Shown here one piece after another: positions 1 to 64,000 of a stretch of 64,000 nucleotides of DNA (within the stretch, counting starts at the first letter, position 1; the number at the start of each line of letters is the position of its first letter). A program made the position numbers and the translations under genes. The notes beneath the pieces were generated by a model. That model saw only the letters and a list, made by a program, of their open reading frames with translations. It made no database searches and was not told the DNA's origin. The DNA comes from an uncultured Bacteroidota bacterium. Lineage in GTDB: Bacteria > Bacteroidota > Bacteroidia > Bacteroidales > P3. The stretch covers positions 176,492-240,491 of the forward strand of contig CADCEC010000002.1 in NCBI GenBank assembly GCA_902800395.1, written 5' to 3'.

Positions 1-1661
1 ATGATGGGGATGCAACGTGCAGCCTCAAAATCAGGATTCTCGTCGTAGTATTCGCTCTTAGTCAGCGAGTTGTTCATAATCTCGCTGAAGCCGTTGTCGG
101 TAAGGTAGTCGCTCACGGCGTTCTTCAGCTTGCGCGGGTCGGGCTTCTTGCCGTAGGAAAGGCAGCTGTTGACGGTCTCGCCGATATGGATGTTGTTGTA
201 GCCGTAGATGCGCATGATTTCCTCCACGATGTCGCACTCGCGGTAGACATCGGCCTTGCAGGTGGGCACCTTCAGGGTCATGCCTTCGGCAGTCTCGTTG
301 ACAATCTCGATATCCAGCGAGGTGAGTGCGGTACGGACGGCCTCCAGCGGAATGTCCTGACCCACGAGGTCGAACATGCGGTGGAAGTTCACCTCCACAA
401 CAGGCTTCTCGATGGGCTTTGGATAGAGGTCGACCATCGAACCGCAAACCTCGCCGCCGGCGAGCTCCTGGATGAGCTTCACGGCGCGACGCAGGGCCCA
501 CTCGGTGATATTGGGGTCGCAGGTGCGCTCGTAGCGGTAGCTGGCGTCGGTCTTCAGCGTGTGGCGCTGACTGGTCTTGCGGATGCTCACGGGGTTGAAG
601 AAGGCGCTCTCGAGGAAGACGTTGGTGGTTTCCATAGTGGTGCCGCTCTTCAAGCCACCGAAGACGCCGGCGATGCACATTCCTTCCTGCTCATTACATA
701 TCATCAGGTCGCGAGCGTCGAGGGTGCGTTCCACACCATCGAGGGTAACGAACTTGGTGCCCTGCGGCAGGGTTTTCACTATCACATGGCCACCGGTAAT
801 CTGGTCGGCGTCGAAGGCGTGCAGCGGCTGACCCACCTCCATCATGACGAAGTTGGTCACGTCCACCACATTGTTGATGGGGCGCAGACCCACGGTGCGC
901 AGGCGGTTCTGCAGCCACTCGGGGCTCTCCCCCACCTTCACATTGCGCAGCGTGATGCCGGTATAGCGCGGGCAGAGGTCGGGCTCTTCTACGGTGACAC
1001 GGATGGCCTCGCCAGCGGCTGTGGGTTGCAGTTTTCCTGCAACTTCTGGCCACTTGATGGCCAACTTCTTTCCTTCGCGGGTATTTCTCACAGCCACCAC
1101 GTCGCGGGCCACGCCGATATGAGAGATGGCATCCATGCGGTTGGCGGTGATGGCCACTTCGAAGAGCCAGTCGTCCTGCACGTGGAAGTATTCCTTGGCA
1201 GGCATTCCGACGGGGGCGTCGTCGGGCAGCACCATAATGCCGGCGTGGTCGGTGCCCAGCTGCAGCTCGTCGGCAGCGCAGAGCATACCCTCGCTGACGG
1301 CGCCGCGCAGCTTGCCCTTCTTAATCTCGTAGTATTCCGTGTCGGAGGTGTAGATTTTGGTGCCAATCTGGGCACACACCACCTTCTGCCCTGCGGCCAC
1401 ATTGGGGGCGCCACAGACGATGTTGAGCGGCGTACCCGTGCCCACATCGACGGTGGTCAGGTGCAGGTGGTCGCTGTCGGGGTGCGGTTCGCAGGTGAGC
1501 ACCTGCGCAATCACCACATGTTCCAGACCGCCCTTGATGGTCTCCACCTTCTCCTTGCTGTCCACCTCCAAGCCGGAGAAGGTCAGCAGGTCGTCCAACT
1601 CTTGAGGAGTCATATCCTCAATATCCACATACTCTTTAAGCCAATCGAAAGAAATATTCAT
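1..1661 (-). CDS. pheT: Phenylalanine--tRNA ligase beta subunit, 3' end outside window
   Basis: This is the beta chain of the alpha2-beta2 phenylalanyl-tRNA synthetase, which charges tRNA-Phe in the cytosol. About 553 N-terminal codons are present; the family is usually about 800-820 residues, so the C-terminal anticodon-binding part lies beyond base 1. The translation starts MNISFDWLKEYVDI. The EMAP-like tRNA-binding module follows from about residue 45 (HPDSDHLHL), then the B3/B4 editing domain and the start of B5. The ATG at 1661 is chosen because it gives the family N-terminus and lies 50 nt downstream of a TATCTTTG promoter box. The gene is not reported as a closed ORF only because it runs off the edge. 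Confidence 0.96.
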   Translation of the reverse strand, partial: MNISFDWLKEYVDIEDMTPQELDDLLTFSGLEVDSKEKVETIKGGLEHVVIAQVLTCEPHPDSDHLHLTTVDVGTGTPLNIVCGAPNVAAGQKVVCAQIGTKIYTSDTEYYEIKKGKLRGAVSEGMLCAADELQLGTDHAGIMVLPDDAPVGMPAKEYFHVQDDWLFEVAITANRMDAISHIGVARDVVAVRNTREGKKLAIKWPEVAGKLQPTAAGEAIRVTVEEPDLCPRYTGITLRNVKVGESPEWLQNRLRTVGLRPINNVVDVTNFVMMEVGQPLHAFDADQITGGHVIVKTLPQGTKFVTLDGVERTLDARDLMICNEQEGMCIAGVFGGLKSGTTMETTNVFLESAFFNPVSIRKTSQRHTLKTDASYRYERTCDPNITEWALRRAVKLIQELAGGEVCGSMVDLYPKPIEKPVVEVNFHRMFDLVGQDIPLEAVRTALTSLDIEIVNETAEGMTLKVPTCKADVYRECDIVEEIMRIYGYNNIHIGETVNSCLSYGKKPDPRKLKNAVSDYLTDNGFSEIMNNSLTKSEYYDENPDFEAARCIPI

Positions 1662-1710
1662 ATATAAATCAGTTTATTATCACAATAATGTGCGCTCTAT
1701 GTTTAGAGTG

Positions 1711-1718
1711 CAAAGATA
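1711..1718 (-). promoter_or_regulatory. Bacteroidota -7 box of pheT (TATCTTTG)
   Basis: The minus strand reads TATCTTTGCA, an exact match to the Bacteroidota sigma-ABfr -7 consensus TAnnTTTG. It lies 50 nt upstream of the pheT ATG in an AT-rich intergenic stretch. No clean TTTG -33 element is seen at the ideal spacing. Confidence 0.75.
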
Positions 1719-1752
1719 CACATTTTTTTCAATATCAACATAATCTATTCAT

Positions 1753-3171
1753 CTAAAATCCCGGCAACTCCAACCACAGCGTGGGCAACATGAGGAAGAA
1801 ACCCAGGATAATCAAGGCGAGGATAAACTTCCAAGCCCACTTAAGCCAGGTGCCGTAGGGGATGCGGGCGATACCAAGCACACCTATCAGCACGCCACTG
1901 GTGGGGGTAAGCATGTTGGTGAAACCGTCACCGAACTGGAAAGCCAAGACGGTGGTCTGGCGCGACACCTCTATCTGGTCAGCAAATTGCGTCATAATGG
2001 GCATTGTCAATGCCGCTTTCGCTGAGCCGCTGGGCATTACGATGTTCAGTAGTGTCTGGAAGAGATACATCACTCCCAACGAGGCCATCTCGCCCAGTTC
2101 ACCCAGTGAACGCGAGAGACCGTAGAGGATGGTGTCGATGACACGACCGTCCCTGAGGATGAAGATGATGCCACTGGCCAAGCCCACTACCAGTGCGGCG
2201 GAGAGGATATCCTTGCAGCCAGCGAGGAAGAGCTTGGCTATGCCGTCGGCACCCTGCCGGTCGATGATGCCGCTGACAATTCCCATTGCCAGGAAGAGCG
2301 CCGAGATCTCCTCGATATACCAGCCCCATGCCAGCACTCCTACCACCAATGCCACAATGGTAAGCAACAGTAGCACGAGGATTAATCCATGACGAAGGGT
2401 GAGGGTTGCCTCTTGATTGGATTCCACACGTTCGCGCCAGTAGTCGTCGAGCTTGTGTACCGGGCTGCGTTCGGGTTTGGCCTTCACTCGGTGGGCGTAC
2501 CACAGCACGAAGGCGATGCCAACAATGGTGAGTACCACCCAGCAGAACATCCTGTATTCCAGTCCCGAGAAGAGCGGCAGGTCGGCGATACCCTGTGCGA
2601 TGCCGATGGTGAAAGGATTCAGCATGGCACCGGCAAAGCCCACGTGGGCAGCAACGTAGCACATACAGACGCCCACAATGCTGTCGTAGCCCATCTGGAT
2701 AGCCAGCGGGATGAACACCACCACGAAGGCGATGGTCTCCTCGCTCATGCCGAAGACGGCGCCGAAGAGGCTGAAGAGCAGCATAACGAAGGTGATGATG
2801 ATATTGTCCACGCCTAGTTTCTTAATCAGCTTATATCGTCCGAGGCGCCTGACGCTGCGGAGGAAAGCCATCACGCCGACATCGATGGCGTGGCTGTTGT
2901 TGAGAATCCAGAAAGCTCCGCCCACCATGAGGATGAAGATGATGATGTCGGCCTTGTCGACGAAGCCGTTGTAGAGTGCGGAGAAAACCTGCCAGGTCTG
3001 GGGTGACGACTCCACATAGTGGAACGAGTCATTCACCACCACCTCGCGTGTAGTGCCGTTGAATTCCACGCTTTGCCTCACAAATTCACCTGCCGGCACT
3101 ACCCATGTGAGCACCGCCGCCAGCACAATGAGCGCAAAAACAATAGTAAAAGTATGCGGTATGCGTTTCAT
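1753..3171 (-). CDS. YfcC/DcuC-superfamily membrane carrier
   Basis: This is an inner-membrane secondary transporter of the YfcC family (DcuC-like fold). Members are annotated as C4-dicarboxylate or basic amino-acid carriers; the substrate here is unknown. The 472-residue protein has about 11-12 hydrophobic segments. It begins with a membrane anchor and the family hallmark VVPAGEF near residue 25, and it contains a conserved MPSGSAKAAL-type re-entrant motif near residue 380 and a following GDGFTN motif near residue 410. It stands alone between pheT and tRNA-Glu with its own -7 box at 3191-3198. A role in arginine/ornithine exchange would fit the OTC and carbamate kinase genes 40 kb away, but that is only inference. 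Confidence 0.85.
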   Translation of the reverse strand: MKRIPHTFTIVFALIVLAAVLTWVVPAGEFVRQSVEFNGTTREVVVNDSFHYVESSPQTWQVFSALYNGFVDKADIIIFILMVGGAFWILNNSHAIDVGVMAFLRSVRRLGRYKLIKKLGVDNIIITFVMLLFSLFGAVFGMSEETIAFVVVFIPLAIQMGYDSIVGVCMCYVAAHVGFAGAMLNPFTIGIAQGIADLPLFSGLEYRMFCWVVLTIVGIAFVLWYAHRVKAKPERSPVHKLDDYWRERVESNQEATLTLRHGLILVLLLLTIVALVVGVLAWGWYIEEISALFLAMGIVSGIIDRQGADGIAKLFLAGCKDILSAALVVGLASGIIFILRDGRVIDTILYGLSRSLGELGEMASLGVMYLFQTLLNIVMPSGSAKAALTMPIMTQFADQIEVSRQTTVLAFQFGDGFTNMLTPTSGVLIGVLGIARIPYGTWLKWAWKFILALIILGFFLMLPTLWLELPGF

Positions 3172-3190
3172 ATCATCTCAAATTAAAAGG

Positions 3191-3198
3191 CAAAAATA
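3191..3198 (-). promoter_or_regulatory. -7 box upstream of the YfcC-family gene
   Basis: The minus strand reads GTATTTTTGCC, matching TAnnTTTG, 20 nt before the ATG at 3171. The leader would be very short. Confidence 0.6.
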
Positions 3199-3235
3199 CG
3201 AAAAAACTTTAAAACAATAGAATAAAAAATGAAAA

Positions 3236-3254
3236 CCTCCCTGTTTTGGGGAGG
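3236..3254 (-). terminator. Rho-independent terminator after tRNA-Glu
   Basis: On the minus strand a 6-bp GC-only stem (CCTCCC / GGGAGG) with an A-rich loop is followed by TTTTCATTTTTT, directly downstream of the tRNA 3' end. It separates the tRNA from the YfcC-family gene. Confidence 0.75.
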
Positions 3255-3259
3255 CTTTG

Positions 3260-3333
3260 TACCGCATATCAGAGTCGAACTGATGATCTTCTGCGTGAGA
3301 GGCAGATGTCCTGGACCACTAGACGAATGCGGC
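3260..3333 (-). tRNA. tRNA-Glu, anticodon CTC
   Basis: The minus strand folds into a 74-nt cloverleaf. The acceptor arm is GCCGCAT / ATGCGGT (first pair G-U), the D arm is GTC...GAC, and the anticodon arm is TCTGC-CTCTCAC-GCAGA with anticodon CTC after T33. The T arm carries GTTCGACTC and the discriminator base is A. The 3' CCA is not encoded (genome reads CAA). It reads GAG codons. A consensus promoter lies 20-50 nt upstream and a terminator just downstream, so it is a monocistronic tRNA gene. Confidence 0.95.
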
Positions 3334-3353
3334 AGTTTTCTTGAAATCGGGTG

Positions 3354-3384
3354 CAAAAGTACGAACTTTTTTGAGACTGGCAAA
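3354..3384 (-). promoter_or_regulatory. Consensus Bacteroidota promoter of tRNA-Glu
   Basis: On the minus strand TTTG (3381-3384) is followed after exactly 19 nt by TACTTTTG (3354-3361). This is a textbook -33/-7 pair, as expected for a strong stable-RNA promoter. Confidence 0.85.
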
Positions 3385-3503
3385 ATATTTTTTAAAAAAT
3401 ATTTATATCTCATTGTTTTTAAGTAAGATATTTTTATAGAAAGGATGGAAATGAGCTCGAAATATGGAAGAAATGGCGTTAAAAATAACGTTTTTTGGGG
3501 TGC

Positions 3504-4952
3504 TCAACGACCATTCTGTTCGCGATGTGCTATAACAACCTGACAATCAGGATATGTTTCGGAAAGGTGACGGGCCATCTGTTCGGCACAGTAGACGGAG
3601 CGGTGCTGGCCGCCGGTGCAGCCGAAGGCGACCTGGAGGCTGGTGAAGTTACGCTCCATGTATTTCTCCACACTCTGTCCTACGATGGCTTTCACATGAT
3701 TTAGAAACTGGTCGACGGCAGGTTCCTTCTGCAAAAACTCGATGACTGGACGGTCTTTGCCCGTGTAGGTCTTGTACTCGGCATAACGGCCGGGGTTTGG
3801 AAGTGCGCGGCAGTCGAAGATGAAACCGCCACCGTTGCCCGAGGGGTCAGTGGGGAGACCACGCTTGTAGCTGAAACTGCTGACAGTCACCGTCAACGGC
3901 GGTATGACGGTCGGCGAATTAAGCGAACTGGGCGAATTATTGTTTTTCGCTAAATTCGCAAAATTCGCCGACGCAATGATGCCGTTCAGATGCGGCAAAT
4001 CGACGGGCAGAGGATGGTTTTCGAGAAGCCGACGGAGGTTGTTGAAGGCCAGAGGGATGGACTGGATGAAGTAGTCCTTGCGCTCGAAAAGGCCGCGGTA
4101 GCCATAGGCACCGAGGGCCTGAAGGATACGCACGAGGACATAGCCCCAGAAGTGGCCGAGCCAGCGCTGCCGTTCCTCTCCTTTCAAACCACGGACATCG
4201 AGGTAGTGATTGAGGAGCTCGAGGCGGATGGCTTCGGGGAGGTCGCTCTTGGCGCTGTAGAGCAGCGACGCCACATCGTACTGCGCAGCGCCACGACGGC
4301 CACCTTGATAATCTATATAATATAACTCGCCATCCTTTACCATGATGTTGCGAGACTGGAAATCGCGGTAGAGGAAATAGTGACAGTCGGCTTGGAGAAG
4401 AAAATCTGTAAGGGTGTTGAAATCGTCCTCGAGCAGCTGCTCGTCGAAGGGCGTGTGTGTGAGCTTGAGGAAGTGGTACTTGAAGTAGTTGAGGTCCCAG
4501 AGGATGGATTGACGGTCGAAGTCGCTGCGGGGATAGGCCACGGAGAAATCCATATCGGCACCGCCCTGTTGGATGGCTGCGAGGTCGGCGAGAGCTTTCT
4601 TATACAGCGCCAGCATCTCGGCATCGAATCCCCCACCCTGCCGTTTCTTGTCAAGAAGAAGGCCGTAGAGCGTCTGGTCGCCAAGGTCCTGCTGCAGATA
4701 ACAGCGGCGGTCATCGTCGACAATATACAGCTCTGGCACCGGCAGCCCTTTGGCGTGGAGGTGATGGGTGTAGGCGAAGAAGGCTTCGTTCTCGCGGATG
4801 TCATCATTAACGCAGCCAATGGCCGTTCTGTCGCCGATAAGGCGATAGTATCGGCGTGAGGAGCCATTGGCACCCAGGGCCAAACATTCCATACAAGGAA
4901 CGCCGGCCCAACGGGTGAAAAGCCGTTGGAGTTGTTCTTCCTCTGGATTCAT
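3504..4952 (-). CDS. APH-like (AmgK-type) sugar kinase fused to a RapZ C-terminal domain
   Basis: This is a 482-residue two-domain cytosolic protein. Residues 1-320 form an aminoglycoside-phosphotransferase-fold kinase. The catalytic loop is RDFQSRN (Asp197, Asn202) and the metal-binding Asp214 lies in IDYQGG. Residues 355-482 match the C-terminal domain of RapZ (GGFIFDCRALPNPGR, GCTGGQHRS at 444-452), without RapZ's Walker-A N-terminal half. In E. coli that C-terminal domain senses glucosamine-6-phosphate; AmgK kinases of the APH fold phosphorylate MurNAc/GlcNAc. An amino-sugar kinase with a sensor is therefore plausible but unproven. The linker (329-346) is encoded by six 9-bp repeat units. 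Bactofilin is the next gene upstream. Confidence 0.85.
   Translation of the reverse strand: MNPEEEQLQRLFTRWAGVPCMECLALGANGSSRRYYRLIGDRTAIGCVNDDIRENEAFFAYTHHLHAKGLPVPELYIVDDDRRCYLQQDLGDQTLYGLLLDKKRQGGGFDAEMLALYKKALADLAAIQQGGADMDFSVAYPRSDFDRQSILWDLNYFKYHFLKLTHTPFDEQLLEDDFNTLTDFLLQADCHYFLYRDFQSRNIMVKDGELYYIDYQGGRRGAAQYDVASLLYSAKSDLPEAIRLELLNHYLDVRGLKGEERQRWLGHFWGYVLVRILQALGAYGYRGLFERKDYFIQSIPLAFNNLRRLLENHPLPVDLPHLNGIIASANFANLAKNNNSPSSLNSPTVIPPLTVTVSSFSYKRGLPTDPSGNGGGFIFDCRALPNPGRYAEYKTYTGKDRPVIEFLQKEPAVDQFLNHVKAIVGQSVEKYMERNFTSLQVAFGCTGGQHRSVYCAEQMARHLSETYPDCQVVIAHREQNGR
3915..3968. repeat. Six-unit 9-bp tandem array in the kinase-RapZ linker
   Basis: Six imperfect nonamers (cgaattaag, cgaactggg, cgaattatt, gtttttcgc, taaattcgc, aaaattcgc) total exactly 54 bp. 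They encode the low-complexity linker at residues 329-346. The last three units are inverted relative to the first three. Confidence 0.8.
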
Positions 4953-4960
4953 TGTTATTT

Positions 4961-4983
4961 TGCCGGCTGGAAGCCGGCGCTCC
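4961..4983. repeat. REP-like element type A, copy 1
   Basis: The 23-bp sequence centred on GCCGGCTGGAAGCCGGC is identical to one at 14929-14951. The two GCCGGC arms can form a hairpin. It sits between the RapZ-fusion gene and bactofilin. Confidence 0.75.
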
Positions 4984-4986
4984 TTT

Positions 4987-5376
4987 TTATTCTTCTGCGA
5001 CTTCGGGCTCAGCGGCCTCCTGCTGCTGACGCACCTCGTCGAGCATGCGGCACTTGCCGGTGAAGACAGCGCCGGGCTCGATGGAGAGTTTGTTGATAAG
5101 GATGTCGCCCTTCACGCGTGCGGTGGCGTTGAGGGAGAGGAGTTCCTTGACGGAGAGATTGCCATTGACGGTACCAATGATATTGGCATTGACACAGAGG
5201 ACATTGCCGTTGACAATGCCGCTGTCGCCAACCACAAGTTTACCGTTAAGCTGAACATTGCCCTCCAAAGTGCCGTCGAGACGGAAATCGCCAGAGGCGG
5301 AAATGTCACCTTTGATAAGGGTGCCGGCCGTGATGATGTTGATTGAGTTGCTTTCTACTTCCATTGTTCTAGCCAT
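4987..5376 (-). CDS. Bactofilin (polymer-forming cytoskeletal protein)
   Basis: This 129-residue protein is almost entirely the bactofilin right-handed beta-helix (DUF583). The core spans about residues 12-110, with the periodic pattern INIITAGTLIKGDISASGDF, LDGTLEGNV and VNGNVLCVNANI. Bactofilins polymerise without nucleotide under the inner membrane and in several bacteria organise peptidoglycan enzymes. Short disordered tails flank the core, including an acidic Glu/Ala-rich C-terminus. The gene lies between the PorW-like lipoprotein and the kinase-RapZ fusion, all on the same strand, and may be cotranscribed with the latter. Confidence 0.93.
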   Translation of the reverse strand: MARTMEVESNSINIITAGTLIKGDISASGDFRLDGTLEGNVQLNGKLVVGDSGIVNGNVLCVNANIIGTVNGNLSVKELLSLNATARVKGDILINKLSIEPGAVFTGKCRMLDEVRQQQEAAEPEVAEE

Positions 5377-5409
5377 AAATATTAATTGTTTGATTATTTT
5401 ATTTCACGT

Positions 5410-5429
5410 GGACACGGCACGCCGTGTCC
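5410..5429. repeat. REP-like perfect palindrome type B
   Basis: GGACACGGC-AC-GCCGTGTCC is a perfect 9-bp inverted repeat with a 2-nt centre, in the gap between bactofilin and the PorW-like gene. Its form is that of a dispersed REP-type hairpin. Only one copy is in this window. Confidence 0.6.
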
Positions 5430-5437
5430 CTACATAT

Positions 5438-8224
5438 TCATTTTCTTTTGTTGAGGTAGTATTTTTTAAAGAACGGCAGGTATGCCGCGGGATCCTTGCG
5501 ATTGTAGAATGTGGCGTAGTTCTGGGTGGTGATGGGAAACTCCACATGGTCGCCGGCAGCATACTGACTGAGAGGGCTCTCCTCCTGTTGGAGGTGGCTC
5601 CAGTAATTCATAGCCTCGTCATCATTAACGAAACGGTGGATGGTGATAATCTGCGTGGTGTCGGTAAAGAGCGAGGCATTCACTTTAAAACCCGAGTTGG
5701 AGTAGTACTTGTTGTTGAATTCCACAATCTTACGCTGTAGTTCAGTAGCCTTGATGGTACGGTCGTTGATGACGATGACCATAAAGTGCTGCTGGTTTTC
5801 CCGGTAGCGGTAGACTTGAGACTCCTTAGGCAGGGCGTCCTCTTCTGTGTTTTTCTGACTGTTTGTCTGATTGATTTCCTGAGATTCGGAGCCTTCTGCT
5901 TTCTCCGAATATTCAGATTGCTCTGAAGATGAGCGGCGGTCGACAATTTCCTCGCTGTTGTAGTTGAAGGTGGAATCCATAAGGATTTCGAGCTGGGCTT
6001 TTGCCAGCGGCTGGAGGGTGTCGGAGGATGGGAGTGCCGCCAGCGGGCGTAGCACATCGACGGCGTCAACGCGCAAACCCTTCTTTGCCAACGCCAGTGC
6101 CTTGAAGTAGCGGAAACGATTGAGCATGGGATTGCCGGGATAGTTCTCCTCGGCACGGTCGGCAATGGCGATGGCTGCGGTATAGCGACCCTCGGCAAAG
6201 TCGGTATAGAGCTCCTCATAGTCGGCATCCACTATGCGTTCGCGACGAAGAAGTTCCTTATAGTATTCATTGTCGCGTATGAGGTTGGCGAAGTCGCAGT
6301 CGGGGAAGCCCATAAGCACCATATCGCGGTAGTAGTTGGCCTGTGGCGTATTGCCCTGACGGTCGTAGATTCGGTAGAGCATATAGAAGGCCTGCACAAT
6401 TTCAGGATGCGAGGTATAGTCGGAAGCCAGACGATGGTAGCATTCGAGGGCTCGCGGGATATTGTGAATGCCATCGTAGAAGATGTATCCGGCACCGAGG
6501 AGCGACACAGAGGTAAGGGAGTCGATGGAGTCGAACTGCTGTGAAGTTGTGGGCAGGTCTTTGAGGTAGTAGGCAATGCTATGGGGGTCGTTAGGATTGC
6601 CGTTGGAGCGCTGGCTTCCAGCCTGTTTGGCGTCAGCCAAACCATCATCCACAGCAGTGGTATCGCTGTCATTATCGTCTGATTCATCGTCGAAGGAGAA
6701 CATCGACATCGTAGGTTTGTTAGAGAGAACCCATAAATCCTCCAGGGGGCGCATACCCCAACGCTGACGGAAAGTCTCTTTACCTTTCTGTACGGTCTGA
6801 GGATTATAGAAATACCAGTCGCCTGTCAGAGTATTCTGCTGCGCACGGGCATCGCTGAGGAGTTCCTCCAGTAGTTCTTTTTCTTTGGCCTCTTCCTCCT
6901 GTTTCTTGAGGGTTTCTATCTTTTCGTTGATCATCGCCAACCGTTCTCCTTCCGGCATGGCGGCCACAGATTTCAGACTATCGCAACGTTCGTAGACGCG
7001 GGTGAACGAGACGAGTTCGGTGAGCATGTCGTAGCGTCGGTGGATGGCGGAATAGTTAGGGTAGTCGGGCGTGATGTTCTGCATGGCAGTATCATAGTAA
7101 CGCTGCGCTTGGTCATAGTCCTCGAACACGTCATACAGCACTTCACCCATTCGGAGTGCCGACTGGGCCTTCTGCGCCTTGTTGACGGTGGCGGCAGCGA
7201 CGCTGAGGCGGTAGTTATCACAGGCTTTCTCGGGCTGCTTGACACCGAGATACATCTCGCCTTTGGCGAAGTATATCTGATCTTTATACTCCTCATTTTT
7301 CTTGTCGGAAAGCATCCTGTCGAGTCTCCGCTCCAGTTTCGTGATATCCGCATGCTCAAGATCGGCACAGGAAGCCTCTCCCAACTGGGCGTTGAACTTC
7401 ATGACATACGGCGGATTGCAATCGAGCACCTCGCCATAGTATTTGGCAGCGACAGAACGCTTGTCGAGTTTGCGGTAGATTTGCGCCATTATAAAATAGA
7501 GTCGCGCGCGCGCGTAACTGTCGGAGGTAGCATCGATGGCCAAGTGAATGTACTCGACGGCTTTCTTGTATTTCTCCTGCGGTAAGGTAGCTTCCACCAT
7601 TGCCATATAGAGCTTGTCGCGCTGCGAGCGCGAGAAGTTTCCTTTGTCGAGGTTGCGCACCAGTTGATCGAGAGTAGCCTCTGCTTCAGGATATTGCTTC
7701 TCCATTGTCTGACAGCGCGCCAAAAGAACAGCTCCTTCGTCGCCAGCACGGGTACCGATGAACTGACTGACAAGAATATTGCATGAGTTGGCGGTGGAAA
7801 CATAGTCGTGTTTGTAGAATGAGGCATAGGCTGTCAGAAGATAGCACTCCTTAATATAAGGCACATATTCTTCGCCTTTGATGAAGATGCTGTGCTTCTG
7901 AATGCCTTTGACTCCCTTTTCTATTGCACGGTCAAACTCTGGATTCAGGCTGCGAGCCAATTCGTCGGTGCCAAGGTTTTCAACAGGGATAATCTGAGTA
8001 TAGTCGTCGACAGCTTGTTTCTTAAGTTTCAACCGTCCGGCTTTGAGGCTTTCGTTGCCGTTCCACCAAACATTGTAGTGGCAGGTAATGTTATGGAACT
8101 GAATATTGGTCCATTTGGCCTTCTGCGTGGAGCACGAGGGAAGTAAGAAGGAAGAACCAAGAACTATGAGGCAAACCACGCCCCAAAGAGTTCTCTTTTT
8201 CAATATGTCGATTTTTTTCCGCAT
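5438..8224 (-). CDS. PorW/SprE-like TPR lipoprotein of type IX secretion
   Basis: This is a 928-residue outer-membrane-directed lipoprotein: the signal peptide ends at LPSC with lipidated Cys31. The start of the mature protein (CSTQKAK...FHNITCHYNVWWNGNESLKAG) matches the PorW/SprE family, whose members have CST then H-N-x-T-x-x-Y-N-x-x-x-N. TPR helices follow across about 130-450 and 560-740. The rest is charged, with a Glu/Gln-rich segment near 770-790 and a conserved C-terminal FYNRKDPAAYLPFFKKYY. PorW links the T9SS motor and translocon. T9SS cargo domains occur at 19140 and probably 31966. The signal-peptide core is encoded by a 7-bp array (8140-8174). Confidence 0.82.
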   Translation of the reverse strand: MRKKIDILKKRTLWGVVCLIVLGSSFLLPSCSTQKAKWTNIQFHNITCHYNVWWNGNESLKAGRLKLKKQAVDDYTQIIPVENLGTDELARSLNPEFDRAIEKGVKGIQKHSIFIKGEEYVPYIKECYLLTAYASFYKHDYVSTANSCNILVSQFIGTRAGDEGAVLLARCQTMEKQYPEAEATLDQLVRNLDKGNFSRSQRDKLYMAMVEATLPQEKYKKAVEYIHLAIDATSDSYARARLYFIMAQIYRKLDKRSVAAKYYGEVLDCNPPYVMKFNAQLGEASCADLEHADITKLERRLDRMLSDKKNEEYKDQIYFAKGEMYLGVKQPEKACDNYRLSVAAATVNKAQKAQSALRMGEVLYDVFEDYDQAQRYYDTAMQNITPDYPNYSAIHRRYDMLTELVSFTRVYERCDSLKSVAAMPEGERLAMINEKIETLKKQEEEAKEKELLEELLSDARAQQNTLTGDWYFYNPQTVQKGKETFRQRWGMRPLEDLWVLSNKPTMSMFSFDDESDDNDSDTTAVDDGLADAKQAGSQRSNGNPNDPHSIAYYLKDLPTTSQQFDSIDSLTSVSLLGAGYIFYDGIHNIPRALECYHRLASDYTSHPEIVQAFYMLYRIYDRQGNTPQANYYRDMVLMGFPDCDFANLIRDNEYYKELLRRERIVDADYEELYTDFAEGRYTAAIAIADRAEENYPGNPMLNRFRYFKALALAKKGLRVDAVDVLRPLAALPSSDTLQPLAKAQLEILMDSTFNYNSEEIVDRRSSSEQSEYSEKAEGSESQEINQTNSQKNTEEDALPKESQVYRYRENQQHFMVIVINDRTIKATELQRKIVEFNNKYYSNSGFKVNASLFTDTTQIITIHRFVNDDEAMNYWSHLQQEESPLSQYAAGDHVEFPITTQNYATFYNRKDPAAYLPFFKKYYLNKRK
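8140..8174. repeat. Heptamer array encoding the PorW-like signal peptide core
   Basis: Five 7-bp units (gaagtaa, gaaggaa, gaaccaa, gaactat, gaggcaa) encode residues about 18-29 of the lipoprotein signal peptide. The same unit family is found intergenically at 8227, 15822 and 51791. Confidence 0.75.
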
Positions 8225-8226
8225 AT

Positions 8227-8254
8227 TTCTTAGTTCTTACTTCTTAGTCCTTAG
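8227..8254. repeat. Intergenic heptamer array (TTCTTAG family)
   Basis: Units ttcttag, ttcttac, ttcttag and tccttag fill the gap between ychF and the PorW-like gene. They run up to the ychF stop codon at 8256-8258. Confidence 0.8.
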
Positions 8255-8255
8255 T

Positions 8256-9356
8256 TCAGACATTAAATCTAAAGTGCATAATGTCTCCGTCCTGTACGAC
8301 GTAGTCCTTGCCTTCGACAGCTATCTTGCCGGCTTCGCGGCATTTGGCTTCGGAGCCGAGGGTGACATAGTCGTTGTACTTGATAACCTCGGCACGAATA
8401 AATCCACGCTCGAAGTCGGAATGGATAATTCCCGCAGTCTGAGGTGCTTTCATACCCTTCTTGAAGGTCCATGCACGGCACTCCTTGGGGCCTGCGGTGA
8501 GGAAGGTCTGAAGCCCAAGTAAACGGTAGGCGGCTTTGATGAGGCGGTTCACACCGCTCTCCTTCAATCCCAAGTCTTCGAGGAACATCTGTTTTTCCTC
8601 ATAGGTCTCCAACTCGGCAATGTCGGCCTCGATGCCGGCTCCGATGAGCAGTACCTCGGCATTCTCATCCTTGACGGCCTCACGGACAGCCTCAGAGTAT
8701 TTGTTTCCATTCACCACTGAACTCTCGTCGACATTGCAGACATAAATGACAGGCTTGGTGGTGAGAAGCATGAGGTCGCGAGCCACTTCGGCTTGGTTTT
8801 CATCAAGTTGGACGGTACGTGCACTCTTACCGGCTAAAAGCGCCTCTTTGTAGAGATCCATCACTTCAACGAGTTTTTTGGCGCGAGCGTCGCCACCGGC
8901 TTTGCCTTTCTTTACCTCCTTGTCGTATCGGTTCTCTATAGTCTCCAAGTCTTTGAACTGGAGCTCAAGGTCGATAGTAAGCTTGTCGCGCACAGGGTCT
9001 ACGGTGCCGTCGACATGGGTGATGTTGTCATCATCGAAACAGCGTAAAACATGGATGATGGCATCGCAGTTGCGGATGTCGGCCAGAAATTTGTTGCCAA
9101 GACCCTCCCCTTTCGAGGCACCACGGACGAGACCGGCGATGTCGACAATCTCGACAGTGGCAGGAACGACAGAAGCCGGGCGCTCAATTTCCACCAGTTT
9201 GGCGAGGCGCTCGTCGGGAACGGTGATAACACCCACATTGGGCTCAATAGTGCAGAACGGGAAGTTGGCTGCCTGAGCTTTAGCGTTGCTCAAGCAGTTG
9301 AAGAGCGTCGACTTGCCCACGTTAGGCAGTCCTACGATACCACATTGCAGACTCAT
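8256..9356 (-). CDS. ychF: Ribosome-binding ATPase YchF
   Basis: This 366-residue protein is the Obg-family P-loop protein that prefers ATP and associates with the ribosome. It has the G1 motif GLPNVGKS at 8-15, the switch region DIAGLVRGASKGEGLGNKFL around 70-90, a helical-hairpin insertion and a C-terminal TGS domain ending in DGDIMHFRFNV. Length and sequence are as expected for the family. It lies between the PorW-like gene and a GT2 glycosyltransferase, with 7-bp arrays in both gaps, so its apparent operon may be broken into separate transcripts. Confidence 0.97.
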   Translation of the reverse strand: MSLQCGIVGLPNVGKSTLFNCLSNAKAQAANFPFCTIEPNVGVITVPDERLAKLVEIERPASVVPATVEIVDIAGLVRGASKGEGLGNKFLADIRNCDAIIHVLRCFDDDNITHVDGTVDPVRDKLTIDLELQFKDLETIENRYDKEVKKGKAGGDARAKKLVEVMDLYKEALLAGKSARTVQLDENQAEVARDLMLLTTKPVIYVCNVDESSVVNGNKYSEAVREAVKDENAEVLLIGAGIEADIAELETYEEKQMFLEDLGLKESGVNRLIKAAYRLLGLQTFLTAGPKECRAWTFKKGMKAPQTAGIIHSDFERGFIRAEVIKYNDYVTLGSEAKCREAGKIAVEGKDYVVQDGDIMHFRFNV

Positions 9357-9360
9357 AGCA

Positions 9361-9388
9361 AGTTTAAAGTTTAATGTTTAAAGTTTAA
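9361..9388. repeat. Intergenic heptamer array (AGTTTAA family)
   Basis: Units agtttaa, agtttaa, tgtttaa and agtttaa lie between ychF and the GT2 gene, reaching the GT2 stop codon at 9385. Confidence 0.8.
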
Positions 9389-10320
9389 AGTTCTTTCTCA
9401 ATGAGGTATTGGTTACGGGTGCTACTGTTGCGGCAGATGAGTTCGCCGAGGAAGCCCGCCAGGAATAGCATCATGCCGGCCAACACGAAGAACATCGAGA
9501 GGTAGAACCAGACACTAGTGGTCAAAGCAATATGTCCCGTCATGCGAAGCACCAACAGAACAATGAGTGAAACGAGACCGAAGAGGCCCGACATGGTGCC
9601 CACAGCGCCGAAGAAGTGCATGGGTTGCTTGCCGAACTTCGACATAAACATGATACTCATCAAGTCGAGGTAGCCATTGATAAAGCGGCTCATACCGAAC
9701 TTGGTGACGCCGAATTCGCGTTTGCGGTGCTGGACGACCTTCTCGCCAATTTTTCCAAAGCCAGCCCACTTGGCGATGACAGGGATGAAGCGGTGCATCT
9801 CGCCGTAGACCTCAATGCTTTTCACGACATCGTGGCGGTAGGCTTTGAGGCCACAGTTGAAATCGTGCAGATAGATACCGCTCATACGGCGGGTGGTCCA
9901 GTTGAAGAACTTCGAAGGAATGTTCTTTGCGAGTTTTGAATCGTAGCGCTTCTTCTTCCAGCCGCTGACAAGGTCATAGCCTTCGTCTTTAATCATGCGA
10001 TAGAGCTCGGGGACCTCGTCGGGACTATCCTGCAGGTCGGCATCCATGGTGATGACGACGTCGCCTTCGGCGGCGGCGAAGCCGACATTGAGGGCGGCGG
10101 ACTTGCCGTAGTTGCGACGGAATTTAATACCACGATAGCAGGGATTATCAGCGTGGAGTTTCTCGACAGCCTGCCAAGAGCCATCGCGACTGCCGTCGTC
10201 GACAATGATGACCTCGTAGCTGAAGTGATGCTCTTTCATCACTTTGTCAATCCATTCTGCCAGATGGGGCAGCGACTGGTCCTCGTTATATGAAGGTACT
10301 ACAATTGATATTTGCTTCAT
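9385..10320 (-). CDS. GT2-family glycosyltransferase, DPM1/GtrB type
   Basis: This 311-residue membrane-attached enzyme has an N-terminal GT-A domain at about 1-220 (VPSYNEDQSLP, VDDGSRDGS, DADLQDSPDEVPEL with the DxD metal site). Two C-terminal membrane helices lie at about 228-255 and 262-290. This architecture is typical of GtrB/ArnC/DPM1-like enzymes that transfer a sugar from a nucleotide donor to a polyprenyl phosphate carrier. The sugar cannot be told from sequence. It is followed on the same strand by ychF and preceded by the DUF4199 gene 17 nt away, suggesting cotranscription with the DUF4199/AsmA-like pair. Confidence 0.9.
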   Translation of the reverse strand: MKQISIVVPSYNEDQSLPHLAEWIDKVMKEHHFSYEVIIVDDGSRDGSWQAVEKLHADNPCYRGIKFRRNYGKSAALNVGFAAAEGDVVITMDADLQDSPDEVPELYRMIKDEGYDLVSGWKKKRYDSKLAKNIPSKFFNWTTRRMSGIYLHDFNCGLKAYRHDVVKSIEVYGEMHRFIPVIAKWAGFGKIGEKVVQHRKREFGVTKFGMSRFINGYLDLMSIMFMSKFGKQPMHFFGAVGTMSGLFGLVSLIVLLVLRMTGHIALTTSVWFYLSMFFVLAGMMLFLAGFLGELICRNSSTRNQYLIEKEL

Positions 10321-10337
10321 GATGTTTCGATATTACT

Positions 10338-10853
10338 TTATTTTCTTTTCTTTATTATTTCTCCTTTTTCATTTTTGAGGATGAGAGCAGAGATAAATGC
10401 TCCAAAGCCTCCAAGAACGGCCATGATGACAGCGGAGATGAATCCCCAGAAGGCCGACCAATAGTGTGCCGGATAGTCGACGAAGGGCTCATTTTCCATC
10501 ATTGTGTTGGTGAACAACTCTATCTGTCTAGGGACGGCGAATCCCATTATCCAAATAAATACACCATACACCAAACAGGCCATGATGGCGGTACCCATGC
10601 CGAAGAGCATCAACTCCTTCAGGGTGGCTTTGCGGTCGGGCAACGTATTGCGGTAGAGCATAGTGAAGAGGAATCCACCCACCAGCAGGATGCCGTCACT
10701 GAGGTACGAAACCGGACTCTCGGCAGGATTCTCCATCAACCAACGCACCCACAAGTAGAGCATCAGCATCACTCCCGTCAGCAAACCGCTCCGCAGGTAG
10801 GCCCTACGGTAGTTCCCATGAATGGTCGATTTATATCTATGAAAAAATCTCAT
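10338..10853 (-). CDS. DUF4199 membrane protein
   Basis: This 171-residue protein with four predicted membrane helices (about 22-38, 50-65, 85-105 and 130-155) belongs to the DUF4199 family of Bacteroidota, whose function is unknown. Its ATG overlaps the stop of the AsmA-like gene by 4 nt (ATGA at 10850-10853), implying translational coupling. The next gene is a polyprenyl-type glycosyltransferase. This order (DUF4199 then GT2) is familiar in the phylum, so a role in envelope glycan export is possible but unproven. Confidence 0.88.
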   Translation of the reverse strand: MRFFHRYKSTIHGNYRRAYLRSGLLTGVMLMLYLWVRWLMENPAESPVSYLSDGILLVGGFLFTMLYRNTLPDRKATLKELMLFGMGTAIMACLVYGVFIWIMGFAVPRQIELFTNTMMENEPFVDYPAHYWSAFWGFISAVIMAVLGGFGAFISALILKNEKGEIIKKRK

Positions 10854-13800
10854 CTAACGTTTCTTTCCAGTTCTTTACGTATCATAGCCTTCAGTTCGAG
10901 GGCTTTCTTTGTGGCAGCTTTTTTCTTCTCCGGTTTGTAGAAATCGCTGTAACGGACACTACCCAAGCTAATGCTGGGGTCGGAGAACGGTCCTTTGATA
11001 TCCACAGCCAACCTGACAATCAAGGGGCTCTTCAACATCTCAATGTGATAGTTGCAAAGGTTGTCCAAATTGTGTGTGCCAGAGAGGCAGAACTTATAGC
11101 TGCCCATGTTAAGCAGGAAGGGATAAACCTCAATCTCTTTTCGGAAACAGGTCATCTCCACATCCATGCTGTCGATTCTAATCTTATTGTCGTTGTCCTT
11201 CCAACTCTTGAGACCAAGGAGTTTGGCCGTCCGAGAGAGCGACTTGTCGTCGAAGACAACAAGGTCTTTGCCGCTGATGGCCGCGGAGCCCAGCAAAGAG
11301 CTCATCTTTGGCTGATAACGAGCATCGAGGAACGTCTCGCCAGCCAGATGAAAGTCGGCATTCCCGTTGAAAGCTTTCAGCATCGGTACCAGCGTGTCGA
11401 TGCAGGGTATCATGTCTAGTAACTCGTCGATTTGGATATCGAGCAGATGGAAGTCGATGGAAGTGAAGAGATTGTTCGGGCGTGGCGACTTGTAGATGGC
11501 CGTGAGCTGCATGCGGGCAGCCTTACAGACGAAGCCCATCTGGTCGAGTACCGCAACACCGTCTTTCACCGTCAACTCGCCCGAGAGGTCGCGCAAATCA
11601 TTCCCAAAAGCCACGCTGCGTTTGATGTGGGTATTGACGGTAAAATTCACATTCCTTGGAACTATAAAGGGGGTAGCATCAGCCGGCACCGTGTCCTCTT
11701 TTCTCATCTCCTCAAGTTCGTCGGCATCGCTACCGGCACCGCTGAAGAGGTTCATCAGCTGGTCCACATCGGCATAGTCTGACGTAAGGTTCAGGTAGCC
11801 CGTCAACAATTCCTCGTCATCTAACCATTCTTCAATATTCTCAATCTTGCCGAAGATGTCGAGATCTGTATGCCCCATCATCAGCTGAGCCGAAAGAATT
11901 TCACATTCCTTCTCATTGCATTTCACATCAAGGTCCGTTAGTTTCAAAGCCTCAGGAAGTCCCGGCGTGAAGAATGTTGTATTGTGTGTCGTGAAACCCA
12001 GACGAGGAGTGAATTGCGACAGCAAACCATCCTTGGTATTATCTTGTTTTATCGAGCCTTTCAATTGCAAACCACCTGTCGAGAGTGTCGTCTCATCCAA
12101 AGCGGCCTCCGATTCACCCATTGCGAAAGAGAAGTCGGCCTCGATAGCATTCATTATCACATCATTGACAGCCAGCATGATGTCGAATTTTCGGCACTCG
12201 CTTTCGAGACGGGCGGGACCAACTTCCATCATCAGATTGCCATCGCCACCGCCACTGATACGCACGTCGGCCAACTTCCCATCCTGCTGCTGGGCAGGCA
12301 TCGCTACAACAACGTTCATCTCGGGGAATGAAGCCTCCATGCCTTCGAAGTCAATATTTGTTTCACGTAATTTCAGGTTGGCGGCGACCAGCATCTTCTC
12401 GAAGTTCTTTGTTGCGAGATCTTTCATGCTGAATTTAACCTTTGCATCGAGGGTGGCATTGCCCTCGGCTTCAAGTTCCATATCCTCGGGCAGCAATGGG
12501 GCTATATTGTCCAGCGGAACGTCGGCTGTCAAATCGCCAGCCACTCGCATATTGCCCATCAAGTCGTCGGCACGGCCCGACAGTAAAATCTGACTCTCGT
12601 TTGCTTTCACCCGCAGATTGTCGACTTTAGCTGATGAGACACCCCCTTTATTCATATCCAGATGTGCCGCCACTTTACCAGACACTCCGAAGAGGTTGTA
12701 GGGCAGCATTGTCGTATCGGCGTATCGGCCTTCTCTCACACTCACATTGGCATCTACCACAGGTATTGCACTGTCGCTCACCTCCCCTTTTGCGGAGACC
12801 TTCAGATGCACTTTGCCGTCGACCTGCATTTTCTTGAGGAACGAGGCATAGTTTTTGGGAATCATCGATAGCACACGTTTCAACTGCCATTCGCCATCGC
12901 TGGCAAGGGTAACATCGACTAACATAGAAGAATCCAGCACCACTTCGCCGCCCACCAACAAGCCAATGTCGGTGATGTTGACGGTCGACTCCTTGATGCT
13001 CAGCTTTTTGTTAATCATATTGTAGCGGAATGGTATCTGCGTCTCCAGCAAGGGCAACTGCGACTTCTGTAGCGTTTCGTTGACCATGGGCTGGCCGGCG
13101 AGGTCGAGGGTACCACCCGTCAGTAACAATGCGAGACCACCTTCGAGACTGCCTTTGTTGCTGGCAGCGTTGAGGTCTACCACCAAGCCTTCGAGTACTG
13201 TCGCCAATGAGGGGACGCCAGTGCTGTCGGTCATCGTCAGCGCCACCTTCTCCCCACCGAGTTCCATCACGGCACAGGCAGCAAGTCCTTTCTTGTCGAC
13301 ATCGGCGGCGAGGGTCAGGTTCTCAATTTCCGCTTCCGTCTTTCCACTTTCCACATTCCGCGTTCCACTCAAACTGTTGCAAACCATCTGTAGTTTGCCG
13401 GCGATATCGCTGTCTTTGATTTTTCCGTTCACCGCCAAATCCAAGCCGCAAAGCTCGGCATCAATGCCATCGCGCTCGTCTTTCAACTTGGCATTGAGAT
13501 TATTTATCTCAATCTTCTTCAGGTCAATCAGTTTAGGCAACTGCGTGGGAGTGGTGTCGGTGCTGGGCGGGACGATGGCCAGATTGCTACGACCTTCTTT
13601 ATCAATATAGATATTGGCTTCTACATTGTCCACAATCACCTGGTGGACGATAAGTTCGTCGTCCTTCAGGAACGCCATCAGGTCGATACCCAGCGTCACA
13701 TCGCCAATATGGGCAAGGGTGTCGTTGGGTGTTCCTGGGATTTTCTTGATGAGTGTCACATCTTTGAGCGCCAGTCCTGCATCGGGATAGGTGGAAATGA

Positions 13801-13987
13801 AGGTAAGATCGACATACTCAAAATGGGCATCACAATCGAGGAAGTTTCCAATATAATGGTTTACCAGTTTGGTGAGCTGCGAAGGGGTAAAGATAAGCCA
13901 CATAGCAATACCTAGAAGCAGCAACACCAGACCCACGAGAGAGCCTAGTGAAATCCATGTAATCTTCCAACCCTTCTTGATACTCAT
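10850..13987 (-). CDS. AsmA-family envelope protein
   Basis: This is a 1045-residue protein with one N-terminal membrane helix (about 8-30) and a long periplasmic region rich in beta-strand, ending with an AsmA-like C-terminal domain (MLKSPLIVRLAVDIKGPFSDP). AsmA-like proteins form hydrophobic grooves that shuttle phospholipid between membranes. The start at 13987 (MSIKKGWKITW) is preferred over an in-frame ATG at 14029. It gives a normal anchor and a 4-nt ATGA overlap with the upstream lipoprotein gene. Residues 207-220 are encoded by six 7-bp repeat units (13327-13368), a low-complexity insertion rich in Glu and Lys. Confidence 0.85.
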   Translation of the reverse strand: MSIKKGWKITWISLGSLVGLVLLLLGIAMWLIFTPSQLTKLVNHYIGNFLDCDAHFEYVDLTFISTYPDAGLALKDVTLIKKIPGTPNDTLAHIGDVTLGIDLMAFLKDDELIVHQVIVDNVEANIYIDKEGRSNLAIVPPSTDTTPTQLPKLIDLKKIEINNLNAKLKDERDGIDAELCGLDLAVNGKIKDSDIAGKLQMVCNSLSGTRNVESGKTEAEIENLTLAADVDKKGLAACAVMELGGEKVALTMTDSTGVPSLATVLEGLVVDLNAASNKGSLEGGLALLLTGGTLDLAGQPMVNETLQKSQLPLLETQIPFRYNMINKKLSIKESTVNITDIGLLVGGEVVLDSSMLVDVTLASDGEWQLKRVLSMIPKNYASFLKKMQVDGKVHLKVSAKGEVSDSAIPVVDANVSVREGRYADTTMLPYNLFGVSGKVAAHLDMNKGGVSSAKVDNLRVKANESQILLSGRADDLMGNMRVAGDLTADVPLDNIAPLLPEDMELEAEGNATLDAKVKFSMKDLATKNFEKMLVAANLKLRETNIDFEGMEASFPEMNVVVAMPAQQQDGKLADVRISGGGDGNLMMEVGPARLESECRKFDIMLAVNDVIMNAIEADFSFAMGESEAALDETTLSTGGLQLKGSIKQDNTKDGLLSQFTPRLGFTTHNTTFFTPGLPEALKLTDLDVKCNEKECEILSAQLMMGHTDLDIFGKIENIEEWLDDEELLTGYLNLTSDYADVDQLMNLFSGAGSDADELEEMRKEDTVPADATPFIVPRNVNFTVNTHIKRSVAFGNDLRDLSGELTVKDGVAVLDQMGFVCKAARMQLTAIYKSPRPNNLFTSIDFHLLDIQIDELLDMIPCIDTLVPMLKAFNGNADFHLAGETFLDARYQPKMSSLLGSAAISGKDLVVFDDKSLSRTAKLLGLKSWKDNDNKIRIDSMDVEMTCFRKEIEVYPFLLNMGSYKFCLSGTHNLDNLCNYHIEMLKSPLIVRLAVDIKGPFSDPSISLGSVRYSDFYKPEKKKAATKKALELKAMIRKELERNVR
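13327..13368. repeat. Six-unit heptamer array inside the AsmA-like gene
   Basis: Units tttccgc, ttccgtc, tttccac, tttccac, attccgc and gttccac make exactly 42 bp, so the frame is kept. The encoded residues are 207-220. The unit family (GTGGAAA) is the one found inside clpC and the lolA-like gene. Confidence 0.85.
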
Positions 13988-14361
13988 AATTTTCTGAATC
14001 TTTTTGTTTGTCCGTAAATATCCTCCCATTTCATCGCATAAGAGGAAATCTCTCGGATACGATATACTTTCGGCACTGCCTGGTTCTCGTTTTCGCCTCG
14101 GAAGACACAGGTGAGTTCATCTTTGTCGAGCGACCACTCGAACTTCAGGTTACTCTCCTCTTCAGAGATATCCTCGCTTTCATCCCATGTGACACCAGTG
14201 CCGTCGGTACGGAAGCGCCAATACTCTTGCTGTCCTTCCACAACCCATTTGCCCATGAGTTCGGAAGGATCAAAAACAAGTACCGGATCGTCGCTGCAAC
14301 CGCCGAAGAATCCCACCGCCGGCAGCAACATCATCATTACTATGTATCCTAACTTCTTCAA
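13984..14361 (-). CDS. Small lipoprotein, lipocalin-like
   Basis: This 125-residue protein has a lipoprotein signal peptide (GFFGGC, lipidated Cys about 22) and a short beta-rich mature part resembling lipocalin-like domains of Bacteroidota (LMGKWVVEGQQEYWRF, final YGQTKRFRKL). The preferred start is TTG at 14361 because it supplies the two N-terminal lysines. The first ATG (14337) would leave a signal peptide with no positive charge. The stop overlaps the AsmA-like start (ATGA), so the two are coupled. Function is unknown. A TTG start directly after heptamer-like sequence is also seen at lpxH. Confidence 0.7.
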   Translation of the reverse strand: MKKLGYIVMMMLLPAVGFFGGCSDDPVLVFDPSELMGKWVVEGQQEYWRFRTDGTGVTWDESEDISEEESNLKFEWSLDKDELTCVFRGENENQAVPKVYRIREISSYAMKWEDIYGQTKRFRKL

Positions 14362-14385
14362 CTTTAATCTATTATCTATTGTCTC

Positions 14386-14913
14386 TTAACTTTTAATTCT
14401 GTATATTTCCTTCAACATTCTCCCTTCTCCATCGTAATCCAATCCGTAGCCCACGATGAAATCGTTTCCTATTTCCTTTCCCACATAGTCCACCTTGAAG
14501 CCGCCCTTGAAGCAACCGGGTTTCAAAAGCAGAGAACAGACTTTGACGCTCGCAGGCTCGAATTTTGCCAACTCATGCAACATATAGTTCATCGAAATGC
14601 CGCTGTCCACAATATCCTCCACAATGATAATATCGCGGCCTTTTACTTTCGTCGTGAACGGCAACTGAGCCTGCACTTTGCCTGTCGAATGCATACCCTC
14701 GTAGGAGGTGTACTTTACAAACTCCACCTCGCACTTCATTGCCAGTTTGCGCACTAGGTCGGCGGAAAAAATAAAACTCCCAGTCAGCACAGGACAAATC
14801 AACGGGTGCTTGCCGGCATAGTCAACATTGATGCGTGCCGCCAACTGCTCCACCACCTCGGCTAATTCGGCCTCGGTGATATACACCTCGAATTCTTTGT
14901 CCTTAACTTTCAT
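14386..14913 (-). CDS. hpt: Hypoxanthine phosphoribosyltransferase
   Basis: This 175-residue cytosolic purine-salvage enzyme joins hypoxanthine or guanine to PRPP. It contains the PRPP-binding signature IIIVEDIVDSGISM at about 98-111, the flexible-loop region YTSYEGM upstream, and the C-terminal VGYGLDYDGEGR that closes over the base. The ATG at 14913 (MKVKDKEF) is chosen over an in-frame TTG at 14922. It is followed by the small lipoprotein gene on the same strand. Confidence 0.95.
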   Translation of the reverse strand: MKVKDKEFEVYITEAELAEVVEQLAARINVDYAGKHPLICPVLTGSFIFSADLVRKLAMKCEVEFVKYTSYEGMHSTGKVQAQLPFTTKVKGRDIIIVEDIVDSGISMNYMLHELAKFEPASVKVCSLLLKPGCFKGGFKVDYVGKEIGNDFIVGYGLDYDGEGRMLKEIYRIKS

Positions 14914-14928
14914 TTTCTTCAATGTTTA

Positions 14929-14951
14929 TGCCGGCTGGAAGCCGGCGCTCC
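14929..14951. repeat. REP-like element type A, copy 2
   Basis: This is the same 23-bp sequence as 4961-4983, in the same orientation, in the gap upstream of hpt. It abuts a heptamer array. Confidence 0.75.
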
Positions 14952-14999
14952 ATAACCTATAACCTTTTATAGCCTTTAAACGTTAAACGTTAACCATTA
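14951..14999. repeat. Intergenic heptamer array ending in a stop codon
   Basis: Seven units (cataacc, tataacc, ttttata, gccttta, aacgtta, aacgtta, accatta) run into the stop codon of the SUMF1-fold gene at 14997-14999. Confidence 0.75.
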
Positions 15000-15809
15000 T
15001 TCTTCCATCACCACTCTCAGTCCAAAATACTCCTGTTTCATCGTCGGCAGGTACCAACTGCGGTCATAGACCGTGCAGGCTGGCGAGGTACTGTTGTAGT
15101 GACCACCGCGCAGTATTTTGTTCTCTCCTTCTCGTGGGCCGCGGGGATTCTCCTGCATCTCAGCACTGTAGGCCTCCATCCAGTCTTGACACCATTCCGC
15201 CACATTGCCGCTCATATCGTAGAGTCCAAGCTCGTTGGGCAGCCGCTGTCCCACAGGATGCGTCTTACGTTCGCTGTTCACGCAGTACCAGCAGTAGCGG
15301 TCAAGTTGTCCCCTATCACATCCCGAGAATGCGGATGTCCTCGTCCGTCCTCTGGCGGCAAACTCCCACTCGGCTTCTGTCGGCAGACGGAATCGGCGGC
15401 CGGTCATTTGGCTCAGCATGATGGTGAAGCGCTGCGCCTCTTCCCAACTCACATTTTCCACAGGCAGGCTGTCGCCACCAGCGAATTTGGATGTATTATC
15501 TCCCATCACAGCAACCCATAGTGCCTGTGTCACCTCAAAGCGGCCGATGTAGTAGTTGTCCACCGTCACCTTGTGTTCGGGACGCGACGCCTCGTAGGTA
15601 ATCTTCACCCCTTTCGGAGGTTCATTGTTTCCCATCGTAAACGTGCCACCCTTCACCCACACCATATCGATGGTCACACCATCGACCACGCTCACACGGA
15701 CTACACTATCCTGTGCCCTTGCCGGAACTATGAGGTAAGAACTAAGAGCTAAGAAAGCCATAGCCCAGCGGATACCGCAAGGCAGGCTATACTTTTTTTT
15801 GTTCTTCAT
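14997..15809 (-). CDS. Secreted SUMF1/FGE-fold protein
   Basis: This 270-residue protein has a signal peptide (cleavage after ARAQ, about residue 33) and a formylglycine-generating-enzyme-like domain (VKGGTFTMGNNEPP, EVTQALWVAVMG, RFRLPTEAEWEFAARG, LYDMSGNVAEWCQDW, KILRGGHYNS). The C-terminal Cys pair that catalyses formylglycine formation in true FGEs is not present in the expected place, so enzymatic activity is doubtful. Bacteroidota use this fold in many surface proteins, including T9SS GldJ/GldK. The ATG at 15809 is chosen over an in-frame TTG at 15818. The signal-peptide core is encoded by a heptamer array (15725-15759). Confidence 0.85.
   Translation of the reverse strand: MKNKKKYSLPCGIRWAMAFLALSSYLIVPARAQDSVVRVSVVDGVTIDMVWVKGGTFTMGNNEPPKGVKITYEASRPEHKVTVDNYYIGRFEVTQALWVAVMGDNTSKFAGGDSLPVENVSWEEAQRFTIMLSQMTGRRFRLPTEAEWEFAARGRTRTSAFSGCDRGQLDRYCWYCVNSERKTHPVGQRLPNELGLYDMSGNVAEWCQDWMEAYSAEMQENPRGPREGENKILRGGHYNSTSPACTVYDRSWYLPTMKQEYFGLRVVMEE
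15725..15759. repeat. Heptamer array encoding the SUMF1-fold signal peptide core
   Basis: Units gaactat, gaggtaa, gaactaa, gagctaa and gaaagcc encode residues about 18-29 of the signal peptide. Two of the units also occur in the PorW-like signal peptide array. Confidence 0.75.
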
Positions 15810-15821
15810 TGTTATCAAAAC

Positions 15822-15849
15822 TTCTTAGCTCTTACTTCTTAGCTCTTAG
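15822..15849. repeat. Intergenic heptamer array (TTCTTAG family)
   Basis: Units ttcttag, ctcttac, ttcttag and ctcttag lie between pyrE and the SUMF1-fold gene. They contain the pyrE stop codon (15846-15848). Confidence 0.8.
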
Positions 15850-16499
15850 TTCATGTGTTCCTCGCTCCACTGCTCGGGGTTCTTGCGCCAAGCCGAAAGG
15901 CTTTCGAAGTCCTCGGGACGCACATACTCCTTCTCATGGGCCACCTGTATCAGGGTGTCGTAGTCGGTCAGCGTCATCAGCTCCACATTCTCGTTTTCGA
16001 AGTTGTCGGCAGCCACCTGCAAGCCATAGGTAAAGATGGCGGCCATACCCTTCACGATGCAGTCTTTCTCACGCAGGGCTTTCACGGCGATGAGGGAACT
16101 CTTGCCCGTCGATACGAGATCCTCGATGACCACCACCGACTGACCGGCATGAATCTCACCCTCAATCTGGTTCGTCAGACCGTGGCTCTTGCTCTCGGAG
16201 CGGACGTAGACAAAGGGGCGATTGAGTTCCTGTGCCACCAGTGCGCCCTGGGCGATGCCGCCCGTCGCCACACCGGCGATGACATCCACATTCCCCCACG
16301 TCTCGTTGATAATCTCCACGAAGCGCTGGCGAATGAAAGTGCGAATCTCAGGATACGACAAAGTGACCCTGTTGTCGCAATAAATAGGCGATTTACGCCC
16401 CGAAGCCCACGTGAAAGGATGCTCATTATTGAGCTTTACTGCTTTCACTGTCAATAAAAAATCTGCCGTCTTAGCGGCCATATCCTTGTTTGTAATCAT
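15846..16499 (-). CDS. pyrE: Orotate phosphoribosyltransferase
   Basis: This 217-residue enzyme converts orotate and PRPP to orotidine monophosphate in pyrimidine synthesis. It shows the type-I PRTase PRPP loop VVVIEDLVSTGKSS, the HPFTWASGRKSPIYCDNR substrate region and the VRSESKSHG catalytic lysine loop. A longer in-frame ORF reaching 16742 is rejected because it crosses both promoters of the divergent gap. The ATG at 16499 lies only 4 nt after a TATTTTTG box, so the mRNA may be leaderless; alternatively translation starts at the ATG at 16481. pyrBI lies 6 kb away. Confidence 0.96.
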   Translation of the reverse strand: MITNKDMAAKTADFLLTVKAVKLNNEHPFTWASGRKSPIYCDNRVTLSYPEIRTFIRQRFVEIINETWGNVDVIAGVATGGIAQGALVAQELNRPFVYVRSESKSHGLTNQIEGEIHAGQSVVVIEDLVSTGKSSLIAVKALREKDCIVKGMAAIFTYGLQVAADNFENENVELMTLTDYDTLIQVAHEKEYVRPEDFESLSAWRKNPEQWSEEHMN

Positions 16500-16503
16500 G
16501 GTG

Positions 16504-16511
16504 CAAAAATA
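16504..16511 (-). promoter_or_regulatory. -7 box of pyrE, almost touching the start codon
   Basis: The minus strand reads TATTTTTGCACCATG. The expected transcription start coincides with the ATG at 16499. Confidence 0.65.
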
Positions 16512-16579
16512 CACTTTTTTTTTAATATAGTAAAAAAAATCTTTTTTTGTTAAAATTTTATTAAAATTAAAAAAATTCA

Positions 16580-16587
16580 TATATTTG
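16580..16587 (+). promoter_or_regulatory. -7 box of the membrane pyrophosphatase gene
   Basis: TATATTTG lies 42 nt before the ATG at 16630 in an AT-rich divergent gap. No TTTG is seen at 19-21 nt. Confidence 0.6.
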
Positions 16588-16629
16588 TACGCCCGTTTGG
16601 GAAACAACGAAATATTAAAATAACTAAAT

Positions 16630-19029
16630 ATGAAGAAATTAACCTTATCACTCCTCGCGCTTGCAACGCCATTTTTGGCCTCTGCAAGCGAAGCGAACCT
16701 CAAGATGCCAGAGAATTTCTCCGACGATCCACAAACTTCCATCCTCTATTGGGGCTTCGCCGTCGTCGTCCTCGGACTTCTCTTCGGATTCTGGCAGTTC
16801 AGCAAAATCCGCAAACTACGTGCCCACAAGTCGATGCTTGAAATTGGCAACGTCATCTTCAAGACCTGTTCGACCTACCTGAAGCAGCAGGGCAAGTTCC
16901 TCTTCTTCCTGTTCCTCATCATTGGTGCCGCTATCGCACTTTATTTCGGTGCTCTCGAAGGAAAAGCTTTTGGCGATGTGCTGCTCATCCTCTCCTGGAC
17001 AGTCATCGGTATCCTGGGTTCCTACGGTGTCGCTTGGTTCGGTGTCCGCATGAACACCTACGCCAATGCCCGCATGGCTTTCGCCAGCTTGCGCCGTCGT
17101 CCCCTCGACCTGCTGAATATCCCGCTGCGTGCCGGTATGTCTATCGGTATTGTGCTCATCTGCATCGAGCTGGTGCTGATGCTCGTCATCCTGCTCCTCA
17201 TGCCCGGTGACCTTGCCGGCAGCTGCTTCATCGGCTTTGCCATCGGCGAATCGCTCGGTGCTTCCGCCCTCCGTATCGCTGGTGGTATCTTCACCAAGAT
17301 TGCCGACATCGGAAGCGACCTGATGAAGGTGGTCTTCAAAATCGGTGAGGACGATCCCCGCAACCCCGGTGTCATTGCCGACTGCACTGGCGACAACGCT
17401 GGCGACAGCATTGGACCCACCGCTGACGGCTTCGAGACCTACGGCGTCACCGGCGTGGCCCTCGTCTCTTTCATCCTCGTGGCTGTCCCCGAGGAATACC
17501 GCATTCCCATGCTCGTATGGATTTTCGTCATGCGTATCCTCGGCATCGTGGCCTCCGTCCTCGCGTACTATATTAATAGCGCCCTCTCCACCTCCAAATA
17601 CAAGAATGCCGACGACCTCGACTTCGAGAAACCGCTCACCTCGCTGGTGTGGATCACCTCTATCCTCTCCATCGTCGGAACCTTCTGCGCCTCCTACTTC
17701 ATGCTCCACGAGGCCCTTCCCGGCAACGCCTGGTTGGCTCTCGCCACCATCATCTCCTGCGGCACCCTCGGCGCAGCCCTCATCCCCGAACTTACCAAGA
17801 TCTTTACCTCGCCCAAGTCGAAGCATGTCGACGAGGTGGTCTCCGCTTCCAAGCAGGGCGGCGCCTCGCTGAATATCCTCTCTGGCCTCGTGTCCGGCAA
17901 CTTCTCCGGCTTCTGGACGGGTCTCGTCTTCTTCGTCCTGATGCTCGCCTCCTACTTCGCCTGCGAAGGCTTCGGTCTCACCGCCATCCTGCCCGTCTAT
18001 CCCGCCATCTTCGCCTTCGGCCTCGTGGCCTTCGGCATGCTGGGCATGGGCCCCGTCACCATCGCTGTCGACTCCTACGGTCCTGTGACCGATAACGCCC
18101 AGAGCGTCTACGAGCTCTCCCTCATCGAAGATGATATCGAGAAGACCACCAAGGAGGTGGAAAGCGAATTCGGCTTCAAGCCCGACTTCGAGAAAGCAAA
18201 ATACTACCTCGAGGCCAACGATGGTGCCGGCAACACCTTCAAAGCCACCTCGAAGCCCGTACTTATCGGCACCGCCGTTGTGGGTGCCACCACCATGATT
18301 TTCTCCCTCATCGTGATGATTAAGGACGAACTCGGCATCCAGCCCGAGGCCATCCTCAACCTCCTCAACCCCTACTCCATCCTCGGATTCATCCTCGGCG
18401 GCTGCGTCATCTACTGGTTCACCGGCGCCTCCATGCAGGCCGTCACCACGGGTGCCAACCGCGCTGTGGAGTACATCAAGGACAACATCAAACTTGACGC
18501 CAACGCCCCCAAGAAGGCCGACACCGAGAAGAGCCAGGAAGTGGTCAAGATTTGCACCAACTACGCTCAGAAAGGCATGATCAACATCTTCATCGCCATC
18601 TTCTGCTTCGCCCTGGGCTTCGCCTGCATCTCCTCGCCCGAGAGCATCGGTGGCAACAACGCCATCTGCCTCTTCATCTCCTACCTTATCTCCATCGCCG
18701 TCTTCGGCCTCTTCCAAGCCATGTTCATGGCTAACGCCGGCGGCGCTTGGGACAACGCCAAGAAGGTGGTAGAGGTGGACCTCAAGGCTAAGGGTACCGA
18801 CCTCCACGACGCTTCCGTGGTGGGCGACACCGTCGGCGATCCCTTCAAGGACACCTCCTCGGTGGCTCTGAACCCCATCATCAAGTTCACCACCCTCTTC
18901 GGAGTCCTCGCCATGGAGATTGCCATCAGCGCCAGCTTCCAGGCTGCCGCCCCCTATGTCGGCATCGGCTTCCTCCTCATCGCCCTCTACTTCGTCTACC
19001 GCTCGTTCTACAAGATGAGAATCAAATAA
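16630..19029 (+). CDS. hppA: Membrane-bound ion-translocating pyrophosphatase
   Basis: This 799-residue polytopic inner-membrane enzyme couples PPi hydrolysis to H+ (or Na+) export. The catalytic core reads DIGSDLMKVVFKI, EDDPRNPGVIADCTGDNAGD and SIGPTADGFE at about 232-270. The position that decides K+ dependence is Lys538 (GNTFKAT); Lys there is the K+-independent state in characterised families. The core differs from the usual NVGDNVGD form and fits the divergent Bacteroidota/Chlorobi subgroup. The N-terminus looks like a cleavable signal or first helix (residues 1-20). The stop codon is the first unit of a heptamer array, and a strong terminator follows. Confidence 0.95.
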   Translation: MKKLTLSLLALATPFLASASEANLKMPENFSDDPQTSILYWGFAVVVLGLLFGFWQFSKIRKLRAHKSMLEIGNVIFKTCSTYLKQQGKFLFFLFLIIGAAIALYFGALEGKAFGDVLLILSWTVIGILGSYGVAWFGVRMNTYANARMAFASLRRRPLDLLNIPLRAGMSIGIVLICIELVLMLVILLLMPGDLAGSCFIGFAIGESLGASALRIAGGIFTKIADIGSDLMKVVFKIGEDDPRNPGVIADCTGDNAGDSIGPTADGFETYGVTGVALVSFILVAVPEEYRIPMLVWIFVMRILGIVASVLAYYINSALSTSKYKNADDLDFEKPLTSLVWITSILSIVGTFCASYFMLHEALPGNAWLALATIISCGTLGAALIPELTKIFTSPKSKHVDEVVSASKQGGASLNILSGLVSGNFSGFWTGLVFFVLMLASYFACEGFGLTAILPVYPAIFAFGLVAFGMLGMGPVTIAVDSYGPVTDNAQSVYELSLIEDDIEKTTKEVESEFGFKPDFEKAKYYLEANDGAGNTFKATSKPVLIGTAVVGATTMIFSLIVMIKDELGIQPEAILNLLNPYSILGFILGGCVIYWFTGASMQAVTTGANRAVEYIKDNIKLDANAPKKADTEKSQEVVKICTNYAQKGMINIFIAIFCFALGFACISSPESIGGNNAICLFISYLISIAVFGLFQAMFMANAGGAWDNAKKVVEVDLKAKGTDLHDASVVGDTVGDPFKDTSSVALNPIIKFTTLFGVLAMEIAISASFQAAAPYVGIGFLLIALYFVYRSFYKMRIK

Positions 19030-19061
19030 TAGTTAATAGTTAATAGATAATAGATAATAGT
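19027..19061. repeat. Heptamer array (TAATAGT family) starting at the hppA stop codon
   Basis: Units taatagt, taatagt, taataga, taataga and taatagt. The TAA of the first unit is the hppA stop codon. Confidence 0.88.
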
Positions 19062-19062
19062 T

Positions 19063-19098
19063 AAATCCTCCGGTAGGTGACCCTGCCGGAGGATTTTT
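19063..19098. terminator. Bidirectional terminator between convergent genes
   Basis: A 15-bp stem (AAATCCTCCGGTAGG / CCTGCCGGAGGATTT, one G-U pair) with a 4-nt loop is flanked by A/T tracts on both sides. It serves hppA (+) and probably the T9SS cargo gene (-). Confidence 0.88.
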
Positions 19099-19101
19099 CA
19101 A

Positions 19102-19153
19102 TTCTCAATTCTCAATTCTCAACTCATAACTTTTAACTATTATCTATTAACTA
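19102..19153. repeat. Two heptamer arrays at the 3' end of the T9SS cargo gene
   Basis: Three ttctcaa units and a ctcataa are followed by ttaacta, ttatcta, ttaacta. The second block encodes the last residues (IVNR) and the stop codon of the minus-strand gene. Confidence 0.8.
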
Positions 19154-20264
19154 TCACCACCTCTCCCCTTTCTCGTCCGTCCTCGCAGGTGATGCGGAGC
19201 ACATAGGTGCCGATGGGGAGTGACCTAAGGTCAATTTTCAATTCTGAATTCTGATTTCTAAAATCTGAAATTTTATGCCCTTGCACATCGAAGACCGCCA
19301 CTGCCTTCACCCCTTGTGAAGGCAGATGGATGATGCCTGTAGTGGGATTGGGATAGATGGTGAATGACTGGGAGGTTGGGTGACTGAGTATCTGGCTGGT
19401 GCTGCTGAAGAAAGCGGTAAGGTCGAGGGTGAGCAGTTGAGCGGGATGCGTGATACCATAGGCGTCCAGGTGCTCACAGGTGAGATAATAATGGAGGCCG
19501 TCGGTGGTAGCGATACCTTCCGTCTGCCAACCAATGCCGTTGGTGAGCTCCACCCTCTGTTGCCGTCCACTGGCGAAATCGCTGCCCGAGAAGCCGTCGA
19601 AGAGGTACACAAACGGCATACAGAACAGGTTGTATCCACAGAGTACCAGTCGACCTCTTTCCGGCTGGTAGCAGGCACCTGTCACCATGCCTTCGGTGGC
19701 GATGTCGAACAGCCGTCGCGCTTCCCAGCGGCCGGGAGTCTTGGGAATGGAATAGCAACTGCCGCCTTGGGACAGCCACTGCTTGGTAAAGAGAATTAAC
19801 GCCGTATCGGTAGCCACGAACGCCTCGCAGTCGAAGTCCTGGGCGCTACTATCCGTGCGGTCGGGATAGGAGAACCAGAGAGTGTCGAAGGCAATAGCAC
19901 CCGACGCCAAAGCCGCTTTCTCCAGCCGCAGTACATGCAGGTCGTTGCGCACGCCATTGTTGTCACCCATGTCGCCGAAATAAAGGTATTCGTCATCCTG
20001 CGTCACCTCCTCTAGATCGTAGATGGAGCGTGGGAGGACGATGGAGTCGGTGATGTTACCGCTGAGGGTGTCGAGGGCGTAGAGTACAAGTGAGCCGTGG
20101 TCGTTGCAGCTCCAAAGCTTTCCGTCGAGAAAGAACAGCGTCGAAGTACCCTCCATCTCTGTCGGCAGGTCGCCCACCACCTCCGCCGTAGGACGCTCCT
20201 GCCCCTGTGCCAGCACAGGAGAGAGTATCAGCAACACCCATAATAACATCGAAGAACGTTTCAT
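19140..20264 (-). CDS. Secreted beta-propeller-like protein with T9SS type A sorting domain
   Basis: This 374-residue protein has a signal peptide (to about residue 20, AQGQ), a beta-rich region (about 25-285) with recurring WSCNDHGSL / YLYFGDMGDNNGV-type blades, and a C-terminal Por secretion tail. The tail begins FTIYPNPTTGIIHLPS and ends LPIGTYVLRITCEDG...VVIVNR, the classic type A pattern. It should be exported by the type IX system and attached to or released from the surface. No catalytic site is recognised. It has a divergent promoter shared with the repeat-protein gene at 20352. Confidence 0.85.
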   Translation of the reverse strand: MKRSSMLLWVLLILSPVLAQGQERPTAEVVGDLPTEMEGTSTLFFLDGKLWSCNDHGSLVLYALDTLSGNITDSIVLPRSIYDLEEVTQDDEYLYFGDMGDNNGVRNDLHVLRLEKAALASGAIAFDTLWFSYPDRTDSSAQDFDCEAFVATDTALILFTKQWLSQGGSCYSIPKTPGRWEARRLFDIATEGMVTGACYQPERGRLVLCGYNLFCMPFVYLFDGFSGSDFASGRQQRVELTNGIGWQTEGIATTDGLHYYLTCEHLDAYGITHPAQLLTLDLTAFFSSTSQILSHPTSQSFTIYPNPTTGIIHLPSQGVKAVAVFDVQGHKISDFRNQNSELKIDLRSLPIGTYVLRITCEDGRERGEVVIVNR

Positions 20265-20284
20265 AACCTTTGCAATTTTGGCTG

Positions 20285-20292
20285 CAAAGATA
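20285..20292 (-). promoter_or_regulatory. -7 box of the T9SS cargo gene
   Basis: The minus strand reads TATCTTTGCAG, 20 nt upstream of the ATG at 20264. Its upstream region overlaps the divergent plus-strand promoter. Confidence 0.7.
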
Positions 20293-20299
20293 CAACTTT

Positions 20300-20330
20300 T
20301 TTGTGGAATCAGATTTTATTCGTATTTTTG
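20300..20330 (+). promoter_or_regulatory. Consensus promoter of the 20-residue-repeat protein
   Basis: TTTG (20300-20303), 19 nt, then TATTTTTG (20323-20330): an ideal -33/-7 pair. The ATG at 20352 follows after a short leader. Confidence 0.82.
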
Positions 20331-20351
20331 CAGTCTCAAAACACCATCCGT

Positions 20352-20843
20352 ATGACAAAACGCATCTGTCTAATCCTCTGTCTGCTGCTGGCCGGCATGG
20401 GCCTCGCGGCTCAGAACAGCGAGGTTAGAGTTTACAAGGGGTGCTACGCCCTCAGCAGCAACCAGATACTAACCCTCAAGGGCGGCAACATCTATAGCGG
20501 TCGCTATGCCCTTAGCAGCAACCAAATCCTCAAGGTGGAGGGCGGCAACGTCTACTCAGGACACTACGCCCTCAGTAGCAACCAAGTGCTGAAAGTGGAG
20601 GGCGGCAATGTCTACAGTGGCCATTATGCTCTCAGCAGCAACCAAGTGCTGAAAATCGAGAACGGCAACGTCTACTCAGGACGCTACGCCCTTAGCAGCA
20701 ACCAGATTCTCAAGATAGTGGGCGGCAATGTCTACCTCGGCAGCTATGCCCTCAGCAGCAACCAGGTGCTGAAGATAGAAGGCCGCGTGACCCTCGCCGA
20801 GTTTGCCGCCATCTGGTATGCCTGCACCTACATTATTCCCTAA
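20352..20843 (+). CDS. Secreted protein of near-identical 20-residue repeats
   Basis: This 163-residue protein has a signal peptide (1-21, ending GLAAQ). Five complete 20-residue repeats and a sixth partial one occupy residues 32-144, each on the pattern YALSSNQVLKVEGGNVYSGH. A non-repeated tail ends VTLAEFAAIWYACTYIIP. The preferred start is the ATG at 20352; an in-frame ATG at 20301 lies inside the promoter. The alternating strand-turn pattern (NVYSG...NQxLKxEGG) suggests a small beta-propeller-like or flower-like closed repeat fold. I recognise no family with certainty. It is transcribed from a strong promoter and should be abundant in the periplasm or outside the cell. Confidence 0.8.
   Translation: MTKRICLILCLLLAGMGLAAQNSEVRVYKGCYALSSNQILTLKGGNIYSGRYALSSNQILKVEGGNVYSGHYALSSNQVLKVEGGNVYSGHYALSSNQVLKIENGNVYSGRYALSSNQILKIVGGNVYLGSYALSSNQVLKIEGRVTLAEFAAIWYACTYIIP
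20445..20783 (+). repeat. 60-bp tandem coding repeats
   Basis: Five full 60-bp units and a 39-bp partial unit encode the 20-residue repeats. Differences between copies are mostly synonymous or conservative (Val/Ile, His/Arg), suggesting selection plus recent unit exchange. Confidence 0.92.
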
Positions 20844-20866
20844 TGTGTTAATGCGTTAATGAATGG

Positions 20867-20880
20867 CTGCCATGAGGCAG
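20867..20880 (+). terminator. Weak hairpin after the repeat-protein gene
   Basis: CTGCC-ATGA-GGCAG is a 5-bp GC-rich stem 24 nt after the stop codon, followed by TTC and an A-run rather than a T-run. It may be a terminator or only an mRNA end hairpin. Confidence 0.35.
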
Positions 20881-20940
20881 TTCAAAAAAAATTATACCTC
20901 GTTACAATAAAACCGGGGTTTTTACGTAATACCTTTTGGA

Positions 20941-21003
20941 AATTAGGAATTAGGAATTAGGAATTAATAAAGTTTAAAGTTTAAAGTTTAAAGTTTAAAG
21001 GTT
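20941..21003. repeat. Two adjacent heptamer arrays
   Basis: Three aattagg units and one aattaat are followed by four aaagttt units and one aaaggtt, filling the gap before the TPR lipoprotein gene. Confidence 0.88.
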
Positions 21004-21022
21004 ATAGGTTCTTGAATAAGTA

Positions 21023-21937
21023 ATGAATAGATATAGATATATTTTTTTGCTGGTTTTTGCGTTGGCGGTGGGGTGTCAGGGAAATGACAGCTCGCTGCTG
21101 ATTACCGACGATATGTCGGACAGCGCAAAACTGGAGACCCTCGACCGGCAGCTGGAGAAGGAGCCTGACGACCTCCAGGCACATTTCCTCCGCGCCCAAG
21201 TGCTCTTCCACATGGGGCGCAACAGTGAGGCTATGATGGATATCGATAAGTCCCTCAAGGGCGAGCCCGACAATGTGGATTTCCTGCTCCTCAAGGGCGA
21301 CATCTGCCTGAAGAACGGCAATATGGCCGACTGCTACAAGGTGTTGCAGCACGCCGAGGAGGTGGCACCCGACAACCAGGAGGTGCTGCTGAAGATGGGC
21401 GAGATTACCTTCGACAGCAAGGACTACGACCGCTCGCTGGAGTACCTCTCCAAAGTCACCGCCAAGGATGAGAACAACCGTGCGGCGCTCTTCATGAAGG
21501 GTTATATCTATAAGGAGAAGGGCGACACGGCCAGTGCCGTGCAGTTCTTCCGCCGCGTCTGCGACAAATACCCCGACTATGCGCTGGCCTTCGAGGAACT
21601 CGGTGTACTCTATGCCAGCCGAAACGAGAACATGGCGCTGGAATACCTCAACACCGCCGCCAAACTCGACCCCTCGAACACCAACACCCTCTACGCTCTG
21701 GCGATGTTCTACCAGGACCGCGAGGACTTCGATAACGCCGAAGCCCTTTACCACCAGATTCTCGATCTCAACGAACGCTCCGCCGACGCCTGGCATAACC
21801 TGGGATGGATAGAGCTGACACACTACCACGACTATGACCGCGCCATCGAATACTTCGACAAAGCGCTCGCTATCGACCCGCAGATGGAGAACGCCATCAT
21901 CAACCGCCAGCTGGCGATTAAGGAAAGTGGAAAGTGA
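21023..21937 (+). CDS. TPR lipoprotein
   Basis: This 304-residue protein has a lipoprotein signal peptide (LAVGC, lipidated Cys18) and seven or so tetratricopeptide repeats from about residue 38 to the end, with classic A-x-x-x-LG-x-x-Y and P-x-x-x-x-A spacing (DNVDFLLLKGDICLKNGN, YALAFEELGVLYASR, ADAWHNLGWIELTH). TPR lipoproteins of this type serve as scaffolds in outer-membrane assembly or secretion; no partner can be named. The last codons (ESGK and stop) are encoded by two ggaaagt heptamers. pyrB follows after about 100 nt of repeat-rich DNA. Confidence 0.85.
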   Translation: MNRYRYIFLLVFALAVGCQGNDSSLLITDDMSDSAKLETLDRQLEKEPDDLQAHFLRAQVLFHMGRNSEAMMDIDKSLKGEPDNVDFLLLKGDICLKNGNMADCYKVLQHAEEVAPDNQEVLLKMGEITFDSKDYDRSLEYLSKVTAKDENNRAALFMKGYIYKEKGDTASAVQFFRRVCDKYPDYALAFEELGVLYASRNENMALEYLNTAAKLDPSNTNTLYALAMFYQDREDFDNAEALYHQILDLNERSADAWHNLGWIELTHYHDYDRAIEYFDKALAIDPQMENAIINRQLAIKESGK

Positions 21938-21988
21938 AGAGAAATGAGAAATAGGTTAAAGTTTAAAGTTTAAAGTTTAAGGTTTAAA
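21922..21988. repeat. Heptamer arrays overlapping a gene end
   Basis: Two ggaaagt units (21922-21935) encode the C-terminus of the TPR lipoprotein and lead into its TGA stop codon. Five units of the gtttaaa family (21954-21988) follow before pyrB. Confidence 0.82.
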
Positions 21989-22042
21989 GGTTATGAGAAA
22001 GGAGAAATGAGAATGATAAACAAACAAAACACAACATATATC

Positions 22043-22960
22043 ATGAGTAATTTAAAAGGACGCAACCTGATTTCCATCACCGATTTCTCTAAGGAGGAGT
22101 ATATCCAGGTGCTGGACATCGCCGAAGGATTCGAGAAGAATCCGAAACAGAAAATCCTCAGCGACAAGGTGGTCGCCACGCTCTTCTTCGAGCCCTCCAC
22201 GCGTACGCGCTTGAGCTTCGAGAGTGCCGCCAACCAGCTTGGCGCCCGCATCATCGGCTTCTCCGACCCGGGTGGCACCAGCGTCCAGAAAGGCGAGAGC
22301 CTGCACGACACCATCGTGATGGTCTCCTCCTACAGCGACCTCATCGTGATGCGCAACCCCAAGGAGGGCTCGTCGCGCTACGCCAGCGAGGTGGCCTCGG
22401 TGCCCGTCATCAATGCCGGCGACGGCGCCAACCAGCACCCGACCCAGTGCATGCTCGACCTCTACAGCATTCGCAAGACCCAAGGGACGTTGGATAACCT
22501 GCAGATTGCTATGGTAGGCGACCTGAAGTACGGCCGCACTGTCCACAGCCTCGTCCAGGCCATGTGCAACTTCAACGCCACCTTCCACCTTGTCTCGCCC
22601 CAGGAGCTCAAGCTCCCCAGCAGCGTGAAGATGAGCATCAAGGACGCTGGTCTCCGCTACTACCAGTACACCGACCTGCGCGATATCATCCCCACGGCCG
22701 ACATCATCTACATGACCCGCGTGCAGCGCGAGCGCTTCCCGGACCCCATGGAGTACGAGCGCGTGAAAGACAGTTGCATCCTCACGGCCGACATGCTGAA
22801 GGGCTGCAAGGAGAATATGCGCATCCTCCATCCCCTGCCCCGCGTCAACGAAATCACCACAGATGTCGACAGCACGCCCTACGCCTACTACTTCCAGCAG
22901 GCCCAAAACGGCGTCTACGTCCGTCAGGCTCTAATGGCCGCGATATTGGGAGTGAGATAA
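22043..22960 (+). CDS. pyrB: Aspartate carbamoyltransferase catalytic subunit
   Basis: This 305-residue enzyme joins carbamoyl phosphate and aspartate, the first committed pyrimidine step. It has the carbamoyl-phosphate motif FFEPSTRTRLSFE near 50-62, GDGANQHPTQ and the C-terminal HPLPRVNEI aspartate-binding loop. The ATG at 22043 (MSNLKGRNLISI) is preferred to an in-frame ATG at 22007 that adds a non-conserved 12-residue tail. pyrI follows 30 nt downstream, so the two form the class-B holoenzyme. The stop codon is the start of a TAATAGW heptamer array. Confidence 0.96.
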   Translation: MSNLKGRNLISITDFSKEEYIQVLDIAEGFEKNPKQKILSDKVVATLFFEPSTRTRLSFESAANQLGARIIGFSDPGGTSVQKGESLHDTIVMVSSYSDLIVMRNPKEGSSRYASEVASVPVINAGDGANQHPTQCMLDLYSIRKTQGTLDNLQIAMVGDLKYGRTVHSLVQAMCNFNATFHLVSPQELKLPSSVKMSIKDAGLRYYQYTDLRDIIPTADIIYMTRVQRERFPDPMEYERVKDSCILTADMLKGCKENMRILHPLPRVNEITTDVDSTPYAYYFQQAQNGVYVRQALMAAILGVR

Positions 22961-22985
22961 TAGATAATAGTTAATAGATAATAGT
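22958..22985. repeat. Heptamer array between pyrB and pyrI
   Basis: Units taataga, taatagt, taataga and taatagt. The first TAA is the pyrB stop codon. Confidence 0.88.
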
Positions 22986-22990
22986 TAACA

Positions 22991-23452
22991 ATGGAAACCA
23001 AGAAAGAAATGGTGGTCAGCGCCATCGAGAACGGCACCGTCATCGACCACATCCCTACCGAGAGCGTTTATCAGGTCATCCGCATTCTGGGCCTGGAGAA
23101 ATATAAAGACGAAGTCCTTATTGGCAACTACCTCAACAGCAGTAAACTGGGCAAAAAGGGCATCGTGAAAATCAAGAACAAACACTTCACCAAGGAGGAA
23201 ATCAGCAAGATAGCCCTCGTGGCTCCCTTCGCCTCCATCATCAATATCGAGGACTACAAGGTAGTCGACAAATTCCGCGCTGAAATTCCCGACACCATCG
23301 AGCACTTCGTAAAATGCGCTAACCCCAAGTGCATCACCAACGCCGAAGTGGTGCCCACGAAGTTCTACGTGGTCGACAAGGAGAATCTCAAGCTCCGCTG
23401 CCACTACTGCGAGAAGTTCACCACGAAGGAGACGATGAAATTCAGTGAATAG
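22991..23452 (+). CDS. pyrI: Aspartate carbamoyltransferase regulatory subunit
   Basis: This 153-residue regulatory chain binds CTP/ATP and zinc and assembles with PyrB. The N-terminal allosteric domain (about 8-100) carries the conserved ENGTVIDHIP and LGLEKYKDEVLIG segments. The C-terminal zinc domain has Cys pairs CANPKC and CHYC. It is co-directional with pyrB and separated only by a heptamer array. Confidence 0.97.
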   Translation: METKKEMVVSAIENGTVIDHIPTESVYQVIRILGLEKYKDEVLIGNYLNSSKLGKKGIVKIKNKHFTKEEISKIALVAPFASIINIEDYKVVDKFRAEIPDTIEHFVKCANPKCITNAEVVPTKFYVVDKENLKLRCHYCEKFTTKETMKFSE

Positions 23453-23469
23453 ATAAATAAATAGTTTAG

Positions 23470-23853
23470 ATGAAACGATACTATATCGCGCTCTCCATTG
23501 TGACGGCGATGCTGCTGGGGGTAGCGCTGGGGGTGTTGGCGTTCGCCAAAGAGCAGTTCCACCTCATCATGGCACTCCTACCCTTCTACTTCGCCCTCAT
23601 CACGGGCGTGCAGCACTGGGTAGTGGTGAAAAGCATGAAGAAATCGCCCCGCCAGTTCGTACAGTACTTCCTCGGTGCCACAGTAGCGGTGCTGTTCATC
23701 CACCTTGTGGTATTGGCTTCCTACCTCTTCACGCACACCGACCAGGCGAAGAGTTTTACCCTAGCTTTCTGCATCGGCTTCGCCACCATGCTGGTCTTCG
23801 AGACCGTGGCGCTGATACTCTTTGTCAAACGTCAACGGAAAAACCAATCCTAA
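23470..23853 (+). CDS. Small four-helix membrane protein, function unknown
   Basis: This 127-residue protein has four predicted membrane helices (about 6-26, 32-48, 66-88 and 96-117) and a basic C-terminus (KRQRKNQS). It starts 17 nt after pyrI and is probably cotranscribed with pyrBI. Similar short tetraspan proteins occur in Bacteroidota without assigned function, and no motif points to a role. It ends 3 nt from the convergent M16-family gene. Confidence 0.7.
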   Translation: MKRYYIALSIVTAMLLGVALGVLAFAKEQFHLIMALLPFYFALITGVQHWVVVKSMKKSPRQFVQYFLGATVAVLFIHLVVLASYLFTHTDQAKSFTLAFCIGFATMLVFETVALILFVKRQRKNQS

Positions 23854-23856
23854 AGT

Positions 23857-25113
23857 CTATAAGGCACCAGCACGACACACACACAACTGGTCGCTCCTCA
23901 GTAAACGGGCGGCCAGTTGTTGTAATTGCTGGGGCGTTACACTTTCCAATGCCTCGCGAAGGTTCTCTGTGAGTTGCTCGGTAACATGGGTCCCCAGCAT
24001 GTCGCCGAAGCGGGCGGCTCGTTCGAAGACGCCATCGACGGAACGAATGAAGTCGCCGGCGAGAACCACCTTGACGAGGTCGAGTTCCTCCTTGCTAACA
24101 GGCTCGTCAATCAGGCGTTGCAATTCATATAATATTTCTTTCTCGGCAGCATCAGCGGCACTCGCGGCCACATCGGCAGTGATGAAAAAGACGATGACAC
24201 CGCGGTAGATTTGCGTGCGGGCATAGATGCCATAGGTGAAACCTTTGTCCTCGCGGAGGTTACTCATCAGACGCGAGCCAAAGTAGCCACCCAGCAACGT
24301 GGTGAGTATCATGAAATGCGCATAGTCGGGATCGTCCCACTGAAGTGGGAGGATGCGTCCGACGCGGAGGGTGGTCTGGACGGAGCCAGGAAGTTGAGAA
24401 TTGAGAATTGAAAATTGAGAATTGGATGACGCTGGGGCAAGAGAGGTGATATGCGAATGGGTTGATGGACGGTCGTGGCCAAAGGCTTCGTCGAGGGCAG
24501 CGAGGAGGCGGTCGTCGACTTTTCCGCTGACGACAATGTCCATATTGCCACCACGGTGGTACTCCTCGTAGAATTGCTTCACGGCGTCGAGGTCGAGGCG
24601 GTCAGCATCCTCGGGGTCGGCATAGCGTCCCAACGGATGATCGGGGCCAAAGAGTGCGGTGTAGTAGAGCCGCCGCGCCACCTCCGACGACTGCTGGCGC
24701 AGCGCGAGGAGCTTCTGGCGACGCTTGTTCTTGAAGACCTCGAACTCTTCCTCGGGAAAAGCCGGACGGTGCACCAGTCCTTCCAACACCGGCACTAGCG
24801 CATCAAGGTGGCGGTGGAGGGTATAGAAGCTCGAGGAGCAGTGGAGTACATCGGAGTTGTTGTCGACGATGATACCACGATAATCGAAGAACTCCGCCAG
24901 CTGGCGAGCGTCCATCTCGCGACTGGCGACGGTATATAGGTTGTTGGCAGCCCCAGCCACCAGTTTCTGCGGCTGGTAGCCAGTTCCGGCCTCATAGAGA
25001 AAGTCTATCTTCACCAATTCGGTACTGTCTGATGGGAAAGCATAAAGCGTGCGGCCATTGGAGAGATGGTGCTTTTCGGGGAGAAGAGTTGATATGGCGG
25101 GAATTTCTACCAT
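23857..25113 (-). CDS. M16-family peptidase homologue lacking the zinc site
   Basis: This 418-residue protein has the two M16 halves: an N-terminal half (LSNGRTLYAF, GNMDIVVSGKV) and a C-terminal half with the conserved GGYFGSRLMSNLREDKGFTYGIYA. Where active enzymes have HxxEH it reads GAANNLYTV, so the metal ligands are absent. It resembles the non-catalytic partner of paired M16 proteins, yet no catalytic partner lies in the window. It lacks an obvious signal peptide. Residues about 230-241 come from a heptamer array. It lies 12 nt downstream of a TonB receptor gene on the same strand, suggesting one operon. Confidence 0.85.
   Translation of the reverse strand: MVEIPAISTLLPEKHHLSNGRTLYAFPSDSTELVKIDFLYEAGTGYQPQKLVAGAANNLYTVASREMDARQLAEFFDYRGIIVDNNSDVLHCSSSFYTLHRHLDALVPVLEGLVHRPAFPEEEFEVFKNKRRQKLLALRQQSSEVARRLYYTALFGPDHPLGRYADPEDADRLDLDAVKQFYEEYHRGGNMDIVVSGKVDDRLLAALDEAFGHDRPSTHSHITSLAPASSNSQFSILNSQLPGSVQTTLRVGRILPLQWDDPDYAHFMILTTLLGGYFGSRLMSNLREDKGFTYGIYARTQIYRGVIVFFITADVAASAADAAEKEILYELQRLIDEPVSKEELDLVKVVLAGDFIRSVDGVFERAARFGDMLGTHVTEQLTENLREALESVTPQQLQQLAARLLRSDQLCVCRAGAL
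24390..24424. repeat. Heptamer array inside the M16-like gene
   Basis: Five units (gaagttg, agaattg, agaattg, aaaattg, agaattg) encode the NSQFSILNSQL segment between the two halves of the protein. The unit also occurs intergenically at 19102. Confidence 0.82.
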
Positions 25114-25125
25114 TAGATTAAATAT

Positions 25126-27606
25126 TTAGAAGAGAACAGTGAGTTTAACATTCAGTTGTCTGGCGGTGAGGTAGTTGGGCACGCGTCGCGGGATGTTATC
25201 GATGTCGGCCACCCAGAGGTAGGAGACGACATTGTGGAAATTGAATAGGTTGAAGACCTCGATGCCTATCTGGATATCCTCCACAATGCGGAAAATCTTC
25301 TTGTGCTTCAGGCTCTCGAACTGCGAGAGGCGAATGGTGTTGCCCCAGTCGATTCGGTAGTACGACGGCAGCCGCAGGTATTCGCCGCCGTTGTTGCCAA
25401 AGGGCGACATGATGGGCGTGCCTGTGGCGTAGACGAGGTTGAGGCTCATGCGCCACCATGGCATATCGGGCACGTTGTCCTGCAGGAAGACCTTGAAGGA
25501 GACGCGCTGGTCGGTGGGACGGTCGAGCCATCCGTAGCCGTCGCCCTCGATATCCTCCTGGGTCTTCATGATGGAGAGGGAGGCCCACGACTCAAGCCCT
25601 TTGATGAGTTCGGCATTGAGTCGCACGCTGAGACCCACAGCATATCCCACGGCCGACTGGTCGGGCTTGTAGCGCAGGCGCAGGTTGTCGACCTCGTAGG
25701 GAATCAGGTGGGTGAGATATTTATAGTAGAGGTCAGCGGTGAGAGTAAAGGGTTTGTTTGCGAGGCGGAAGCGCCAGTCGGCGGTGGCGGTGACCTGCCA
25801 CGAATGCTGCGGGTCGACGTCGGGCACTAGCTGGCCATCGAAGCGGCGGTACTCGCGATAGAAAGGAGCCTGGCTATACCATCCGCCGGCCAGTCGGAAG
25901 AGCAAATCTTTCTGTCCGGCAGGCATATAGTTGATACTGGCGCGCGGGCTCACCGTCCATCGGGGGCCGAAGTCACAAACCAGTCCATTGCTCTCCATGT
26001 GAGTGTTGTAGAACTGTCCACGCACGCCCACAAACACTCGGATGTCACTGCCGCGACGGGTATAGAAATTTAGCTCGCGCTGGAGATAACCCGAGGTCCG
26101 AAAGGTCTGCATCGAACTGTTAGAGAGGGCGAACTGCTGGAGGATGGGATTGAGCGGCACATTGGTAGTGTCGCCGAATGGCAGGATATGGGAGGGGATG
26201 GAGTAGCCCGACGAGTCGACCCATTTCCACTCGCGGAGGTGGTCGTTGACCTGCTCGAGTTGGAACTTGAGTCCCATATTCCAACTGCCCAGCTTGGCGT
26301 AGCGATTGGCCTTGAAGTCGAGGCTGACGATATCGGTGGTGAGGCGGTTGCGGGCATGCTCGAGGAAGGTGCCCACGCCTCGGTCGAAGCGCGAGGTATC
26401 GTCGGTGGTCTCGCCGGTGGCTATCTGGTAGAGCCAATACTGGCTCTGCACGTCGTAGCGCTCGCTCTCGTTGATATGCTGCACAGAGAGGTTGCTCGTG
26501 ATATGCCAGTCCTCGTTGGGTCGCCAGTCGGCCATGAATGCCCCGAGGAAGGTATTGTAGCGGTCCTGCTCCTGACCGTCGAAGTAGATGTCTATCTCCA
26601 TGCCGGGCTGGAGGGCGCTGCCGAAAGCCGTTGTTTGACTCTCGGGCACGAGGCCATAGACGTTGCGGGTGGCCACGGCGAGGATACCGAGGTTGAGTTT
26701 GTCGTTAACCTTATAACCTAGCAGAGCCTGCAAATCGGTATAAGAGGTGGTGTAGCTTCCCTTGGTGTCGAGGCTACCGAGGATGTACTGGTTACTGTGG
26801 CGGCGGAAGCCCACGGCGTAGCTCCAGCGCTCCCCCACCCTGCCCTGCAACGTGGCGGAGCCTCCAAGGAGGCTAACGCTAAGCTTGCCCTTGATGGTCT
26901 TGCGCGAGGCGTCGGTCACGGGGGCCGAATTGCGATAGGTAATATCAAGAACCGAGGAGAGCTTGTCGCCATAGGTCACGTCGAAGCCGCCGGGCGAGAA
27001 GAGGATATTGTCCACCAAATCGGGGTTGATGATGCTCATGCCCTCTTGCTGGCCGCTACGGATGAGCATGGGACGGAAAATCTCGACTCCATTGATATAA
27101 ACGAGATTCTCGTCGAAAGAGCCGCCACGCACCGAATACTGGCTCGAGAGTTCGTTGTTCGACTGCACGTCGGGCAGCATCTTGATGACGCCTTCCACGC
27201 CGCCCAGCGGTCCCACCGTCTGGTCTATTTTCTCAGTCTCTATGCGGGTGAAGGTGGTCTGGCGGTTTTTCTCATCGCTGATTTCCACCGCCTCAAGTTG
27301 TGTGGCAGAGGGTTTGAGTTGTATGTTGAGTTCGGTGCGGCCGCGGCGCGGCAACACACGCTGCTGTGCAGGCTCATAGCCGGTGAAGGAGAAGCGTACC
27401 GTCACGCTGTCGCCACCTTTGAGCTCCAGCCGGTAGAAACCCTTGGCATTGGTGACGGCTCCCGAAGCGTTGCCCGGCACCCCCACATTCACAAACTCCA
27501 GCGGCTGGCCGCTTTGGGCATCGGTCACCACTCCTTCCACCACGCTCTGCGCAACCACCACGAGAGGCAATGCCGACAACAATAGATAGAGAAAAAGACG
27601 TTTCAT
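25126..27606 (-). CDS. TonB-dependent receptor with CarboxypepD_reg domain
   Basis: This 826-residue outer-membrane receptor has a signal peptide (1-19), a CarboxypepD_reg-like domain (about 21-105, VEGVVTDAQSGQPLEFVNV), a plug domain (about 115-235, with YSVRGGSFDENLVYINGVEI) and a 22-strand barrel region. It belongs to the non-SusC group common in Bacteroidota (no SusD partner nearby). The ligand is unknown. The M16-like gene follows after 12 nt, so the receptor may take up a peptide or a peptide-linked compound, but this is conjecture from context. Confidence 0.92.
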   Translation of the reverse strand: MKRLFLYLLLSALPLVVVAQSVVEGVVTDAQSGQPLEFVNVGVPGNASGAVTNAKGFYRLELKGGDSVTVRFSFTGYEPAQQRVLPRRGRTELNIQLKPSATQLEAVEISDEKNRQTTFTRIETEKIDQTVGPLGGVEGVIKMLPDVQSNNELSSQYSVRGGSFDENLVYINGVEIFRPMLIRSGQQEGMSIINPDLVDNILFSPGGFDVTYGDKLSSVLDITYRNSAPVTDASRKTIKGKLSVSLLGGSATLQGRVGERWSYAVGFRRHSNQYILGSLDTKGSYTTSYTDLQALLGYKVNDKLNLGILAVATRNVYGLVPESQTTAFGSALQPGMEIDIYFDGQEQDRYNTFLGAFMADWRPNEDWHITSNLSVQHINESERYDVQSQYWLYQIATGETTDDTSRFDRGVGTFLEHARNRLTTDIVSLDFKANRYAKLGSWNMGLKFQLEQVNDHLREWKWVDSSGYSIPSHILPFGDTTNVPLNPILQQFALSNSSMQTFRTSGYLQRELNFYTRRGSDIRVFVGVRGQFYNTHMESNGLVCDFGPRWTVSPRASINYMPAGQKDLLFRLAGGWYSQAPFYREYRRFDGQLVPDVDPQHSWQVTATADWRFRLANKPFTLTADLYYKYLTHLIPYEVDNLRLRYKPDQSAVGYAVGLSVRLNAELIKGLESWASLSIMKTQEDIEGDGYGWLDRPTDQRVSFKVFLQDNVPDMPWWRMSLNLVYATGTPIMSPFGNNGGEYLRLPSYYRIDWGNTIRLSQFESLKHKKIFRIVEDIQIGIEVFNLFNFHNVVSYLWVADIDNIPRRVPNYLTARQLNVKLTVLF

Positions 27607-27653
27607 TGCCTAAATAACAATGAAACGCCTTTTTTATTGTATCTTTCGATGAA

Positions 27654-28889
27654 TTATTGCTGCTTGAGCATCTGCTCACGGCGGGCCTTGATGGCGGCAG
27701 ACTCGTTGAGCATGTCCACCTTGGCGTAGGCGGTCTCGAGAGCGCCCAAGGCGTTGAACAGGTTCACACGCATAGACTTCTTGGCGTTCTCGTCGGTCAG
27801 ACCGTCGATGTAAGCTACAGCCTTCTCCAAGTTGGTGATGGACTGGCGATAGAGGTCCTTAGCCTCAGCCTCCAGTTTGTCGATGAGGCCCAGCTTCTCC
27901 TCGTCAAACGGATCGAGCTGGTTGGCGGCATTGGTCTTGTCGGCAGCGCGGTTGAAGTACATGCCACCAAGACCGAAGTTGGCTTCAAACTGGTTGGGTT
28001 TCAGCGTGAGGCTCTCAGTGTACTTGGCAATGGCGCCATCGATGTCGCCACTCTTCTCCAGCACATCAGCGGAAAGCACGAGCACCAGCGGATAGAGGTC
28101 GGCGGAATCCTTGGTCAGATTAAGCACCGTGTTAATCTGCTCCTTGCTCTTCTCCACATTGTCCTCCAACAGGTAGCCCTCAGCGAGCATCAGATAGGAC
28201 TTGAAGTCGTTCTTGCAGTTCTTCACATAGCTGTTGGCCAGCTTCATGGCGTTGGCATTGTCACCTTTAGCCTTGTAGATGTTGAACAGCGTGGTGTAGA
28301 CGAAGTTGTTGGTAGCTTTCTTGCGCACCATCTGGTTGAAGTATTTAATGGTGTTGGCGGTATCGGAAGTGGCCACGGAGCTCAAGCCGGCGATGAACAT
28401 AGCGTCGAGGGCGAACTGGCCCTTGCCCGAGTTATTGAAGCCGGTGATGGACTTCTCAGAAAACTCGATAGCTTTGGTGTAGTCCTTCTCTTTGTAGGCG
28501 CTCGAGGCCTGGTTGTAGTACTCGTTGGCCACGAAGCTGAAGACCTCGTTCACCTGCTGGGCATATTCCTGCTTGGTATCGAGGCGTTTGCACTCGAGGG
28601 CGGCGGTATAAGCCTGCTCGGCCCAGTCGGGAGCCAAGTCTTTGTATTTGGGCTTCTTGCTCTGAGCGTCGCCTCCGATACGAGCATAAATCAAAGCCTT
28701 GTAGCACCACGTCTTGGCGTCGTCCTTGGTATCCTCATGCAGGCAGGCGGCGTCGATCTCGGCCTTAGCCTTGTTGAGGTAGTTCTTTCTCATGTCCTGG
28801 AAAGCGCTGGAGACATTGAGCGACTGAGCGCCGGCGGCCAGTGCGAAAGCCACGAAGGTGGCGGTCATGACAAACTTTTTCATTTTCAT
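27654..28889 (-). CDS. Secreted or periplasmic TPR protein
   Basis: This 411-residue protein has a signal peptide (1-21, AAGAQ) and several tetratricopeptide-like repeats across 60-320 (NFVYTTLFNIYKAKGDNANAM, FKSYLMLAEGYLLEDN, GDIDGAIAKYTESLTLKP). A helical C-terminal region is rich in charged residues. It has no lipobox. Homologues are common in Bacteroidota without assigned function. It is located 24 nt downstream of gyrA on the same strand and upstream of the TonB receptor gene. Confidence 0.82.
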   Translation of the reverse strand: MKMKKFVMTATFVAFALAAGAQSLNVSSAFQDMRKNYLNKAKAEIDAACLHEDTKDDAKTWCYKALIYARIGGDAQSKKPKYKDLAPDWAEQAYTAALECKRLDTKQEYAQQVNEVFSFVANEYYNQASSAYKEKDYTKAIEFSEKSITGFNNSGKGQFALDAMFIAGLSSVATSDTANTIKYFNQMVRKKATNNFVYTTLFNIYKAKGDNANAMKLANSYVKNCKNDFKSYLMLAEGYLLEDNVEKSKEQINTVLNLTKDSADLYPLVLVLSADVLEKSGDIDGAIAKYTESLTLKPNQFEANFGLGGMYFNRAADKTNAANQLDPFDEEKLGLIDKLEAEAKDLYRQSITNLEKAVAYIDGLTDENAKKSMRVNLFNALGALETAYAKVDMLNESAAIKARREQMLKQQ

Positions 28890-28913
28890 GTTGTTTATTG
28901 TTTTTGGTTTGTT

Positions 28914-31508
28914 TTATTCGTTTGTATTATTAGTACCTCCTTCTTCCGAATTATTGCTCTCGGGAGTGAGATTTTCCGAGTTTTCCAAATTTCCGGAGGT
29001 TTCGGGGTTCTCCGAATTCTCTTCCTCGTTCTCTGTCGGCACCTTGGTGATGGAGGCGATGAAGTTCTTGCCGCGGAGGTCGATGAGCTTCACACCCTGC
29101 GTGGCGCGTCCAAGGACGCGGAGGTCGGCCACCTTCATGCGGATGGTGATGCCGCTGCGCGTGATAATCATCAGGTCGTGGTCTTCGGTGACATTGGTGA
29201 CAGCCACCAGCGGACCCGTCTTCTCGGTAATCTGCATGGCCTTCACACCCTTGCCGCCGCGGTGTACGGTGGCGCGGTAGTCCTTCAGCGAGGAGCGCTT
29301 GCCGTAGCCGTGCTCGGTGACCACCAGCAAGTTCTCCTCGTCACTAGGCAGACAGAGCATCTCGATGGCGGCATCGTCGTCGCCGTCGAGGTCCATGCCT
29401 TTCACGCCGCTGGCGCCACGACCCATCGAGCGGAACTCCTTCTCGGGGCATATCATCACCTTACCCTTCTTGGAGGCGATGAGCATGTAGCTCTCGCCGT
29501 CGGTGAGGCTGGCGGTGAGCAGCTCGTCGCCCTCGCGGATACCCACGGCGATGATGCCGTTGGTCCTCGGACGTGAGTAGGCCTCCAGCGGGGTCTTCTT
29601 CACGATGCCGTTCTTGGTGCACATGACGATGTAGTGGTTGCCCACATACTCGCTGTCACTCAGGCTCTCCACGTTGACGTAGGCCTTCACCTTGTCGCCC
29701 GGCTCGATATTGATGCAGTTGAGGATGGGACGGCCCTTGGTGTTCTTCTCACCCTCGGGCACCTCGAAAGCGCGCATCCAATAGCAGCGGCCCTTCTCGG
29801 TGAAGAACAGGAGGTAGTTGTGGTTGGTGCAGGTGAAGATGTGCTCTACGAAGTCCTCCGAGCGCACGGCGCTTCCCTTCGAGCCCACGCCGCCGCGACT
29901 CTGGGCGCGGTACTCAGTGAGCGGGGTACGCTTGATGTAGCCCATGTGCGAGATGGTGATGACCACCTGCTCGTCGGGGATGGTGTCCTCGATGCGGAAG
30001 TTGGCGGCATCGTATTTGATGATGGTGCGACGGTCGTCGCCGTATTTCTCCTTGAGTTCGTTGAGTTCGCCCTTGATAACCTCCATCAGCACGTCGTGGT
30101 TGCCGAGGATTTCCTTGCAGCGCTCGATGAAGCGCATCTTCTCGTCGTACTCGTCCTGCAGTTTCTGGTGCTGCAGACCGGTGAGCTGGGCCAGACGCAT
30201 GTCGACGATGGCGCGGGACTGCAGATCGCTGAACTGGTACTGGTCCATGAGTCCCTGACGGGCCTCGTCGGGAGTCTTGCTGGCTCGGATAAGGGCCACA
30301 ATCTCATCGATGATGTCGATAGCGCGCAGCAGACCTTCCAGGATGTGGGCGCGGCGCATGGCCTCGTCCATCTCGAACTGCGTGCGGCGCGTCACCACCT
30401 CTTCGCGGTGCTCCACGAAGTATTGGATGAGCTGCTTGAGGTTCAGCAGCTGCGGACGGCCGTGCACCAGGGCGATGTTGTTCACCGGGAAACTGCTCTG
30501 CAGCTCGGTGAGCTGGAACAACTTGTTCAGAATCACGTTGGGCACCACATCGTGACGCAGCATGTAGACGACGCGGATGCCGTCCTTGTCGCTCTCGTCG
30601 CGGATGTCTGTGATACCCTCGATCTTGCCGGCCTTCACCAGTTCGGCGGTCTTCTTAATCATCTCGGCCTTGTTCACACCGTAGGGGATGGTGGAAGCCA
30701 CAATCATGTTGCGGCCCTTGGCATCCTCCTCAATCTCAGTGATGGCACGAATGATGATGCTGCCACGTCCAGTGGTATAGGCTTCGCGGACGCCGTTGTA
30801 TCCGTAGATGATGCCGCCCAGCGGAAAGTCGGGGGCTTTGATGTACTGCATCAACTCCTCTATCGTAATCTCCGATTCCCACTTCCCTCTCTCAGCGTTC
30901 AGCTTTCCTCTCTCGATATAGGCAATGCAGCCCTCCAGCACCTCGCGGAGGTTGTGGGTGGGCATATTGGTGGCCATACCGACGGCGATGCCGTTGGAGC
31001 CGTTGATAAGCAGGTTGGGCAACTTGGCGGGCAGCACACTGGGTTCCTGGCCCTCGTTGTCGTAGGTGGGCACCATGTCGACGGTATTCTTGTCGATATC
31101 CGCCACCAGCTCGTTGCTTATCTGCTTCAGGCGGGCCTCGGTATAACGCATGGCTGCCGGCGAGTCGCCGTCGATGGAGCCGAAGTTACCCTGACCGTCC
31201 ACCAGCGTGTAGCGCATCGACCAGTCCTGAGCCAGGCGCACCAGAGCACCGTAGATACTCGAGTCGCCGTGGGGGTGGTACTTACCCATCACGTCGCCCA
31301 CGATGCGGGCGCTCTTCTTCGTAGGAGTGTTGTAAAGGATACCGTTCTCGTTCATCGAGTACAGAATGCGGCGGTGCACCGGCTTGAAACCGTCGCGCAC
31401 ATCGGGCAGAGCCCTAGCCACAATCACCGACATCGCATAGTCGATATAGGCAGTCTTCATCGTCTGCTCAATATCCACTCGCTTGATTCTTTCGTTTTCA
31501 ATAGCCAT
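28914..31508 (-). CDS. gyrA: DNA gyrase subunit A
   Basis: This 864-residue type IIA topoisomerase subunit breaks and rejoins DNA. The active tyrosine is Tyr122 ([10 protein letters not shown], same number as E. coli), the quinolone region reads [10 protein letters not shown], and the C-terminal pinwheel has a GyrA-box-like [10 protein letters not shown]. Residue 83 is Ser but residue 87 is Gly rather than the usual acidic residue. There are two repeat-derived segments: residues 200-213 from six heptamers (30870-30911) and 830-847 from six nonamers (28968-29021), the latter in the acidic C-terminal tail. A TATCTTTG box lies 74 nt upstream. Confidence 0.97.
28968..29021. repeat. Six-unit 9-bp array in the gyrA C-terminal tail
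   Basis: Minus-strand units gagaattcg, gagaacccc, gaaacctcc, ggaaatttg, gaaaactcg and gaaaatctc: exactly 54 bp, encoding an [14 protein letters not shown] tail. Confidence 0.85.
30870..30911. repeat. Six-unit heptamer array inside gyrA
   Basis: Plus-strand units ctccgat, tcccact, tccctct, ctcagcg, ttcagct and ttcctct: 42 bp in frame, encoding residues 200-213 in the breakage-reunion domain. Confidence 0.78.
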
Positions 31509-31581
31509 CGGTAGTCTGTTATTATATTATATTATTGTATACTAATTTATTATACACACACCTCATCCTTGCACTAAAAAA

Positions 31582-31589
31582 CAAAGATA
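31582..31589 (-). promoter_or_regulatory. -7 box of gyrA
   Basis: The minus strand reads TTGTATCTTTG, an exact TAnnTTTG match, 74 nt before the ATG. No exact TTTG is seen at 19-21 nt. Confidence 0.7.
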
Positions 31590-31733
31590 CAATTTTTTTT
31601 CGACATACCGAAAAGAAATCTGCTTTTTTATCAACACTGAGCGAACATTCTGCCTTTAAGGGCCTCGAACTCTTGAAAAAATTATTCTGGAAGAGTTAAC
31701 TATTCCTTAATCTTTTCTTCAGTTGATATACAG

Positions 31734-31797
31734 TTGTTGTTCGTTTGTTGTTCGATTTAAAATCGAACAACAAACGAACAACAAACGAACAACAAGT
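31734..31797. repeat. Perfect 51-nt palindrome with 11-bp tandem units
   Basis: 31734-31758 and 31760-31784 are perfect 25-nt inverted arms around a single A. The right arm continues as three 11-bp units (gaacaacaaac, gaacaacaaac, gaacaacaagt). It sits in the 457-bp gap (31509-31965) upstream of gyrA and downstream of the BspA-like gene; apart from the gyrA -7 box and the terminator at 31906 nothing else is seen in that gap. Confidence 0.85.
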
Positions 31798-31905
31798 GCA
31801 CAAGACACTAATTTCATGCTTAGTAGACGGCCTTTCCTTTTCCCCTCGGCGCGCCTACCGATGGGAGGCAAAATGTGTTTTGTCGGCAAAATGGGTGAAA
31901 TAACA

Positions 31906-31929
31906 AAGGCGCCCCGAGCGGGACGCCTT
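31906..31929 (-). terminator. Hairpin terminator of the BspA-like gene
   Basis: On the minus strand AAGGCGTCCC-GCTC-GGGGCGCCTT (10 bp, one G-U) is followed by TGTTATTTC, 37 nt after the stop codon at 31966. The T-tract is poor. Confidence 0.65.
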
Positions 31930-31965
31930 GTTGGTTGGTTGCAAAAAGTGAGAGATGAACCTCTC

Positions 31966-33642
31966 TTATCTCATCACCACGACCTTGCGGGCAGGGAGGT
32001 TGCCGACTTTCACCATGTAAACACCTGAGGGGAGGTTGTCGTTGCGAACGCTGCGACCCGTCATGTCGTAGATGTTCACCTCGTCGGTCGTACCTTCGAC
32101 CACGATGCGGCCGGCCTCGCTGTAGATGCGGATGCCAGCGGCGTCGATGTCATCGATGCCGTCGGTGCCACCTCCGTCGGTGGCGAAGTAAGCCACGAGG
32201 TTGAGGTCCTCGGTCACCGTCAGCGAGTAGGGGTTGGCAGTGCTGTTGTCACTCCAGTGGTCGAAGTGGTAGCCGCTGTTGGCGGAAGCGTAGACGACGG
32301 CCTGCGGGCTGGTGCAGGTGGGCATGGTGAGGATCTGCACGGTGCCCTGCTGCTCATCGGCCGACGTAGCGGTGAAGGTGAAGCCTTCTTCCTGAACTAG
32401 ATTTGAGAAATAATTCCAGTTAGAATAAGAATAAGAATCCAGACTACCACAAGGGATATACACGGGGATATAAGAGGGTACACCGTCGAAGACCCCGTAG
32501 GTTTGACCATTCTCTGTATATGTGCCTAATTGAGGAGCCACACGATTCAACGAGTGAATTTCAGTCAAGCCTGTACAGCTATAGAATGCGACGCCACAAA
32601 CTGATGTAACGTTGTTTGGCAAGGTAACCGAAGTGAGTCCCGAGAAAGCAAATGTGCCTGTCCGTATGGTATCGATAGTGTTGGGTAGGGTAATTGAAGA
32701 AAGTCTGGATGTGCCTCGGAATGCCCAATTGCCGATGTATGTAACAGAGTCTGGGATGGTGACGGAGGTCAAGTTAAAGCAATCATAGAAAGCCCAATCT
32801 CCTATCGAGGTGACGCTGCTAGGAATAGTGACGGAGGTCAAGCTGCCGCAACCCCCGAAAGCCCAATCTCCTATCGAGGTGACGCTGTTGGGGATAGTGA
32901 TGGAGGTCAAGCTGCTGCAGCCACAGAAAGCCCCATATCCTATCGAGGTGACACTGTTGGGAATAATTATAGAAGTTATAGCTGTTTCACTGCATAAATG
33001 ATCCGGGATAACCGTAACGTTATTACCAATAGTAAAACTTGTGATGTTACTGCAATTTGTAAATGGAACAGTATTACCATCAAAATCATCTGGAATACTG
33101 CAATTTGCAGCATTAAATTCTACTGATGTCAAACCCGAACAATTTTTGAATGCACCTTTCCCTAAAAGGGTAAGTGATTGTGGAATGATAATGGTTGTTA
33201 GACCCACACAATAAGAAAAAGCGTAATCCCCAATTGTCAAGAGGCCGTTGCCGAGGGCGACAGAAAGCAGTCCACTACAAGTGGTAAAAGCATTATAGCC
33301 AATTATCGTAACCGTATTAGGCATTGTAACATGGGTAATATCGTCGCAATCGTAGAAAGTATAATTGCCGATTTGAGTAACAGTATAGGTTGCCCCACCA
33401 TTGGTGACTGTACTGGGGATAACTAGGTTCCCTGTGGGCTTGTAATGGCCGCTCCAAACCTGGGATCCTGTTGTGGCATTGCTATTGGGAAATACTACAG
33501 CAACAGATACCCCGTCACTCAATATAGAGTAATACAGTGTCTGCCCACTTGTTGTGGTAGCAGAAAAGTCATACGCCCGCACCTGCGGCGCAAAGACACC
33601 GAACAGCACAAAGGCTGCGAAAATTGATAATGTTTTTTTCAT
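31966..33642 (-). CDS. BspA-like leucine-rich-repeat surface protein
   Basis: This 558-residue protein has a signal peptide (1-23, VRAYD). About twelve 23-residue LRR_5 (BspA/TpLRR) repeats run from about 75 to 370 on the pattern SLTSITIPNSVTSIGYGAFCGC. A beta domain (about 400-470) follows with YHFDHWSDNSTANPYSLTVTEDLNLVAYF, then a C-terminal region (DEVNIYDMTGRSVRNDNLPSGVYMVKVGNLPARKVVVMR) of T9SS type A form. BspA-like proteins mediate adhesion to host proteins or other cells. Base composition of the LRR part is more AT-rich than neighbouring genes. The gene follows the 228-residue unknown gene after 12 nt and is probably in the same transcript. Confidence 0.9.
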   Translation of the reverse strand: MKKTLSIFAAFVLFGVFAPQVRAYDFSATTTSGQTLYYSILSDGVSVAVVFPNSNATTGSQVWSGHYKPTGNLVIPSTVTNGGATYTVTQIGNYTFYDCDDITHVTMPNTVTIIGYNAFTTCSGLLSVALGNGLLTIGDYAFSYCVGLTTIIIPQSLTLLGKGAFKNCSGLTSVEFNAANCSIPDDFDGNTVPFTNCSNITSFTIGNNVTVIPDHLCSETAITSIIIPNSVTSIGYGAFCGCSSLTSITIPNSVTSIGDWAFGGCGSLTSVTIPSSVTSIGDWAFYDCFNLTSVTIPDSVTYIGNWAFRGTSRLSSITLPNTIDTIRTGTFAFSGLTSVTLPNNVTSVCGVAFYSCTGLTEIHSLNRVAPQLGTYTENGQTYGVFDGVPSYIPVYIPCGSLDSYSYSNWNYFSNLVQEEGFTFTATSADEQQGTVQILTMPTCTSPQAVVYASANSGYHFDHWSDNSTANPYSLTVTEDLNLVAYFATDGGGTDGIDDIDAAGIRIYSEAGRIVVEGTTDEVNIYDMTGRSVRNDNLPSGVYMVKVGNLPARKVVVMR

Positions 33643-33654
33643 AATTGTAGGTTT

Positions 33655-34341
33655 TTATTTGTTAATATTTACTTCTTTGATTTTGCTTCTGTCGATGGGG
33701 GCCAACTTTTTGATTTCGAATTTGGGACCTGCCATCTTAAAGGCGCCCCACAGGTAGTTGTCCACCTCGCGGTAGGTCAGTTTGTCTTTCAGTCCGTAAA
33801 GTTCCATGAAACGATCATAGACAGCAACATAGAAATCGTAGTCACGGAGTTTAGTGGCGAAGCCCGTTCGACTGTAGCCGTTCTTCACATTGCGTTTTCT
33901 GGTGCATTCATAAGGAGGGAGGTTGCCGTCTTCGAACAACTTCGTCAGCACACTGCCCACGATGTCGTCGTAGATAGGGAACTTCTTGGGTTGATGCAGG
34001 GCGCAATATTTGGTGGCGAAGGAATAGAAATCGTAATTGTTTCCGTTTATCGTCACCTTGGCGATATCGTTCACCAGACTTCGATCTCCACGTTTCAAAC
34101 GGGCATCGACATCATCTATTTCGCTGTAGATATGCTCCGTCATGCGGCTGGTGGCCAGGATGTAGGTGGAGTAATATAGGTTAAGGGTCTTAACCTTTGT
34201 CTCCACAGCGGCTTTGATTTTGTGGTCGGGATACTTCTTCACCAGTCGTTGCAGAATTTCTTCCTGCATGGCGTAGGGCTCCATTTGGGCAGCAGCCTTG
34301 ATGGTTTTCTGTGCATCGTTGAGTAATTTTTCCTGTTTCAT
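33655..34341 (-). CDS. Unknown 228-residue cytosolic protein
   Basis: I do not recognise this family with certainty. The protein has no signal peptide or membrane segment. It is mixed helical and basic (many Lys/Arg), with an N-terminal helical region (1-80) and a conserved-looking core NYDFYSFATKYCALHQPKKFPIYDDIV around 115-140. Then NVKNGYSRTGFATKLRDYDFYVAVYDRFMELYGL precedes a final YLWGAF near 198-203. The F-x-x-KYC-x-H...P-x-x-YPIYD style recalls helical DNA-associated hypotheticals, but no catalytic site is visible. It lies 24 nt downstream of a structured RNA with a poly-U end and 12 nt upstream of the BspA-like gene. Confidence 0.7.
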   Translation of the reverse strand: MKQEKLLNDAQKTIKAAAQMEPYAMQEEILQRLVKKYPDHKIKAAVETKVKTLNLYYSTYILATSRMTEHIYSEIDDVDARLKRGDRSLVNDIAKVTINGNNYDFYSFATKYCALHQPKKFPIYDDIVGSVLTKLFEDGNLPPYECTRKRNVKNGYSRTGFATKLRDYDFYVAVYDRFMELYGLKDKLTYREVDNYLWGAFKMAGPKFEIKKLAPIDRSKIKEVNINK

Positions 34342-34365
34342 AATGTTTTGTTATTTGGGTACAAT

Positions 34366-34590
34366 AAAAAAAGCCGTGAACTAATTCTGTTCATCGTTGA
34401 GGTTCTCGACTACCTATTCCTACGAACAAGAATGCTCACGGTTTCGTGAGCGTTCTCTTTTCTTGTGTAGGAATAGATGAAATTGTCGAGATTTCAACGA
34501 TACAAAAGAAAAGCGAATACGCTTAATTATGTCTTTATTACTATTCTATCCTTTTGTTTTTATACCATAAATTGTTGTTTTGATTTCACG
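34366..34590 (-). ncRNA. Candidate structured small RNA (6S-like or leader RNA)
   Basis: A 220-nt transcript is bounded by an ideal promoter (34594-34625) and a TTTTTTT tract (34366-34372). Its predicted 5' end GCGTGAA (34591-34585) pairs with UUCACGGC (34380-34373) just before the U-run, closing the molecule. Inside lie an A-rich single-stranded stretch, a small AAGCG-TATT-CGCTT hairpin and a long arm (34393-34440 with 34445-34502). The long arm has stems of 8, 7, 10, 6 and 7 bp (ATCGTTGA, TCTCGAC, CTATTCCTAC, ACAAGA, GCTCACG) capped by AAAC. A long rod with an internal bubble is the shape of 6S RNA. Alternatively it is an attenuator leader for 33655-34341, since CCGUGA in the arm can also pair with UCACGG at the terminator. 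Confidence 0.7.
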
Positions 34591-34593
34591 CTG

Positions 34594-34625
34594 CAAAATT
34601 ACGAATAAAAATCGAAACCACCAAA
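34594..34625 (-). promoter_or_regulatory. Consensus promoter of the candidate RNA
   Basis: The minus strand has TTTG (34622-34625), 20 nt, then TAATTTTG (34594-34601). The predicted start falls at the closing stem of the structured RNA. Confidence 0.82.
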
Positions 34626-34810
34626 AAAAGTTTCTTTCTGAGACTTTGTTCCATCTCGGCAAAGCAAGCAAGCTTGCTCTGCTCTGCACATATCATCGTT
34701 GCAAAATTTCACCCTTTCTCCCCATTTGGAAAGATTTTTAAATAAATGTTAAAAGGTACTAGTTGATATTAAGTTGATACCTACTTGATGGGAGAAAAGA
34801 AATCTTAATT

Positions 34811-34845
34811 CATAAACTTTAACCGTTAAACTTTCACCGTTACCA
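34811..34845. repeat. Heptamer array upstream of the clpC promoter
   Basis: Units cataaac, tttaacc, gttaaac, tttcacc and gttacca. The array ends about 30 nt upstream of the sigma-54-type promoter. Confidence 0.7.
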
Positions 34846-34876
34846 TAAATTCACAAACCGTTGTTGAAAAGAAACT

Positions 34877-34893
34877 TTGGCACGGAATTTGCA
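34877..34893 (+). promoter_or_regulatory. Sigma-54 (-24/-12) promoter of clpC
   Basis: TTGGCACGGAATTTGCA matches the RpoN consensus TGGCACG-N4-TTGC with GG (34879-34880) and GC (34891-34892) exactly 10 nt apart. The predicted start is near 34904, 56 nt before the clpC ATG. Confidence 0.78.
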
Positions 34894-34909
34894 ATAGAGA
34901 TATTTGTAG

Positions 34910-34917
34910 TACTTTTG
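34910..34917 (+). promoter_or_regulatory. Second, sigma-ABfr-type -7 box of clpC
   Basis: TACTTTTG lies 42 nt before the ATG; a TTTG (34888-34891, inside the sigma-54 site) precedes it by 18 nt. The two promoters overlap. Confidence 0.6.
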
Positions 34918-34959
34918 CAAAAAGTTTTAAAGACAAGAAAGGACAAGAAAAAACAAGAT

Positions 34960-37539
34960 ATGGAAGCCAACTTGAGTGAAAATACAAGGAAAGCGATATC
35001 GTTCAGCCGCGACGAGGCCATCCGTCTGAAGAACGGCGGCATCGGCGTGGAACACCTCTTCCTCGGCATGGGACGCCTCGAGATATGCTCGGCGATGACG
35101 ATGCTGGAGACCCTCAACGTGGACACCGTAGCGCTGCGCGAAAAGCTTGAGAGCCAAGTGGGACAATCCTCCAGCGAGATGCGCTACGCCGAAGACAGCG
35201 AGATCCCCATGCTGCGGCAGACCGAGAAGGTGCTCCGCCTCAGCTACCTGGAGAGCGTGAAGATGAAATCGCCCGAGATACGCACCGAGCACCTCATCCT
35301 GGCCATGCTGCAGGAGGGCGACAACCTGGTGGCCAACCTGCTGAACAAGGAGGGTGTGGACTATGACCGCTTCTCCAAGCTGGTACGCTCCGACAGCGGC
35401 GTGGAGCCCGGACGCACGCCCGACTTCAGCACCCAGACCTCCGAGGACGACAACGACGACGCTTTCGCGGACCCCTTGATTGAAAGTGGAAAGAGTAAAG
35501 CGGAAAGTGGAAAGCAGAAAAGCGGGACGCCGGCGCTGGAGAACTTCGGCCGCGACCTCACCAAGCTCGCCGAAGAGGGCAAGCTCGACCCCATCGTGGG
35601 CCGACAGAAGGAGATGGACCGCATCGCCCAAATCCTCTCGCGCCGCAAGAAGAACAACCCCATCCTCATCGGCGAGAGCGGCGTGGGCAAGAGCGCCATC
35701 GCCGAAGGTCTCGCCATGCGCATCGCCGAAGGCCGTGTCCCCCGCACGCTCTACGGCAAGCGCCTGCTGAGCCTCGACCTGGCGGGCCTTGTGGCCGGCA
35801 CCAAGTACCGCGGACAGTTCGAAGAGCGCATGAAAGCCGTCATCAACGAGCTGGAGCAGCATCCCGAAATCATCATCTTCATCGACGAGATACACACCAT
35901 CGTGGGTGCTGGCTCGGCCAGCGGCTCACTCGACGCCAGCAATATGTTCAAGCCCGCGCTGGCGCGCGGCGTCATCCAGTGCATCGGCACCACGACACTC
36001 GACGAATACCGCCAGTATATCGAGAAAGATACCGCTCTCGAGCGCCGCTTCCAGAAGGTGCTCGTGGAGCCCGCCACCGTGGAGGAGACCCTCGAAATTC
36101 TCGACAATATCAAGGAGAAGTATGAGGAGCACCACCTGGTGAAGTTCAGCCCCGAGGCCGTGAAGGCCTGCGTGGAACTCACCGAGCGCTATGTTAGCGA
36201 CCGTCTGCAGCCCGACAAGGCCATCGACGCCCTCGACGAGGCCGGTGCCCGTGTGCATATCGCCAATATGCAGGTGCCCGAGGAGATTGTCAACCTCGAG
36301 CAGGAGGTGGCGAAAATCGTGGCGAAGAAGAAGGAGGTGCTGGCCACCAAGCGCTACAGCGAGGCCGCTGAGTTGCGCGACCAAGAGCGCGACCTCACCG
36401 CCAAGCTGGAGGACATGAAGCGACAGTGGGATGCCGACGAACGCGAGCGGCAGGTGAAGGTCACCGACCAGGATGTCGCCGCTGTGGTGGCGATGATGAC
36501 CGGCGTGCCCATGGAACGCATCGCCGAGAGCGAGAGCAACCGCCTGCTGAGCATGGAAAAAGAACTCAAGGGCAGCGTTGTGGGTCAGGATGAGGCCATC
36601 GCCCAGATAGCCAAAGCCATCCGCCGCAACCGTGCCGGCTTGAAAGACCCCAACCGTCCCATCGGAAGCTTCCTCTTCCTCGGCCCCACCGGCGTCGGCA
36701 AGACCTACCTCACCAAGATTCTGGCCAAATACCTATTCGACTCGGAGCAAGCCATGATACGCATCGACATGAGCGAGTACATGGAGAAATTCGCCGTGAG
36801 CCGCCTCATCGGAGCGCCTCCGGGATATGTGGGATACGAGGAGGGCGGCCAGCTGACGGAGCGTGTGCGCAGGAAGCCCTACAGCATCGTGCTGCTGGAC
36901 GAGATTGAGAAGGCACACCCCGACGTCTTCAACGTGCTGCTGCAGGTGCTCGACGACGGCCAGCTCACCGACGGCATCGGCCGCAAGGTGGACTTCCGCA
37001 ACACCATCGTCATCATGACCTCGAATGTCGGCAGCCGTCAGCTGAAGGACTTCGGCGTGGGTGTGGGCTTCAGCACTAAGGCCCGCGAGTCGGAGAAAGC
37101 GCAGATGCAGCGCGATGTCATCGAGAAGAGCCTCAAGAAGGCTTTCGCGCCCGAGTTCATCAACCGTATCGACGACATCATCTACTTCAACTCGCTGGGT
37201 CGCGAGGAGATACACAAGATTATCGACATCGAGCTGCGTGGCCTCTTCTCGCGCATTCGCAAGATGGGCTTCGAGGTGGAGATGGACGAGAAGGCCAAGG
37301 ACTTCATCGTCAGCAAGGGCTGGGACGAGCAGTATGGCGCCCGTCCGCTTCGCCGCGCCATCCAGCGCTATGTGGAGGACGACCTCGCCGACCAGATTAT
37401 CAAGTCTGACATCCTGCCCGGCGACACGGTGAAAATCACCGCCGATGACGACCACGTCTTCTTCGACATCGAAAAAGGCGAAACCTCGAAATCCCTCGAC
37501 GAAGCTCTTACCGCAGAAGCGGCCGAGGTGTCGGCTTAG
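34960..37539 (+). CDS. clpC: ATP-dependent Clp protease ATP-binding subunit ClpC
   Basis: This 859-residue AAA+ unfoldase feeds ClpP. In order it has two Clp-N repeats (about 1-150), AAA-1 (Walker [10 protein letters not shown], Walker B IIFIDEIH), a middle domain with a UVR-like stretch ([22 protein letters not shown]), AAA-2 ([25 protein letters not shown]) and the C-terminal D2-small domain. The ATG at 34960 ([14 protein letters not shown]) is chosen; an in-frame TTG at 34861 would start inside the promoters. Residues 175-188, between the N-domain and AAA-1, come from six heptamers. A sigma-54-type promoter suggests stress- or nutrient-signal control. A strong terminator follows. Confidence 0.95.
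35481..35522. repeat. Six-unit heptamer array inside clpC
   Basis: Units tgaaagt, ggaaaga, gtaaagc, ggaaagt, ggaaagc and agaaaag: exactly 42 bp, in frame, encoding [13 protein letters not shown] between the N-domain and AAA-1. Confidence 0.88.
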
Positions 37540-37595
37540 GCCGACAACCTTTTATTTGGCGGAAGAATAACACATTTCCTTCCTAAATATCAACC

Positions 37596-37622
37596 AAACG
37601 CCCTCCTTTCGGGAGGGCGTTT
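37596..37622. terminator. Bidirectional terminator of clpC and the toxin-like gene
   Basis: An 11-bp stem AAACGCCCTCC / GGAGGGCGTTT has loop TTTCG. Its right edge overlaps the stop codon (37621-37623) of the convergent small gene. Confidence 0.88.
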
Positions 37623-37935
37623 ATCGATATAGGAGGCTGTGTTCGGCGTCGTGAACCCATACATAAGGCTCACCATTTTCATCTTTACACAGTTCGTATG
37701 CGAAATGGAATCCCTCACAGATATATTCATACCATCCAGAATCAATCCACTCTTTCTTTAGTCTTGCTTTGCTGAAAATAACATGTTCATTCCCAAGTAT
37801 GCGAATTCCGTCATAAAGTTTGTCTTTCCCATGCATGACGGTTTCCTCACTCAAAGTGTTCCAATGCAACCTTAAAGCGGCATCATAGAAGTCGTCTATG
37901 GCCGCATCCACCTTGTCATCTACAAAGATTCTCAT
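37621..37935 (-). CDS. RelE/ParE-like putative toxin
   Basis: This 104-residue protein has the length and order of ParE/RelE-superfamily toxins: an N-terminal helix pair (DDKVDAAIDDFYDAALRLH, KDKLYDGIRILG) then a beta-sheet core (HVIFSKARLKKEWIDSGWYEYICEGFHFAYELC, EPYVWVHDAEHSLLY). The match is by architecture and by the neighbour gene, not a certain family hit. Its ATG overlaps the stop of the 63-residue gene by 4 nt (ATGA at 37932-37935), the classic coupled antitoxin-toxin arrangement. It is AT-richer than the genes around it. Confidence 0.65.
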   Translation of the reverse strand: MRIFVDDKVDAAIDDFYDAALRLHWNTLSEETVMHGKDKLYDGIRILGNEHVIFSKARLKKEWIDSGWYEYICEGFHFAYELCKDENGEPYVWVHDAEHSLLYR

Positions 37936-38123
37936 GCTTCAGGATGGAAATGACGATGTATTTTCTCTGTAAGGCGGCGTTCCGACTCTTCCAGAGTCAT
38001 CCCATGTTTTAACACCTCACTGATTGGTACTACACGATATCTTTCTTCGTATAAACCATACATTGCACCTGGCTCTGAGGCGGTCTTGGGTTTAGATTCT
38101 TCTCTATGATATTCTTTGGCCAT
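37932..38123 (-). CDS. Putative antitoxin of the 37621-37935 gene
   Basis: This 63-residue, charged protein (MAKEYHREESKPKT...) has a disordered basic-acidic N-terminus and a C-terminal helix GMTLEESERRLTEKIHRHFHPEA, the general shape of small antitoxins that wrap around a toxin. The ATG at 38123 is chosen; an in-frame start at 38210 would run into the porin gene. No DNA-binding motif is obvious. It has no clear promoter and could be read from the porin operon 60 nt upstream. Confidence 0.6.
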   Translation of the reverse strand: MAKEYHREESKPKTASEPGAMYGLYEERYRVVPISEVLKHGMTLEESERRLTEKIHRHFHPEA

Positions 38124-38182
38124 GATTTCATTTTTATGAATAACGCAAGAAAGAGAAAAAAATTGTATCAAAGGAGCTTTTG

Positions 38183-39472
38183 TTAAAAGTTGTATTTCAC
38201 TAAGGCGCAAAGGCGGTGGTTGACGACGTTGCGGAGGTTGTCGTCGACAAGGATGGAGCCGTCGGAGGCCAGGTCGCCGTAGGTGCAGGCGGTCACCTCA
38301 TACTCGAGGCCAATATTGAAGGCCTTAACGTTGTAGGAGACGGAGGTGGCGATGCGCCAGATACTGTTGAGATGGGTGAAGTTCTCACCGCCTTTCATAT
38401 AGATACGATAGTCGTTGGTACCGAAGTCATAGAGTTCCTCCCCTGCCCCGAGGTTCTTCATATAACCCAGGAAAAGGTTGTAATGCACCTTCTTCCCGTA
38501 GGCAAGGTTGAGATAGCTGATGGTGGCACGAAGGGGCGCATAATCCCACGAGCCGTCGGCGTTGACGGCAGTGACACCATAGCCCACCAGCTGGTTGAGG
38601 TGGCTGGTGTTCTGCGCCAAAAGTGTGCGGAACTTCACACTCCATGAGCCCTCGACATACTGTGCATAAAGTGTGGGGGTGAAGGAAGTGACACTCTCGT
38701 TGACCTTCTTGGTGACGCCGCCAACGAGGGCGTGAGTGCGGGGACGAATCTTCTGCACGTCGACACCCAACTGTGCATACCAAGCTCCCTGCTTGTAGTT
38801 GAGTCCCAGGAATACTTCGGGCCAGAGGGCGTTATGTGCGAAGTCGATGCTGTTGGTGCTGGTGGGGTCGCTGGCCGACTTGGGTCCGTTGTTCATATAT
38901 TGCAGTTGCCATAAGAGGGCAGCGGTATAGCCGAAAGAGCCCCAATACATGGTGCCACGAATCTGCGGTGTGCGGCTATGGGGACGGAAGGGTGCGCCGG
39001 AAGCCATACCGAGAACGTCGGGCATAATATTGCCCGAAAGCGGATGCCAATCCTGACCGACGAGCAACTCGCTGCCGCCCTTGGTAAGTTTCACATAGGC
39101 CAGGCGGAGGCGGAGGACGGTGTTATTGGTGCCGAAGCCGCCGAAGTCGCCTTCCAGCTTGCCGCTGGTGTTCCAGCCCCAGAGCTGCGGACCCTTGATG
39201 TCGACACCGAAGCGCGAAGTGAGGGCCTGCAGCTGCATGGAAGCCACGTCGTTGAGGTCTTCGCTATGGTCCTCGTTCCACCGCTCATCGAAGGGAATCA
39301 TATTATACTCGCCCCCGACGACGGTGTAGGTCTTGCGAGAGTCAAAGGTCAGGTAGTTGCGGACGAAGCCGTAGAGTTTGACGGATGCCTTGCTGGTGTC
39401 ACTTTGGGCCCACGTCTTATTGCCCATAAGAGCCATCAGACCCATTAGACCTATTATAATCGTTTTCTTCAT
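38183..39472 (-). CDS. Porin-like outer-membrane beta-barrel (DcaP-like)
   Basis: This 429-residue protein has a signal peptide (1-22, KTWAQ). The rest has alternating strands ending in a C-terminal Phe (LCALVKYNF), as in trimeric porins. The segments VKLYGFVRNYLTFDSR and LRLRLAYVKLTKGGSELLVGQDWHPLSG match DcaP-like porins of Bacteroidota. It would allow passive entry of small solutes. The ATG at 39472 overlaps the stop of the DUF4838 gene by 4 nt, so the two are coupled. No TonB box or plug domain is present, which separates it from SusC-type uptake. Confidence 0.82.
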   Translation of the reverse strand: MKKTIIIGLMGLMALMGNKTWAQSDTSKASVKLYGFVRNYLTFDSRKTYTVVGGEYNMIPFDERWNEDHSEDLNDVASMQLQALTSRFGVDIKGPQLWGWNTSGKLEGDFGGFGTNNTVLRLRLAYVKLTKGGSELLVGQDWHPLSGNIMPDVLGMASGAPFRPHSRTPQIRGTMYWGSFGYTAALLWQLQYMNNGPKSASDPTSTNSIDFAHNALWPEVFLGLNYKQGAWYAQLGVDVQKIRPRTHALVGGVTKKVNESVTSFTPTLYAQYVEGSWSVKFRTLLAQNTSHLNQLVGYGVTAVNADGSWDYAPLRATISYLNLAYGKKVHYNLFLGYMKNLGAGEELYDFGTNDYRIYMKGGENFTHLNSIWRIATSVSYNVKAFNIGLEYEVTACTYGDLASDGSILVDDNLRNVVNHRLCALVKYNF

Positions 39473-41625
39473 TTCACAATGATTTCGTCGGTGAATATCC
39501 AAGGTTTCTGTCCTGCGGCACGATGCCAGGCAGGGATTTCAGGGAGGGGTTCGGCGACGACCCTCATGTAGCGAAAACTCCCTTTCGCGGTGGCTGTAAT
39601 GGTTCTAATCGAGGGTGTGGCGAGAATCTCGGGATTCTCGGGCGTGAAGACCTCCAGACTTTGCCAGTGGGTGCCGTCAACAGAGCCTAGGAATTCTATC
39701 CGTTGCGGGAGGAATATCCAAGAAAGCGGATAGAAATAGAAATCCATCGAGACGCTGTTGACTTCAGTAGCCTCGCCGAGGTCAATGACAGCATCGAGGG
39801 TGTCACCCCAGAAGCCGAGCCAGCGGTGGCGGTAGTCGAGGATGCCAGCCTTGCCGTCGGTGAGGCCAGCGGCGTTATAGGGCGCACGGGCCGGATGGCG
39901 CAGCGCGACGCTCTTATGCTGCGCCTTGTTGACTGGGTCTCGCTTATCTATATAATTAAAGATAGTATTCCGATATTCTTCTGGACTGATGCCCATCTCC
40001 ATCATCTGAGGCACCTGGAACTCGTACAGTATTTCTGTCAGACTGCTGAGCCACGAAAGAAGCACCTCGTTGCCGACGGTGTCTTCATGGATCCTTAGCT
40101 CCAACTCGGCAAAGCACAGCGAGGCATAGAAATATGACAGGCGTGCTTCCAACGCACTGTCGTGCGGCGCCTGCCAGGCATCGTACATCAGTTGTCTGTA
40201 GAGTTCGCGGCGTTCGGGTGAGAGGTATCCGTCGGCAGCATCGACGGGGTAGCCGTAGATGTCGAGACGCTGACCGCTCTGGATGAGTGCCGAAGTCATG
40301 GTGTCGATAATTTCCTTGACATATTGGCCTGACACGCCATAATAGCCATAGAGAAAGTCCTGTATGATGGAGTCGATATTGGCATCGACATCCCACAGCA
40401 GCTTGGCAAGCATGTAGCAGCGGATGTCCATCCACGAGGTGACGTTGTCGGAGCCTGTGGCCTGCTCGAACATCATGCGGACGCCGTTCTTGTGGAAAAA
40501 CTGAAGGTTAGGCTGCAGGATGTGGAGGTTCGGAAAGGGATTCCAAAAATTGCGGAACTGGACGACATAGTCCCACATGAAGATGTTGTCCGTCAGGCGG
40601 CTCCAGTCCTCCATGTCCTTGCGGAAGGAGGCTTCGCGCGGGTTGTCGGCAATGGGCAACTCACGGCCGCACTCGATGGAGCAAAACATGATGTTGACGT
40701 TCTTCTCGGGCTTCACCACAGGATTCGTGGGTGCGCAACGCGTGTACTGATAGGCCAAGGTGGAGATGGTCTTGTCGGGGAAGCGGTGGGCCACCTGGTT
40801 GACAAAATGTAGCAGCGTGCCCGTGGGTCCTCCATAGAGGCTGTCCATGCGCAGACACTCGGGACACTGGCAGGCGTTGTAGTTGTCGTTGTTGCTGACC
40901 GACCACATCCTTTTCTCGGGAGCAGTGGCCATGGTGTCGGCCAGACGGCGACAGAGCTCCTCCAGCACGGCAGGATTGGAAAGGCAGAGCTGTCCGTCGC
41001 GGCTACGGCGACCGTTGTTCAACGAGAACCATTCGGGATGCGCGTCGAAGTAACGGGCCGGAGGAATCAAATCCTTGAAGGTATGCACAAACATGCCAAA
41101 GAGGCTGTCGCGGTCGGCCACCGTATGCAGGTGATGCCAGTCGGCATAAAGCTGGCTGTGGTTGGGATAAAAATAGGACACCTCACGGTAGGCGAAAGCC
41201 GGATTGCTGACAAGGTGACATTTGGGAAACTTGAAGTCACTTACATCTGGCACTACCAACGCCGTGGGAGTGTAGAGACGGTAGCCTAGCATTTCGAGGA
41301 AAGCGTAGACTCCATAGAGTGTGCCTTTCGTGCCTTTACCGAAAATGACAACATTACGGCCATCGCCATGGATGAAAAAACCGTCACCACTCAAGCTGTC
41401 AATCGTCGACTTGTATTTCGCCCGCATCTCCGGCGCGAGACCTACATAGATGGCGCGACCGGTGTTTCTGCCGCCAAAGACTGTCTTGCAACCGCCTTTT
41501 GCCAGAAAGATGCCCAACTGCTCAGCGGCACTATTTTCTGCATAGGTGCTGAAGATGCGTATCGGTTTCTGTGCCGAAACCGATACGCACCACAGCATCA
41601 GGAGAATTACGGCACATCGTTTCAT
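39469..41625 (-). CDS. DUF4838 glycosidase-like secreted protein with F5/8-type C-terminal domain
   Basis: This 718-residue protein has a signal peptide (1-19, SVSAQ). An N-terminal GH67/GH20b-like beta domain (GKGTKGTLYGVYAFLEMLGYR at about 100-120) is followed by the DUF4838 alpha/beta barrel (about 170-480, with SNNDNYNACQCPECLRMDS and NIMFCSIECGRELP). A C-terminal discoidin/F5-8 type C domain (about 590-718) may bind carbohydrate. DUF4838 proteins are thought to act on sugars, but the substrate is unknown. The ATG at 41625 overlaps the carrier gene stop by 4 nt; the longer ORF to 41880 is rejected. It is coupled to the porin gene downstream. Confidence 0.85.
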   Translation of the reverse strand: MKRCAVILLMLWCVSVSAQKPIRIFSTYAENSAAEQLGIFLAKGGCKTVFGGRNTGRAIYVGLAPEMRAKYKSTIDSLSGDGFFIHGDGRNVVIFGKGTKGTLYGVYAFLEMLGYRLYTPTALVVPDVSDFKFPKCHLVSNPAFAYREVSYFYPNHSQLYADWHHLHTVADRDSLFGMFVHTFKDLIPPARYFDAHPEWFSLNNGRRSRDGQLCLSNPAVLEELCRRLADTMATAPEKRMWSVSNNDNYNACQCPECLRMDSLYGGPTGTLLHFVNQVAHRFPDKTISTLAYQYTRCAPTNPVVKPEKNVNIMFCSIECGRELPIADNPREASFRKDMEDWSRLTDNIFMWDYVVQFRNFWNPFPNLHILQPNLQFFHKNGVRMMFEQATGSDNVTSWMDIRCYMLAKLLWDVDANIDSIIQDFLYGYYGVSGQYVKEIIDTMTSALIQSGQRLDIYGYPVDAADGYLSPERRELYRQLMYDAWQAPHDSALEARLSYFYASLCFAELELRIHEDTVGNEVLLSWLSSLTEILYEFQVPQMMEMGISPEEYRNTIFNYIDKRDPVNKAQHKSVALRHPARAPYNAAGLTDGKAGILDYRHRWLGFWGDTLDAVIDLGEATEVNSVSMDFYFYPLSWIFLPQRIEFLGSVDGTHWQSLEVFTPENPEILATPSIRTITATAKGSFRYMRVVAEPLPEIPAWHRAAGQKPWIFTDEIIVK

Positions 41626-42866
41626 GCAAGAAGCACAAGAAGTTGCGCGGTGAAGATGCGGAGGAACATGGTGAGGGGATAGACGGTGGCATAGCCGGTG
41701 TTGGGAAGTCTGCACTCCTCGGGGGCCACAGTGTAGGCGAAGGCCAGCGTCGGCGGGTCGGTGTGGCTGCCGCCGATGAAGCCCATGAGGGTGTAGTAGT
41801 TCATCTTCAGCACCAGTCGGCAGAAGAGTCCCACAAGGATAGGCGGTATCACCGTGATGATGATGCCGTAGATAATCCACATGTAGCCACCTGCCTGGAT
41901 GGTGGAGAGAAAGCTACCGCCGGCACTCAGACCTACGGCGGCGAGGAAGAGGGCAATACCCACCTCGCGCAGCATCCACACACCGTGGCTGTCGGTGAAC
42001 TCGGTAGTAAACCAGCCTTTCTTCACTCCCAGCCAGCTGCCGATAAGGGCCACCACCAACGGACCGCCGGCCAATCCCAGCTTCACAGGAGCCGACATAC
42101 CAATGGGGATGGGAATCTGACCCACCATGATACCCAGCGCAATGATAATGAAGATGGGTATCAGGTTCACCTTGTGGCGCTGCGACGTCGGCGTGGCCGC
42201 CTTTGCTGCTTTCGCCTCCAAAGCCTCGTCCGTGATGGGCTCCTTCTTCAGGTCGATGCGGCAGAGCGGACGCAGCAGCAGGCAGGTCATGATCATGCCC
42301 ACGACAGCCAAAGGATAGGCCACAGCGTAACCACTCGAGAGGGTGTCGCTGTTGAAGCCGCGCTCGGCGGCCGTCTGCTGGGCAGCCGAGAGGCCGGGGG
42401 TGTTGGTGACGGCACCCGTGTAGACACCAGCCATGTCGCTGAGGCTCTCGTCGGTGAGTTTGGTAATGACGATGGTAATCAGCACACCCAGCGCTACGTT
42501 GACGAGGGCCATAATATTCATGGAGAGTCCTCCCTTCTTAAAGCTCTTGAAGAATCCAGGACCCACCTGCAGACCCACGGCGGTGACGAAGAGGATGAGG
42601 CCGAACTCCTTGATGAAATAAATCATCTGGTGGTTGATATGGTCGCCCTGGTACTTGCCCGAGGCGGCGGCTTGACCATCGAAGTCGACACCGAAATAGT
42701 TCATCACGGCGCTGATGGCAATGCCCACGAAGAGCACCCACGTGATGCCCAGCGTCACGCCCTTCACTTTGAACTTGCCGATATAAAGTCCGGCAAAAAT
42801 GGAGATGGCCAGCATAATCACTGTGCTGGCCACTCCACTACCTGTAAACAGATTAGTAAACCACAT
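41622..42866 (-). CDS. YidE/AspT-family carrier lacking RCK_C domains
   Basis: This 414-residue membrane protein has two copies of the AspT/YidE membrane module (about 1-200 and 235-414, each with the GLQVGPGF / GLSAGGSF and GxxTDPP / TNTPGL signatures). Members exchange anions such as aspartate and alanine. Usual family members (about 550 residues) carry two TrkA-C (RCK_C) domains between the modules; here only a 35-residue linker (LKKEPITDEALEAKAAKAATPTS) is present. It is the first gene of an overlapping operon with the DUF4838 and porin genes, so its substrate may be a sugar acid or related anion released by the DUF4838 protein. Confidence 0.88.
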   Translation of the reverse strand: MWFTNLFTGSGVASTVIMLAISIFAGLYIGKFKVKGVTLGITWVLFVGIAISAVMNYFGVDFDGQAAASGKYQGDHINHQMIYFIKEFGLILFVTAVGLQVGPGFFKSFKKGGLSMNIMALVNVALGVLITIVITKLTDESLSDMAGVYTGAVTNTPGLSAAQQTAAERGFNSDTLSSGYAVAYPLAVVGMIMTCLLLRPLCRIDLKKEPITDEALEAKAAKAATPTSQRHKVNLIPIFIIIALGIMVGQIPIPIGMSAPVKLGLAGGPLVVALIGSWLGVKKGWFTTEFTDSHGVWMLREVGIALFLAAVGLSAGGSFLSTIQAGGYMWIIYGIIITVIPPILVGLFCRLVLKMNYYTLMGFIGGSHTDPPTLAFAYTVAPEECRLPNTGYATVYPLTMFLRIFTAQLLVLLA

Positions 42867-42875
42867 AACAGTTAT

Positions 42876-42956
42876 AATTAGGAATTATAAATTAGGAATT
42901 AGGAATTTAGGACAGCGGGAGTACCACACCTAATTCCTAATTCCTAATTCCTAATT
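42876..42956. repeat. Inverted pair of heptamer arrays forming a long hairpin
   Basis: The left block (42876-42911) repeats aattagg; the right block (42929-42956) has four cctaatt units. The blocks are reverse complements and would fold into a hairpin of over 20 bp in the gap between the OTC and YidE-like genes. The same unit occurs singly at 20941. Confidence 0.85.
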
Positions 42957-42966
42957 GCAAATGTGA

Positions 42967-43968
42967 TTAGTCACCAAGGGTTGCAACCATAACGGCCTTA
43001 ATGGTGTGCATGCGGTTCTCGGCCTCGTCGAAAACGATGCTGTTCTCGCTCTCGAAGACATCCTCGGTCACCTCGATACCGTTCAGGCCGAACTTCTCAT
43101 GAACGTCGCGACCGGCCTTGGTCTCCAGGTTGTGGTAGGCGGGCAGGCAGTGCATGAATTTGCACTTGGGGTTGCCGGTTTTCTTCATCAGGGCTGCGTT
43201 GACCTGGTAGGGCATCAGCATCTTGATGCGCTCTTTCCACACGCTGTCGGGTTCGCCCATCGACACCCAGATGTCGGTGTAGATGAAGTCGAGACCCTTC
43301 ACGCCCTTCTCCACGTCGTCGGTGACGGTGAGCTTGGCGCCAGTCTCCTTGGCGATTTCCTGGCACTGCTTGACCAGCTCCTTGGCGGGCTGAAGTTTCT
43401 TGGGGGCGATGATGCGGATGTCCATACCCATCTTCACGCCGCCAACCATCAGGCTGTTACCCATGTTGTAACGGGCATCGCCGATATAGGCGAACTTCAC
43501 CTGATTGAGGGGCTTGTCGGTATGCTCCTGGATGGTCAGGAAGTCGGCCAGAATCTGAGTGGGGTGAGCCTCGGCGGTCAAGCCGTTCCACACGGGGACG
43601 CCAGCGTATTCGGCCAGCTCCTCGACGGTGGCCTGGTCGAAGCCACGGTACTCGATGCCGTCGAACATGCGACCCAGCACGCGGGCGGTGTCTTTCATGC
43701 TCTCCTTGATGCCAATCTGGCTGCCAGTGGGACCGAGGTAGGTCACGTGGGCACCCTGGTCCTTGGCGCCAACCTCGAAGGCGCAGCGGGTACGGGTCGA
43801 GGTCTTCTCGAAGATAAGGGCAATGTTCTTGCCTTTGAGGTGGGGCTGCTCAGTGCCGGCATATTTGGCGCGTTTCAGGTCGCGGGCCAGGTCGAGCAGA
43901 TAGTTGAGCTCCTTCGGCGAAAAGTCGAGGATTTTCAGGAAATTGCGGTTTCTAAGATTGTAAGCCAT
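42967..43968 (-). CDS. argF: Ornithine carbamoyltransferase
   Basis: This 333-residue cytosolic enzyme has the carbamoyl-phosphate loop STRTR (57-61), the HPTQ motif and the ornithine-binding HCLPAYH near 270. Length and sequence resemble catabolic/ArcB-type and large anabolic OTCs alike. Carbamate kinase lies 26 nt upstream on the same strand, which favours use in carbamoyl-phosphate breakdown for ATP (citrulline to ornithine). No arginine deiminase or arginine biosynthesis gene is nearby, so the direction is inferred only from this pairing. Confidence 0.93.
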
Positions 43969-43994
43969 AATTATTTATTTTTAATTGTTAATTG

Positions 43995-44930
43995 TTATCT
44001 AATGATTCGCGTGCCACAGTTGGGGTTGTCCAACTGACCGGCTTCGGTGATGATGCACTCCTTGCCGCCGTGCTCCACGAACATGATGGCGGCACGCACC
44101 TTGGGAGCCATAGAGCCTTCGGCAAACTGTCCTTCTTCGAGGAGTTTCTTAGCCTCGGCCACAGTGATGGTATCGAGGGCCTGCTCGTTCTCCTTGCGGA
44201 AATTGATATACACCTTGGGCACGTCGGTGAGGATGTAGAATTCGTCGGCACCGATCTCGACAGCGCAGAGAGCACTGGCAAGGTCTTTATCGATAACAGC
44301 CTCCACACCACGCACGTAGTCGCTCTCCTCCACCACGGGAATACCACCGCCACCCACGGTGACAACGATATGGCCGGCGGTGGCCAGCTGCTTGACTATC
44401 TTGATATTGTTGATGCGCACAGGCTTGGGGGAAGCCACCACCTTGCGCCAGCCGTTACCCTTGGGGTCTTCCTTGTACTTGGCGCCCGTCTCAGCGGCGA
44501 ACTGCTCGGCCTGCTCCTTGGTGTAATAAGGTCCCACGGGCTTGGTGGGGTTCTGGAACATGGGGTCGAGTTTATTGACAGCCACCTGAGTAACGAGGGT
44601 CACCACGTCGCGCTGGATGTCATTGCGAGCCATCACATTACGCAGGCCCATCTCAATCATGTAGGCGATGGAGCCCTGCGTCTCGGCGACGCAGAAGTCC
44701 ATAGGCATAGCCTCTACGCCGGCCAGTTTGCCAGCCTCATGCTGCAACATCACGTTGCCCACCTGGGGACCGTTGCCGTGGCCAATCACGACGTTATAGT
44801 TTCTTTTCAAAAGGGCGCAGAGACTCTCACAGGTGTTCTCCACGTTCTCCAGTTGCTCTTTGTAGGTGCCCTTCTGGCCACTGCGAAGCAGTGCATTTCC
44901 GCCAAAAGCGACAACAGCGAGTTTTCTCAT
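43995..44930 (-). CDS. arcC: Carbamate kinase
   Basis: This 311-residue amino-acid-kinase-fold enzyme makes ATP from carbamoyl phosphate and ADP (or the reverse). It has the N-terminal AFGGNALL, the central HGNGPQVG, and the C-terminal EGQFAEGSMAPKVRAAI typical of the family. It heads a two-gene unit with ornithine carbamoyltransferase. A TACATTTG box lies about 60 nt upstream (44991-44998), and the glyA terminator isolates it from the gene before. Confidence 0.96.
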   Translation of the reverse strand: MRKLAVVAFGGNALLRSGQKGTYKEQLENVENTCESLCALLKRNYNVVIGHGNGPQVGNVMLQHEAGKLAGVEAMPMDFCVAETQGSIAYMIEMGLRNVMARNDIQRDVVTLVTQVAVNKLDPMFQNPTKPVGPYYTKEQAEQFAAETGAKYKEDPKGNGWRKVVASPKPVRINNIKIVKQLATAGHIVVTVGGGGIPVVEESDYVRGVEAVIDKDLASALCAVEIGADEFYILTDVPKVYINFRKENEQALDTITVAEAKKLLEEGQFAEGSMAPKVRAAIMFVEHGGKECIITEAGQLDNPNCGTRIIR

Positions 44931-44990
44931 TCTATACTATTTTCTTTGTTCTCAATAATTTAGCAACCATTCTCACAGGAATGGAAAATG

Positions 44991-44998
44991 CAAATGTA
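44991..44998 (-). promoter_or_regulatory. -7 box of the arcC-argF unit
   Basis: The minus strand reads TCGTACATTTGC, preceded by CTTG at 18 nt. The T-tract in between belongs to the spacer. Confidence 0.68.
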
Positions 44999-45041
44999 CG
45001 AAAAAAAAACGAAAAACAAGGAATAAATTATAAAAAAGAAA

Positions 45042-45075
45042 GTCCGACTCATCGAACTAATCGGATGAGTCGGAC
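45042..45075 (-). terminator. Terminator of glyA
   Basis: A perfect 12-bp stem GTCCGACTCATC / GATGAGTCGGAC with a 10-nt loop is followed by TTTCTTTTTT, 20 nt after the glyA stop codon. Confidence 0.92.
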
Positions 45076-45094
45076 AATCTTATACAGTCATATC

Positions 45095-46375
45095 TTACCA
45101 GGCGAAGAGCGGACGGTTTTGCATCATCTCGTTAACCTGGCCGGTGATCTTGGCGCGGACGGCCTCGTCGGTGGGGTTGCAGAGGACGGTGTCGATCATG
45201 TCCACGATGACGGGCATGTCGGCTTCCTTCAGGCCACGGGTGGTGATGGCGGGCGTTCCGACGCGCAGACCGCTGGTCTTGAAGGCGCTGCGGCTGTCGA
45301 AGGGCACCATATTTTTGTTAACGGTGATGTCGGCGGCCACGAGGGCGTTCTCAGCCTCCTTACCGGTGAGTTCGGGGAACTTGGTGCGGAGGTCAATGAG
45401 CATCAGATGGTTGTCGGTGCCGCCGGAGATGACCTTGTAGCCTTTGTTGACGAAGGCTTCGCACATCACCTTGGCGTTCTTCATCACCTGCTGGATGTAC
45501 TGGTCGTAGCTGTCGGTGAGAGCCTCGCCGAAGGCAACGGCCTTGGCGGCGATGACGTGCTCGAGAGGACCGCCCTGGGTGCCGGGGAACACGGCGCTGT
45601 CGAGCAGGGCGCTCATCTTCTTTATTTCACCCTTCGGGGTGGTCTTGCCCCAAGGATTGTCGAAGTCCTGACCCATCAGAATCATACCGCCGCGGGGTCC
45701 GCGGAGGGTCTTGTGGGTGGTGGTGGTGACGATGTGGCAATACTTGACGGCATTGTTCAGGTAGCCCTTGGCGATCATGCCGGAGGGGTGGCTGATGTCG
45801 CCCATGAGGATGGCGCCGATACGGTCGGCAATCTCGCGCATGCGAGCCCAATCCCAGTCACGGCTGTAGGCGCTGCCGCCGCCGATGATGAGCTTCGGGT
45901 GGTGCTCGAGGGCTTTTTTCTCCATGTCCTCGTAGTCGACCATGCCGGTCTCTTCCTTCACCTGGTAGCCAACCACCTTGTAGTTGATACCGGAGAAGTT
46001 GACGGGGCTGCCGTGCGAGAGGTGGCCACCGTGGTTGAGGTCCATGCCCATGAAGGTGTCACCGCTGTTGAGGCAAGCCAGGAACACGGCCATATTGGCT
46101 TGTGCACCGCTGTGGGGCTGCACGTTGGCCCAGCAGGCACCATAGAGTTTCTTGGCGCGCTCGATGGCGATGGTCTCGCTCTGGTCGACGACCTGGCAGC
46201 CGCCGTAGTAGCGCTTGCCAGGATAGCCTTCGGCGTACTTGTTGGTCATGACGGAACCCATGGCTTCCATCACCTGGTCGCTGACGAAGTTCTCGGAGGC
46301 AATCAGTTCAATGCCCTTGGTCTGGCGCTCACGCTCTTTCTGAATGAGGCCAAAAATCTCGTTATCTCTCTGCAT
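45095..46375 (-). CDS. glyA: Serine hydroxymethyltransferase
   Basis: This 426-residue PLP enzyme interconverts serine and glycine with tetrahydrofolate. The PLP-binding lysine lies in [14 protein letters not shown] (about 232-245), and [23 protein letters not shown] and the GGTDNHL motif are all present. It is monocistronic: its own -7 box is at 46417-46424 and its own terminator at 45042. Confidence 0.97.
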
Positions 46376-46416
46376 ATCTGTTTGTTGTTTAATTATTTTA
46401 GTTGTACAATAATTTG

Positions 46417-46424
46417 CAAATATA
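46417..46424 (-). promoter_or_regulatory. -7 box of glyA
   Basis: The minus strand reads TATATTTGC, 42 nt before the ATG. The upstream side is a tgaaaaa heptamer array shared with the divergent gene. Confidence 0.68.
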
Positions 46425-46434
46425 CAATAAAAAA

Positions 46435-46462
46435 TGAAAAATGAAAAATGAAAAATGAAAAT
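46435..46462. repeat. Heptamer array between two divergent promoters
   Basis: Units tgaaaaa, tgaaaaa, tgaaaaa and tgaaaat lie exactly between the -7 boxes of glyA (-) and the barrel gene (+), where both -33 elements should be. Confidence 0.82.
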
Positions 46463-46477
46463 TTGAAAATAAATTGG

Positions 46478-46485
46478 TATTTTTG
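46478..46485 (+). promoter_or_regulatory. -7 box of the outer-membrane barrel gene
   Basis: TATTTTTG is 10 nt before the ATG at 46495. The nearest TTTG (46462-46465) is only 12 nt upstream, 7 nt short of the usual 19. Confidence 0.6.
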
Positions 46486-46494
46486 CATTCCAAA

Positions 46495-47703
46495 ATGAAG
46501 AAAATTGTACTCATAACAATGGCTCTTATCGCGCTACTGCCCAGCAGCATGGCGCAACTCATCCCTTTGGCTTCCGGCGTGCGCAACTCACTCTCGCTCG
46601 ACATCAACAGCATCTTTAACTACAACCAGTACGAGAAATCGCGCTGGGGTTTGGGGCTGCAATACGACATTGCCCTCGACGGCGAGCGTTTCCGAGCACT
46701 TGTACTGAGCGGCTACGGTGCTTACGGCTATGAGGATACCCGCTTCAAATGGGGACTTAAGGTTGACTTACAAAGTAAACTCACACATCAGTCACACACC
46801 TACATCTCCTTTTCCCACGACCTCTCGCCCGACGCCGCACGCTATCTCATCCCCTACCAGCTGACGAGCTTCACCTCCACCGGTTCCTTCATGGCCCGCC
46901 TCTTCAGCGACGCCTACAGCCTCACCTTGGGTTTCTCTCGCCAAGCCACAGTCAAACGCACCGACTGCTTCGAACTGCGGCTGTCTCGCGAACGTTACCT
47001 GCATTACGGCACCACACAAATCTATCCCTCAAGCTATTCCAATCTGAAGGACCTGCCTCACATGGACTTCGTAGAAGGTCGCGTTTTTGTAGCCCACAAC
47101 TCCGGCCTTCGCGGAGAACTACTGGCTGGTATCTACGGCAACTTCACGGATATCTTCTCTGCAAACATTAACCGTCAGCAAGCTTTCCTCCGGTTGCTGC
47201 TACAATACGAAAACGAGTTCTATTTCTCGGCTTTCGAGTTAGACCTCTTCGCCCAAGGGGGTGTCGCCAACAGCGGCGCACCCTACAGCCGTCTCTTCGA
47301 CCTCGGCGGCACCTGGGGCAGCCCACTCGCCCTGGAGAAATCGCTGCTAACGGCACGCCCCAACGAGTTCACCACCAACCTCTTCACCCTCATCAACCTC
47401 AAACTCACCACCCAGCTGCCCCTTTTCCGCTTCGACAGCCCACTCCTCGCCCTCGGCACCGCCCCCTCCCCTTTCCTCCTCTGCAACGTTGCCTGGGGTA
47501 TCATGGGTGAATACACAGGAGCTTCCGTCCCTGACAAAGGCATCGCCGAAGTAGGTGCCGGCATCGACGGAATCATCGTATGGGGTGCCGTGCGATGGGG
47601 CGGCGCTGTGGTTTACCGCCTTACGCCCTCTTCCGCCGACTATCACTACCCTGACAGCAAGGACAACCTCCTTTTCCTCTTCACCGCACAACTCGATATG
47701 TAA
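46495..47703 (+). CDS. Outer-membrane beta-barrel protein, function unknown
   Basis: This 402-residue protein has a signal peptide (1-20, SSMAQ), then alternating strands throughout with frequent aromatic residues at strand ends ([47 protein letters not shown]). I do not recognise a named family; the pattern suggests a 14-18-stranded barrel without plug. The ATG at 46495 is chosen because an earlier in-frame start at 46474 would lie in the promoter. It has its own -7 box and stands alone, 126 nt from the thioredoxin-like gene. Confidence 0.75.
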
Positions 47704-47829
47704 TATCATGAAATTCTGACTTCCAGCCAACATAAACTTTATTTATGTAAATTTAATATATGTATATACAATAAAATGACACCACAAACGTTAAAGCCTC
47801 GCTTTGACAATTAACAAATAATACAACCC

Positions 47830-49254
47830 ATGAGAATTAAATCACTTAGCATAATATTATTGCTCCTCGGAATGACCACCGGTGCAGCCGCACAGTCCTA
47901 CAAGATTGTCTTTAAACTGGACGGCTGCACAGATTCGGTGCTCTATATTGCCAACCACTTCCGCGACCAGTTGCAGATTCAGGACTCTGCCCGCAAGGCC
48001 AAAGACGGCAGCTACACCTTCCATGGAAAAAAGAAATGGAACCGAGGCATCTACGCCCTTGTGCATCAGAATCGCGAAAAAGCCCTCGGCGACTTCTCCA
48101 TCGACGACAGCCAGCAGTTCACCATCTCCGCCGACGCCAACATGACGCCGTCGACAGTAAAAGTGAAAGGCAGCGATGCCAACAGTCAGATGTTCAGCTA
48201 CCAGGCCAACTGGAGCGATGCCAAGAAGCGACGCGAGGAAATCAACAAGCGCAAGAAAGATGCCTCTACCAAGGAGCAGGCCGAGAAAGACGAAAAGGCG
48301 CTGATTGACGAGATGGAGGCCTACGACAAGACTGCCCGCCACCCGAAAAAGCCCACCCTCTTCTTCGACCTCGTGAACCTCTTCGAAGACGCCCCTGTGC
48401 CCGACAGCATACAAGACAAATCCACCTGGTTCCGCGCACATTATTGGGACTGCCTCTTCAGCAAGGAGAACCGCGGCAAATGGAAGACATCAGATATCAT
48501 CTATACGCCCGACCTCTTCAAGAAGATGAACTATTTCTTCTTCGGCATGTTGTACTATGCCGACAGCGACACCATCAATGCGGAGATTGACCGTCTGGCT
48601 GCCCGCATTGGCAACGACACAACGCTACTGCGCTATATCTTCGACCATATCGAGCCGCGCTACTACCGCTCGACCCGCAACATCGGCTGGGACGCCGTGT
48701 GGTGTCACCTCCAGGGAGAATACTACCAAAAGGGACGCTGCCCGTGGGTCTCGGAGGGCAACCTCTACAATATGAATCACAACTACAAGCGTATCCGCCA
48801 AAGCCTTATCGGTACCCACGGACAGGAACTCTGGATGGCGGACACCAACCAGAGCAACAACCCTGCCGACTGGATTAGCAGCCACCGCTTCCCTCAGAAA
48901 TACGTCATCCTCTGGTTCTGGGACCCCGACTGCCACCACTGCCAGGAACAGAGTGCCGAGTTGAAGACCCTCTACGACTCACTCCTCACCGCCCCCAACC
49001 GTCCCTTCGAGGTCTATGCCGTGGGATATGAGAGCGACATCGCCAAATGGAAAAAGTACGTGCGTGAGCATAAATTCAATTGGGTTAACGTGGGTGGCCC
49101 CAACGTCAATATCGACTATCAGGAGGCTTACAATATCCACGGAGCCCCTACCATGATTATCCTTAACGAGAAGCGCGACATCATCATGAACAAGGTCATC
49201 CCCATCAAGAGCCTCCTCCGCTTCCTCGAAGACTACGAGAAGAAGAAAAAATAA
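47830..49254 (+). CDS. Secreted thioredoxin-fold protein (DUF5106/TlpA-like)
   Basis: This 474-residue protein has a signal peptide (1-21, GAAAQ). An N-terminal DUF4369-like beta domain (about 22-120) and a helical middle (130-330, with charged RREEINKRKKDASTKEQAEKD) precede a C-terminal TlpA/thioredoxin domain (about 350-470) with the redox motif CHHC (WFWDPDCHHCQEQ) and the cis-Pro segment GAPTMIIL. It likely acts in periplasmic thiol-disulfide exchange. Its stop overlaps the mutL start (TAATG), so the two are cotranscribed. Confidence 0.88.
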   Translation: MRIKSLSIILLLLGMTTGAAAQSYKIVFKLDGCTDSVLYIANHFRDQLQIQDSARKAKDGSYTFHGKKKWNRGIYALVHQNREKALGDFSIDDSQQFTISADANMTPSTVKVKGSDANSQMFSYQANWSDAKKRREEINKRKKDASTKEQAEKDEKALIDEMEAYDKTARHPKKPTLFFDLVNLFEDAPVPDSIQDKSTWFRAHYWDCLFSKENRGKWKTSDIIYTPDLFKKMNYFFFGMLYYADSDTINAEIDRLAARIGNDTTLLRYIFDHIEPRYYRSTRNIGWDAVWCHLQGEYYQKGRCPWVSEGNLYNMNHNYKRIRQSLIGTHGQELWMADTNQSNNPADWISSHRFPQKYVILWFWDPDCHHCQEQSAELKTLYDSLLTAPNRPFEVYAVGYESDIAKWKKYVREHKFNWVNVGGPNVNIDYQEAYNIHGAPTMIILNEKRDIIMNKVIPIKSLLRFLEDYEKKKK

Positions 49255-51050
49255 TGGATCTCATCAATATATTGCCCGACAGTGTGGCGAACCAGATTGC
49301 CGCTGGCGAGGTGGTGGACCGTCCCGCCAGCGCTGTCAAGGAACTGTTGGAGAACGCCATGGATGCCGGCGCGACTCAGATTGACCTCATCGTCAAGGAT
49401 GCCGGACGCACACTGATACAAGTGGTCGACAACGGCTGCGGCATGAGCGACAGCGATGCACGCCTCTGTTTCGAACGCCACGCCACCTCGAAGATACACA
49501 AGACCGACGACCTCTTCGCCATCCGCACCATGGGCTTCCGCGGTGAGGCATTGGCTTCCATCGCCGCCATCGCACAGGTGGAGTTACGCACACGCCTGCA
49601 CGACAGCGAGCTGGGTACCAGCATCCTCATCGAGGGATCACATATTGTCAGTCAGGAGCCCACCGCCTGCCCCACGGGCACTTCCATGGCCGTGAAGAAC
49701 CTTTTTTTCAATGTGCCGGCGCGCCGCAATTTCCTCAAGAAAGACAGCGTGGAATTCTCCCACATCGAGGAGGTCTTCCGCCGCATCACACTGATACACT
49801 ACGACATCGCCTTCACCCTCAACTCCAACGGCCGCCTGCTCTACGACCTCAAGGCCGGTAGCCTGCTGCAGCGCATCAGTCAGCTCTACGGCAACCCCTA
49901 CAAGGAACGCTTCTTCGCCGTCGAGGAGGAGACCGACATAGTGAAAATCAAAGGCTTCGTCGGCAAACCCGAATACTCGCGCAAGACGCGTGGCGAGCAG
50001 TACCTCTTCGTCAACGGCCGCTTCATCAAACACCCCGCCCTCAGCGCGGCTGTGGAGAAAGCATACGCCGACCTGCTGCCCGACCACTCCTACCCTTCCT
50101 ACTTCATCGGTCTGCAGGTCGACCCCGCTCGCATCGATGTCAACATCCACCCCACCAAAACGGAGGTAAAATTCGTCGACGACCACGCCCTCTTTGCCAT
50201 CCTGCGCTCGGCAGTGAAGAAAGCACTCGGTCAGTTCACCCTAGCCACGGAGCTCTCCTTCGATACGCCGCCCGAGTTCAACATTCCTCCAGCACCCAAG
50301 GGCTATACTCCCCCGGCACCGAGAATCAGCTACAATCCCGACTACAACCCCTTCCGAGCCACCCCCTCCCAAACCCATCTCCACCTCGAGAAAGACCTTA
50401 AGGACTTTAAAGACCTTAAGGACCCTAAGGACCTTAACGACCAAAAGGAAATTGTTGTCCCGAACTCCTTGGACTCCCTGAACTCCTTGAACTCCCCAAA
50501 AATGAGCTGCCTCCAGCTGCAAAACCGCTACATCGTCACCTCCCTCTCTTCTGGCCTCGCCATCATCGACCAACAACGCGCCCACGAGCGCATCCTCTTC
50601 GATAAACTCACGCAATCAAGCAATAACGCAAAAACACATTCCCAAACACTCCTCTTCCCAGTCAACTGCCAGTTCTCCCCCGCCGACGCCGACCTCTTCA
50701 ACGAGTTGCTGCCTGACCTGCGCTCCTACGGCTTCGCCGTGGAAACCCTTTCGCAGTGTACCTTCGTGGTCACCGCCACCCCCGCCGACCTGAAGGAAGA
50801 AGATCTCCAGACCTGTTTTGATCAGATGCTCGCTGACTATAAAGGCGCCACCATGCAGAAGTTCAGCAACCGCTCGCAGAGCCTCTGCGCCTCGCTAGCC
50901 CGCCAGATGGCCATTCGTCCGGGCAAAGTGTTGAGCCAAGAGGAGATGCAACAACTGGTGGCCGACCTCTTCGCCTGCCCCATGGCCGATACCGCCCCCT
51001 CTGGCAAGAAAATTATCACAATAGTAAAACCTGAAGAAATACTGAAATGA
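49254..51050 (+). CDS. mutL: DNA mismatch repair protein MutL
   Basis: This 598-residue GHKL ATPase couples MutS to strand excision. The N-terminal ATPase motifs are ENAMDAGAT, DNGCGM and GFRGEALASI, and the C-terminal dimerisation domain runs from about 415. The proline-rich linker (340-415) contains two nonamer arrays (residues 380-397 and 404-415) reading KDLKDFKDLKDPKDLND and NSLDSLNSLNS. The stop overlaps the rhomboid start (ATGA). It is one of five core genes here with such linker arrays. Confidence 0.97.
   Translation: MDLINILPDSVANQIAAGEVVDRPASAVKELLENAMDAGATQIDLIVKDAGRTLIQVVDNGCGMSDSDARLCFERHATSKIHKTDDLFAIRTMGFRGEALASIAAIAQVELRTRLHDSELGTSILIEGSHIVSQEPTACPTGTSMAVKNLFFNVPARRNFLKKDSVEFSHIEEVFRRITLIHYDIAFTLNSNGRLLYDLKAGSLLQRISQLYGNPYKERFFAVEEETDIVKIKGFVGKPEYSRKTRGEQYLFVNGRFIKHPALSAAVEKAYADLLPDHSYPSYFIGLQVDPARIDVNIHPTKTEVKFVDDHALFAILRSAVKKALGQFTLATELSFDTPPEFNIPPAPKGYTPPAPRISYNPDYNPFRATPSQTHLHLEKDLKDFKDLKDPKDLNDQKEIVVPNSLDSLNSLNSPKMSCLQLQNRYIVTSLSSGLAIIDQQRAHERILFDKLTQSSNNAKTHSQTLLFPVNCQFSPADADLFNELLPDLRSYGFAVETLSQCTFVVTATPADLKEEDLQTCFDQMLADYKGATMQKFSNRSQSLCASLARQMAIRPGKVLSQEEMQQLVADLFACPMADTAPSGKKIITIVKPEEILK
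50391..50497. repeat. Two 9-bp arrays in the mutL linker
   Basis: Six units (aaagacctt, aaggacttt, aaagacctt, aaggaccct, aaggacctt, aacgaccaa; 50391-50444) and four units (gaactcctt, ggactccct, gaactcctt, gaactcccc; 50462-50497). Both are in frame. Confidence 0.88.
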
Positions 51051-51790
51051 GAAGAATCCCGCCAGCAGTCAAACACCTGCTGATTATCAATATCATCGTC
51101 TTTATTGCCGACTTTGTGCTGCAAATGCGCGGCACCTTCGACTTGAATTCCTTCCTGGGCCTTTGGAGCCTCGAAGTACCCGACTATAATCCCTATGGCC
51201 ACTTCCATTTCTGGCAGCCGCTCACCTACATGTTCGCCCATGGAAACTTCACCCACATCTTCTTCAACATGTATGCCCTCTGGATGTTCGGTTCGGTGAT
51301 GGAAAACCACTGGGGTACCAAACGCTTCCTCTTCTACTACTTCGCCTGCGGCATTGGCGCCGGACTGCTCTATCTCCTCGTGCCCGGCCTGCACGTCACC
51401 ATCGGTGCCTCGGGTGCCATCTATGGCCTCCTGCTGGCTTTCGCCATGTACTTCCCCAAAGACCGCGTCTACATCTTCATTTGGATGTTCGTCCTCATTG
51501 GTGCCTCGCTCGTATTCAACAGCATCGGCATTCCGGAATTGCAACGCATCGGTGCCTTTATCGACGAATACTCTGTGCTGCTGTTCCTGCTTATCTTTTA
51601 CCTCGGACAGAACGGCAAAGGCCTCGTGCCCATACAGAACCGTTGGTTCATAGCCATCATGACTGCCATCGAGCTCTTCATGGGATTCTTCATCATCGAC
51701 GGCGTGGCCCACTTTGCCCACCTCGGCGGCATGCTCATCGGCCTCCTCATCATTCTCTGGTGGCGTAAGCATCCATTCTCACAGTTCTAG
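51047..51790 (+). CDS. Rhomboid-family intramembrane serine protease
   Basis: This 247-residue polytopic membrane protein has six helices. The catalytic serine is in GASGAIYG (about 123-130) and the catalytic histidine in AHFAHLGGMLIG (about 225-236). The loop-1 NMYALWMFG and HGNFTHIFFN motifs are conserved. It cleaves membrane proteins within the bilayer; the substrate is unknown. Its start overlaps the mutL stop by 4 nt, closing a three-gene unit (thioredoxin-like, mutL, rhomboid). Confidence 0.95.
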   Translation: MRRIPPAVKHLLIINIIVFIADFVLQMRGTFDLNSFLGLWSLEVPDYNPYGHFHFWQPLTYMFAHGNFTHIFFNMYALWMFGSVMENHWGTKRFLFYYFACGIGAGLLYLLVPGLHVTIGASGAIYGLLLAFAMYFPKDRVYIFIWMFVLIGASLVFNSIGIPELQRIGAFIDEYSVLLFLLIFYLGQNGKGLVPIQNRWFIAIMTAIELFMGFFIIDGVAHFAHLGGMLIGLLIILWWRKHPFSQF

Positions 51791-51878
51791 GAACTCAGAA
51801 GTAAAAACTAAGAAGGCTGCCGCGATTCATTGATGCGACAGCCTTCTTAGTTCACAGCTCTTACTTCTTAGCTCTTAT
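51791..51878. repeat. Heptamer arrays flanking and forming a terminator
   Basis: Units gaactca, gaagtaa, aaactaa and gaaggct (51791-51818), and ttcacag, ctcttac, ttcttag and ctcttat (51851-51878). The second block contains the kdd stop codon. The inner units of the two blocks pair in the terminator stem. Confidence 0.75.
51808..51850. terminator. Bidirectional terminator between rhomboid gene and kdd
   Basis: A 12-bp stem CTAAGAAGGCTG / CAGCCTTCTTAG extends inward by CGC / GCG with one mismatch. Confidence 0.82.
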
Positions 51879-52948
51879 GCATAGAGTTCCTCGAAAATCT
51901 TGCGCAGCTCGGGGCTCTCACGGAGCTCCTGCAGCGTGAACTCGGCGTGGCCCTTGGTGTAGCCGTTGCCCATAATCATGTTCACGTCGCTGCCGATACC
52001 CTCGGCACCGAGGCTGGCCTTGGTGAAGCTGGTAGCCATGCTGAAGAAGTAGACGATACCGTCGTCCTTGGTGCAGAGCACAGCGGTCATCTCCTGGTCG
52101 GGGACGTTGACGCAGTTGATGGTCACGTCAGCCATCTTACCGTTGGTGAGGCGCTCGATGAGTTCGTACACCTGCACGGGGGTCATGCCGGCGGCACTCT
52201 CCACGATGTCACAGAAGCCGAGGTCTTTGATACGCTGGGTGCTCTTCGGGCTGTTGGCGATGCCGATAACCTTGCCGGTCACGCCAACGCGCTTCTTGGC
52301 CTCGTAGCAGCAGAGCATACCGCTCTTACCACCGGCGCCAAGGATGACGACGGTCTGGCCATACTGGCACAGCTTGGCGGTCTGGGCGGGAGCACCAGCC
52401 ACATCGAGGGCACTCAGGGCGAGTTTCTCGGGCATGTCGGTAGGAATCTTGGCATAGATACCGCTCTCGAAGAGGATAGCCTTACCCTTGATGTCCACTT
52501 GGTCGACCTCGGGACGGATCTCGAGAATCTCATCGATGCGGAGAGGAGTCAGCGAGAGGCTGACGAGGGTAGCGATGCGGTCGCCCTCTTTGAGGTCGAT
52601 CTTGCCCTTCAGGGCGTCGCCAATCTTCTCGACCTTGCCGAGGAGCATGCCACCCGAACCGGTGCGACGGTTGCGGTGCTTGCCCTGGAGCTCGACATTG
52701 AGGAGCATCTCCTTCTTCACCTCTTCCATGATTTTCTCCTGGCTGGCGCCTTCGCCGGCCTGCTGCTTGGCATAGTTGTGGATGTCGGTGAACGAAGCGC
52801 TGTCGATGTTCAGGGTCTGAACGTCGATAAGGATCTCGTTGTCCCAAATCTCATCCATGTTGTTGTCAAGCTTGTTGGCGGGCTGAGGGAGAACACCCTT
52901 CGGCTCGATGACGCGGTGGGTACCGTACTTGTTGCCTTTTTTCTGCAT
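51875..52948 (-). CDS. kdd: L-erythro-3,5-diaminohexanoate dehydrogenase
   Basis: This 357-residue NAD(P)-dependent enzyme of lysine fermentation oxidises 3,5-diaminohexanoate to 5-amino-3-oxohexanoate. The N-terminus (GNKYGTHRVIEPKGVLPQPA) and the segments IATLVSLSLTPLRIDEI and VVILGAGGKSGMLCCYEA (nucleotide-binding glycine loop) match the Fusobacterium/Clostridium enzyme. The usual partner genes (lysine aminomutases, kce, kal) are not in the window. It is monocistronic with a TATCTTTG box about 65 nt upstream. Confidence 0.93.
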   Translation of the reverse strand: MQKKGNKYGTHRVIEPKGVLPQPANKLDNNMDEIWDNEILIDVQTLNIDSASFTDIHNYAKQQAGEGASQEKIMEEVKKEMLLNVELQGKHRNRRTGSGGMLLGKVEKIGDALKGKIDLKEGDRIATLVSLSLTPLRIDEILEIRPEVDQVDIKGKAILFESGIYAKIPTDMPEKLALSALDVAGAPAQTAKLCQYGQTVVILGAGGKSGMLCCYEAKKRVGVTGKVIGIANSPKSTQRIKDLGFCDIVESAAGMTPVQVYELIERLTNGKMADVTINCVNVPDQEMTAVLCTKDDGIVYFFSMATSFTKASLGAEGIGSDVNMIMGNGYTKGHAEFTLQELRESPELRKIFEELYA

Positions 52949-53012
52949 AATAATAGGTTATTTTATTGATTATTAATTAAATTAACAGTATTTTCGGTCA
53001 CTGTTGAGGAAA

Positions 53013-53020
53013 CAAAGATA
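53013..53020 (-). promoter_or_regulatory. -7 box of kdd
   Basis: The minus strand reads TTGTATCTTTG. A TTTG lies 12 nt upstream rather than 19-21, with a T-run between. Confidence 0.65.
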
Positions 53021-53120
53021 CAAAAAAAAAATCAAACGCCGAGTTTTTTTTCAAAACAGCAAAAAAACGCCCCAAAACCTCCAAACCGACCTCCCACAAA
53101 ATCAACGCCTTATAGTCCAT

Positions 53121-53153
53121 AACTCTTACTCAACTCTTACTCCCCTCTTACCC
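53121..53153. repeat. Three-unit 11-bp array
   Basis: Units aactcttactc, aactcttactc and ccctcttaccc in the kdd-GT4 gap. Confidence 0.7.
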
Positions 53154-53290
53154 CTCCCTTTGCCCCCTCTTACCTGGATAAGAGATGGGCATGTTTTCAA
53201 ACTGACAAAAAAACTTTATTCGCCGACCGACACAATATTCTCGGCAATTGCGCGTTAGCAATAATAAAATTATTATGATATAATATAATA

Positions 53291-54412
53291 ATGAAAGTCA
53301 TCATACTAGGAACAGCATGGCCTTATCGAGGAGGCCTGTCGGCTTTCAACGAGCGCCTGGCACGACAATACCAAGCCGAAGGCCACGAGGTGGAGATTGT
53401 TACCTTCACGCTGCAATATCCCTCATTCCTCTTCCCCGGGAAGACGCAATACAGCGAGGAGCCCGCACCCGAAGGGCTGAAAATTACGCGTAAACTCAAC
53501 GCCATCAATCCCTTCAGCTGGCTCAGCACTGGCCGCTACATCAAGAAGCAGAAGCCCGATATAGTCATCACCAAGTTCTGGCTGCCTTTCATGGCACCAG
53601 CCCTCGGCACGGTGAACCGCCTTTGCAAACGGAAGGGTACCAAGCGCATCAGCATCCTCGACAACCTCATCCCTCACGAGAAGCGCTTTGGCGACAAAAA
53701 ATTCGCCCGCTATTTTGTGAAATCGATAGACGGCATGGTGGCCATGTCGAAATCGGTGCTCGCCGATGTCGACATTTTCGACCCTCAACACCTGAAGCCG
53801 AGAGTTTTCTGTCCGCATCCCCTCTACGACCATTACGGAGAGACGCTCACACGCAAGGAGGCCCTCGACCTTATCGGACTGCGTGAAAACCAGCGTTATG
53901 TGCTTTTCTTCGGCTTCATCCGCGACTACAAGGGACTCGACCTGCTCTTCGACGCTATGGCCGACGAACGAATGACTCAACTGGGGGTGAAACTCATCGT
54001 GGCCGGCGAGTTCTACGGTGACTCCAAACCCTACATGGAGCAAATCAAACGCCTCGATATCAGCGACCGCGTGGTGATGCATACTGACTTCATCCCCGAC
54101 CACGAGGTGAACCGCTACTTCTGCGCCGCCGACCTCGTGGCACAACCCTACAAGAGCGCTACACAGAGCGGTGTGACACAGATAGCTTTCCACTTCGAGA
54201 AACCCATGCTGGTGACCGATGTGGGCGGCCTGCCCGAGATAGTGCCCGACGGCAAGGTGGGCTTCGTGGTGAAACCCGACGCCCAGCAGATTGCCGACGC
54301 CATTGTGCGCTATTTCTCTGAGAACTGGCAGGAGCGCCTCACCGAAGGCGTCCGCGAGGAGAAGAAGAAATACGCCTGGGAAAACATGACGAACGCAATT
54401 AACAATTTATAA
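53291..54412 (+). CDS. GT4-family glycosyltransferase
   Basis: This 373-residue GT-B fold enzyme has an N-terminal acceptor domain with a glycine-rich PYRGGLSAFNERLA and a C-terminal donor domain (about 190-360) with FFGFIRDYKGLDLLFDA and the E-x7-E region KSATQSGVTQIAFHFEKPMLVTDVGGLPEI. It lies 29 nt before the heptose-kinase gene, so the simplest reading is that it transfers D-glycero-D-manno-heptose from GDP-heptose, or a neighbouring sugar, in a surface glycan. The acceptor is unknown. Confidence 0.88.
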   Translation: MKVIILGTAWPYRGGLSAFNERLARQYQAEGHEVEIVTFTLQYPSFLFPGKTQYSEEPAPEGLKITRKLNAINPFSWLSTGRYIKKQKPDIVITKFWLPFMAPALGTVNRLCKRKGTKRISILDNLIPHEKRFGDKKFARYFVKSIDGMVAMSKSVLADVDIFDPQHLKPRVFCPHPLYDHYGETLTRKEALDLIGLRENQRYVLFFGFIRDYKGLDLLFDAMADERMTQLGVKLIVAGEFYGDSKPYMEQIKRLDISDRVVMHTDFIPDHEVNRYFCAADLVAQPYKSATQSGVTQIAFHFEKPMLVTDVGGLPEIVPDGKVGFVVKPDAQQIADAIVRYFSENWQERLTEGVREEKKKYAWENMTNAINNL

Positions 54413-54441
54413 TACAATAGAAACAAAAACAAACAACATAT

Positions 54442-55464
54442 ATGACCATCCGAAGCAAATCACCCTTGCGCCTGGGTTTGGCAGGCGGCGGCACCGACGT
54501 CTCTCCCTATAGCGACCTCTACGGTGGTGCCATCCTCAACGCCACCATCAGCATGTATGCCTACACTACCATCGAGCCCACCGACGACGGTCGCGTGGAG
54601 TTTCTGGCACCCGACAAAGGGCTGCGCGAGGTGTACGACAACGCCATGGAGGTGGATACCGACGGCTACTTTATCCTCCACAAAGGCGTGTACAACCGTA
54701 TCGTCAAGCAGTTCACTCACAAACCGTTATCGATGCGCATCGCCTCCTTTGTCGATGCTCCTGCCGGTAGCGGTCTGGGCACCTCGTCGACTTTGGTGGT
54801 GAGCATCCTCGGCGCCTATGTGGAGTGGCTCAAACTGCCTTTGGGCGAATATGACATCGCCCATTTGGCCTACGAAATTGAGCGTGTGGACTTAGGTCTC
54901 GCCGGCGGCAAACAAGACCAGTATGCTGCCACCTTCGGAGGATTCAATTTCATGGAATTCATAGGCGACAACGTGATTGTCAACCCCTTGCGCGTCCGAC
55001 AGCAGTACATCGACGAACTCAATCACAACCTGCTGCTCTATTATACCGACACCTCGCATGTCAGTGCCGACATCATCAAGGAGCAGCAGCAGAACGTGAA
55101 AAACAAGAAGACCTCCAGCATCGAGAGCATGCACAAGCTCAAGGAGCAGGCGCAGCAGATGAAAGAAGCGCTGCTGAAAGGACATGTGGGCAGCATCGGC
55201 GAGATCCTGAATTTTGGCTGGCAGCACAAAAAGCAGATGGCCCAAAGCGTGAGCAACGCCCGGATTGACGCCATCTACGATGCCGCCATCCAGGCAGGTG
55301 CCTCGGGAGGCAAAATCAGTGGTGCCGGCGGTGGCGGATTTATGTTCTTCTACTGCCCCGAACTGACACGCTTCGCTGTAAGGGAGGCGCTGGCGAAGTT
55401 CGGCGGAGAGACCAAGCGCTACGAGTTTACCTCCGAAGGCTTAAAAACCTGGACAACAGAATGA
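54442..55464 (+). CDS. hddA: D-glycero-alpha-D-manno-heptose-7-phosphate 1-kinase
   Basis: This 340-residue GHMP kinase has the N-terminal SPLRLGLAGGGTDVSPYS, the ATP loop APAGSGLGTSSTL (about 110-122) and the C-terminal SGAGGGGFMFFY. These are signatures of the HddA/FKP-type subgroup acting on heptose-7-phosphate. With gmhA, hddC and gmhB it completes a GDP-D-glycero-alpha-D-manno-heptose route. The last codons run into a short heptamer block before gmhA. Confidence 0.9.
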   Translation: MTIRSKSPLRLGLAGGGTDVSPYSDLYGGAILNATISMYAYTTIEPTDDGRVEFLAPDKGLREVYDNAMEVDTDGYFILHKGVYNRIVKQFTHKPLSMRIASFVDAPAGSGLGTSSTLVVSILGAYVEWLKLPLGEYDIAHLAYEIERVDLGLAGGKQDQYAATFGGFNFMEFIGDNVIVNPLRVRQQYIDELNHNLLLYYTDTSHVSADIIKEQQQNVKNKKTSSIESMHKLKEQAQQMKEALLKGHVGSIGEILNFGWQHKKQMAQSVSNARIDAIYDAAIQAGASGGKISGAGGGGFMFFYCPELTRFAVREALAKFGGETKRYEFTSEGLKTWTTE

Positions 55465-55488
55465 AATGAAAATTGAAAATTGATATTA
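55461..55488. repeat. Heptamer array between hddA and gmhA
   Basis: Units atgaaat, gaaaatt, gaaaatt and gatatta. They contain the hddA TGA and lead into the gmhA start. Confidence 0.7.
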
Positions 55489-56060
55489 TGAATAGAATAC
55501 AGGAATCTATTGAGCAGAGCATTGCTGTCAAGCAGCAGATTTTGTCTAACAGTGTGTTGATGCAGACCGTCTCCGACGCGGCAGCGCTTATCGAGGCTTC
55601 GCTACGTGCTGGAGGCAAAATCCACTTCTGCGGCAACGGCGGCAGCGCCGCCGATGCACAACATCTGGCTGCCGAACTCAGTGGCCGCTTCTACTTCGAC
55701 CGCCCACCGCTCAACGCCGAGGCGCTGCATTGCAACACCAGTTACCTCACCGCCGTCGGCAACGATTACGGTTATGAGTATATCTTCGCCCGCCTCCTGC
55801 GCGGCACCGCCAAGCGGGGCGACGTGCTGGTGGGCATCAGCACCAGTGGCAACAGTAAGAACATCCTCGAAGCCTACAAGGTGGCTAAGGAACTGGGGGT
55901 AAGCATTATCTCGATGACCGGCGCCACGGGTGGCAAGATGAAAGACTGCGGAGGCCTCCTGCTTAACGTGCCCTCCACCGACACCCCACGCATCCAGGAG
56001 AGTCATATTATGCTCGGCCATATCATCTGCGAACTCGTGGAGTCCGCTATGTTCAAATAG
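55488..56060 (+). CDS. gmhA: Sedoheptulose-7-phosphate isomerase
   Basis: This 190-residue SIS-domain enzyme makes D-glycero-D-manno-heptose-7-phosphate. It contains FCGNGGSAADAQHLAAELSGRF (about 46-67), STSGNSKN and the C-terminal ESHIMLGHIICELVE. The ATG at 55488 (MNRIQESI) is preferred to the ATG at 55473, which lies within repeat units and adds a five-residue extension. Three nt separate it from hddC. Confidence 0.94.
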   Translation: MNRIQESIEQSIAVKQQILSNSVLMQTVSDAAALIEASLRAGGKIHFCGNGGSAADAQHLAAELSGRFYFDRPPLNAEALHCNTSYLTAVGNDYGYEYIFARLLRGTAKRGDVLVGISTSGNSKNILEAYKVAKELGVSIISMTGATGGKMKDCGGLLLNVPSTDTPRIQESHIMLGHIICELVESAMFK

Positions 56061-56063
56061 TGT

Positions 56064-56762
56064 ATGAGAGAAGCGATTGTTTTGGCAGGAGGCTTCGGCA
56101 CCCGACTGCAGAGTGTCGTGAGCGATGTCCCCAAACCTATGGCTCCTGTGGCAGGTAGACCTTTTCTAACCTATCTGCTTGACCGACTTAGAAATCAGGG
56201 GTATCTACATGTAGTGCTGGCTACGGGATACCTGCATGAGAAAGTAGAGGCTTTCTTCGGAAAAGAATACCACGGTATCTCCATCGACTATGCCCGTGAG
56301 TTCTCTCCTCTGGGTACTGGGGGCGCCATCGTTAATGCCCTACAGCACTGCCATGAAGACTACGTCACGGTAGTCAACGGAGACACCCTCTTCGATATCG
56401 ACCACAGCGAGCTCATCGACCTGTCCGTCACCAAGCGGACGCAACTGGCCATCGTACTGCGCCAAGTGCCCGACTCCGGCCGGTACGGTGCCGTCGAAAC
56501 GGATGCCGATGGACAAATTACTGCCTTCAGGGAGAAAGACCCTACTGCTGGTAAAGGTCTAATCAATGGCGGTATCTACCGCGTTGACCGCCATCTCCTC
56601 GACGACCACAGTATTGGCGAGCCTTTTTCGTTCGAGAAAGAACTCATGCAACAACGCTATCACAACGAACGGTTCTACGCCTACGCTTCGGGGGCCTACT
56701 TCATCGACATCGGTATCCCTGACGACTACGCCCGCGCACAAAAAGAACTTCCTCTGCTATGA
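56064..56762 (+). CDS. hddC: D-glycero-alpha-D-manno-heptose-1-phosphate guanylyltransferase
   Basis: This 232-residue nucleotidyltransferase has the N-terminal LAGGFGTRLQSVVSDVPKPMAPVAGRPFL, the metal-binding GDTLFDID and the C-terminal YFIDIGIPDDYARA. The position in the heptose operon fits HddC, which activates heptose-1-phosphate with GTP; other sugar-1-phosphates cannot be excluded by sequence alone. Its stop overlaps the gmhB start (ATGA at 56759-56762). Confidence 0.88.
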   Translation: MREAIVLAGGFGTRLQSVVSDVPKPMAPVAGRPFLTYLLDRLRNQGYLHVVLATGYLHEKVEAFFGKEYHGISIDYAREFSPLGTGGAIVNALQHCHEDYVTVVNGDTLFDIDHSELIDLSVTKRTQLAIVLRQVPDSGRYGAVETDADGQITAFREKDPTAGKGLINGGIYRVDRHLLDDHSIGEPFSFEKELMQQRYHNERFYAYASGAYFIDIGIPDDYARAQKELPLL

Positions 56763-57277
56763 AAGCACTGTTCCTCGACCGCGACGGGGTACTTAATGTA
56801 CTGCGTCACAACGACTATGTAAAATGTCCTGACGAACTGGAGATTCTCCCCGGAACGGCAGAAGCACTGGCGTTGTGTCGTCCTCATTTCGACTATATCT
56901 TTATCGTTACCAACCAGCAAGGCATCGGCAAAGGGCTGATGACAGAGAATGACCTTCAGGCAATACATGCCAAACTCACTTCTGCACTGCCCTTTATCGA
57001 TAACATATATCATTGCCCTCACCTCGAAAAAGCTCATAGTTTCCTCCGCAAGCCGAGTATCGGGATGGCTCTGCAGGCTCGCCGTGAGCATCCAGGATTG
57101 CGCCTGAAGGACTGTGTGATGGTGGGAGACTCGATGACCGACATGCTGTTCGGCCGCCGTGCCGGCATGACTACCGTGCTGGTGGGCGACAATAGCGGCT
57201 GCGCCATAGAAAAACCTTGGCTGGTGGATTTTAAATACGGAAGTCTTCTGGAATATGCTCTGACCCTCGGGAACTAA
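56759..57277 (+). CDS. gmhB: D-glycero-D-manno-heptose-1,7-bisphosphate 7-phosphatase
   Basis: This 172-residue HAD hydrolase has the nucleophile motif FLDRDGVLN (residues 4-12), the TNQQGIGKG motif and the C-terminal VGDSMTDM metal site. It removes the 7-phosphate between the kinase and nucleotidyltransferase steps. It is the last gene of the heptose operon and converges on the OppB-type permease gene 18 nt away; no terminator is seen between them. Confidence 0.92.
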   Translation: MKALFLDRDGVLNVLRHNDYVKCPDELEILPGTAEALALCRPHFDYIFIVTNQQGIGKGLMTENDLQAIHAKLTSALPFIDNIYHCPHLEKAHSFLRKPSIGMALQARREHPGLRLKDCVMVGDSMTDMLFGRRAGMTTVLVGDNSGCAIEKPWLVDFKYGSLLEYALTLGN

Positions 57278-57295
57278 AAACAACGAGGAACACAA

Positions 57296-58375
57296 CTAAC
57301 GGTCGACACGCACCCGGGGGTCGAGCCAGCCGTAGACGAGGTCCGTCAGGATATTGATTATCACCAACAGAACACAGATGAAGAGTATAGCTCCCATCAC
57401 CACGGGGAAGTCGTACTGATCGAGGGCGTCGACAATCACGACGCCCATGCCTTTCCAGTCAAACACATACTCCACGAAGACAGCGCCGGCCAGGAGCGAG
57501 GCCAGCCATCCGGAGGCCGAGGTGACCACGGGGTTGAGAGCGTTACGGAGTGCATGACGCACAACTACACGTCTATAGCTGAGGCCTTTAGCTCGGGCGG
57601 TGCGGATATAGTCCTGCGAGAGGGCTTCGAGCATGGAGTTGCGAGTAAGCTGTGTGAGGGTGGCCAACGGACGGATTCCGAGGGTCAATGCAGGAAGTAT
57701 TAGATTCTTCAGGTCAAGGTATTCCCCTTCTCCATAATCGTCAACCGAGAAGAGGTTGCCAAACATGTTGAGACCTGTCCAGTCGGCCATCACATAGGCA
57801 AAAAGCCAGGCTATAAGGATGGCGGCGAAGAAGCTGGGGAGCGACATACCAAGGGTGGAAAGCACCAGCGAGAGACGGTCAAGCCACGAATCCTTGTGGA
57901 GGGCCGAAATGACTCCCAGCGTGATGCCGACCGCCAAAGCGAAAAGCATTGCCGTAAGTGCCAATACGGCAGTTTGAGGAAAAGCCGTTGAGATAACCTC
58001 GGAGACTTTACGCTGGCTCTGGTAGGAGCGCCGCAGATAGGGAGTCTTCACCACCAGCGAAGTGGAGCCTAAGCGTAGGAGGGTGGCGTAGGAGTATTTG
58101 TCGGAAGAGAGGTAGAAGAAACTGGAGGAGTCTTGATTGTTATGCAATGAGATGGGAGACAGGTCATTGAGATAGTTTATATATTGTGTCACCAGGGGTT
58201 TGTCGCGACCCAAGTCGCGGTTGATGGCCTCGATGCTTTCGGCATCGGCACGCTGTCCGAGCATCATGCGGGCGGGGTCGCCGGGGAGCACGTTGAAGAG
58301 GAAGAAAACCAACGTGACGACTCCCAGCAGTACCAGGAAGCCATATAACAACCGCTTTCCTACATAACGCAACAT
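57296..58375 (-). CDS. Peptide/oligopeptide ABC transporter permease (DppB/OppB type)
   Basis: This 359-residue inner-membrane permease has six membrane segments. The N-terminal FLFNVLPGDPARMMLG and the ATPase-coupling loop DYIRTARAKGLSYRRVVVRHALRNAL (about 253-277) are the family hallmarks. A roughly 50-residue insertion after helix 1 (about 75-125) makes it longer than the usual 306-340. No binding protein, second permease or ATPase gene lies beside it. Its ATG lies 1 nt after the tsaB stop, so it is the last gene of the tsaB operon. Confidence 0.9.
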   Translation of the reverse strand: MLRYVGKRLLYGFLVLLGVVTLVFFLFNVLPGDPARMMLGQRADAESIEAINRDLGRDKPLVTQYINYLNDLSPISLHNNQDSSSFFYLSSDKYSYATLLRLGSTSLVVKTPYLRRSYQSQRKVSEVISTAFPQTAVLALTAMLFALAVGITLGVISALHKDSWLDRLSLVLSTLGMSLPSFFAAILIAWLFAYVMADWTGLNMFGNLFSVDDYGEGEYLDLKNLILPALTLGIRPLATLTQLTRNSMLEALSQDYIRTARAKGLSYRRVVVRHALRNALNPVVTSASGWLASLLAGAVFVEYVFDWKGMGVVIVDALDQYDFPVVMGAILFICVLLVIINILTDLVYGWLDPRVRVDR

Positions 58376-58376
58376 A

Positions 58377-59069
58377 TCATCTCAATCCGTGGACAACACT
58401 TTTTTTAGCGACAAAGTCTTTGAGGTAGAAAGGCTCGAAGTAGGCCACATCTTCCATTTTTCCCTCGCGGAGACGGGTCTCTGCCAATTCAAGCATTCCT
58501 TTAGCTGACAGACAGAAGTTGTTGTCATATCGAGCATTGCAATGTACACCGAGTATATCTTTAGTCTTCTCGGCACCATCACCGACAAAGACCACCTCTC
58601 CCCTATCAAGCCACTCATCAAAGCAGCCCGCTTCGATGACATCGGCTGAGGTGTCGCGGAGAATTTCCATTTCACCATTAACAATCATCGTGTAGCACTC
58701 CATACGGCGGGCATCAATCATGGGGCACACAAGGCCGCGGTAGTCGGGGTGCTGACGGTAGTAGAGAGAGGCCATAGAGAGCAACGTAGGCACGGAGAGT
58801 AGCGGGATACCGAGTGCGTAGCAGAAGCCTTTGGCAGTGCTGACACCGATGCGGAGGCCCGTGTAGCTTCCAGGACCGGCAGAGACACAGACGGCACCGA
58901 GTTCGCGGGGCGTCAAATGACTCTCTTTCAGCACTTCGTCGATAAACACCGAGAGACAGGTGGAGTGGGCATTGGGAGTGTCGCTCTCGCGATGGGCAAC
59001 AACCTTTCCCTCTGATGCGAGCACCACGGAGCATATCTGTGTAGCAGTTTCTATCAGCAGAATATTCAT
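58377..59069 (-). CDS. tsaB: tRNA threonylcarbamoyladenosine biosynthesis protein TsaB
   Basis: This 230-residue ASKHA-fold protein partners TsaD and TsaE in t6A37 modification of ANN-reading tRNAs. It begins MNILLIETATQICSV and contains VCVSAGPGSYTGLRIGVSTAKG (about 60-82), both family signatures. It lies 2 nt after the lolA-like gene and 1 nt before the permease gene. Confidence 0.95.
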   Translation of the reverse strand: MNILLIETATQICSVVLASEGKVVAHRESDTPNAHSTCLSVFIDEVLKESHLTPRELGAVCVSAGPGSYTGLRIGVSTAKGFCYALGIPLLSVPTLLSMASLYYRQHPDYRGLVCPMIDARRMECYTMIVNGEMEILRDTSADVIEAGCFDEWLDRGEVVFVGDGAEKTKDILGVHCNARYDNNFCLSAKGMLELAETRLREGKMEDVAYFEPFYLKDFVAKKSVVHGLR

Positions 59070-59071
59070 AA

Positions 59072-59740
59072 TTACCTCATATCAATGACATCAATCTCCG
59101 GATGCGCTTTGGTATCGAAGGAGAAGCTTCCCTTTACTTTGCCGTATTTCTGTTTCGAGAAAGTGTAAATCTCGCGGCTGGAGTCGTATTTGTGTACTTC
59201 GATGCATTTCAGCTCACCGCTTTCCTCGTTGATGAGGAGACGTATCTTGTGGAAACTCTGTGCCGAACGCGGCTGGAGGTCTATCACCGCCGTGCCATCA
59301 TCCTCAGTGCGAATGTATTTCTCGCGGAAGTTCTTCTTGTAGTGCGCCATAAGGCTGGCAGGATTCAACAGATTCATGCCGTCATCTTCTTCAATACTGT
59401 TGACGGTCACCTCTTTGGCTTTCTTGTTCCAGTACCAGACACTCTTACCATCGCTGACAATCTCTTCCTCGGAGGTCACAACGCTGTATTTACTACCCTG
59501 ATATTTCACCTCAGCATCACGCTCGAAGATCTTCTTTTTCTGGCTGTCGAGGGCCGTCATCTTCACCGTAAAACTGGCATTGTCGAGCTTTTTGATAGCC
59601 TTCTTCAGCACCGCTGTGGCGTTCTCGTCGAGGCGACCCTGCGAGTTATGGGTGATTTGAGCCGATGCCGAGTGGAAAGTGGAAAGTGAAAAGTGGAAAG
59701 CGAGGATAGCGCAAAGTGATATTTTCAGTAAACTTTTCAT
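59072..59740 (-). CDS. lolA: LolA-like outer-membrane lipoprotein carrier
   Basis: This 222-residue periplasmic protein has a signal peptide (1-27, SASAQ) and the LolA fold (FTVKMTALDSQKKKIFERDAEVKYQGSKYSV, SDGKSVWYWNKKAKEVTVNS), which ferries lipoproteins from the inner to the outer membrane. Many lipoproteins in this window would be clients. The ATG at 59740 is chosen because the longer ORF to 59872 runs out of frame inside folE. Residues 12-23 of the signal peptide (ILAFHFSLSTFH) are encoded by a heptamer array. Confidence 0.88.
   Translation of the reverse strand: MKSLLKISLCAILAFHFSLSTFHSASAQITHNSQGRLDENATAVLKKAIKKLDNASFTVKMTALDSQKKKIFERDAEVKYQGSKYSVVTSEEEIVSDGKSVWYWNKKAKEVTVNSIEEDDGMNLLNPASLMAHYKKNFREKYIRTEDDGTAVIDLQPRSAQSFHKIRLLINEESGELKCIEVHKYDSSREIYTFSKQKYGKVKGSFSFDTKAHPEIDVIDMR
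59672..59706. repeat. Heptamer array encoding the LolA-like signal peptide core
   Basis: Units agtggaa, agtggaa, agtgaaa, agtggaa and agcgagg. This is the same family as the arrays inside clpC and the AsmA-like gene. Confidence 0.82.
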
Positions 59741-59742
59741 AA

Positions 59743-60363
59743 TCAATGCAAATTGACACCGATGATGTTCATAAACTCCTCGCGGGTCTTGGGGTCTTTC
59801 ATGAAGGCGCCGGTGAAGTCGGAGGTGGTGGTGACGCTGTTCTGCTTCTGTACGCCACGCATGGACATGCACATATGCTGCGCTTCAATAACGACGGCCA
59901 CGCCGAGGGGATTGAGGACCTTCTGGATGCAATCCTTGATTTGCTTGGTGAGGCGCTCCTGCACCTGCAGGCGGCGGGCGAAGGCGTCGACCACACGCGG
60001 TATCTTGCTCAGTCCCACGATAGTACCGTTGGGGATGTAAGCCACATGGGCCTTACCCACGAAGGGCACCATATGGTGCTCGCAGAGCGAGTAGAGCTCG
60101 ATGTCCTTGACGACGACCATCTGTTTGTAGTCCTCGTGGAACATAGCCGAGCGGAGGATGTCCTCGGGGTTGAGGTCGTAGCCGTTGGTGAAAAAGAGCA
60201 TGGCTTTGGCGATGCGCTCGGGACTCTTCAGAAGTCCCTCACGCTCAGGATTCTCACCCAATAACTTAATAATTGCCTTATAATGCTCTGCCATCTCGGC
60301 GACACAGGCCTCATCGTATTTGTCTATTTTCTGATAACCTAAATCCATATTGTTGTTTTCCAT
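59743..60363 (-). CDS. folE: GTP cyclohydrolase I
   Basis: This 206-residue enzyme opens GTP to dihydroneopterin triphosphate for folate-type pterins. Zinc ligands are visible in [12 protein letters not shown] (about 91-102) and [10 protein letters not shown] (about 161-170). The [23 protein letters not shown] region is conserved. Two nt separate it from the lolA-like gene. No riboswitch is seen upstream; only a 43-nt gap separates it from lpxH. Confidence 0.97.
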
Positions 60364-60406
60364 TTAGTATAAAGTAACGCGGGAAAATTGTAATTTAGTA
60401 TAAAAG

Positions 60407-61150
60407 TTATTCTTTATAATCAAATAATTGCATCTCCCCGTCGGGGGTAAGGACGGCGTAATTGCGGTTGTGGAGCCAGTCACCAGTGTTCACATAAACA
60501 CTATTACTGACATCCATCATTAGTGGCGTATGGCGGTGGCCGAAGACGCAGTAGTCGAAGTGCTCTTTCTGCAGACGTTCCTTCAAATAGATGACGATAC
60601 CCTCGCGGTCGTCACCCAGGTAATGCAGCATATCGCGCTTGGCATGCTTGCGCTTATTGCCATCACTCCAGCGGTGGGCAATACCGAAAGTAAAACTTGA
60701 AGGAAGCATCTTAAACAAGCTCTGGCAGAAGCGACTACGGAAGAACACTCGCACAAAGTCGAACCAGCGGTCAGTATGTCCGAGGCCGTCGCCGTGCCCT
60801 ATCAGGAAGCGCTTCCCATAGAGTTCCATCTCGACGGGTTCGTCGTGGATGATGGCCCCGAATTCCTGCGTGAGGTAGTCGAACACCCACATGTCGTGGT
60901 TGCCAATGAAGAAGTGTATCTCCACCCCACTGTCTGCCAACTCGGCCAGCTTGCCGAGGATGCGGGTGTGTCCGCGCGGCACCAGGTAGCGGTAGCTGAA
61001 CCAGAAGTCGAATATATCGCCCAACAGCATCAAGGTCTTGCAGTCGTCCTTGATGCTGTCGAGCCATCGGCAAAGTTGGCGTTCCCTCTCGAGAGTGTCC
61101 GCCCCACTGCCCAGATGCGCGTCCGAAACAAAATAAACCTTGTCCCTCAA
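60407..61150 (-). CDS. lpxH: UDP-2,3-diacylglucosamine diphosphatase
   Basis: This 247-residue peripheral membrane metallophosphoesterase is the lipid A pathway step releasing UMP. It has the two-metal motifs SDAHLG (8-13), LLGDIFDFW (42-50), GNHDMW and IGHGDGLG. The only good start is a TTG at 61150, since no in-frame ATG precedes the conserved DAHLG motif. That TTG directly follows a TAATAGW heptamer array, so the array forms its upstream region. Confidence 0.93.
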   Translation of the reverse strand: MRDKVYFVSDAHLGSGADTLERERQLCRWLDSIKDDCKTLMLLGDIFDFWFSYRYLVPRGHTRILGKLAELADSGVEIHFFIGNHDMWVFDYLTQEFGAIIHDEPVEMELYGKRFLIGHGDGLGHTDRWFDFVRVFFRSRFCQSLFKMLPSSFTFGIAHRWSDGNKRKHAKRDMLHYLGDDREGIVIYLKERLQKEHFDYCVFGHRHTPLMMDVSNSVYVNTGDWLHNRNYAVLTPDGEMQLFDYKE

Positions 61151-61177
61151 CTATTATCTATTATCTATTAACTATTA
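61150..61177. repeat. Heptamer array between lpxH and the envC-like gene
   Basis: Units actatta, tctatta, tctatta and actatta. They include the envC-like stop codon (61175-61177) and touch the lpxH TTG start. Confidence 0.85.
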
Positions 61178-62497
61178 TCTCAACCAACTTCGTGGGTTCT
61201 GTACGGTTTTTCCATTCCACAGCTGGAAGGAGAACTCGGTGTTGCCGCTGCCGTTGGTGTAGACGGTGCCCATATTCTGGCCGGTCTTCACTTTGGCGCC
61301 CTCGCTGACGGCGACGGTACCGAGGTGCACGTAGACGGTCATGTAGTTGCCGTGTCGGACAATTATTCCTTTGGTTCCATCGGGGGCGGTAAACACCCTG
61401 GACACCACACCGTTGAACACGCACTTCACAGCGGCGCCCGACTGACAGAGGAGGTCGATACCGTTGTTCATATTCTGTCCTCCGGAGGGGTGCGTATAAC
61501 GGCCGAATTCGCGCTCCACCTTGGTGTAACTGACGGGCCACGGGAGCTTGCCCTTGTTCGAGGCGAAGTCGTTCGAGAGTGCGATGTCGGCATCGTTAAC
61601 CTTGAGAGCAGGGGTGGTGGTAGCAGTAGAGGTGGTGGTTGTCTTCTTGCCGGCCGTCCTGGCGGTGGCTTCTGCCGCTTTCTTGCGGGCGGCGGCTTTG
61701 GCAATCTCCTCGTCGATGAGGCGTTGGATCTGCTGCTGCAGCTGCTTCTTCTGTTTCTCCTTCTGCGCTATCTGCTGCTGCAGGGTCTTCTCCTGCTGCT
61801 TGCTGTTTTTCAGTTGTTTCTGCTGCTGTTGTTGCTCGCGCGAGAGTTCGGCGCGCTGCTGGCGCTGCTCCTCCATGAGAGAGGTCTGCTCGCGCTGCTG
61901 GCGCTGCAGCTCGACGCCTATATCGTTGAGCTCGGCCTCTTTGCGACGGATGTGGGCGGCCTGACGGCGGCGGTAGCGGCTGTAGTCGCGGAAGTACTTC
62001 ATGCGCAGGTAGGCGTCGTTGTAAGCCTTGGTGTCGAGCAGGAGGGCCATCTGGTTGATGTTGCCCCGCTGGCGGTAGAGCACACGGACGGCCTTGCCGT
62101 ACTCGTGCTTGAGGCTGTCGACATAGGTCTGCATCACACGGATGCTGTCCTCCGTCTCCGCCATGCGGATATTCAGCAGGTTCACCTGACCGTTGAGGTT
62201 GTTGATGAGCTTGGTGCGCTCGTCGATCTTGCGCTCGAGGAGCTTCAGCTGCTGCTGGCCGGCCTTGCTGTTCTTCTTGGCCTTCGCCAGGTCGTTGTTG
62301 AGCCGCTTAATCTCCTGCTCAACCTTCGCCTTGTCGTTCTCGAGCTGCTTCTTCGACTGCGCCTGCGCTGGATTATTGAACGACAACGCAAACAACACCG
62401 ACAACAGGGAAAGTGCAACACACACTTTCCCTCTCCGACGCATGTTGCGTCGGTATTGTTGTCTCAGTTGTCTATGTTGTCGTTTCAGAAACAGCAT
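61175..62497 (-). CDS. EnvC-like murein hydrolase activator (degenerate M23 domain)
   Basis: This 440-residue periplasmic protein has an N-terminal signal anchor (about 18-45), a long coiled coil (about 50-290, very Gln/Lys-rich) and a C-terminal LytM/M23-fold domain (about 325-440). The zinc ligands are missing: HxxxD is replaced by NNGID and the HLH pair by EFS, so it cannot be a hydrolase and fits the EnvC type that activates amidases. The start at 62497 (MLFLKRQHRQLRQ) is 7 nt after the pfkA stop; MRRRGKVCVAL at 62443 is an alternative. Confidence 0.88.
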   Translation of the reverse strand: MLFLKRQHRQLRQQYRRNMRRRGKVCVALSLLSVLFALSFNNPAQAQSKKQLENDKAKVEQEIKRLNNDLAKAKKNSKAGQQQLKLLERKIDERTKLINNLNGQVNLLNIRMAETEDSIRVMQTYVDSLKHEYGKAVRVLYRQRGNINQMALLLDTKAYNDAYLRMKYFRDYSRYRRRQAAHIRRKEAELNDIGVELQRQQREQTSLMEEQRQQRAELSREQQQQQKQLKNSKQQEKTLQQQIAQKEKQKKQLQQQIQRLIDEEIAKAAARKKAAEATARTAGKKTTTTSTATTTPALKVNDADIALSNDFASNKGKLPWPVSYTKVEREFGRYTHPSGGQNMNNGIDLLCQSGAAVKCVFNGVVSRVFTAPDGTKGIIVRHGNYMTVYVHLGTVAVSEGAKVKTGQNMGTVYTNGSGNTEFSFQLWNGKTVQNPRSWLR

Positions 62498-62504
62498 TGT
62501 CGTT

Positions 62505-63737
62505 TTAGTTCCAATTAAGAATCTTCTTGAAGTCATACTCTTCGGGGTTGGCCACATATTTCTTCGCGGCTTCGTAGTCGGCGGGAGTGATGTAGTCCAT
62601 GATGTCGTTCACGTAGCTCTGCACCTTGTTGCTGTTGACGTTGACCAGACGCGGCGGAATCTTGCCGGTGGCGGGGTCTTGCAGGTCTTTGAGGTACAGG
62701 GGGCTCACATTGCCCTGATGGTCGACATACACCATGCAGCCGGTGCAGCCCTGGTTGAAGAGGGTGTGCACGCCCATGCCCATCAGCGAGCAGTAGGTGA
62801 GGTCGAAAGCGATGGGGGTATGGCAGCGAATCTCGTAGCCTACCTCCACGGGACGCGTCTTCACCTTCAGACCAATCTCCTTGGCTTTGCGCTCCAGCAG
62901 GTCATTGAAGATATGAGCCTTGGAGACCTTGCCCAGCTCGGGGTGACCGTGCTCGTCGTAGCTGAAGTGGATGCCGGAGTTCTTGATTTCCTCGTCGCTC
63001 AGCGAGTGGAACACGCCTTCGGAAATCATGGCGGCGCCGTAGTTGATGCCCATCAGCTTGCGCTTGATGATGCAGGAGACGACCATATTGATGATCTTGT
63101 CGACGGTGATCTCGGTCTTGTTGAAGAACTCGGGGATGATGACCATAGGATAGTGGCAGGCGCCGGCGATGCCGAGGGCGAGGTGACCGGCGGAGCGGCC
63201 CATGGCGCTGACCACGAACCAGTTCTCGCTGGTGCGGGCATCCTCCATGACGGCGGTGGCAAGCACGCAACCCTGAGCTTTGGCGCTGTTGTAGCCGAAG
63301 GTGGGGCTGCTGTTGGGCAGCGGCAGGTCGTTGTCGATGGTCTTGGGGACGTGGATGTTGGCGATGGGATAGTGCTTGTCGGCCAAGAACTTGGCGATGC
63401 GGTTGGCCGTCGAAGCGGTATCGTCGCCACCCACGGTGACGAGAAGCTTAATCTCGTTGTCGGTGAAGAGCTTGAGGTTGAAGCGCTGCTCGAAATCCTC
63501 GGGCGTAGGTTTGAATCGGCTCATCTTGAGGATGCTGCCGCCCTTGTTGAAGATCTCGTCGGCGGTGAGGAAATCGAGGTCCTGCATGCGGGGCTTGTCG
63601 GTAAAGAGGGCGCTGTAGCCGCCATGGAGACCGATGACGCGGAAGCCGTCGCGAAGGAAAGTTTTGGCCACGGAGGCCACGACTGTGTTCATTCCCGGGG
63701 CGGGACCGCCGCCCGTAAGTATTGCTATGCTCTTCAT
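62505..63737 (-). CDS. pfp: PPi-dependent phosphofructokinase
   Basis: This 410-residue cytosolic enzyme interconverts fructose-6-phosphate and fructose-1,6-bisphosphate. The specificity residues are of the pyrophosphate type: GGDD (103-106, Asp at the position that is Gly in ATP-PFK) and Lys132 in PKTIDND. AMGRSAGHLAL and the substrate loop are also present. It therefore should use PPi reversibly. A TATATTTG box lies 45 nt upstream, and it is the first gene of the envC-lpxH-folE-lolA-tsaB-permease row. Confidence 0.92.
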   Translation of the reverse strand: MKSIAILTGGGPAPGMNTVVASVAKTFLRDGFRVIGLHGGYSALFTDKPRMQDLDFLTADEIFNKGGSILKMSRFKPTPEDFEQRFNLKLFTDNEIKLLVTVGGDDTASTANRIAKFLADKHYPIANIHVPKTIDNDLPLPNSSPTFGYNSAKAQGCVLATAVMEDARTSENWFVVSAMGRSAGHLALGIAGACHYPMVIIPEFFNKTEITVDKIINMVVSCIIKRKLMGINYGAAMISEGVFHSLSDEEIKNSGIHFSYDEHGHPELGKVSKAHIFNDLLERKAKEIGLKVKTRPVEVGYEIRCHTPIAFDLTYCSLMGMGVHTLFNQGCTGCMVYVDHQGNVSPLYLKDLQDPATGKIPPRLVNVNSNKVQSYVNDIMDYITPADYEAAKKYVANPEEYDFKKILNWN

Positions 63738-63781
63738 AATGAATTATTTTTTAGAGGTTATTATCTTATTATTATGAATTG

Positions 63782-63789
63782 CAAATATA
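63782..63789 (-). promoter_or_regulatory. -7 box of the phosphofructokinase gene
   Basis: The minus strand reads TTGTATATTTGC, matching TAnnTTTG, 45 nt before the ATG. Confidence 0.68.
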
Positions 63790-63884
63790 CAATTTTTTTC
63801 CGAAATAAACGCGGAATAGATGAAAAAAAATTAAACACACATAATTTGGTGGATTTAGATAAAGGGCGAGGGATAAAACAGAAA

Positions 63885-63906
63885 CACCCGCGAGGAGTCG
63901 CGGGTG
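63885..63906 (-). terminator. Terminator of the gene entering from the right edge
   Basis: A perfect 8-bp stem CACCCGCG / CGCGGGTG with a 6-nt loop is followed on the minus strand by TTTCTGTTTT. Confidence 0.8.
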
Positions 63907-63959
63907 AATCTGCTGGTCATGGTTTGCTCGTCGGGCTGCGGCGGTGCCGCTGCTTACGC

Positions 63960-64000
63960 TTAGCTGATGGTGCCGGAGCCGAGGTAGCGGGAGTTGGAGA
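63960..64000 (-). CDS. 3' end of an unidentified gene (truncated by window)
   Basis: The minus strand reads ...SNSRYLGSGTIS then TAA at 63960-63962, open to the window edge and followed 53 nt later by a terminator. The fragment is too short to name; another frame stays open to 63919. Confidence 0.4.
   Translation of the reverse strand, partial: SNSRYLGSGTIS

Follow-up and report, generated by a model that had tools for sequence, protein, structure and literature searches.

The window, i.e., the whole 64,000-nucleotide stretch that was analyzed from the genome of a gut bacterium, carries short tandem arrays in gene spacers, at gene junctions, and inside genes, several of them beside housekeeping genes (Table 1). 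Five unit families that had earlier been read from the letters were recovered by Tandem Repeats Finder at the noted places or next to them: TAATAGW at 19027, 22955, and 61151; TTCTTAG (noted then as TTCTTAS) at 8227, 15822, and 51845; GTTTAAA at 9360, 20968, and 21956; AATTAGG at 20941, 42876, and 42929; and GGAAAGT at 13340 (and 13319), 21922, 35482, and 59671.

Table 1. Tandem arrays in the window (window positions), with their setting and the state of the same site in the sister species
Array	Position	Setting	Sister species
TTCTTAG	8227..8257	fills gap between two minus-strand genes	array of about 9 bp, by eye
TTTAAAG	9360..9392	between two minus-strand genes	TTAANNN array, other variants
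CTTTCCA (GGAAAGT family)	13340..13369	within called gene	no two-sided anchor
TAAGAGC/TAAGAAC	15725..15755	inverted partner of 15820-15852	AATGAAA units
TTCTTAG/CTCTTAG	15820..15852	adjoins pyrE-like gene	TTCTTCA
TAATAGW	19027..19064	end of plus-strand gene, ahead of terminator-like hairpin; fold z -6.5 (19027-19139)	
TCAATTC, then TAACTAT	19098..19154	far side of the terminator-like hairpin that follows the 19027..19064 array	
AATTAGG	20941..20966		no anchor
TAAAGTT	20968..21010		no anchor
GGAAAGT, TTAAAGT, GAGAAAG	21922..22013	upstream of pyrB	spacer shorter, different
TAATAGW	22955..22988	fills pyrB-pyrI spacer; contains pyrB stop codon	
TTGAGAA	24394..24424	M16-peptidase-like gene, variable loop	(relatives) GGTGARA or 8-bp units in that loop
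11-bp inverted arrays	31734..31795	upstream of gyrA-like gene; hairpin z -7.6; class apart from period 7	
GGAAAGT-like	35482..35525	linker of ClpB-like gene	repeat related but different
Inverted pair AATTAGG / CCTAATT	42876..42956	between two minus-strand genes; hairpin -38 kcal/mol, z -7.6	absent
TTAATTG	43968..43997	between two minus-strand genes	TTAATTTG, 8 bp
AATGAAA	46426..46473	divergent gap	
TTCTTAG-like	51845..51877	adjoins hairpin between convergent genes; fold z -5.7 (51791-51874)	
GGAAAGT	59671..59700	near start of LolA-like gene	no anchor
CTATTAT (TAATAGW family)	61151..61180	gene junction	carries CTATTAT unit too

Arrays with a period of 7 bp greatly exceed chance. A relaxed detector found 25 of them in the window, compared to 0.20 under a Markov null (maximum, 1) and 0.43 under a local-composition null (maximum, 2), each with 30 randomizations, and the excess withstood the random-sequence comparison that the earlier note had named as a test. 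The remaining periods from 5 to 12 gave 2 to 9 arrays (0.2 to 0.6 in the nulls), the highest count being 9 arrays of period 9. With a strict detector, 12 period-7 arrays were found in the window and none in any of 50 dinucleotide shuffles, and no period from 4 to 24 other than multiples of 7 had more than 2 arrays. A further 20 stretches of 20 kb each, picked by their position in the genome, contained 76 strict arrays of period 7 compared to 7, 4, 4, and 8 of periods 8, 9, 10, and 11, respectively; the strict period-7 density is 19 per 100 kb (464 kb sampled of 2.41 Mb). Chance as the source of these arrays is ruled out by the shuffles and by both nulls, and an assembly artifact is unlikely, given the shortness of the arrays and the recurrence of some at orthologous positions in records of other species. 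Arrays so far above chance and so diverse in sequence imply a generating process, as had been proposed.

The preference for 7 bp is sharp. Exact intergenic tandem duplications, in a count for which 45 "poor" loci had been selected for the absence of 7- or 8-bp arrays, are at chance for 5 bp (49 versus 62.6 expected) and 6 bp (21 versus 21.3), show an approximately 12-fold excess at 7 bp (91 versus 7.3), and number 8 versus 2.3 at 8 bp. Tandem repeats of 7 nt, being beyond chance and above neighboring unit lengths, can be classed, in the broad sense, as heptanucleotide long simple sequence repeats. The earlier note had placed arrays of 7, 9, and 11 bp in one family, but the three behave differently, and the phenomenon is that of period 7. 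The excess of exact 9-bp duplications is mainly genic (14 versus 1.3 expected in genes and 4 versus 1.1 between them), as in-frame repetition would give, and period 11 is a class apart, in the window two inverted arrays able to form a hairpin. The 9- and 11-bp arrays are mostly different things from those of period 7.

The 117 arrays sampled comprise 41 canonical units, mostly A/T rich, and are enriched outside genes: 39 of them lie within genes called by a purpose-written codon-usage script (not a standard gene finder), although 77.8% of the DNA was called coding. Stop codons sort the units further. Where the unit has no stop on either strand, 16 of 20 cases are genic, compared to 6 of 48 where both strands have stops (P = 1.5e-7). 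The strand choice within genes of units that are stop-free on one strand is less clear, at 10 of 13 (P = 0.09). Because stop-free units are mostly genic and stop-bearing units mostly not, the array-making process looks location blind and then filtered by selection.

Array sites were compared with those of a sister species (84% DNA identity). Twelve of 21 anchored array sites hold an array there too (the site counts leave out 7 of 28 strict arrays, for which a two-sided anchor was lacking), compared to 5 of 21 array-free gaps taken as a control (P = 0.058); persistence of array sites is suggested but not firm. The unit differs at 8 of the 12 shared sites, and at 43968 all units changed from 7 to 8 bp. 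Since the sister species often carries a different word at the same place, these sites point to a copying process with a 7-base step and not to one conserved signal. Among the best 80 of 583 relatives, L041 (84% DNA identity) carries the pyrB-pyrI array unchanged over 31 bp, and the copy number of this array is equal in L041 and L045, so it is not hypervariable; in other close relatives, the spacer carries unrelated units or no array.

These comparisons bear on two functional readings. The arrays could be functional elements, in DNA or RNA, close to the starts and stops of genes, serving in translation initiation, in regulator binding, or as all-frame stop signals, and a role of this kind has been proposed for the TAACTGA repeats of Beggiatoaceae (PMC4679880). 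The 31-bp identity between pyrB and pyrI would fit, as would the near invariance of certain unit columns in unlinked arrays and the location in codirectional gaps of 62 of the 72 arrays that remain once those in genes or at edges are set aside; such gaps make up 54,263 of the 77,447 intergenic bp in the same sample. The frequent change of unit at shared sites, the unrelated or missing units in other pyrB-pyrI spacers, and the third of arrays inside called genes all speak against such elements, which we consider unlikely. It is far less probable still that the arrays are phase-variation loci in which copy number switches genes: their neighbors include the housekeeping genes pyrB, pyrI, and ClpB, and copy number between pyrB and pyrI is the same in three species (one genome each), even though a 7-bp step shifts the frame, arrays lie in or ahead of genes, and at orthologous sites of the two species in L070 and L080, an 8-bp array has 12 versus 4 units and another array differs by one unit.

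Neighboring arrays tend to share their unit in either orientation. Pairs no more than 150 bp apart have an identical unit in 29 of 100 cases (17 direct and 12 inverted), compared to 1006 of 18749 pairs (5.4%) between stretches (Fisher P = 6e-14, with pairs that are not independent). G036 has no local excess of identical units, with 0.125 within 150 bp versus 0.145 at 2 to 20 kb. Identical units make up 0.049 of pairs between G036 and G000 and 0.054 within G000, and the split-half similarity of units is 0.66 in G000 and 0.55 in G002 but 0 to 0.39 in four array-poor genomes; both results count against a private dialect per genome. The stretches G023:C4 and G036:C24 were chosen for pattern matches, and L139, one of these, entered the counts of unit sharing, column variants, and junction motifs but not the array rate of G036; contig 1 stretches of G005, G008, and G020, with a G+C of 0.000, were taken as runs of N.

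Unit usage also differs over longer distances. In complete counts, AAAGTGG occurs 56 times in the genome versus 4 in the sister species and AATTGAA 4 versus 32, and the equal sampled G+C of the two (0.527) rejects composition alone as the cause. In arrays that are not linked, variants recur in matching columns, and certain columns hardly vary, according to counts inside arrays that carry no P value; these were relied on for GGAAAGT in place of a P value below 0.0002 that had taken in edge units. For TTAAAGT, variants are only weakly concentrated in particular columns (P = 0.45 by maximum and 0.044 by sum of squares). The differing unit counts and the shared variant columns suggest exchange beyond neighbors or a sequence-biased generator. 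The idea that entire arrays are copied from one locus to another, unlinked one was rejected, with 20 pairs sharing the order of variant units versus 12.8 expected and 19 of 200 permutations as high. One possible reading of this pattern, which we hold only tentatively, is that the 7-bp arrays form a gene-less, genome-wide replicator whose period is inherited and whose units are copied between arrays, at short and long range, through homology-driven template switching. If so, one unit can take over dozens of unlinked sites in a species while its sister has other units at those positions, and the 7-nt step would be a trait of the replication or repair machinery that can be measured.

The earlier note had named slippage, template switching, and a mobile short repeat as candidate processes. 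The first two fit the data. The third, as a self-contained element, agrees with them less closely but is still sustained by a short junction motif found beside a minority of the arrays. In 566 arrays, the 30 bp that lie 5' of the pyrimidine strand contain TGCGTC 21 times versus 3.0 expected, and a motif family defined post hoc lies 5' of 41/566 arrays versus 3' of 6/566 (P = 2e-7). The L022 stretch, moreover, repeats a composite of array and flank several times within 2 kb. Such observations would be expected if the arrays were part of a short REP- or MITE-like element with a head such as TGCGTCAGC. The motif is nevertheless missing from over 90% of arrays, so that the common ends or flanks of REP and MITE copies could be seen at most in a minority subset; several matches lie, by eye, in terminator hairpins or signal peptides and may be ordinary context; whole-array copying is not significant; and, by eye, nothing like a clean insertion shows at 42872, the only clearly empty site in the sister species. 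A mobile element as the source of the arrays seems improbable.

The explanation that we favor, at about even chances, is one of replication slippage and local template switching that advance by 7 nt, generating and refreshing arrays that have no sequence-specific function. Replication errors would create and renew tandem arrays of 7-bp units. Slippage would add or remove whole units, and the growing strand would at times change its template to a nearby array or fold back on one; neighbors would thereby come to share a unit in direct or inverted orientation. The whole-unit differences in copy number between orthologous sites in L070 and L080 would agree with slippage. The process itself would be blind to location, and selection would spare arrays where a 7-bp step is harmless, i.e., in gene spacers, at gene ends, and in loose protein linkers, with mainly stop-free units tolerated in genes. 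Tolerant sites would then tend to keep an array even as its unit is exchanged or drifts, sometimes from 7 to 8 bp. Slippage and template switching as the actual steps, and the replication or repair machinery as what sets the step at 7 nt, are what we infer from these patterns. Several points count against this explanation. Under plain slippage, unit lengths should be spread smoothly, without 7 standing out above 6 and 8. The differing unit counts of the sister genomes, the variant columns shared by unlinked arrays, the constant copy number of the pyrB-pyrI array, and the P values of 0.058 for site persistence and 0.09 for strand choice also weigh against it.

The strict period and the spread of TTAA-type matches from 0 to 184 across 120 genomes of the genus (per-genome counts complete) would suit an enzyme dedicated to writing 7-nt repeats, for example a special polymerase or a reverse transcriptase. 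The distribution of candidate enzymes makes this very unlikely. RVT_1, present in 46/120 genomes, has no match in the array-rich G002, G023, and G064 (94 to 98% complete) and has matches in the array-poor G020 and G029, and the Y-family polymerase domain IMS is present in 109/120 genomes; array-rich genomes without IMS are incomplete, the 11 genomes that lack it being 59 to 92% complete. As sole determinants, both were rejected, by inspection only, as their presence does not track array richness.

Several heptamer systems are known. The STRR heptamers of heterocystous cyanobacteria are tandem arrays dispersed between genes, as are arrays here; three STRR units gave 0 pairs in 2.96 Mb. Paludibacter is a member of the Bacteroidales. 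TAACTGA heptamer repeats occur in five Bacteroidetes, with two sets in Paludibacter propionicigenes (PMC4679880), and a genus-level survey gives a median overrepresentation in Bacteroidetes of 0.75 for 7n3 and 0.00 for 6n3 and 8n3 (PMC4060949 Table 2), so the claim that no equivalent had been described in Bacteroidales was too strong. In Beggiatoaceae and cyanobacteria, TAACTGA repeats are dispersed, often just upstream of start codons, and rarely genic (MacGregor 2015, PMC4679880), with a single unit in a set orientation, whereas the arrays described here have many units and often lie in called genes; TAACTGA tandem pairs numbered 0 in 176 sequences (2.96 Mb). The same source describes other heptamer repeats in some Bacteroidetes spacers, as here. 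The GGGNATC repeats of Xanthomonas and GGGGA(C/T)T repeats of Nostoc resemble ours in being mostly intergenic, with >180 arrays per genome, variable columns, and inverted pairs (Rehm et al. 2015, PMC4692102). They form, however, one G-rich, quadruplex-capable family per genome, unlike the many A/T-rich units found here, which are replaced between species, and GGGNATC or GGGGAYT tandem pairs numbered 0 in 2.96 Mb.

The closest likeness is to the long 7-nt simple sequence repeats of Mrazek. An excess of heptamers among bacterial repeats was reported by Mrazek et al. 2007 (as cited in PMC4679880 and PMC4692102), 7 nt being the most overrepresented long unit, as in this genome, and Bacteroidetes being among the phyla with a raised median, and polymerase slippage with a 7-nt contact has been proposed as the cause (Mrazek et al. 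2007; Mrazek and Huang 2014, PMC4060949). The arrays described here differ in having many families per genome, orthologous sites that change unit, and inverted sharing between neighbors; these studies are not known to compare orthologous sites in Bacteroidetes. The findings caution against reading such spacers as conserved regulatory motifs. One genus offers 120 genomes that range so widely in matches of one array class, together with orthologous sites, swapped units, a change from 7 to 8 bp, and local copies in inverted order, that the question "why seven" becomes testable. Heptamer repeats are a known kind of sequence, mildly overrepresented in Bacteroidetes (PMC4060949), but the replacement of units and their inverted local copying look new.

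Period-7 arrays, that is, tandem runs of a heptamer, lie at or alongside the positions that an earlier note on the window had named for them (Tandem Repeats Finder), and their abundance is far above that of random sequence: relaxed detection counts 25 in the window, where two null models average 0.20 and 0.43, and strict detection counts 12, where 50 shuffles give 0. The source draft genome, G000 (2,405,839 bp, 21 contigs; the window spans 176492-240491 of contig C2), yielded 76 further strict period-7 arrays in twenty more 20-kb stretches, giving a sampled rate of 19.0 per 100 kb. At a threshold slightly below strict, 117 of its arrays comprise 41 canonical units, most commonly AAAGTGG (21) and then AAACTTT (16). 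Among the matches listed, the closest named PyrB records belong to metagenome assemblies of Bacteroidales from the rumen and other gut material; 'Candidatus Colimorpha' species match at 87-94%.

The period is specific. Exact tandem duplications of at least two copies in the intergenic DNA of G000 number 91 at 7 bp versus 7.3 expected, with observed and expected counts of 49 and 62.6 at 5 bp, 21 and 21.3 at 6 bp, 8 and 2.3 at 8 bp, 4 and 1.1 at 9 bp, and 9 and 0.1 at 11 bp. Intergenic autocorrelation peaks at lag 7 (z 22), followed by lag 14 (z 13), with lag 21 at z 11; short lags are also elevated, e.g., lag 3 (z 12). Relatives of G000 use 8- or 11-bp periods too: 80 related loci (1.41 Mb; the best 80 of 583 relatives) contain 41 strict arrays of period 7, 24 of period 8 and 49 of period 11, and at most 5 for each remaining period from 4 to 13. 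The earlier note had joined 7-, 9- and 11-bp arrays in one family, a grouping from which the 11-bp arrays must be removed as a separate class, since in 45 related loci picked for the absence of 7/8-bp arrays 11-bp duplications remain in excess (12 versus 0.1; 7-bp, 17 versus 9.6). Of 20 loci examined, nine have an 11-bp array flagged by the detector 5' of a gyrA-like gene; the units mostly differ among the nine, and the array takes an inverted-pair form in the window and in locus L066. Inverted pairs of 11-bp arrays were also seen elsewhere, and both contig ends of L066 consist of a repeat of this kind. A 10-bp family, GGGAGTGARA, occurs at several sites of G000 (stretches L009, L014, L018 and L022); in L022 it adjoins heptamer arrays, and the composite recurs within 2 kb.

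Coordinates of repeat features in the window, in sampled stretches and in loci of relatives
Feature	Sequence	Position	Remark
Inverted array pair, apparently flanking a start codon	L013	3722-3855	Purine-rich before start, pyrimidine-rich in apparent signal peptide
Same	L171	4110-4236	Same
Same	L170	1454-1570	Same
11-bp array 5' of gyrA-like gene	Window	31734-31795	Also L041, L048, L057, L058, L061, L066, L068, L069
Inverted pair of 11-bp arrays	L100	1415-1508	Also L066, L084, L102
Same	L100	12048-12155	Same unit at both L100 sites
Long in-ORF tandem repeats	Window	20443-20783, 32752-32965	60 and 69 bp, multiples of 3
Looser array	Window	43968	TTAATTG; TTAATTTG in G117
Inverted pair	Window	42872	Absent from G117
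8-bp array	L070	9900-9995	12 units
Same site	L080	9964-9995	4 units

Orthologous sites were compared with the sister species (genome G117, taken to include locus L041, which has 84.0% identity to the window along a 10.5-kb alignment). Among 28 strict arrays of the window and three sampled stretches (L013, L020 and L026), 21 have a two-sided anchor in G117, where an array (score of at least 10) is found at 12 of the 21 sites versus 5 of 21 array-free gaps (P=0.058, two-sided). Ten of these 12 arrays have period 7, one 8 and one 10; by our reading, the unit is kept at 3 sites, its type at 1, and a different unit is present at 8. AAAGTGG recurs at none of eight anchored AAAGTGG sites, and the looser window arrays agree. 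In the pyrB-pyrI spacer, compared by eye, the window and L041 share a TAATAGW array of equal copy number, which carries substitutions in L045 and is decayed in L042; ATTGAAA-like units (L040, L046, L047), TTTAAAG units (L049, L050) or 8-bp units (L061, L070, L080) are found in others, and many loci have no clear array. One protein loop of an M16-peptidase-like gene likewise contains TTGAGAA in the window, GGTGARA in L040 and L042, and 8-bp units in L041.

Unit counts also differ between genomes of the genus. Three-copy matches (whole genomes, both strands, overlapping) in G000, G117, G001 and G002 number 56, 4, 0 and 0 for AAAGTGG, 4, 32, 43 and 56 for AATTGAA, and 0, 7, 0 and 40 for TTAAGAA. 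With four genomes pooled, 29 out of 100 pairs of arrays no more than 150 bp apart have an identical unit (17 direct, 12 inverted). The share falls to 11-13% for pairs up to 2 kb apart, to 8.6% for those 2-20 kb apart, to 5.4% when the two arrays lie in different stretches of the same genome and to 1.5-4.9% across genomes. The close pairs sharing a unit number 11/31 in G000, 6/25 in G117 and 9/20 in G002; G036 has no local excess (3/24 within 150 bp versus 14.5% at 2-20 kb), and the G000-G036 rate nearly equals that inside G000. Within families, some columns vary in many unlinked arrays: in nine unlinked TTAACTA arrays column 4 is variable in all nine, column 7 varies to T, C and G, and other columns vary in at most one array, while in 22 GGAAAGT arrays column 7 (changed to C in 9 arrays, to A in 4 and to G in 1) and then column 2 (A in 4, T in 2) are the most variable. 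A TGCGTCAGC-like motif lies immediately 5' of the pyrimidine strand in 41 of 566 arrays versus 6 of 566 on the opposite side (G000, G117, G002, G036 and the best 80 of 583 relatives); some motif sites fall in hairpins and some in apparent signal-peptide coding sequence.

The sharing of units by nearby arrays, direct as well as inverted, speaks for template switching and fold-back in the course of replication, which would copy units locally, and the whole-unit differences between L070 and L080, where a second site differs by one unit, point to slippage, which would change arrays by whole units. A direct test of whole-array copying was not significant. Units would also seem to move beyond neighboring arrays, to judge from their sharing across the whole genome and from the column patterns. 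The presence of an RVT_1 or IMS gene alone does not account for the 7-nt step. IMS matches in the genus survey fall into distinct types according to the length matched (about 435, 450 or 558 bp), which perhaps follow subgroups of the genus.

The 117 G000 arrays lie in called genes (39), co-directional gaps (62), divergent (6) and convergent (4) gaps, and at stretch edges (6). Stop codons determine whether an array sits in a gene. As 7 is indivisible by 3, three copies expose the unit in all frames. Among 101 arrays of at least 21 bp, 16 of the 20 whose unit is free of stops on both strands are genic, as are 13 of 33 with a unit free of stops on one strand only and 6 of 48 with stops on both strands (first versus last class, P=1.5e-7), as should be expected of a location-blind generator followed by selection.

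TTAA-every-7 matches occur in 84 of 120 genomes of the genus (0 to 184, the maximum being G000; the AATT control class reaches 276, in G002) and in 99 of 247 genomes drawn from the order, with large contrasts inside single genera (0, 215 and 86 in three f31/g32 genomes); a narrower 20-mer is present in 8 of 61 relatives. Our literature search, in a collection made up largely of openly accessible papers, returned nothing on heptamer repeats in Bacteroidales or heptameric intergenic repeats in Prevotella, and one paper on heptanucleotide tandem repeats in Bacteroidetes; among the abstract openings listed, none described one unit taking the place of another at orthologous sites in bacteria. Site persistence in itself is not new, since GGGAATC repeats of two Xanthomonas species lie mostly between the same genes and vary in length and sequence (PMC4692102).
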